DNA from: Parvularcula sp.
GTDB taxonomy: Bacteria; Pseudomonadota; Alphaproteobacteria; Caulobacterales; Parvularculaceae
Length of the DNA stretch: 25,236 nt
Assembly (NCBI GenBank): GCA_003506635.1
Contig: DNZB01000325.1
Location: forward strand, 1 to 25,236
Reading direction: 5' to 3'
The translations under genes and the position numbers were made by a program. Below, in pieces: positions 1 through 25,236 of the stretch (position 1 is the first letter of the stretch; every line of letters starts with the position of its first letter). Below the pieces are notes generated by a model that was not told the DNA's origin, searched no databases, and saw only the letters and a program-made list of their open reading frames with translations.

Positions 1-3
1 CAT
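1..3 (-). other. possible start codon of the next minus-strand gene (edge)
   Basis: An ATG reads leftward from position 3 on the minus strand, 15 bases after the stop of the DUF6445 gene. A purine-rich GGGCGA lies about five bases before it. This could be the start of the next gene of the same operon, but only the first codon is visible and nothing can be said about its product. Confidence 0.25.
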
Positions 4-18
4 TGATCGCCCGATGGT

Positions 19-732
19 CTAGCCGAGCTTGAGGAAGAAATTTCCGGTAAGCCGGCCGATGCGCGGATCTGCGCTTAGGGGCGCGCTCGGCGGAATAAGC
101 CCCGAATGCAATAGACTTCCCTGATAAATCAGGGTGCGGCCGGCGACAGCTGGAACGGCGAGCAGCATTTCATAATGGGGATCGTCGGGCCTGACATAGC
201 CGGCGTCCAGTCGCTGCGCGCGCGCAAGCTTCGTTGCGGTCCTCACAAAGAGATCGACATTGCCGTCGCTGACCTGCTCGATTCCGGTCGCGAGTTGCCG
301 GAAGAACGCCGTGCCGCCGCCGCCCGGCGCGCTCAGGTAATGCAGCACGGCGATGAATTGCGGGTCGGTGGAGTCAAAATGCGGCGCGCGCTGTTGCGGC
401 GACAGCGCTGCCGGGGCGCGCGTCACCATCGAGAAGCTGGCCTCTATGACACGGAAGGCGTCGCAGTCGAACGCGCCCGCGATAAAGGGCGCGGCGGCGT
501 TCATTAGCGCCGCGACATAGACGTTCGCGGGCTCATGCGCCGCGATCACGCGCCGGACGCCCGGGTAATCATTGGTTGCGACCGGAAACGGCGCCAACGC
601 CGCGGCCAGTCCGACGACCGGCTGAAGATCGTCAATCAGTCCGTCAACGACAACGACCAAGCGCTGCCCGGCGCCGATCCGGTGAAGTTCCGGCTTCACG
701 GCGTGAAACGCGCGAACGGCGCGGAGCGACAA
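19..732 (-). CDS. DUF6445 family protein, putative 2OG-Fe(II) oxygenase-like (copy 1)
   Basis: This is a cytoplasmic protein of 237 residues with no signal peptide or membrane segment. It matches the DUF6445 family often found next to TonB receptors and tryptophan halogenases, and it is a divergent paralogue of the 15481-16158 product. Both share a PH-x-D motif (here H118, D120), then a hydrophobic strand and a GGTAF-like turn, then LLH (H209) and GRLT (R227). This order, HxD...H...R, is the metal and 2-oxoglutarate binding pattern of prolyl-hydroxylase-type oxygenases. The enzymatic assignment is my inference; the family has no function that I know of. It follows receptor 1 by 30 bases in the same frame, after the receptor's TGA, so it is probably cotranscribed. 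The only start available after that stop is TTG at 732, with no clear ribosome binding site. The true start is therefore uncertain. Confidence 0.8.
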   Translation of the reverse strand: MSLRAVRAFHAVKPELHRIGAGQRLVVVVDGLIDDLQPVVGLAAALAPFPVATNDYPGVRRVIAAHEPANVYVAALMNAAAPFIAGAFDCDAFRVIEASFSMVTRAPAALSPQQRAPHFDSTDPQFIAVLHYLSAPGGGGTAFFRQLATGIEQVSDGNVDLFVRTATKLARAQRLDAGYVRPDDPHYEMLLAVPAVAGRTLIYQGSLLHSGLIPPSAPLSADPRIGRLTGNFFLKLG

Positions 733-762
733 GCGCCCCGCGCCGCCGGGAGGAGGCGAGCG

Positions 763-3700
763 TCAGAAATTATACTTGACGCCCACCTGGAACTGCCGCG
801 CGTCGTCGCCGACCTGGCTGTCTTCGACCAGCGGCGCCGGCGATCCGCCGCCTGCGCCCCATGAAGAATAATTGCGATTGAGCCAGTTGAAGACGTTGAA
901 CGCCTCGAAATTGAAGACGAGATCGCCGCCCCACGGCGTCTCGACCGATTTTTCAAGGTACAAGTCGAACCGCTTGTAGCCGAAGGTCTTGTCCGGAAAG
1001 AACACGCCGCCGAGATTGCCGAAGCAGCAAGCTCCGTCCGGAACCTGAAGCGGCGGCGTGCTGTTCCACGGCGCCACGATGTTGCCGAAGGCAGGGCCCG
1101 ATGTAAGCGTCAGCCGCGGCGACACCAGAATGTCGAAGGGCGCGCGATACTGGCCGCTCGCCACCAGGCGCCACTTTTCAACGCCGTTGACATAACCCCA
1201 GCCGTAAGCGTCTTGCGACGCGCCGTTGAAGAACTCATCGGAATTAAGCTCCGCGGCGACGTTCGTTCTGGCGCGCTGATAGGTGAACGTCGTCTGCATG
1301 CCCCAGGTTGAATCCTCAGTGAAGGGCTTTTCGATCGTCAGGTAAATCGCATTGGTGCGCGCCTTGCCGTCGCTGCTGCCGCGATTGAGCTTGCCCGAAA
1401 ATCCCGGCAGTTGGCCGCCGCCCGCCGGACACGCAGCAAAAGTCGAATTCGGCGTGAAATCCTGAATCCAGGCGTCGCCGCCGTCGGTGCAACCGATGAC
1501 GTTGCCGCCGGCGTCGAACTGCAGAACGCGCGAGTACCAGCCGTTCGTAAAGAAGTTCGCGCGGGTGAACTGGAAGATATTGTACGACCGGATGTGCGAA
1601 TAAATGAGGGAGACTGTAAAATCTCCGAAGCGGCGGCGCAGGCCGAGATCGAACTGGTCGGAGAAGGGCAGCTCAGTCTCATTGTTGAGCACCCAGACAT
1701 CGCCGCCGTTCCCGGCGAGCTGGGTGATCGCGAAGTCGCGCAAGGCGTTCGAGTCCGTGCAATAGGCCGGGCCGTTGCCGCCGGCGCAAGCGCCGTCGAA
1801 ATCGACGCCGACGATCCGGTTGCTGTTCGTCAACGTTTCGATCACGCCCTCGATGAACAGCGACCGGTCGTAATAGCGCCCGGCGCCGCCGAACAGAACG
1901 GTCACGCCATCGCCGGCGAAATCATAGGAGAAGCCGAGACGCGGCTGGAAGGCGTCATATTGCGGCTTCCGGTTGTCGCCGGTCGAAATGTAATCTGCCG
2001 GGTCGATGCCGCGCGCCGCCCAGCCCTGATAGTTGTTCAGCGCCGTGACGATCGCCGCCGGCGTCACGTAATTGTTGTTGTTGGCGTTGGTTTCAAAGTC
2101 CCAGCGCAAGCCGGCGTTGAATGTCCAGTGATCGTCCGGGCGCCATTCGTCCTCGACATAAAAACCAAGCTGCCAGTCCTTGCCGGAGACATCCGGCGAC
2201 GGCTGGATGTTGATCCTCGCGCCATAAGGAACCGTCGGGTCAAAAGCGCCGCCGGCGCCCGGATTGGCGAAGAAGTAGCGGCCGTCGAAGCTGTTGTTGA
2301 CCGTCCGCGACAGGTCGAGGTGAACGACCTGGAAGCCGGCCTTGAGCTTATGCTCGCCAAGAATCCAGCTCGCGTCGTTCTTCGCCGTAAACGTCTTCTG
2401 GCGATCGCCCTGTTCGAAGAAGTGCGCGCCGAGCTGCGCATCCCTGCCGCCGACGTTGAAATTCGCCAGCGCATCGAAAGCCGGATCGCTCACCTGCGCG
2501 GGGGTCAGATTCTCTATGACCAGAAATTCAGGCCCATCGCCGATGCTGGGCGTCGATTGCTCGGCGTCGTTGTAGGAGAGGTTGAGCACGTTAAGGAAAT
2601 CGCCAGCGCTGTGGCGCCACCTCAGCGAATAGCGTTCTTCCTCGGTCTTGATCGTGCGGCCATGGCTGCTCGCCGCGTTGGCGTCTATGTCGGAAAGGTT
2701 GTTCTCCCGGCGAACGAAAACGGTGCCGTCCACGGTGTCGTTCCCGGTCGCAAACCAGGAAAGCTTGCCGAAATAGAGTCCCTGCCTGAAGTCGCGGTTA
2801 TGCGGGACGAGGATTTCGGACTGGATCGACGCCGGCAGCGTACTGTTGTCGCCGAGGAAGCCGGTCGATGCGGGCCGGTTTTCAATCGTGCCCTCGCCCG
2901 CGACATAAAAATGGAGGACGCCGGGAATGATCGGCCCGCCAAGTTCGCCGCCGAACTGGTTGCGGTTAAGGTCCGGCTTGGGATCGCCGCGCCGCTTTTC
3001 GAAAAACGGCTGGGTGATGAACGCCTTGGGCTGATACTCATAAAACAATGAGCCGTGGAATTCGTCGCCGCCGGTTTTGGTCACGGCGGAAACGAGCGCC
3101 GATCCCGCCTGTCCGGTCTCCGCGCCGAAGTTCTGGGTGATGACCTGATATTCCTGGATGGCGATCTGCGGGAACGGGTTGCCGAGACCGAAATTCTGGC
3201 CGAACACGCCGCCATGATTGATCGGGTTCTTGATTGAGATGCCGTCGAGTAGAACATTGACGTTCGAAGCGCTGACGCCCCCGGCCTGAATCTGGGCGGT
3301 GCCGCCGCGCGTCACCGCGACGCCCGGGGCAAGTTCGGCAAAGCTGAGGAAGTTGCGGCGCTGCTGAGGGAGGACTTCGATCTGCGCCGGCGTAATGCTG
3401 GTCGATACGGCGGACGAGCGGACGTCGAGAACACGGCGCGTGCCGGTGACGACGATCACGTCGTCACCTTCGGCGGCGAAATCGAGGCGCGCGGTCTGCC
3501 CGACGAGCAGTGTTGTTGTTTGCTCGCCCTTGCCGGCGACGCTGACCGAATAGGACGACGGGCGCAGGCCGAGGACCCGGTATCTTCCCGACGCATCGAC
3601 CGTCGCGACGGACTTTTGCCCTGTATTGGTGTCGGTGATGACGACTTGCGTACCCGCCGGCGCCCCGACGACGCGCCCTTCGATCGACGCGGTGTCGGTC

Positions 3701-3795
3701 TGGGCGAAGGCGGGACTGGCAGCGGCCAAAGCCAGCGCCAATGCGGTCGCCGAAATTCCCTGTTGGAACCGATTACATCTGTACTTCCGAGTCAT
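763..3795 (-). CDS. TonB-dependent receptor, Oar-like, with N-terminal carboxypeptidase-regulatory-like domain (receptor 1)
   Basis: This is a 1010-residue outer-membrane transporter, probably importing the oligosaccharide that the neighbouring hydrolases act on. A Sec signal peptide ends near ASPAFAQ (about residue 31). A carboxypeptidase-regulatory-like beta-sandwich follows (about 35-107), then a TonB-box-like stretch DDVIVVTG (about 111-118), a plug domain (about 125-245, with LLDGISIKNP and TKTGGDEFHG) and a long barrel ending in an aromatic residue (KYNF). The extra N-terminal domain and plug motifs are those of Oar/CarboxypepD_reg receptors. The ATG at 3795 is supported by GGGAGGG five bases upstream. 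A likely LacI operator lies about 105 bases upstream of the start, and a second lies within codons 7-11, giving a Cys-Asn-Arg in the signal-peptide n-region. The 30-base gap to the DUF6445 gene suggests cotranscription. The exact substrate cannot be read from the sequence. Confidence 0.93.
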   Translation of the reverse strand: MTRKYRCNRFQQGISATALALALAAASPAFAQTDTASIEGRVVGAPAGTQVVITDTNTGQKSVATVDASGRYRVLGLRPSSYSVSVAGKGEQTTTLLVGQTARLDFAAEGDDVIVVTGTRRVLDVRSSAVSTSITPAQIEVLPQQRRNFLSFAELAPGVAVTRGGTAQIQAGGVSASNVNVLLDGISIKNPINHGGVFGQNFGLGNPFPQIAIQEYQVITQNFGAETGQAGSALVSAVTKTGGDEFHGSLFYEYQPKAFITQPFFEKRRGDPKPDLNRNQFGGELGGPIIPGVLHFYVAGEGTIENRPASTGFLGDNSTLPASIQSEILVPHNRDFRQGLYFGKLSWFATGNDTVDGTVFVRRENNLSDIDANAASSHGRTIKTEEERYSLRWRHSAGDFLNVLNLSYNDAEQSTPSIGDGPEFLVIENLTPAQVSDPAFDALANFNVGGRDAQLGAHFFEQGDRQKTFTAKNDASWILGEHKLKAGFQVVHLDLSRTVNNSFDGRYFFANPGAGGAFDPTVPYGARINIQPSPDVSGKDWQLGFYVEDEWRPDDHWTFNAGLRWDFETNANNNNYVTPAAIVTALNNYQGWAARGIDPADYISTGDNRKPQYDAFQPRLGFSYDFAGDGVTVLFGGAGRYYDRSLFIEGVIETLTNSNRIVGVDFDGACAGGNGPAYCTDSNALRDFAITQLAGNGGDVWVLNNETELPFSDQFDLGLRRRFGDFTVSLIYSHIRSYNIFQFTRANFFTNGWYSRVLQFDAGGNVIGCTDGGDAWIQDFTPNSTFAACPAGGGQLPGFSGKLNRGSSDGKARTNAIYLTIEKPFTEDSTWGMQTTFTYQRARTNVAAELNSDEFFNGASQDAYGWGYVNGVEKWRLVASGQYRAPFDILVSPRLTLTSGPAFGNIVAPWNSTPPLQVPDGACCFGNLGGVFFPDKTFGYKRFDLYLEKSVETPWGGDLVFNFEAFNVFNWLNRNYSSWGAGGGSPAPLVEDSQVGDDARQFQVGVKYNF
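3764..3777 (-). promoter_or_regulatory. putative LacI operator inside the 5' end of the receptor 1 gene
   Basis: On the minus strand the site reads TGTAATCGGTTCCA. It shares its first 11 bases with the site at the GH3/lacI promoter and has the central CG typical of LacI-family operators. It covers codons 7-11 of receptor 1, downstream of any plausible transcription start. Its centre is 137 bp from the upstream site at 3901-3914, close to 13 helical turns, which would suit DNA looping by a dimer-of-dimers or a roadblock to transcription. Binding is inferred. Confidence 0.55.
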
Positions 3796-3800
3796 GGTGT

Positions 3801-3807
3801 CCCTCCC
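3801..3807 (-). promoter_or_regulatory. strong ribosome binding site of receptor 1
   Basis: GGGAGGG on the minus strand stands five bases before the ATG at 3795. Receptor 2 has the same GGGAGGG with the same five-base spacing, so the two receptors share a matched strong initiation signal. It fixes the start of receptor 1. Confidence 0.7.
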
Positions 3808-3815
3808 ATTTCGGC

Positions 3816-3832
3816 GGCCCGAAATCCGGGCC
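3816..3832 (-). promoter_or_regulatory. short hairpin in the receptor 1 leader
   Basis: GGCCCG and CGGGCC form a perfect six-pair GC stem with a five-base loop, eight bases before the ribosome binding site. No U-run follows, so it is not an intrinsic terminator. It may stabilise the leader or modulate initiation, or it may be chance in GC-rich DNA. Confidence 0.25.
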
Positions 3833-3900
3833 AGCCATTTTTATCAGATCTTGAAACGCAACCCGCCAGATCGGCGCAGTCTGTCACGGTAACTTTGTTC

Positions 3901-3914
3901 TGTAAACGGTTACA
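3901..3914 (-). promoter_or_regulatory. putative LacI operator upstream of receptor 1
   Basis: The site reads TGTAAACGGTTACA on the plus strand (TGTAACCGTTTACA on the minus strand). It has perfect TGTAA/TTACA arms and a central CG, the usual LacI-family operator form. It lies in the 172-base gap between the halogenase stop and receptor 1. The similar sites at 3764-3777 and 8048-8061 point to one regulator, most likely the LacI protein of this window. Confidence 0.65.
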
Positions 3915-3920
3915 CGGCGC

Positions 3921-3935
3921 CTTTTGCGGCAAAAG
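3921..3935. promoter_or_regulatory. perfect 15-base inverted repeat upstream of receptor 1
   Basis: CTTTTGC and GCAAAAG flank a single central base. The repeat lies six bases beyond the LacI-type operator and 32 bases after the halogenase stop. No T-run follows on the minus strand, so it is a poor intrinsic terminator. It may bind a second regulator or shape the promoter. The function is unknown. Confidence 0.35.
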
Positions 3936-3967
3936 ATTCCAAATCCCCGGAAAGTTGCAAAAACGTG

Positions 3968-5533
3968 TCAGCCTCGCTTGATCGGCGCGATGATCGCGCT
4001 GTCCAGCCGCCCTTCCTTCTCCGGCAAGCGGCTGATGAATGCCGCGTGATCGGGCATCTGCGCGGCCGTCTTGGCGATCGTGTCGACGATGTCGTTGAGA
4101 AATTCAGCAAGATCCGCGTCGGAAACGAATCGGGAGACGGGATCGGCGCAAGCGGCGAGCCCCTGGCCCAGCAACACCTGCACCCAGCTTTCCTCGGCAA
4201 AGAGCTCAAGCTTGCTGTGACCGAAAAACCGGCCTGAGGACTGGAAGAGCGCGATCCTGCGGGCGAGCGATTCTGGAACCGTCATTTCCCGCACGTGGTC
4301 CCAGAAAGGATCGCCGCGCCGGCGCGTGACCTTGTAATGGGCGATGATGAAGTCGCGAATGTCCTCGTATTCAAGTTTCGTTTGCAAATTGAACTCGTCA
4401 ATATCGGCCATGTTAAACCCGCGCGCCGGAAAGAGCGCGATCAGCCGATGGACCGCCGTCTGGATAAGGTGAATGCTTGTCGATTCGAGCGGCTCCAGAA
4501 AACCGCTCGACAATCCGATCGCGACGACATTGTTGCGCCAAGCTTCGCGGCGGCGACCGGGACGAAACCGCACCGGCCGCGGATCGGCGAGCGGCGCTGA
4601 GTCCAGACCCGACAGGAGCGTCGCCGCAGCTTCGTCATCGCTGACAAGATCGGCGCAGTAGACAAGTCCGTTGCCGATGCGGTGCTGAAGCGGAATGCGC
4701 CATTGCCAGCCGGCCTTCTTCGCGGTCGAGCGCGTATAGGGCGCGAGCGGCGAGACGCTTTCGGAGGGCGCCGCAAGCGCGCGATTGCACAGAAGCCATT
4801 GGCTCCAGTCTTCGTATCCGACGCCCTGCGCGCCGTCGATCAGCAAGGCGCGCATCCCCGAGCAATCGACAAACAGGTCGCCGCCGACGCTGCGCCCGTC
4901 CTTCAGGTCAACGGAACGCACGAAACCCGTCTCGCTGTCGGTCGTGACATTGACGACAAGCCCCTCGATCCGCTCGACGCCGCGCTTCTCGCATTCGCCG
5001 CGCAAGAACGCAGCGAACAACGAAGCGTCAAAATGATAGGCGAAATCGAGATCGGCGAGCGGCGTGTTGGAAAGCCGCGGGTCCTGGAACCGGAAGCGGT
5101 TGTCGAGCGCGGCGCGGCAGTTAATCGAATACTGGTCGAAATGCGAAACCTTTACGCCGCGTTCCCTTGCCGCCAGCCATAGCTGGTGCGTATGCAGCCA
5201 CAGCATGTCGCGGCCGATACGCCCAAATCCATGGATATAGGATTCTTCCGGCGCGCCCCAGTCGACAAATTGAATGCCGAGCTTGAACGTCGCCTTTGAG
5301 GCGTGAAGCATGCGCAACTGATCGACACCGGCGAGCGCCATGTAATTGCGTATATGCGGGATTGTCGCCTCGCCGACGCCGATCGCCCCGATCTCATCGG
5401 ATTCGATCAGGCGAACCTTCACTCTGGTCAGCAGCTTCGAAAGCGCCGCCGCCGTCATCCATCCGGCCGTGCCGCCGCCGACAATGGTGACGCTGGAGAC
5501 CGGCGCATCTTGCGTGCTCGCTTCGGCGTCCAT
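3968..5533 (-). CDS. flavin-dependent tryptophan-halogenase family protein (copy 1)
   Basis: This 521-residue cytoplasmic flavoprotein of the tryptophan-halogenase family is close to PrnA-type enzymes in length. The FAD-binding VGGGTAGWM loop is at about 18-26 and IGVGEATIP at 51-59. K84 in FKLGI aligns with the catalytic Lys79 of PrnA. The family signature WQWRIP is at 276-281. EPLEST is near 347-352, where E350 aligns with PrnA Glu346. The family motif continues ESTG in PrnA, but here it reads ESTS at the position that helps hold the halide. It shares this change with the second copy in this window. Members near TonB receptors have mostly unknown substrates, so free tryptophan need not be the target. 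It is 46 bases downstream of the GH144-like gene on the same strand, so the two probably share an operon with lacI. The ATG at 5533 has an AAGGGA-like site upstream. Confidence 0.92.
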   Translation of the reverse strand: MDAEASTQDAPVSSVTIVGGGTAGWMTAAALSKLLTRVKVRLIESDEIGAIGVGEATIPHIRNYMALAGVDQLRMLHASKATFKLGIQFVDWGAPEESYIHGFGRIGRDMLWLHTHQLWLAARERGVKVSHFDQYSINCRAALDNRFRFQDPRLSNTPLADLDFAYHFDASLFAAFLRGECEKRGVERIEGLVVNVTTDSETGFVRSVDLKDGRSVGGDLFVDCSGMRALLIDGAQGVGYEDWSQWLLCNRALAAPSESVSPLAPYTRSTAKKAGWQWRIPLQHRIGNGLVYCADLVSDDEAAATLLSGLDSAPLADPRPVRFRPGRRREAWRNNVVAIGLSSGFLEPLESTSIHLIQTAVHRLIALFPARGFNMADIDEFNLQTKLEYEDIRDFIIAHYKVTRRRGDPFWDHVREMTVPESLARRIALFQSSGRFFGHSKLELFAEESWVQVLLGQGLAACADPVSRFVSDADLAEFLNDIVDTIAKTAAQMPDHAAFISRLPEKEGRLDSAIIAPIKRG

Positions 5534-5579
5534 CAGTCGACTTTCCCTTCTTCCGCGCCGGTGCTTCGGGGCGTGATCG

Positions 5580-6983
5580 CTAGGCGCCGAGCCAGCCGCC
5601 GGAGAAGCCCGCGCGGCGCAGTCCCTTGCGGATTCTCGGAACCTTGCGCATGACGCGCCAAACGGCTTCGCGGCGATAATTGGCGATCATCGCCAGAATG
5701 GGCCCCTGGTCGATCCCGAGATAATCCGTCGCCGTCCAGCCGTGCTCTGCGTCGACGGTCCCGGTCTCCAGCGCCAGCGCGGGGTCGCGCAGGCCGGGAT
5801 TAAAGCTGTCACGAAATCCGTAGACGTCATAAAGGCCCGGCCGCGCCGCCATCGCCCGCGCCGCCGGAATGACGATCTCCGGCGCAAATGGCAGAGAGCC
5901 GAGCGCCGCCGTCGGCGCGATCGTGCCGTCATCAAGACCATCGGGCTGACCCAGCGGGCCGCGGGCGGCGTAGCCGTAAATGCGCCTTTGCGCCGCACCG
6001 TCGCCTGTCAAGAAAGCGCCGGGACCGTCGCAGGCCGTCAGTCCCCATAAATCGGCGGAATAGCCGCGCCAGCCGCCGGGATTTTCAACGCAGTAAGCGC
6101 GATTGGCGTAGGTCGCGCGGCGGCTGTTTTCGAAATAGTCAAACCCCGCCGCGCGGTTCGCCGCATCGTTGACGCCGCGGAAATCATACCAGATATGGCT
6201 GTATTGATGGCCAAAGAGCGGGGCGAAGGCGATGTGGCGATCACCCCCCTCGCCGCGCCAGAAGTCGTTGATCGTCGCGAGCCAGGCCTCCCATGCGCCG
6301 TCATCGACCGGGCGATCATTGGCGCCGAGCGCCAGCAGCGGCGCCATCATTCCCTCATTATAGGCGGTCCAGCCGCGATCTATGAATCCGGCCCCCGGAT
6401 GCCAACCCATCGAGATGTCGCCGCGCCCGCGCTGGAACCAGCGCCAGTCTGCGCGCTCGACGATGCGGTCGGCGAGCCGGCGGATTTCCCTTTCATCGGG
6501 ATGTCCGCTGTCGAACCAGGCGGCGGCGTAGAGCATGCCGAGAAACAGAATCGAGGAATCGATGCTCGACAGCTCGGTCCCACGGTAGCGACGGCCGGTG
6601 TCGAGATGCAGGAAATGATAGAAGAAGCCGCGATAGCCGGCGCTAGCCGTCGGATCTTCCGTTTGCGGCGCGCTGTCAAAAAAGCGCAAGGTCGCAAGCG
6701 TCCGCCGGCGCGCCTGCGCGCGGCCGATATAGCCGCGCTCGGCGCCGATCGGATAAGCGGTCAACGCAAATCCGACGGCGGCGATCGAAGATGGCCCCGG
6801 CGAAGGCCAGCGATCGGGGAAAAGCCCGTTGTCGTCGCGCCCGAGGTCCCAGAAGAACTTGAAGGTCCGGCCCTCAATATCGTCAAGAAGAGACGGCGCG
6901 CGAGGCCTTGCCGCAAAGGCCGGCGCCGCGGCGAGCGCCGGCATCGCCCCCATCGCGAGGATCGCCTGTCGTCTTGAGATCAA
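5580..6983 (-). CDS. GH144/glucoamylase-like family enzyme, Tat-exported, probable endo-beta-1,2-glucanase
   Basis: This 467-residue protein belongs to the glucoamylase-like family (Pfam PF10091, COG5368), whose characterised bacterial members in GH144 are endo-beta-1,2-glucanases. Family marks are FKFFWD (about 41-46), SSIDSSIL (139-146), YNEGMM (208-213), GHQYSHIWYDFRG (258-270) and YLGIDQGPI near the C terminus. An alpha/alpha-barrel fold is expected. The N terminus has a twin-arginine motif, SRRQAIL (residues 3-9), followed by an alanine-rich stretch ending AFA-A, so Tat export to the periplasm is likely. The start is TTG at 6983, and the lacI stop TGA overlaps it (TTGA), which suggests translational coupling. 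Using a later ATG would remove the twin-arginine motif, which supports the TTG. The beta-1,2 specificity comes from the family, not from residues I could test. Confidence 0.87.
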   Translation of the reverse strand: MISRRQAILAMGAMPALAAAPAFAARPRAPSLLDDIEGRTFKFFWDLGRDDNGLFPDRWPSPGPSSIAAVGFALTAYPIGAERGYIGRAQARRRTLATLRFFDSAPQTEDPTASAGYRGFFYHFLHLDTGRRYRGTELSSIDSSILFLGMLYAAAWFDSGHPDEREIRRLADRIVERADWRWFQRGRGDISMGWHPGAGFIDRGWTAYNEGMMAPLLALGANDRPVDDGAWEAWLATINDFWRGEGGDRHIAFAPLFGHQYSHIWYDFRGVNDAANRAAGFDYFENSRRATYANRAYCVENPGGWRGYSADLWGLTACDGPGAFLTGDGAAQRRIYGYAARGPLGQPDGLDDGTIAPTAALGSLPFAPEIVIPAARAMAARPGLYDVYGFRDSFNPGLRDPALALETGTVDAEHGWTATDYLGIDQGPILAMIANYRREAVWRVMRKVPRIRKGLRRAGFSGGWLGA

Positions 6984-7978
6984 TGCGGCCGCCCCTGCGT
7001 GGTCGCGCGCAGCACAAGTTCAAGCGGCTGGACTTCCGGCGTTGCGCCGGCCTCTTGCGACGTCACCATGGCGACCAGCCGTTCGACCGCTGCCGCACCG
7101 ATGTCGGCGACCGGAACCCGGACCGTTGAAAGCCCAAGGTGACGGGCGAGCGGAATATCGTCAAAGCCGATAAGGGCGACGTCTTCAGGAACGCGCAGCC
7201 CATGCGCGCGCAGCGCCTCAAGCGCGCCGATCGCCGTCATGTCGTTCGCCGCCATGACGCCGTCGAACCTCTCACCGCGCGCCAGCCAGTCGCGAACGAT
7301 CCGGGCGCCGCCGTCCTCGCCGAAATCGCCGGCGCCGACCAAAGGCGCTGGCGCGCCAGCGGCGGCGATCGCTGAAAGAAAACCCTGGCGCCGCTCCCGG
7401 GCGTCGAAATTGCCCTCCGGGCCCGCGATATGCGCCAGTCGCCGGCGCCCGATCGCGAGAAGATGGCGCGTTGCTGACGCCGCCCCCTCGCGATTGTCGA
7501 TGATAAATGAAGGCCGTTTCTTGCTCGGCTGGCAGATGACCTGCACGCCCGGCATTTCCTCCGGCATCAGCCGGTCGATCGCGTCACGAGAAAGTTGCGG
7601 CGCCATCACGGCGAGTCCGTCGACCCGTCCGCGCATGACGGCGATCGCCTGGCCGGCGAGCTGCGGATCGGCATGCATTGTGGACAACAACAAGAGATAG
7701 CCACGCTCGCTCGCCGCCTTGTCCATGCCGCGGATCAGTTCGGAGAAGAATTCGCCGTGCAGGTCCGGCAGCACGACGCCAAGGGTTCTCGTTTGCGAAC
7801 TCGAAAGGCTTCGCGCGGCGGCGTTCGGCACATAGTGCAGATCGTCGATCGCCTGAAGGACCCGGTCGCGCGTGTCGTCGCGGACATTCTTGTGGCCGTT
7901 GAGCGCCCGCGAAACAGACGCTACCGACACCTTCGCGCGCCGCGCGACGTCGCGGATCGTTGCTGGCCGCGATTTCAC
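6980..7978 (-). CDS. LacI-family transcriptional regulator
   Basis: This 332-residue repressor-type regulator has an N-terminal helix-turn-helix (TIRDVARRAKVSVASVSRAL, about 7-26), a hinge helix YVPNAAARSL (about 52-61) and a periplasmic-binding-protein-like effector domain starting at TLGVVLPD. The family binds CG-centred palindromes and releases them on binding a sugar. It is divergent from the GH3 gene, with about 106 bases between them holding an operator-like site. Its stop overlaps the TTG start of the GH144-like gene, so it heads the minus-strand operon. The start is GTG at 7978; there is no in-frame ATG just upstream. Likely effectors are glucose or short beta-glucosides, by inference from the neighbouring enzymes. 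It probably controls both this operon and the GH3-GH31-transporter operon. Confidence 0.94.
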   Translation of the reverse strand: MKSRPATIRDVARRAKVSVASVSRALNGHKNVRDDTRDRVLQAIDDLHYVPNAAARSLSSSQTRTLGVVLPDLHGEFFSELIRGMDKAASERGYLLLLSTMHADPQLAGQAIAVMRGRVDGLAVMAPQLSRDAIDRLMPEEMPGVQVICQPSKKRPSFIIDNREGAASATRHLLAIGRRRLAHIAGPEGNFDARERRQGFLSAIAAAGAPAPLVGAGDFGEDGGARIVRDWLARGERFDGVMAANDMTAIGALEALRAHGLRVPEDVALIGFDDIPLARHLGLSTVRVPVADIGAAAVERLVAMVTSQEAGATPEVQPLELVLRATTQGRPH

Positions 7979-8020
7979 AGGACCATGACCGACTAACGTG
8001 GCTCCACCATGCGCGGACGA

Positions 8021-8049
8021 TTGAATTTATCTTCCGACTAACCGATAAG
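8021..8049 (+). promoter_or_regulatory. putative promoter of the GH3-GH31-transporter operon
   Basis: TTGAAT (8021-8026) and GATAAG (8044-8049) are spaced by 17 bases, and each matches the sigma-70 consensus at four of six positions. The expected transcription start near 8056 would fall inside the operator-like palindrome at 8048-8061, a classic repressor position. It is predicted from sequence only. Confidence 0.45.
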
Positions 8050-8052
8050 TAA
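8024..8052 (-). promoter_or_regulatory. putative lacI promoter, interlocked with the GH3 promoter
   Basis: On the minus strand TTACTT (8052-8047) and TAAATT (8029-8024) are 17 bases apart. The -35 element overlaps both the operator and the -10 of the opposing promoter. Binding of LacI at 8048-8061 would then block both directions and give autoregulation. The elements are weak matches, so this is tentative. Confidence 0.3.
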
Positions 8053-8061
8053 CCGATTACA
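8048..8061. promoter_or_regulatory. putative LacI operator at the GH3/lacI divergent promoter
   Basis: AGTAACCGATTACA (minus strand TGTAATCGGTTACT) is a near-palindrome with a central CG. It matches the two sites flanking the receptor 1 start. TAACCGAT occurs twice, at 8039-8046 and 8050-8057, exactly 11 bases apart, or one helical turn. This may provide an auxiliary half-site on the same DNA face. Confidence 0.65.
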
Positions 8062-8084
8062 TTTCGGTCGGCCAGAGGTTTTTG

Positions 8085-10370
8085 ATGACTAGGATCCGGA
8101 TTTCGCGGCGGAGCCTGCTTACGGGGACGGCAGTCGCGCTTGCCTGGACCTTATCGCCGCTCGCGCCGGTCATGCGCCGCGCCGAGGCGCGGGTCGGCCC
8201 TGCGAGCCGCGATGCGATCAAGGCGATCATCAAATCGATGACGCTCGAGGAGAAGGCCGGACAGCTGACCCTCATGCCTTCCGCCTGGGGCGGCGGCGTT
8301 GCCGCGCAACTCAATCCGCCAGCCGGAAACTCAAATTTCGCGCAGCAGATTGAAGACGCGGTGGCGGGGCGGCTGACCGGCGTCTTCAACGGCAATGGCG
8401 CGGCGATGGCCAAGCGCATGCAAGAAGCGGTGATGGAGCGATCGCGCCTCAAGGTTCCGCTCATCTTCGCTGCCGATGTCATCCACGGGCACCGCACGAT
8501 CTTTCCGGTCGGCGTCGGCGAGGCGGCGAGCTTTGAGCCCTCTCTCGCCGAACGGACGGCGAGGGTCGCAGCCTATGAAGCCGCTGGCTCCGGCATCGAC
8601 TGGACCTTCGCGCCGATGGTCGACATCGCGCGCGACCAGCGCTGGGGCCGTGCGGTCGAAGGCGCAGGTGAGGACGTATTGCTGGGTAAATTGTTCGCCG
8701 CGGCGCGGGTGCGCGGATTTCAGGGAAAGAATCTCGCGGACGACGATGCGGTGATGGCGTGCATCAAGCATTTCGCCGCCTATGGCGCCGCCGAATCCGG
8801 GCTCGACTATAATGTCGTCGACATGTCGATCTCGCGCCTTTTTGAGGTCTACCTGCCCCCTTACCGGGCGGGCGTCGGCGCCGGCGCGGGATCCGTTATG
8901 TCGGCTTTCAATGAATTGAACGGCGTTCCCGCGACCGGCAACAAATGGCTCCAGACCGGCATTTTGCGCGATGAGTGGGGTTTCGACGGCTTCGTCGTCA
9001 GCGATTACACGAGTGATGAGGAAATGATCGCGGCCGGCTACGCCGCGGACCGGCGCGAGGCCGCGCGCCTCGCATTTCTCGCCGGCGTCGACATGTCGAT
9101 GACCTCCGGCGTCTATATCGAACACCTCCCGGGCCTCGTCCGCGACGGAGAGATCAGCGAAAAGCTTCTCGACCGCTCCGTCCAGCGCGTGCTCGCCGCC
9201 AAGGCCGCGCTCGGCCTATTCGACGATCCCTTCCGCCGTATCGACCTCGAACGCGAGAAGCAGCGCAGCCGGCGCCCTGAAAGTCTCGCGCTCGCGCGGG
9301 AGGCGGCGCAAAAATCAGTCGTTCTACTGAAGAATGAAAAGGACCTGCTGCCGCTGTCGCGCAAGGCGCGGATCGCCCTCGTCGGTCCCTTCGCGCGCGC
9401 GGTCAAGGACAGCAACGGCCCTTGGGTCGTCTATGGCGACAACAGCCACGCCGTCGACCTTGCGCTGGGGCTGAAAAACGCCGGCGCCGATTTTCAGATC
9501 GCTGACGGCAGCGGCGTTGAGGCGCCGATCCCCGGCGGCATCGAGGACGCGGTCGCGCTGGCGCGCAGGTCGGATGTCGTCGTGCTGGCGATCGGCGAGG
9601 GCGAGCGCATGTCGGGCGAGGCGCAATCGCGCGCCGACATCACCCTGCCCGCGCCGCAGCAGGCGCTGGCGGAAGCGGTGGCGGGCGCGGGCAAACCCGT
9701 CGTCGTCGTCTTGCGCAACGGCAGGGCGCTCGCCTTGCATGGCGCCGTCAGGCAAGCCGGCGCAATCCTCGTCACGTGGTTCCTCGGATCTGAAAGCGGC
9801 AACGCCATCGCCGATATCCTGTTCGGCGATGTCTCGCCGTCCGGCCGGCTGCCGATCAGCTTTCCGCATGAAAGCGGCCAGCAGCCCTTCTATTACAGCC
9901 GGAAGAATACTGGTCGGCCCAATCCCGATGGTCCATTGGTTGAATACAAGACGCATTTCCGCGAAACCGCCAATCGCGCGCTCTACCCCTTCGGTCACGG
10001 GCTCACTTATGGCGACATCCAATATGACGCGTTCGGATTATCGGCGTCGAAACTCGGCTCCGGGTCGATCGAGGCGAAAGCCGTCATTCGCAACGCAGGC
10101 CGTCGCGCCGCCGTAGAGACCGTGCAGCTTTATACGCACCAGCGCACCGCCAGCATGACGCGCCCAATCCGCGAATTGCGCGCATTTCAGAAGATCGACC
10201 TGGCGCCGGGCGAGGAGAAAACCGTCCGTTTTCTCATTGCCGCGGAAGAGCTTGCCTTCGTCAACGCCGAGGGGCGCCCTGTTCGTGAGCCCGGAATCAT
10301 CGACGTGTGGATTGCGCCAAGCGCCGAGGCGGAAGGCGTCCGCGGCGCGTTCGAGTTTGATCCGTCATGA
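8085..10370 (+). CDS. GH3 beta-glucosidase, Tat-exported
   Basis: This GH3 enzyme of about 761 residues is of the BglX-like architecture: a catalytic barrel, an alpha/beta sandwich and a C-terminal fibronectin-III-like domain (from about residue 645). It should release glucose from the non-reducing end of beta-glucan oligosaccharides. The nucleophile motif FDGFVVSDY has its Asp at 307 counted from the ATG. KHFAAYG is the conserved substrate-binding segment. The MSGEAQSR region probably carries the acid/base Glu. The N terminus has a twin-arginine motif, ISRRSLLTG, and a hydrophobic stretch, so Tat export is likely. ATG at 8085 is preferred over the TTG one codon upstream because AGAGG lies six bases before it. 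The stop overlaps the GH31 start as ATGA, so these genes are translationally coupled. Confidence 0.94.
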   Translation: MTRIRISRRSLLTGTAVALAWTLSPLAPVMRRAEARVGPASRDAIKAIIKSMTLEEKAGQLTLMPSAWGGGVAAQLNPPAGNSNFAQQIEDAVAGRLTGVFNGNGAAMAKRMQEAVMERSRLKVPLIFAADVIHGHRTIFPVGVGEAASFEPSLAERTARVAAYEAAGSGIDWTFAPMVDIARDQRWGRAVEGAGEDVLLGKLFAAARVRGFQGKNLADDDAVMACIKHFAAYGAAESGLDYNVVDMSISRLFEVYLPPYRAGVGAGAGSVMSAFNELNGVPATGNKWLQTGILRDEWGFDGFVVSDYTSDEEMIAAGYAADRREAARLAFLAGVDMSMTSGVYIEHLPGLVRDGEISEKLLDRSVQRVLAAKAALGLFDDPFRRIDLEREKQRSRRPESLALAREAAQKSVVLLKNEKDLLPLSRKARIALVGPFARAVKDSNGPWVVYGDNSHAVDLALGLKNAGADFQIADGSGVEAPIPGGIEDAVALARRSDVVVLAIGEGERMSGEAQSRADITLPAPQQALAEAVAGAGKPVVVVLRNGRALALHGAVRQAGAILVTWFLGSESGNAIADILFGDVSPSGRLPISFPHESGQQPFYYSRKNTGRPNPDGPLVEYKTHFRETANRALYPFGHGLTYGDIQYDAFGLSASKLGSGSIEAKAVIRNAGRRAAVETVQLYTHQRTASMTRPIRELRAFQKIDLAPGEEKTVRFLIAAEELAFVNAEGRPVREPGIIDVWIAPSAEAEGVRGAFEFDPS

Positions 10371-12703
10371 TCGGGCGGTTCGTTTTTTGCGCCCTCACCG
10401 CCTGCTTCATCGCGCAGGCCGCCGCCGCCGACATTGCGCCCACAAAGTTTGGTCTGGAAGCGAGAAACGCCGCGCGCATTCTCCGCGTCACTGCGCTCCG
10501 CGACAATATTTTCCATGTCGAAATGACAGACGCCGCCGGGCGCTGGCCGGAGGGCGCAAGCTGGGCGGTGACGGCGGAAGCGCGGTCCGCCGCAATTGCG
10601 GTGACGCCGGCGGCGGACGGCTTTACCGCCGGAAACACGGTTGTGGCGATTGATCCCCAAACCCTCGCGCTCACATTCCGAACAAGCTCGGGCGCGAAAA
10701 TTCTCGACGGATTGACCGACGCTCCCTCCTCCGGCGGCGCGGCGTTCGAAATCGCCATGCCGGTCGGACAGCGCATTTTCGGCATGGGCGACAAAACCGG
10801 ATCGCTCGATCGCGCCGGCCGCAGCTTCATCAACTGGAACACTGACGCTTATAAATTCACAAGCAGCACCGACCCGCTTTACAAGTCGATTCCGTTCTTT
10901 ATCGCGTCGGGCGCCGGGCGCGCGCCCTATGGCCTTTTCTTCGACAATACGTTCCGCACACGCTTCGATTTCGGCGCACGCACGCCGGACCGCATCCGTG
11001 TGGACGCCGACGGCGGCGCGCTCGATCTTTACGTCATCACGGGGGCATCGATCGGCGATATCGTTCGCGGCTACGCCTCCTTGACGGGCCGGGCGCCCAT
11101 GCCGCCGCGATTTGCGTTCGGCTATCAGCAGTCGCGCTGGAGTTACATGACCGAGGCGGAAGTGCGCGAACTTGTTGACCGCTTCCGCGCTGAAAGGTTC
11201 CCGCTCGACGTCATCTGGCTCGACATCGACTATCAGGACCGCAGCCGGCCGTTCACGGTCGATCGAAAGGCGTTTCCGCGCATTGAGGCGCTGATCGCCG
11301 ATCTGCGGCGAGGCGGCGTTCATAGCGTGCCGATCGTCGATCTTCACATCGCCGCCGCGCCAGGCGAGACCTATGCGCCTTTTGACAGCGGCGTCGCCGG
11401 CGATCATTTCCTCAAGCGCGCGGACGGATCGCTCTATGTCGCGCCGGTCTGGCCTGGCCCGTCGGCGTTTCCCGACTTCACCCGTACGCGGACGCGGCGC
11501 TGGTGGGGACGCATGTTCAAGATGTTCACCGACATGGGCGTCGGCGGCGTCTGGAACGACATGAACGAGCCCGCGATCTTCGAAACGCCGAGCAAGACCA
11601 TGCCGCTCGATGTGGCGCACCGCATCGAAGGATCGGGATTTACGGCGAGAACGGCCAGCCATGCGGAGATTCATAACATTTACGGCATGGAGAACAGCCG
11701 CGCGACTTTCGAAGGACTTCTTGCGCTGGCGCCGCGCAAGCGCCCCTTCGTGATGACGCGCGCGACCTATGCCGGGGGCCAGCGTTATGCGACGACGTGG
11801 AGCGGCGATAACGGCTCCACCTTCGACCACCTGAAACTCGCCGTGCAGCAGATGCTGAGCCTCGGCCTTTCCGGCTTTCCTTTCCCCGGCAATGACGTCG
11901 GCGGCTTCACCGGCGGGGCGAGCGCCGAGCTGATGACGCGCTGGAACCAGTATGCGGCCTTCATGCCGCTCTTTCGCAATCACAGTCAAAAGGATGCGCC
12001 GCGCGCCGAGCCATGGGTTGACGGCGAGGCCGAGCTCGCCATCCGGCGGCGCTATGTCGAGGAACGCTACCGCCTTCTGCCGTTCCTTTACGCGCTCGCC
12101 GCAGAAGCGAGCGGGAGCGGCGAGCCAATGATGCGGCCGCTATTTTATGATTTTGCGGCGATGCTCGCCTCCGGTTGCGATCAGTCGATGCACTTCACGC
12201 TGGGCGGGCGTCTTCTGGTCGCCGGAAATCCGCGCCCGGAATCGCCGCGCGTCTATGAGGCGTGTCTCCCCGAGGGCGGCTGGTATGACTACTGGACCGG
12301 TGCGCGCGTCGCGGCGGGGGAAACGCTGACGATCGCGCCGCGCCACGAGACGCTGCCGGTCTTCGTGCGCGCGGGCTCGATCATTCCGCGTCAGGCGCTT
12401 GTTCAGCATACCGACGAGACGCCGAAGGGGCCGCTGGAGCTTCACATCTATCCGGGTCCGGATTGCGCCGGCGCGCTTTATGACGATGACGGCTTCGCCC
12501 GAGGCGGCGCCTTCCGGCGCCAGGTTGTCGCCTGCGAGGTCGCGGACGACGGCGGCGTGACCGTTCAATTTGCAGAACCGGAAGGCCGTTATCGCCCTTG
12601 GTGGCGAGAAATCGCGCTGATCGTCCATGACGGCGTCGGCGAACGGCGAAAGACCATCAGCGCCCCGCGCGGCGCCGAAATCGTCACGCTGGAGCCCGCG
12701 TGA
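10367..12703 (+). CDS. GH31 alpha-glycosidase (alpha-glucosidase or alpha-xylosidase type)
   Basis: This 778-residue retaining alpha-glycosidase has a Sec-type signal peptide of about 21 residues (ending QAAAA-D) and is likely periplasmic. An N-terminal galactose-mutarotase-like sandwich leads to the barrel. The barrel has RWSYMTEAEV, WLDIDYQD (about 284-291), the nucleophile in GGVWNDMNEP (D398) and the acid/base in TWSGDN (D481). C-terminal beta domains follow. The motifs are intact, so it should be active. The family includes alpha-glucosidases, alpha-xylosidases and others, and I cannot separate these here. It is the only alpha-acting enzyme among beta-glucan hydrolases, so the substrate may carry alpha-linked side groups. 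It overlaps the GH3 stop (ATGA) and the transporter start (GTGA), making a tightly coupled operon. Confidence 0.93.
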   Translation: MIGRFVFCALTACFIAQAAAADIAPTKFGLEARNAARILRVTALRDNIFHVEMTDAAGRWPEGASWAVTAEARSAAIAVTPAADGFTAGNTVVAIDPQTLALTFRTSSGAKILDGLTDAPSSGGAAFEIAMPVGQRIFGMGDKTGSLDRAGRSFINWNTDAYKFTSSTDPLYKSIPFFIASGAGRAPYGLFFDNTFRTRFDFGARTPDRIRVDADGGALDLYVITGASIGDIVRGYASLTGRAPMPPRFAFGYQQSRWSYMTEAEVRELVDRFRAERFPLDVIWLDIDYQDRSRPFTVDRKAFPRIEALIADLRRGGVHSVPIVDLHIAAAPGETYAPFDSGVAGDHFLKRADGSLYVAPVWPGPSAFPDFTRTRTRRWWGRMFKMFTDMGVGGVWNDMNEPAIFETPSKTMPLDVAHRIEGSGFTARTASHAEIHNIYGMENSRATFEGLLALAPRKRPFVMTRATYAGGQRYATTWSGDNGSTFDHLKLAVQQMLSLGLSGFPFPGNDVGGFTGGASAELMTRWNQYAAFMPLFRNHSQKDAPRAEPWVDGEAELAIRRRYVEERYRLLPFLYALAAEASGSGEPMMRPLFYDFAAMLASGCDQSMHFTLGGRLLVAGNPRPESPRVYEACLPEGGWYDYWTGARVAAGETLTIAPRHETLPVFVRAGSIIPRQALVQHTDETPKGPLELHIYPGPDCAGALYDDDGFARGGAFRRQVVACEVADDGGVTVQFAEPEGRYRPWWREIALIVHDGVGERRKTISAPRGAEIVTLEPA

Positions 12704-14031
12704 GCGGGAAGCATTCGGCGCCCGCGCAGCCGAAGCCTCGGCTTATCTTGTTCGCCTTCGGCGATTTCGGGTTCAATCTCTACTGGCAGAGCCTGTCGCT
12801 CTTTCTGCTTTTTTATTACACTGAAACGCTTGGCGTCAGCATCGCTGCGGCCGCGGCCGTCTACATGCTCGCCTCGGTTTTCGACGGATTTTCGGGCTTT
12901 GCGATCGGATTGTGGATCGACCGGCGCGCGCGGCCGGAAGAGCACCGTCGCATGTTGATCCGCGCCGCCTTTCCGCTCGCGCTTGCCTTCATGCTCGCCT
13001 ACGCGCCGGCCGCGCACTGCGGGCGCGCAGGGCTCGTGTTCCTTTTCGCAAGCCAGCTCCTCCTTCGCCTCAGCTACGGCTTCGCCAATCTTCATTATCT
13101 CGCCATGACGGCAAGGGTCAGCCTCAATCAGCGAGATCGTTCGCTCGTCGCCGGCTTGCGCATGGTCTTTGGCGCGCTCGCTGCGATCCTCGTCAGCCTG
13201 ACGATGCGTCCGCTCGGCATTGCGCTGACAGGCTCTGAACAACTCGCGCACTTCTCAGCGGCGGCGGTCTATGCGGTAGCGGCGACCGCCGTCATTATAC
13301 TCGTCGGCGCGACCTTCAAGGACGCATCCGGCGGCGGCGAGGGAAGCCCGGCGGAGACCGGCGGGCGACGATCGGTCATGGCGCTCCTGCACGCGGTTGC
13401 CGCCAACAGAAGTTTTCTCTCGGTTGCGGCGGCGATGATGGCGATGATCATCAGCGTCACCATGGTTTCAAAACTCGTGCTTTACTATTTCAAATACGGG
13501 ATGAGCGACACGCGCGCGGGCGAGCTGGCGCTCGCCGACATGGTTCTTGTCGGACTGATCGCCGTGCCGATCTGGATGCTTGTCGAACGGCGCATCGGCA
13601 CACGGCGCACCTGGGGCTGCGCGAGCGCGCTCGCCCTCGTTCTCCTGGCGGGCCTTACTTTCGCAGGCGCGCGAAACGCCGGCGCGTCGCACTTTTTCCT
13701 TGTCGCGTTTCAGGCCGCCGTGATGGGCGTCGATTTTTCGCTGTGGGCGCTGCTTCCAGCGACTGTCGACGCCGGCCCCCGGCCAAGCGGCGCGCGCGCC
13801 GAAGCGACCTTGTTCGGTCTCGTCGAAATGCTTCAGCGGATTTCCATCGGCGTCGCGACCGGCCTTGCCGGTCTCACGCTCGGCTTCGCCGGCCTGAAGC
13901 CGGGCGAGCCGCTGACCGAGGCGTCCTCGCTCGCGCTGCGTCTTCAGATCAGCGTCGTCCCTCTTGTCTTTCTCGCCGCCTCCGCCCTGCTTATTCTGCG
14001 CAGAAAAGACGTGCAGCCCCGACGCCGCTGA
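12700..14031 (+). CDS. GPH-type (MFS_2) sugar:cation symporter
   Basis: This 443-residue inner-membrane transporter has about 12 hydrophobic segments and belongs to the glycoside-pentoside-hexuronide:cation symporter group. Marks are an early charged-aromatic helix (GDFGFNLYWQSLSLF), the cytoplasmic loop between helices 2 and 3 with WIDRRARPEEHR, and the late GLVEMLQRISIGVATGLAGL helix. It would bring the sugars released by the GH3 and GH31 enzymes into the cytoplasm. The start is GTG at 12700, overlapping the GH31 stop as GTGA. It ends only 16 bases before the convergent GH30 gene, with no clear terminator between them. Confidence 0.88.
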   Translation: MSGKHSAPAQPKPRLILFAFGDFGFNLYWQSLSLFLLFYYTETLGVSIAAAAAVYMLASVFDGFSGFAIGLWIDRRARPEEHRRMLIRAAFPLALAFMLAYAPAAHCGRAGLVFLFASQLLLRLSYGFANLHYLAMTARVSLNQRDRSLVAGLRMVFGALAAILVSLTMRPLGIALTGSEQLAHFSAAAVYAVAATAVIILVGATFKDASGGGEGSPAETGGRRSVMALLHAVAANRSFLSVAAAMMAMIISVTMVSKLVLYYFKYGMSDTRAGELALADMVLVGLIAVPIWMLVERRIGTRRTWGCASALALVLLAGLTFAGARNAGASHFFLVAFQAAVMGVDFSLWALLPATVDAGPRPSGARAEATLFGLVEMLQRISIGVATGLAGLTLGFAGLKPGEPLTEASSLALRLQISVVPLVFLAASALLILRRKDVQPRRR

Positions 14032-14047
14032 GTTGCCTCGCCGCCGA

Positions 14048-15466
14048 TCAGCGCCAGACAAAAGTCGAGGCGGCGGCAGGCGCCAGCGCATAATCAAATC
14101 CGCGACCATTCTCGCGCACCCGAAAGCGCGCTTCCCTTTCGCTCTCGTTAAGGACGATGAGAACGCGCGCGCCGTCCGGATTACGGAACGCCGCGCAGGA
14201 AAGACTTGCCGGGCAGGAAGAGGATATCCAGCGAGCGCCCTTGACGACGAAGCGGCTGGCGTGCGCCAGGGCGTAATATTCGGGATTTCGCGTCACTGCG
14301 CCGGTCTTGCCGTCAATCGTCACGACGCCGCGACAATTCCCACAGCCGCCAAGATGCGGGCCGCTCGTCTCGTCAAGCGCAAGGTTCCACATCAAAGCGC
14401 CGCGCGACCAGTTATTCGCCGCACCAATGACAATGTTCCGCATGATCCAGAGGAAAGAGTCCGGCCAGGGCGCCGACCATCCCCCGCTTGAACATTCAGT
14501 GAAGAACACATCCTTGTCCGGAAAAAGCGCCCTCACCTCTGACTGGACAGAGACGTCCCCGCCATAGCAGTGCCAGGCGACGCCCGCCGTATAGCGCGCG
14601 GCTTCGCTGTCCGTCAGCACCGCCATCGGTTGCGACGGCTGGTCCCAGTTGTGATCCCATTCGAGAATTTTCGTTCTGCCCCTCGCGGTCGCAAGCGCCG
14701 GACCGACGTGATCGCCGATCAATCGCGCGCGTTGCCCTGCCGAAAGCCGCATGCCGGGATAGTTCGCCGGCTCAAAATCCGGTTCGTTCTGTATGCTGAT
14801 ATAATGCACCGGGACGCCTTCATCCGCGAAGCCGTCGACCGTCAGGCGCAGATATGCGGCAAAATCGCCGAAAGCATCATCCCGCATTGTGCCCTTGATC
14901 AGCGCGCCGGAAGTTTTCATCCATCCCGGCGCACTCCAGGGCGAGGCCATGATGGTAAGGTGCGGATTGGCGTCCAGCGCCTTGCGCAATGTCGGAATGA
15001 GGTATTCACGCGCCGGATCGAGCGAAAATCGGGACGACCCGCCGCCGCTTCCATCCGGACGATCATCAAGACTGTAATGAGCAGGCGAAAAATCCGAAGC
15101 GCCGATGGGAAAGCGCGTGAACGAAAAATTGAGCCCCGGCGACGGGCCGAACAGTTCCGCGATCAGACCATCGCGGGCCGCCGGCGACAGTTTTGTCTGG
15201 ATCAGAATCGCTGACGCATCGGTTATCGCTGCGCCAAAGCCGACGATTTCCTGCCGGCGCTTTCCCGCGTCTATGTAAATATCGCCGGCGGCGCCTTTTG
15301 ACAGCGGCAAATCCTCCTGCCGCTCAAGGCGCACGCTGCCGTCGGCCTTTGTCAACCAGACTTCCGCATTCGTCGCTGATCCAGCGGGACTTAATCGAAT
15401 CGCGGCGCATCCGGCGGCAAGGACGATCGCGGCGAACAAACAGGAATTCCTGAACAGCTGTTTCAT
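14048..15466 (-). CDS. GH30 family beta-glycosidase, lipoprotein
   Basis: This 472-residue retaining beta-glycosidase of clan GH-A has a lipoprotein signal peptide (LAAGC, lipidated Cys at 20), so it is anchored to a membrane facing the periplasm or the surface. The barrel shows IVGFGAAITDASA (about 74-86), SPWSAPGWMK (175-184), the acid/base in SIQNEPD (E228) and the nucleophile in FFTECSSGGW (E324), followed by the side beta-domain. GH30 covers glucosylceramidases, beta-1,6-glucanases, xylanases and others. The general type here, next to beta-glucan enzymes, favours a beta-1,6-glucan or beta-glucoside activity, but this is inference. It sits 14 bases after the second DUF6445 gene and is probably cotranscribed with it. 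Confidence 0.92.
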   Translation of the reverse strand: MKQLFRNSCLFAAIVLAAGCAAIRLSPAGSATNAEVWLTKADGSVRLERQEDLPLSKGAAGDIYIDAGKRRQEIVGFGAAITDASAILIQTKLSPAARDGLIAELFGPSPGLNFSFTRFPIGASDFSPAHYSLDDRPDGSGGGSSRFSLDPAREYLIPTLRKALDANPHLTIMASPWSAPGWMKTSGALIKGTMRDDAFGDFAAYLRLTVDGFADEGVPVHYISIQNEPDFEPANYPGMRLSAGQRARLIGDHVGPALATARGRTKILEWDHNWDQPSQPMAVLTDSEAARYTAGVAWHCYGGDVSVQSEVRALFPDKDVFFTECSSGGWSAPWPDSFLWIMRNIVIGAANNWSRGALMWNLALDETSGPHLGGCGNCRGVVTIDGKTGAVTRNPEYYALAHASRFVVKGARWISSSCPASLSCAAFRNPDGARVLIVLNESEREARFRVRENGRGFDYALAPAAASTFVWR

Positions 15467-15480
15467 GCAAACTAAAGCCT

Positions 15481-16158
15481 TTACTTGATCGTCAGGAAGG
15501 AAGCGATCGTCAAGCGCCCTTCGGCCGCATCCGTCGGCAGCGGAATGTCATTCGGCAATTCAGCGCAATGCAGCAATGAACTGTGATAGATGACGGCGCG
15601 ATTAAACCTCGCCGACGCGGCGAATATGCGCTCAAAGACGGGCGTGTCGCCGGCGATATAGGCGGCTGGCGGTTCGCCCAAACGCATGAAATCCGCTTTC
15701 AGCGCCGCAAGATAGCGCGCGTGACGCGCCTCCCCCACGGTTTCATATCCGGTCGATCGATGTCGATAGAACGCCGTGCCGCCGAATTCCGCCTTGCCGA
15801 GATAATGCACGACTGCGAACGCCGATTTACGGACGTCGTCGATATGCGGGATGCGCTGGGCGAGAGAAAGATCGTCCGGCCGCGTTGTCGCTATCGAATA
15901 GAGCGCGCGGTCGAGCTGCAACGACGTCGTGCCGCCAAACACGCGGATCGCAATCGGCGTCAGGACTTTCGCCGCTTCCTCGAAATAGCTGCGCGGCGCC
16001 GGCGCACGCGGCCCCGGATAGAATTCTCCGCGCATTTGAAAATCAGCGCCGACAGCGGTTGCGACAAGCGCTTGCGGATCGGCCGAGAAATTGTCGACGA
16101 TCGCGACCGGAGATCGCTCGCTGCCGATAATTTCGATGCTGACGATCCTTTCGGTCAT
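15481..16158 (-). CDS. DUF6445 family protein, putative 2OG-Fe(II) oxygenase-like (copy 2)
   Basis: This 225-residue soluble protein is related to the first DUF6445 product. The pattern IPHIDD (H105, D107), VVHYL-x(5)-GGTAFYRH (about 116-133), LLH (H197) and GRLT (R215) mirrors copy 1. The distal His to Arg distance is 18 in both, and the two His residues are 91 and 92 apart. This spacing conservation despite low overall identity suggests a functional Fe(II)/2-oxoglutarate site. No reaction is established for the family to my knowledge. It starts at ATG 16158, divergent from the cupin_8 gene, with 80 bases between them holding two short palindromes. The GH30 gene follows 14 bases later. Confidence 0.85.
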   Translation of the reverse strand: MTERIVSIEIIGSERSPVAIVDNFSADPQALVATAVGADFQMRGEFYPGPRAPAPRSYFEEAAKVLTPIAIRVFGGTTSLQLDRALYSIATTRPDDLSLAQRIPHIDDVRKSAFAVVHYLGKAEFGGTAFYRHRSTGYETVGEARHARYLAALKADFMRLGEPPAAYIAGDTPVFERIFAASARFNRAVIYHSSLLHCAELPNDIPLPTDAAEGRLTIASFLTIK

Positions 16159-16185
16159 CGCCCGACTGAAGGCGCGAGGCGCGCC

Positions 16186-16199
16186 CTTGAGCCCTCAAG
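16186..16199. promoter_or_regulatory. inverted repeat between DUF6445 copy 2 and the cupin gene
   Basis: CTTGAG and CTCAAG flank two bases. The repeat lies 28 bases upstream of the DUF6445 start within an 80-base divergent promoter region. It differs from the LacI-type sites of the left block. A regulator site is possible but unproven. Confidence 0.3.
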
Positions 16200-16204
16200 A
16201 CGCT

Positions 16205-16232
16205 TTGACACGCAAGCGTGCTGTTGTAAGTT
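16205..16232 (+). promoter_or_regulatory. putative promoter of the cupin_8 gene
   Basis: A perfect TTGACA (16205-16210) is followed after 16 bases by the weak -10 TAAGTT (16227-16232). Transcription would begin at or next to the ATG at 16239, implying a leaderless or near-leaderless mRNA. That agrees with the lack of a ribosome binding site there. Confidence 0.35.
16209..16220. promoter_or_regulatory. inverted repeat overlapping the cupin gene promoter
   Basis: CACGC and GCGTG flank AA. The repeat begins in the last two bases of the -35 element and fills most of the spacer, a place where a repressor would block the promoter. It is short and GC-rich, so chance is possible. Confidence 0.3.
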
Positions 16233-16238
16233 TCGCCC

Positions 16239-17249
16239 ATGAAAAGAGCCGCGGAACGCCATTTCACGACGATCGCGGAATTCCAGCAGGACGTTCGCGC
16301 CGCCGGGGCGCCGTGCGTCATGCGCGGCCTTGCAGCTGACTGGCCGCTTGTCATGGCGGCTGTCGACGGGGCCGGCGCCTGTCTGTCGCGTCTTAAATCC
16401 ATGGCGGCGGAAAAGCCGATCTCTTTTGCATCCGCCGCGCCGGATACGGCTGGCCGTCTGCACTATGATGACGCAGTCGCGGGGCCGAATTTCCGCCGGC
16501 GCACGATCGGATTGCCGCAGTTTCTTGATCTTTGCGCCGACATCGAAGCGAACGAATACCACGCCGCGCAAGGCCTCACCGCTGATGATTTCTTCCCGGC
16601 TTTCCGCCGCGATCATCCGATGCCGCTGGCGCCGGACATCGCGGCGCCGCGCTTCTGGATCGGCGGTCCGGTGACAGTCGCCGCGCATGCCGACCCCGCC
16701 GTCAATATCGCGGTTGTAGCCGCCGGCCGGCGCCGGTTTACGCTTTTCCCGCCGGAAGCGATCGGAAATCTCTATATGGGCCCGTTTCATATCACTCCCG
16801 GGGGCCCGCCGGTCAGCATGGCGCATATCTCGGCGCCGGACTTCAGCGCCTACCCGAGATTGGCCGCAGCGATGGACGCCGCGCTTGTCGCCGAACTTGA
16901 TCCGGGCGACGCGATTTTTATTCCCTATTACTGGTTTCATCACGTCGAGTCGCTCGACGCTTTCAATGTCCTCGTCAATTATTGGTGGGACGACGCGCGT
17001 GAGGATGTCGGTTCCGCCTTTGACGTGCTGATGCACGGCATGATGACGCTCAGGAACTTGCCGGCTGATCAGCGTCGCGCCTGGCGGGCGATGTTCGATC
17101 AATATGTTTTTCTGACGAACGGCGATCCCGGCGCGCATCTGCCCGTTAGCGCCCGCGGTATAATGGCCGCGTCCAGCCCCCAGGACATAAAACGGATGCG
17201 CGCAGCGCTGATCGCCAGGCTGAGAGACGGCGCGGCGGCAGGGAGCTAG
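16239..17249 (+). CDS. cupin_8/JmjC-like protein, putative Fe(II)/2OG hydroxylase (FIH-like)
   Basis: This 336-residue soluble protein of the cupin_8 family resembles the asparaginyl hydroxylase FIH. The jelly-roll motifs are clear: WIGGPVTVAAHAD with H150 and D152, the GRRRFTLFPPE strand (163-173), and FIPYYWFHHVESL with H235 as the distal metal ligand, then NVLVNYWW. The HxD...H facial triad is complete, so an Fe(II)/2-oxoglutarate oxygenase is likely. FIH hydroxylates protein side chains, but the target here is unknown. Members of this family are repeatedly seen beside TonB receptors and tryptophan halogenases. It is divergent from DUF6445 copy 2 and ends 14 bases before the convergent halogenase copy 2. 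Confidence 0.9.
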   Translation: MKRAAERHFTTIAEFQQDVRAAGAPCVMRGLAADWPLVMAAVDGAGACLSRLKSMAAEKPISFASAAPDTAGRLHYDDAVAGPNFRRRTIGLPQFLDLCADIEANEYHAAQGLTADDFFPAFRRDHPMPLAPDIAAPRFWIGGPVTVAAHADPAVNIAVVAAGRRRFTLFPPEAIGNLYMGPFHITPGGPPVSMAHISAPDFSAYPRLAAAMDAALVAELDPGDAIFIPYYWFHHVESLDAFNVLVNYWWDDAREDVGSAFDVLMHGMMTLRNLPADQRRAWRAMFDQYVFLTNGDPGAHLPVSARGIMAASSPQDIKRMRAALIARLRDGAAAGS

Positions 17250-17263
17250 GTTGTCCGCGCGCG

Positions 17264-18760
17264 TCAGGCCTTGCATGTCTTGGCCACGAAATCGGCATGC
17301 GACGGCATGACAGCGACGCACTTGCCGATGACGTTTTCAATGTTGCCGAGATATTGCGCAAGCTGGGTGTCGCTTTTGATATCGACAAGCGGATCATATC
17401 CGCGCGGAATGACATCCTGCCCGAGAAAAACCTGGATCCAGCTTTCCTCGGTGAAGAGCTCATCGTCTTCACGGAAAACCCGGCCATTGGAGGCGAAAAG
17501 GTCCCATTTGCGTCGCAGCGTCGAAGGGATCTCCATCGCGCGGCAATGGCGCCAGAACGGCGTGTCGTCCCGGCTTGTCGCCTTGTAGTGGAGAATAATG
17601 AAATCGCGGATGCGCTCATACTCGAAATCGGTCTGGCGATTGAACTCGTCAATTGTCGCCTGGTCGAAACTCGCATCCGGCAGGAGCCGGATGAGCCGGA
17701 TCACCGCCGACTGGATGAGGTGAAGGCTGGTCGATTCCAGCGGCTCTAGGAATCCGCTTGCAAGGCCGACAGCGACGCAGTTCTTGTTCCAGATTTTCTT
17801 TCGCTTGCCTGTGGTAAAGCGGATGTGCAGTGGATCGGTCAGCGGTGCGCCGTCGAGATTTTCAATGAGAATCTTTTCCGCCTCGTCGGCTTCCATGAAA
17901 CTACTGCAAAAGACATGGCCGTTGCCGGTTCTGTGCTGGAGGGGAATGCGCCACTGCCATCCCGCCGTCCGGGCGGTCGATTTCGTATAGGGCGTGAAAT
18001 TTTCGGACCGCGCGCAGCCGACGGCGATAGCGCGATCGCAAGGAAGATATCGCGTCCAGTCTTCATAGCCGGTCTTCAGCGCCTTCTCGATAATGACGCC
18101 GTGAAAGCCGGAGCAGTCGATAAAGAAATCCGCAGCGATCGTTTCGCCGTCCGCCATCGTGACGGACTGAACGAATCCGTCCTCGGCGTTGAGGGTCGCA
18201 TCGGCGATCTTGCCCTCGCGCCGCCGGACGCCGCGATCTTCCGCATAGCCGCGCAGAAACCGCGCGTAGAGCCCGGCGTCGAAATGGAACGCATGTGCGA
18301 TATGGGCGAGCGGCGAGTCCGGCATGTCGGCCGCCGCGCGCATGAATTTGTTCTGCAGGGCGGCCGCCGTATTGATCGAGTAATTCGCAAAATCCGACGC
18401 GCGACCGGACTTTCGCGCCCGCAGCCAGTATTGGTGCGCGCGCAGCCATTCAAGATTCTGACCGATAACACCGAAGCCGTGGATGTAGGACGAGCCGAGC
18501 TGCGACCAGTCATTGAACTGGATGCCGAGCTTGAAACTGCCTTGCGTGCGCTTGATGAACTCGTTCTCGTCAAGCCCGAGAAGTTCGTTGTATTTCTTGA
18601 TGGCCGGAATCGTCGCTTCGCCGACGCCGATCGTGCCGATATCCTCGGACTCGACGAGCGTGATCTCGTATAGTCCCTGGAACAGCCGCGAAAGGAGCGC
18701 GGCGCTCATCCAGCCGGCAGAACCGCCGCCCACGATCATGATCTTTTTGAGGTGCTTCAT
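17264..18760 (-). CDS. flavin-dependent tryptophan-halogenase family protein (copy 2)
   Basis: This 498-residue cytoplasmic flavoprotein is a paralogue of the 3968-5533 product. It has VGGGSAGWM (10-18), IGVGEATIP (44-52), FKLGI with K77 at the PrnA Lys79 position, WQWRIP (268-273) and EPLEST (339-344) with E342 at the PrnA Glu346 position. S345 replaces the Gly that follows Thr in PrnA. All catalytic residues are present, so it should bind FAD and may halogenate an unknown electron-rich aromatic. It lies 29 bases after the GH3 lipoprotein gene and is probably cotranscribed with it. The ATG at 18760 has GGAGG about ten bases upstream. No signal peptide is seen, so it acts in the cytoplasm and needs a flavin reductase from elsewhere. 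Confidence 0.92.
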   Translation of the reverse strand: MKHLKKIMIVGGGSAGWMSAALLSRLFQGLYEITLVESEDIGTIGVGEATIPAIKKYNELLGLDENEFIKRTQGSFKLGIQFNDWSQLGSSYIHGFGVIGQNLEWLRAHQYWLRARKSGRASDFANYSINTAAALQNKFMRAAADMPDSPLAHIAHAFHFDAGLYARFLRGYAEDRGVRRREGKIADATLNAEDGFVQSVTMADGETIAADFFIDCSGFHGVIIEKALKTGYEDWTRYLPCDRAIAVGCARSENFTPYTKSTARTAGWQWRIPLQHRTGNGHVFCSSFMEADEAEKILIENLDGAPLTDPLHIRFTTGKRKKIWNKNCVAVGLASGFLEPLESTSLHLIQSAVIRLIRLLPDASFDQATIDEFNRQTDFEYERIRDFIILHYKATSRDDTPFWRHCRAMEIPSTLRRKWDLFASNGRVFREDDELFTEESWIQVFLGQDVIPRGYDPLVDIKSDTQLAQYLGNIENVIGKCVAVMPSHADFVAKTCKA

Positions 18761-18789
18761 CCGATCATGGCCTCCGTAAATCGAATGGT

Positions 18790-20751
18790 CTAATCGCAGG
18801 CGAGCGCGACATTTGCCTCCGGAAGTTTCCTCTTTGAACCCGGCTGAGCATAGGTCAGACCGAAGCCGCGAGCGAATGCGACATTCCCGGCGTCCCGCAA
18901 GTCTGAGCCGCAGGCGGCGCCCGGCCAGTCGAACGACAGGCGGGCCGTAAAATCATGTCGAGGGGCGCCGGCCGCGGGCTTTAGAATGAGGTCCGCAAGA
19001 CCGCCCGCTTCGGAGCCCGGCAGAAACGCGGCGATAAAAGCATCCGAAAGGTTGATCAGGTCGTTCGCATAGACCGGCCGCCCTGAATAAAAGACAGTAA
19101 TGAGCGGCGCGCCTCTGCCGGAAACGGCTTGAAGGACCGCAAGATCCTCGGGATATTTCAAGGAATGCGAGAGCGGCGCCGGATAGGCGACATCGCCCTT
19201 CATTTCCGCATAGGAATGTTCGCCGATGACGGCGACAATCGCCGAGAACGCCGCCGGATCGACGCCCGCGCCATCCGGCGAATAGACGACCTGTTCAGCG
19301 CCAAGCGCGCCCCTTAGCGCGGCGAGAAGCGTTTCTCCCGTCGTGAAATCGGCATTGGTCGTCTCGTCGCCCTGCCAGGTGATCGACCAGCCGCCGGTTT
19401 GATCGGGCAGACTGTCGGCGCTCTTGCCGACGACGAGAATCCTGGCGCCGGGCGCGATCGGGGCCGCAAGATTTTCATTCTTCAGGAGAACGGCTGACTT
19501 CCGAACCGCCTCGCGCGCCAGCGCGCGCGCTTCGACGGCGGCGTCGTCGCCGAAATGACGGCTTGCGGCGGGCGACTTGTCGAACAGACCGGATTTCATC
19601 TTGACCCGAAGTATTCGCGTCACCGCATCATCGATACGACTCATCGGAACACGGCCTGCGCGTACGTCTTCCGCCGTGTTGGCGATAAATGATTTCCAGT
19701 CCTCCGGGACCATGAAGAGATCGACGCCCGCATTCACCGCCTCGGGGCAATGATCGCGCCGGCAGCCCGGAACCTGCTCGATTGCATTCCAGTCCGATAC
19801 GACAAGGCCGTCGAATTTGAGGCCGTCCTTGAGAACGCCGGTCAGCAACTCGCGCGACCCGTGCATTTTTCCATAATTCCTGCTCGCCGCTTCGTCATTC
19901 CAGCTGTTATAGGACGCCATGACCGTCAGGACCCCGGCGTCGAGGGCCCGGTAATACCCGGCCGCATGAACGGAAATCATTTCGGCGAGCGTCGCGCGGT
20001 TCTCGCCCTGGTCCTTGCCGAGATAGGTGCCGCCGTCGCCGAGAAAATGCTTCGCCGTCGCGATGACGTCGCCATCGCCGGAGAGATCGCCCTGAAGCCC
20101 GCGCACCATCGCCGCGGCATAGTCCGCAACAAGCGCAGGATCGCTTGAGTAGCTTTCATACGTGCGGCCCCAGCGCGGATTCTCGACGACGGCGAGCGTC
20201 GGCGCGAAGGCCCAGGTAATCCCGGTCGCGCGAACCGCCTTCGCTGTGGCGCGGCCGATCCGGTAGATGAGATCCGGATCGTGCGCGGCGCCGAGCCCGA
20301 TATTGTGCGGGAACATCGTCGCCTGACCGAGATTGTTGTGTCCATGCACGGCGTCGGTCCCCCATAACACGGGGACCGGAGTCTTCATGTCCGTCGACAT
20401 CGAAGCTCGATAGAACTGATCGGCGAGATCGGCCCAGTCCTTGACGCTTGCGCGTCTGTTCATTCCGGGCCAGGCGCCGCCGCCATTCAGAATTGAGCCG
20501 ATATAATAATTCCGGACTTCAGCGGGCGTGATGGACCGGATATCCGCCTGCGTCATCTGCCCGATTTTCTGCTCTAGCGTCATTTCGGCGACGATCGCGG
20601 CGATGCGGACGTCCATCTCCCCGTCCCGCGTGCGCGGCTCGCTTCTGGTCGGCCATGCCGCCTTGATGTCTTTTGCGCCCGCCCCCGGAACAGCGCATCC
20701 AGTCGTCAACGCCGCGGCAAGCGCCCACAGCAGCTTTCGGCGGAACTTCAT
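18790..20751 (-). CDS. GH3 exo-beta-glucosidase, ExoP/barley exohydrolase type, lipoprotein
   Basis: This GH3 enzyme has about 653 residues and a lipobox LTTGC near its N terminus, so it is membrane-anchored. Motifs include WGTDAVHGHNN, KHFLGDGGT, the nucleophile FDGLVVSDW (Asp at about 320 from the ATG) and the acid/base IGEHSYAEMKGD (the Glu after Ala, about 516). These match the barley exo-beta-glucanase and bacterial ExoP group, which remove glucose from beta-1,3- and beta-1,4-linked chains among others. It is shorter than many bacterial ExoP proteins (over 800 residues) and lacks their extra C-terminal domain. It is unlike the other GH3 in this window, so the two likely prefer different linkages. 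A GTG four codons upstream (20763) is an alternative start, but ATG at 20751 gives the more typical lipoprotein signal. Confidence 0.92.
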   Translation of the reverse strand: MKFRRKLLWALAAALTTGCAVPGAGAKDIKAAWPTRSEPRTRDGEMDVRIAAIVAEMTLEQKIGQMTQADIRSITPAEVRNYYIGSILNGGGAWPGMNRRASVKDWADLADQFYRASMSTDMKTPVPVLWGTDAVHGHNNLGQATMFPHNIGLGAAHDPDLIYRIGRATAKAVRATGITWAFAPTLAVVENPRWGRTYESYSSDPALVADYAAAMVRGLQGDLSGDGDVIATAKHFLGDGGTYLGKDQGENRATLAEMISVHAAGYYRALDAGVLTVMASYNSWNDEAASRNYGKMHGSRELLTGVLKDGLKFDGLVVSDWNAIEQVPGCRRDHCPEAVNAGVDLFMVPEDWKSFIANTAEDVRAGRVPMSRIDDAVTRILRVKMKSGLFDKSPAASRHFGDDAAVEARALAREAVRKSAVLLKNENLAAPIAPGARILVVGKSADSLPDQTGGWSITWQGDETTNADFTTGETLLAALRGALGAEQVVYSPDGAGVDPAAFSAIVAVIGEHSYAEMKGDVAYPAPLSHSLKYPEDLAVLQAVSGRGAPLITVFYSGRPVYANDLINLSDAFIAAFLPGSEAGGLADLILKPAAGAPRHDFTARLSFDWPGAACGSDLRDAGNVAFARGFGLTYAQPGSKRKLPEANVALACD

Positions 20752-20938
20752 ATCCACTCTCACTTGATCAATGGGAATCCTGCGCCCTCAATTCAGTCTC
20801 AAGTCTCGCGAAGTGGGGCGCCGCAGGGGGCGCCGAACAGCAATGACGCCGTTCGAATTGCCCCTCAATCGATGCGTCGCCATCGCGCACTCGTCCAAAG
20901 TCAGGACGCTTGCAGGGTCGCGCGCCCTTTGATCAAGA

Positions 20939-20978
20939 GGCCGGCGCCGACGCGGGTAGGATAGCGTCGGCGCCGGCC
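20939..20978 (-). terminator. hairpin terminator after receptor 2
   Basis: A perfect 15-pair GC-rich stem (20939-20953 with 20964-20978) with a ten-base loop lies 44 bases after the receptor 2 stop. On the minus strand it is followed by TCTTGATC, a weak T-tract. It probably ends or attenuates receptor 2 transcripts before the GH3 gene. The rest of the 259-base gap (20764-21022) holds no gene I can support. Confidence 0.65.
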
Positions 20979-21022
20979 GTCTTCCGTTCCGGACCAGACG
21001 AGGCGGGAGTCCCCGCACCGGT

Positions 21023-23851
21023 CTAGAAGCGGTAGCTGAAGCCGAGCAGGAATTCCCGCCCGTACTCTTCGTAGGTTTCGGGAAGGAATCCGCCATCAGC
21101 GGTCTTAACGCCTCCGCCGTCGACCCCGATCCGCGTCCTGAAGGGTGAATTCGTCAGGTTATTGACCTGGAATAGAATGCCGAGCCCCTCAAGCGAGGAT
21201 CCTTCCTCGAATGTGTAGCCGATCTGCGCATCGACTTGTCGGTCGGCGAGAATTTCGGTGACGCCGCGCGTTGCAAAAAGCTGCACGACCTCGCCCTTGA
21301 ACGCCGAACGGTAACGCTGGCTGATCCGCGCCTGGAACCCGTCTTTCTCGTAGTAGCCGGTGATGTTGTAAACGGTGCCGGAAAGACCGGGAATCCGCAC
21401 AACCGCCGTCGTCGACGACGTCGGATTGATGTTCGAGTCTGAATAGGAAAGACTTCCAATAAATCCAAACCCGTCAAGAAAATCGGTTATGAGGCCAAAG
21501 TTCAGCGCGCCGCTGACCTCGACGCCTTTGACGTTCCCGCCCCTGCCGTTCGCCGGCACGGTTCTCGTGCCGATGGGATCGATAATTACGCCGGGCGGAA
21601 TGGATGCTCCGCTCGGAATCGGCACGCCGGTGAAATCGAACGGGATCGTCTGTGCAAAGATGTAGTTGTCGAGTTTCTTGTAGAACCCGGCCACCGCGAA
21701 ATAGCTCGACTTATCAATGTACCACTCATAGGAAAGATCGATCGCTTTGGCGCGCCAGGGTTCAAGCTGAGGGTTGCCGCCGCGAGCCGTCCAGGGATGG
21801 ACAACATCGCCCGGCTGCGACGAGGCCGGTATGCCGAATGACGGCGAGAGATTCGCACGAAGCTCGTCCATCCGCGGTCGCGCCATGGTCTTCGAGGCCG
21901 AAAGCCGGATGCGATGGCCGCCGCCAAGATCGTAGGAAAGGTTCAGGCTCGGAAGGACATCCGTATACTCCGCGCCGCCAACAATCGGCGTCGGGACGAC
22001 CGGGTTGCCCTGAATGACGACGCCGACCGATTCTTGAGTTTGCCTGACCACCTGGACGCCGACATTTCCTCTGAGCGCGCCAGTTTCGATGTTCGCTCGG
22101 GCAAATCCTGTCCAGACGTTCTCCTGAACGTTCCATGCCTTGTCGAAGAAGTTGCCGTCACGAATAGGCGCAGACGAATAATAGGTGTCGAGCGCGGCCG
22201 GCAGGTTGATGCTCAACACATTTCCAAAGCCGGCGAAAGAAAGCGAAGTCGGATCGACGAGGAATTGCGGATCGACAAGGACCTGCTGGCGTCCGTTAAG
22301 CAGAAACAAGTCGTTGTCGTCGACGGTTTTGTCTTTCTCGCGCTCCGTGCGATTAACGCCGAAATCGATGCTGTCGATGAAGCCGTCGAGATCAAGCGTG
22401 CCGCGCAGATCGACGGAAACAACCTCCTCCTCGACATGCGGGAACCGGATGGCGCCGTCATGCGCCCAACCGCCCCAGGGCGCACGGTCGCCGAGCGAAA
22501 CTTGCGACGCGTCGGCGTAGTTGAGGCCCTCGCTGTAGGTCGGAAACCCTTCGAGCGGAAAGTGGAAGTCGATCGTGTCAAAGGTGCGCCCGACATTCTG
22601 CGTCGCACCGGTCACGCCGCCGACGCCAAGGCCGTAGCCGGCGTAAGTCTCAAGCACCTGCTCGTCGCGGTCATTGTTCGAATAGGAGAAATCGGCGATG
22701 AACTTCAGCCGATCTGTGGCCTCGTATTCGGCGTTAAGGCCGCCCGAGAAAAGCTCGTCTTTGCGCTTGTTGAAATCGTTGCGGATGATCGGAACGCCGT
22801 TGTTGAGGGTCCCGTCGGTCGCAAAGAGCGAGCCGCCGCGATCGATCGTTTGCACATCGGTGAAAGTCGCGCCGTCCGCCCATCCGTTTGAGAACCACTG
22901 CGCGCCGCGCATCGTCTCGCGCTGCTTGAAACGCGAATAATAGAGATCGGCCGTGGCATGGAGCTTCTCGCCGGGCGCCCATTCGATGATGCCGATCGCG
23001 GCGTGCCGCTTGTTTTCACGCGAAAAGGCGAAGACTTCCTGGCCGTTCACCAGCAAGGCGGAGTCGGCGGAATCCGGCGTGACCGCGAATCCGAAAGCCT
23101 CGTAGCTGTAGGCCTTGAAGTGCTTGTTCTGCGACGGCGCGTCGAGATAGGCGTAACCGAGCGCGACGCCGATCGTATCATCGGCGAACTGGTCGATATA
23201 GCTGATCGTGCCCCGCGTTCCGATTCGATTGACGTCGTCATTCAGCTTTCCGCCGTCGACGAAGGAGCCGCGCACGTTCATCGCGATCGTGCGATCTTCG
23301 TAATCGAGGGGCCTGACCGTGCGGAGATCCGCCGTGCCGGAAAGGCCCGTACCGATAATACCCGCATCAGGGGTCTTGTAGACGACGACGCTCGACAGAA
23401 GTTCGGACGGATATTGGTCGAACTCGACGGCGCGGTTATCGCCGGAACTCGCCTGCTGGCGACCGTTCAGGAGAGTCGTTGAAAAGTCCGGCGAAAGGCC
23501 CCGGATGGAAATCACTTGCGCGCGGCCGTTGACGCGCTGGCCCGCAAGTCCTGGAAGGCGCGCCAGCGATTCAGCGATCGACATGTCGGGAAGCTTGCCG
23601 ATTTCCTCGGCCGATATGGCTTCGACGATCGAGGTTTCGTTCTTCTTGATATCGAGCGAGCGGCCGATGCCGCCGCGAATGCCGGTGACGATGATTTCGT
23701 CCTTGACCTTTTCCGGCTCGTTCTCGTCTTCTTGCTCTTGCGCCAGGGCCGCGCCGGACGCGAAAGCCGCCAAGGCGAGCGCCGAGGCCGTCAAATAGAA
23801 TCGCGACGGCGTCAAAGATAAACGACGGCCGTCGATTGAACGCGTCTTCAT
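21023..23851 (-). CDS. TonB-dependent receptor of the Xanthomonas/Caulobacter type (receptor 2)
   Basis: This 942-residue outer-membrane receptor has a Sec signal peptide ending near AALAQ (about 38), an acidic linker, a TonB box EIIVTG (52-57) and a plug with KLPDMSIAESLARLPG (86-101), VISIRGLSPDF, LLNGRQQ and VVVYKTPDAGI, then a barrel ending FSYRF. It lacks the N-terminal sandwich domain of receptor 1, so it is a distinct subfamily. Long receptors of this type import plant or microbial oligosaccharides. It stands alone between a promoter with a perfect palindrome upstream and a hairpin terminator downstream. The next minus-strand genes are the GH3 lipoprotein and a halogenase. The ATG at 23851 has GGGAGGG five bases before it, the same arrangement as receptor 1. 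Confidence 0.94.
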   Translation of the reverse strand: MKTRSIDGRRLSLTPSRFYLTASALALAAFASGAALAQEQEDENEPEKVKDEIIVTGIRGGIGRSLDIKKNETSIVEAISAEEIGKLPDMSIAESLARLPGLAGQRVNGRAQVISIRGLSPDFSTTLLNGRQQASSGDNRAVEFDQYPSELLSSVVVYKTPDAGIIGTGLSGTADLRTVRPLDYEDRTIAMNVRGSFVDGGKLNDDVNRIGTRGTISYIDQFADDTIGVALGYAYLDAPSQNKHFKAYSYEAFGFAVTPDSADSALLVNGQEVFAFSRENKRHAAIGIIEWAPGEKLHATADLYYSRFKQRETMRGAQWFSNGWADGATFTDVQTIDRGGSLFATDGTLNNGVPIIRNDFNKRKDELFSGGLNAEYEATDRLKFIADFSYSNNDRDEQVLETYAGYGLGVGGVTGATQNVGRTFDTIDFHFPLEGFPTYSEGLNYADASQVSLGDRAPWGGWAHDGAIRFPHVEEEVVSVDLRGTLDLDGFIDSIDFGVNRTEREKDKTVDDNDLFLLNGRQQVLVDPQFLVDPTSLSFAGFGNVLSINLPAALDTYYSSAPIRDGNFFDKAWNVQENVWTGFARANIETGALRGNVGVQVVRQTQESVGVVIQGNPVVPTPIVGGAEYTDVLPSLNLSYDLGGGHRIRLSASKTMARPRMDELRANLSPSFGIPASSQPGDVVHPWTARGGNPQLEPWRAKAIDLSYEWYIDKSSYFAVAGFYKKLDNYIFAQTIPFDFTGVPIPSGASIPPGVIIDPIGTRTVPANGRGGNVKGVEVSGALNFGLITDFLDGFGFIGSLSYSDSNINPTSSTTAVVRIPGLSGTVYNITGYYEKDGFQARISQRYRSAFKGEVVQLFATRGVTEILADRQVDAQIGYTFEEGSSLEGLGILFQVNNLTNSPFRTRIGVDGGGVKTADGGFLPETYEEYGREFLLGFSYRF

Positions 23852-23856
23852 GGATT

Positions 23857-23863
23857 CCCTCCC
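23857..23863 (-). promoter_or_regulatory. strong ribosome binding site of receptor 2
   Basis: GGGAGGG on the minus strand lies five bases before the ATG, identical in sequence and spacing to that of receptor 1. It fixes the start. Confidence 0.7.
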
Positions 23864-23949
23864 AAATACGCCGTTTCGCGTCTGTCCGCGCCGGCCTTAA
23901 ATTAGTCCTGCCCCGCTTGCGCAAATCCCCATCGAGCCCTGCAGCAGAA

Positions 23950-23963
23950 TGGAAGCGCTTCCA
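23950..23963. promoter_or_regulatory. perfect 14-bp palindrome, putative LacI-type operator of receptor 2
   Basis: TGGAAGCGCTTCCA is a perfect palindrome with a central CG, the form of LacI-family operators. It directly follows the predicted -10 of receptor 2, where a repressor would block initiation. It differs from the TGTAAYCGGTT sites of the left block, so another LacI-type regulator, not in this window, is expected. Apart from this promoter region and a small GCGATT/AATCGC repeat at 24007-24023, I see nothing in the 290-base gap 23852-24141. Confidence 0.6.
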
Positions 23964-23992
23964 ATCTGCGGCTGCGCTCTCCTCGTTGTCAA
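23963..23992 (-). promoter_or_regulatory. putative promoter of receptor 2
   Basis: On the minus strand a perfect TTGACA (23992-23987) is followed after 18 bases by CAGATT (23968-23963), a weak -10. The palindrome at 23950-23963 begins at the last base of the -10. The leader to the ATG would be about 105 bases. Confidence 0.45.
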
Positions 23993-24141
23993 TCGAAAAG
24001 TGACTGGCGATTTTCGCAATCGCACCGCCGCGCTTCGAAAACCACACCGGACACAGGCGACCGCTTTTTATTTCGCAGCTGCAAAAATGAAGGGTGCGGA
24101 TGCGCGGCGGCTAGCGGAGAGCGAAGGGAGGCGCGTGATCG

Positions 24142-25236
24142 TCATGCCTTGTTCTTGATGCGCAGCGCCACGGCGCCGCCTACGCCTGCGGACGCGGCCC
24201 CGACAGCGAATAGCGCCGAAAATCCGTCCCCTGACGGATCAATAAGGAACAAGGCCAACAATGGGGCCAGCGCCTGAGGCAGCGTATTGCCGAGATTGAG
24301 GATGCCGAGGTCCCTTGCGCTGTCACGCCGGGACGGCAGCATTTCCGCCGCAAGCGCGACTTCGGCGGACGAGTATAATCCGACCCCTATTCCGTATACG
24401 ATCTGACCGAAGAAAACGCCCCACCAGACCGGAAGGGCGGCGATCACAGCCATGCCGGCGCCGATAAGCGCGCCCGAGGCGGCGACAAAAAGCTGGCGAC
24501 TGCCGACCTGGTCAGAAAGGGCGCCGATAGCGAGCGCCACCGCCACTGATACGCCCGTTGACGCCAGAAACAGCCTGCTGACGATAAGCTGGGCGCTATC
24601 GGATGGAAAATCAGCCCCCTTCTCGACTGCGTTGACGACCAGAAGCAGCAAGAAACCCTGGCTCGTCGCGACGCCAAGCTGGGTCAGCAGCCGGGACAGC
24701 CAAACCAGCCGAAAGTTCTGCAATTGGCGCGGGCCCGGCGGCGGCAGGACATTCATCTCGGGCGCTGCCAAAGCGCCCTCAATCCCGACATTATGAGCGC
24801 CCTCAACGTCGGTCGCAGATCGGGCCCGCCAGAAGATCAACAGAGGCGCGGTCAAGCAAATGGCAAGTCCGGCAAGGGCGACATACCGCCCGCCCGCTGT
24901 CAGGGCCTCGCTCCCGACGAGTGCGGCGCCCAGCCCAAGCCCGACTGGCGGCCCCAACGCCATCAACGACGCCATTCGGCCTTTGCGTTCGTCGGGAACC
25001 TCGTCTGGAAGCAAGGCGACCAGCGCCGGCAGGAAGATGTTGAACCCGACTTGAAACAGAGCGATGGCGGCGATGAGTTCCGCCGGCGTCGCCGCGCGCC
25101 AGATCGCGAAATAAGAGGCGATCGTCGCGATCGCGCCGCCGAGAATCCACGGACGCCGGCGCCCGAATCTGGATCGGGTCCTGTCGCTGAGCGCCCCGCT
25201 TGCGATGTTGACGATGCTAGCGACGCCAGCCCCGAC
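24142..25236 (-). CDS. MFS transporter, GPH/SLC45-like (N terminus beyond the window edge)
   Basis: The last 364 residues of a major-facilitator transporter are visible; the frame stays open to the right edge, so the start is outside. The first visible part is the end of helix 2 and the loop GALSDRTRSRFGRRRPW, a signature of GPH and SLC45-like sugar transporters. About ten hydrophobic segments follow, split by a hydrophilic central loop (around AHNVGIEGALAAPEMN). A glucoside or sugar substrate in the inner membrane is likely. The nearest in-frame internal start (TTG at 25014) would delete conserved helices and is rejected. It is upstream of receptor 2 on the same strand, with 290 bases and a separate promoter between them. 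It is not closely similar to the transporter at 12700-14031. Confidence 0.88.
   Translation of the reverse strand, partial: VGAGVASIVNIASGALSDRTRSRFGRRRPWILGGAIATIASYFAIWRAATPAELIAAIALFQVGFNIFLPALVALLPDEVPDERKGRMASLMALGPPVGLGLGAALVGSEALTAGGRYVALAGLAICLTAPLLIFWRARSATDVEGAHNVGIEGALAAPEMNVLPPPGPRQLQNFRLVWLSRLLTQLGVATSQGFLLLLVVNAVEKGADFPSDSAQLIVSRLFLASTGVSVAVALAIGALSDQVGSRQLFVAASGALIGAGMAVIAALPVWWGVFFGQIVYGIGVGLYSSAEVALAAEMLPSRRDSARDLGILNLGNTLPQALAPLLALFLIDPSGDGFSALFAVGAASAGVGGAVALRIKNKA

Follow-up and report, generated by a model that had tools for sequence, protein, structure and literature searches.

TonB receptors of a Parvularcula carbohydrate locus are each encoded with their own halogenase-like and predicted oxygenase proteins

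Carbohydrate loci of the Xanthomonas type, in which a TonB receptor, a regulator, a transporter and hydrolases are encoded together, are described in PMC1790865, the main text of which does not contain the words halogenase, SapC, cupin, pass1 or hydroxylase. Flavin halogenases of the BrvH/Xcc4156 type, which prefer bromination, have been studied alone and with no receptor context (“TonB” occurs nowhere in the main texts of PMC5945002 and PMC7336383); according to these papers they have open active sites and refuse free Trp, and their native substrates are recorded there as unknown. BrvH brominates indole, if weakly, and its active site has been likened to that of the peptide halogenase MibH (PMC5945002). 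Both MibH, of the NAI-107 system, and SrpI are cases in which the halogenase acts on a Trp inside a peptide, and for MibH this is reported to follow hydroxylation of a proline (PMC12615548).

The locus considered here occupies a window of 25,236 nucleotides (the whole stretch analysed, from contig DNZB01000325.1 of Parvularcula sp.). It resembles the Xanthomonas-type loci in that TonB receptors are found together with a regulator, hydrolases and a transporter, with a predicted operator 5′ of one receptor gene (Table 1). Unlike what is described for those loci, it also has genes for two halogenases, two DUF6445 proteins and one cupin_8 protein scattered among the glycan genes, an arrangement proposed in an initial annotation of the sequence and borne out by Pfam, save that the cupin gene had to be reassigned to the plus strand. 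A 388-aa open reading frame antisense to the cupin gene (16155-17321, minus strand) has no Pfam match and was rejected as a gene.

Table 1. Features of the window, with the evidence for each assignment.
Feature	Position	Strand	Evidence or remark
DUF6445a, predicted Fe(II)/2OG oxygenase, cassette 1	19..732	-	PF20043 E 1.2e-54
TBDT1, TonB receptor with CarboxypepD_reg and OMP_b-brl_4 domains, cassette 1	763..3795	-	PF25183 E 7.7e-54, PF13620, PF00593
HalA, flavin-dependent halogenase (predicted activity), cassette 1	3968..5533	-	PF04820 (Trp_halogenase) E 2.9e-173
Glycoamylase-family (PF10091) hydrolase, in one gene run with HalA	5580..6983	-	PF10091 E 2.2e-71
LacI-family regulator, head of cassette 1; 4-nt overlap with next gene	6980..7978	-	PF00356, PF13377
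GH3a, BglX-like beta-glucosidase (context)	8082..10370	+	NF011678 744 bits, cut-off 666
GH31 (context)	10367..12703	+	PF01055 E 1.1e-111
GPH/MFS sugar transporter (context)	12700..14031	+	PF13347 E 3.1e-52
GH30, endo-1,6-beta-glucanase-like (context), 14 bp after DUF6445b	14048..15466	-	PF02055 E 2.9e-38; NF053856 279.5 bits, below cut-off 700
DUF6445b, predicted Fe(II)/2OG oxygenase, cassette 2	15481..16158	-	Pfam DUF6445 E 8e-71
Cupin_8 (JmjC-like) predicted oxygenase, cassette 2, strand opposite to neighbours	16239..17249	+	PF13621 E 3.7e-53
HalB, flavin-dependent halogenase (predicted activity), cassette 2	17264..18760	-	PF04820 E 4.1e-200
GH3b, between TBDT2 and HalB (context)	18790..20763	-	PF00933 E 2.2e-80
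TBDT2, TonB-Xanth-Caul receptor, cassette 2	21023..23851	-	TIGR01782 561.7 bits, cut-off 310
Perfect palindrome TGGAAGCGCTTCCA, predicted LacI-type operator	23950..23963		98 bp upstream of TBDT2 start

A profile search of the window places the two receptors in different families. As had been proposed, each can be given both a halogenase and a DUF6445 protein: TBDT1 has HalA 172 bp upstream on its own strand and is followed after 30 bp by the start of DUF6445a, while HalB comes after TBDT2 and GH3b and, by its coordinates, DUF6445b is placed with GH30 on the far side of the cupin gene. The absence of export signals was likewise upheld, inspection by eye finding no signal peptide in any of the five modification enzymes. 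Judged from the sequence, then, each TonB receptor comes with a BrvH-type halogenase and a DUF6445 protein of its own, forming two apparently receptor-dedicated cassettes. The palindrome upstream of TBDT2 is an exact match, and no other site in the window fits with two mismatches or fewer (0.3 expected); related loci have the same site close to the homologous receptor.

Both halogenases score above the PF04820 cut-off and retain the hallmarks of the Trp-halogenase superfamily, namely the flavin motif GGGxAG (as GGG(T/S)AG, within the first 25 residues of each), WxWxIP (as WQWRIP) and the catalytic Lys and Glu (K77 and E342 in HalB). The closest solved sequences are those of BrvH (6frl) and Xcc4156 (6y1w), together with 9luq, and the catalytic Lys, Glu and WxWxIP are shared with BrvH and Xcc4156; HalA and HalB are thus intact flavin halogenases of this type, with halogenating activity predicted.

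In the case of DUF6445, the structure model (pLDDT 95.4) shows the double-stranded beta-helix fold of Fe(II)/2OG oxygenases. OGFOD1 is the first of its fold matches, and PHD2, the P. putida P4H and LH3 are among the best, the matches comprising protein hydroxylases and small-molecule oxygenases alike. Identity to OGFOD1, PHD2 and bacterial P4H is about 11-12% over the aligned part, yet the HxD...H...R pattern is shared as well as the fold. The putative iron and 2OG residues are H105 (101/101), D107 (101/101), H197 (98/101, with one Gln and two gaps) and R215 (99/101, with two gaps), and HxD, H and R are invariant in alignment A1, DUF6445a included. On the strength of fold and residues, and with a confident model, DUF6445 is predicted to act as an Fe(II)/2-oxoglutarate oxygenase, of the kind that includes prolyl and lysyl hydroxylases, and the family thereby gains a predicted activity.

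The cupin had been called FIH-like, which is roughly right, although the nearest solved sequence is JMJD5 (E 3.3e-14), followed by FIH (2.6e-12), with the HxD...H iron-binding pattern kept. It matches the PF13621 profile, and its iron ligands H150, D152 and H234 are conserved: HxD is present in 55 of 63 aligned sequences, and H234 in 53 of those 55 (the other two having gaps). The lysine of the JMJD5 “GRK”, a 2OG-binding residue, has Arg165 as its counterpart here, and all 55 sequences that bear HxD share this Arg. The cassette 2 cupin is accordingly predicted from its sequence to be a JmjC-type hydroxylase. The remaining eight aligned sequences have Gln and Asn at the HxD sites; at least two of them are different proteins, more than 680 aa long, that were picked up because the model was contaminated.

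The set recurs as a genuine module linked to TonB receptors. Of 65 halogenases in eight chosen genomes, 57 have a TIGR01782 receptor within 5 kb (3.4 expected); of 64 in 26 genomes sampled by kinship, 53 have a TonB receptor within that distance. Coupling is thus far above chance, so that the outcome which would have told against the initial annotation, no coupling beyond chance, did not appear. That annotation also took co-occurrence of these families near TonB receptors to be already known, for which no confirmation was found in the literature searched; its observation is confirmed and its interpretation supported in part. An equation of the set with the Xanthomonas “nix” genes proved wrong, the nix genes being given in PMC5700972 as N-glycan hydrolases.

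On the halogenase tree there are 3 changes of receptor type against a shuffled mean of 20.3, and on the DUF6445 tree 2 against 15.8, so both sets of lineages, as reconstructed from sequence, track receptor type; DUF6445a, for instance, is closest to DUF6445 proteins that accompany other TBDT1-type receptors. The overall halogenase-receptor co-phylogeny (r 0.82) is confounded by species descent; among paralogues inside genomes r is 0.31 (p 0.067; 39 comparisons, from two genomes). In the 80 loci, a halogenase gene and a DUF6445 gene adjoin on one strand 41 times, and in 17 of these cases they share a 4-nt stop/start overlap. The order of the genes differs between loci (TBDT-SapC-cupin-Hal-DUF6445; TBDT-GH3-Hal with cupin and DUF6445; LacI-Hal-TBDT1-DUF6445; Hal-DUF6445 facing TBDT_b), yet the halogenase/DUF6445/receptor partnership persists in Alpha- and Gammaproteobacteria, and receptor, SapC, cupin, halogenase and DUF6445 are kept together in twelve gammaproteobacterial loci. 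Among cultivated relatives, Sphingomonas sp. JC676 (L036 and L250) and Sphingomonas jejuensis (L031) have the same loci. Cupin counts may be slightly low, as the pattern rejected 17 sequences, some of which (339-361 aa) are possibly true cupins. Halogenases number as many as 23 in one genome and occur in tandem in places (five in locus L101), and in some genomes a catalytically dead paralogue is added beside active ones. This paralogue and SapC, for which no recognisable relative was found among solved folds, are likely to be non-catalytic parts.

The strong, lineage-matched pairing directs the search for the substrate of BrvH/Xcc4156-type enzymes to the receptor's own pathway. The best reading, which we hold tentatively and at somewhat below even confidence, is that the substrate is a cassette-specific peptide or protein, and both the many sets per genome and the dead paralogue beside active enzymes suit a substrate that is large and particular to its cassette. 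The modification enzymes would be made together with the receptor when glycan is present and would work in the cytoplasm, where the halogenase would halogenate (probably with bromine) an aromatic ring, and the oxygenases would hydroxylate a side chain, of some peptide or protein in that receptor's pathway; candidates are the precursor of the receptor, a partner from the TonB system or a peptide whose gene lies elsewhere. Such a scheme would resemble NAI-107, where MibH chlorinates Trp once Pro is hydroxylated, an order paralleled here by the pairing of a halogenase with the P4H-like DUF6445; MibH and SrpI, however, act on precursor peptides, none of which was recognised among the largest clusters of intergenic frames at the cassettes. 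It is unlikely, though conceivable, that in many Gram-negative bacteria individual TonB receptors have private protein-modification systems, each with a brominating halogenase (and in some a dead sister subunit), one or two protein hydroxylases and often SapC, whose halogenated and hydroxylated mark on a pathway-specific protein licenses or tunes uptake. If true, bacteria would possess a novel class of post-translational modification; a receptor-pathway substrate can be tested with one deletion and one proteome.

A small aromatic, such as indole or a hydroxycinnamate, entering with the glycan or released from it would make the enzymes an accessory catabolic or tailoring step. BrvH's weak bromination of indole (PMC5945002) agrees with this, as do the small-molecule oxygenases among the fold matches of DUF6445, the LacI and hydrolase genes that often accompany paired receptors, and the GH3 gene within the stretch in 5 of the 12 gammaproteobacterial loci. 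However, the same enzyme families stand beside receptors of different families, and some genomes carry the set with no sugar enzyme recognised nearby (as in L073, L088 and L100, whose tested or read neighbours included no recognisable glycan enzyme). A shared small aromatic, as the initial annotation had allowed, also fits poorly with a genome bearing 23 halogenases, and we consider a substrate of this sort rather unlikely. The enzymes might instead guard the entry route, inactivating aromatic toxins or toxin-like compounds that come in through the receptor. That each receptor type has a set of its own, closely coupled to it, agrees with this, as do the open active sites of related halogenases (PMC7336383); but 64 of the 102 TIGR01782 receptors in the same eight genomes have no halogenase within 5 kb, and we consider the idea improbable.

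The individual lineages per receptor type count against a halogenated signal or defence metabolite made under glycan control and independently of receptor function. Enzymes of the Trp-halogenase superfamily often serve natural products, and the tandem halogenases would suit such a role, but no biosynthetic scaffold gene is present among the genes of the window, nor was one recognised by eye in the larger gene families, partly annotated, that the loci have in common; this we regard as distinctly improbable. Genomic hitch-hiking, with glycan-inducible operons shared with receptors and no functional link, seems the least probable of these explanations: inheritance of cassettes as blocks is possible and would also yield congruent trees, but the partnership outlasts changes of gene order in two proteobacterial classes.

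As to the receptor itself, numerous columns of the TBDT_XC model distinguish 77 paired from 54 unpaired receptors, but whether a receptor is paired goes with its clade (10 changes against a shuffled mean of 42 and minimum of 30), and after allowing for descent no residue splits the two groups. Over 10 independent pairs and 903 columns, each filled in at least half of the rows, the best net residue excess is 5 (three residues), a value of at least 5 being given by 1021 of 1024 label flips, and the 25 residues with a net of at least 4 fall below the flip mean of 35; modification of the receptor itself, one candidate among several, thus finds no support in its residues. A Tyr at position -3 (49/76 paired, 12/54 unpaired) was rejected as a receptor mark, failing in TBDT_b receptors, which mostly end in LKF or FRF. 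Paired and unpaired receptors hardly differ in their Trp content (1.3 and 1.4%).

A comparison of 3575 intergenic frames, with the 12 largest clusters read, revealed no recognisable conserved precursor peptide near the cassettes, 11 of these clusters being read as termini or alternative frames of known genes, or as an operator. The twelfth, which fitted none of these readings, is a short frame between TBDT_b and a FecR-like gene, seen in six related Sphingomonas loci.

The receptor-enzyme feature carried by this window is genuine, it recurs in other genomes, and its phylogeny matches that of its receptors; the enzymes themselves are of known kinds, and what is unusual is their receptor-dedicated arrangement. 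Coupling of the families with TonB receptors beyond chance, the absence of which the initial annotation named as a refutation, was borne out in eight genomes (chosen because such loci are present in them), where a TIGR01782 receptor lies within 5 kb of 57 of the 65 halogenases, 11 of the 17 DUF6445 genes (predicted oxygenases; two fragments of one such gene having been merged) and 16 of the 21 SapC genes; uniform placement would give 3.4, 0.8 and 0.8. Seen from the receptor side, 38 of the 102 TIGR01782 receptors (matches of at least about 275 bits among the matches listed, weaker ones being excluded) have a halogenase within the same distance.

Because those eight genomes were selected, 26 genomes picked by kinship, the window's own among them, were surveyed with five receptor models. 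Halogenases are present in 15 of these, and 53 of the 64 halogenase ORFs have a receptor matching one or another of the five models no more than 5 kb away, as a raw count. The 11 exceptions comprise HalB (the halogenase of cassette 2, counted so only because its contig was handled in two pieces), four whose contigs are short or truncated (two in L013, one each in L337 and L356), two distal members of a tandem array that starts nearer its receptor (L352) and four in stretches devoid of a receptor (L324, L334, L335, L336). Among the best 80 of 382 DUF6445 loci in a collection with one genome per species, where contig ends cut some loci and many Sphingomonas strains are closely related, a halogenase and a TonB receptor both occur within 5 kb at 54, of which 12 also have a cupin and SapC and 11 also a cupin; the remainder have a receptor without a halogenase (8), a halogenase without a receptor (3) or neither (15). 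At several loci (L053, L057, L078, L082, L096, L048, L049) DUF6445 stands with neither receptor nor halogenase in the stretch, in other, recurring contexts, one common neighbour there apparently resembling, by a motif, an RNA 2',3'-cyclic phosphodiesterase.

The window (G+C 62.8%) makes up the left-hand 25,236 bases of contig C279, from a genome that is 72% complete. No tRNA turned up in it, nor did any Rfam family reach its gathering score. In cassette 1 the regulator and hydrolase genes overlap by 4 nt and the following gaps are 46, 172 and 30 bp; the hydrolase family (PF10091) includes beta-1,2-glucanases (GH144). In cassette 2 DUF6445b and the cupin gene are divergent and 80 bp apart. An MFS gene beyond the right window edge (right of base 25236, locus L017) contains a masked run of N.

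Genes of the window's cassettes, and loci of halogenase paralogues lacking catalytic residues
Feature	Position or locus	Strand	Remarks
Cassette 1, in order: LacI regulator, Glycoamylase-family hydrolase (PF10091), HalA, TBDT1, DUF6445a		-	
Between cassettes 1 and 2: GH3a, GH31, GPH transporter		+	
Cassette 2, receptor part: TBDT2, GH3b, HalB		-	gaps of 259 and 29 bp
Cassette 2, cupin_8 gene	16239-17249	+	convergent with HalB; Cupin_8 E 3.7e-53
Cassette 2, DUF6445b and GH30		-	gap of 14 bp
Dead halogenase paralogues (nine genes)	L261, L186, L201, L176, L247, L178/L184, L342, L354, L325		

The partner receptor type (TBDT_XC, TBDT_b or TBDT1) changes only 3 times on the halogenase tree of 155 tips, against a mean of 20.3 and a minimum of 17 on shuffling, and 2 times on the DUF6445 tree of 66 tips, against 15.8 and 11, after 50 of 205 halogenases and 35 of 101 DUF6445 proteins with a rarer type or no receptor within 5 kb had been dropped, many loci having been fetched with flanks of only 1.5 kb. 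The closest kin of HalA and DUF6445a adjoin TBDT1-type receptors in a genome of the same genus (G005: L347, L024) and in Sphingomonas sp. JC676 (G030: L250, L215). The halogenases closest to HalB come from Sphingomonas and kindred loci that carry TBDT_XC together with GH30 and a cupin. Only three TBDT1 cassettes are known in this sample, and most of its TBDT_b cassettes belong to related strains of Sphingomonas. On the tree of the receptors themselves the paired state, i.e. having a halogenase nearby, switches 10 times, where shuffling gives 42 on average and never fewer than 30. This tree leaves out receptors below 750 aa, duplicated ones and, for loci from beyond the eight genomes, those that are unpaired; at 30 loci whose strand is unknown, a halogenase close to one or other of the possible positions was enough to score as paired. 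These patterns show enzymes and receptor in a lasting partnership, and not by themselves contact, since inheritance as a block would yield the same patterns.

The arrangement extends to other bacteria. The order TBDT-SapC-cupin-halogenase-DUF6445 is found in 12 gammaproteobacterial loci (Rheinheimera, Paraglaciecola, Luteimonas, Pseudoxanthomonas, Microbulbifer, Saccharophagus), and five of these stretches include a GH3 gene (L058, L074, L086, L094, L097). At other loci, none of nine neighbours run against Pfam is a glycan enzyme (L073 supplied four, L088 and L100 two apiece, L072 one), and none was recognised by eye among further, housekeeping-like neighbours of L088 and L100. The make-up of cassette 2 recurs in sphingomonads, which have LacI, TBDT_XC, (GH3), halogenase, DUF6445, cupin and GH30, and the window's relatives L353 and L359 have TBDT-Hal-SapC-cupin-Hal. 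Halogenase and DUF6445 genes are same-strand neighbours 41 times in the 80 loci, with a median gap of -4 (exactly -4 in 17), larger overlaps stemming from the choice of the first start codon. SapC (PF07277; L058:6662-7408 and relatives) was found in 25 of 26 relatives, and its confidently predicted structure matched none of the solved structures searched. A family of 695-aa proteins (L054:10669-12756) adjoins TBDT_b receptors with halogenase and DUF6445 at 18 loci, the one member tested having no Pfam match.

The TBDT2 start is preceded, at a distance of 98 bp, by the exact palindrome TGGAAGCGCTTCCA; at cassette 1 no such site was found. Allowing up to 2 mismatches, 0.3 sites are expected and at least one occurs in 26 of 100 shuffles, so that the case for an operator rests on conservation: the site is present in 24 of 295 loci, and of the 19 mapped, 17 have it at the homologous receptor's start or close to it, 6 have it near GH3 and four have both (negative site-to-start distances reflecting the choice of first start codon). 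As HalB follows TBDT2 and GH3b, with the site upstream, it is probably made when TBDT2 is induced.

The catalytic Lys and Glu are kept in 192 of 205 aligned halogenase ORFs. The ten tips in which Lys is replaced form one clade of exactly ten (FastTree support 0.74), with Glu also gone in all ten; they represent nine genes (one contributing two tips) in six genomes, four in G030 and one each in G031, G033, G006, G014 and G015. By coordinates all nine sit in receptor clusters, seven of them between two intact halogenases. Retention of such a non-catalytic sister suggests that it may form part of a complex or serve as a substrate-recruiting subunit. Three more residue-failing ORFs stood outside the clade test: L101_67 (Lys present, Glu lost), L224_13 (cut by a gap) and L273_10 (gap at Lys, Phe at Glu; between two intact halogenases). 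A stretch of a Rhizomicrobium MAG (L101:2329-11875) carries DUF6445, cupin_8 and five tandem halogenases, one without the catalytic Glu, and no receptor was found in its 13 kb.

What the enzyme set acts upon is a matter for weighing. A peptide or protein is a tenable candidate, somewhat short of an even chance, because the nearest solved halogenases (BrvH, Xcc4156) have open sites, the partner enzymes resemble protein hydroxylases, the enzyme lineages are cassette-specific, a single genome can carry many sets (G030 has 23 halogenases) and the dead paralogue exists; MibH provides a precedent, in which, according to PMC12615548, hydroxylation precedes chlorination. Against it count that no residue marks the paired receptors, that no local precursor peptide was recognised near the cassettes and that DUF6445, as modelled, matches small-molecule oxygenases about equally well. 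A small molecule of some kind, summed over three rival forms of that explanation, comes close to an even chance. Between TBDT_b and a FecR-like gene, six loci of related Sphingomonas share a short conserved frame (L068:15635-15673, minus strand, and five others).

In Xanthomonas and Caulobacter, halogenases of this kind have been described next to receptors. No description of the receptor-enzyme set was found among the literature matches listed, which does not show the partnership to be unpublished, since subscription papers were mostly outside the search. The enzyme names searched for do not occur in PMC1790865, PMC12871659 mentions neither TonB nor SapC, and PMC11337851 offers the speculation that interactions between virus and host receptor may be influenced by an unknown flavin halogenase.

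Antisense to the cupin gene runs a 388-aa ORF (16155-17321, minus strand), the longest there, which has no Pfam match and was rejected as a gene; as it exceeds the true cupin gene in length, it is a trap for automatic annotation.
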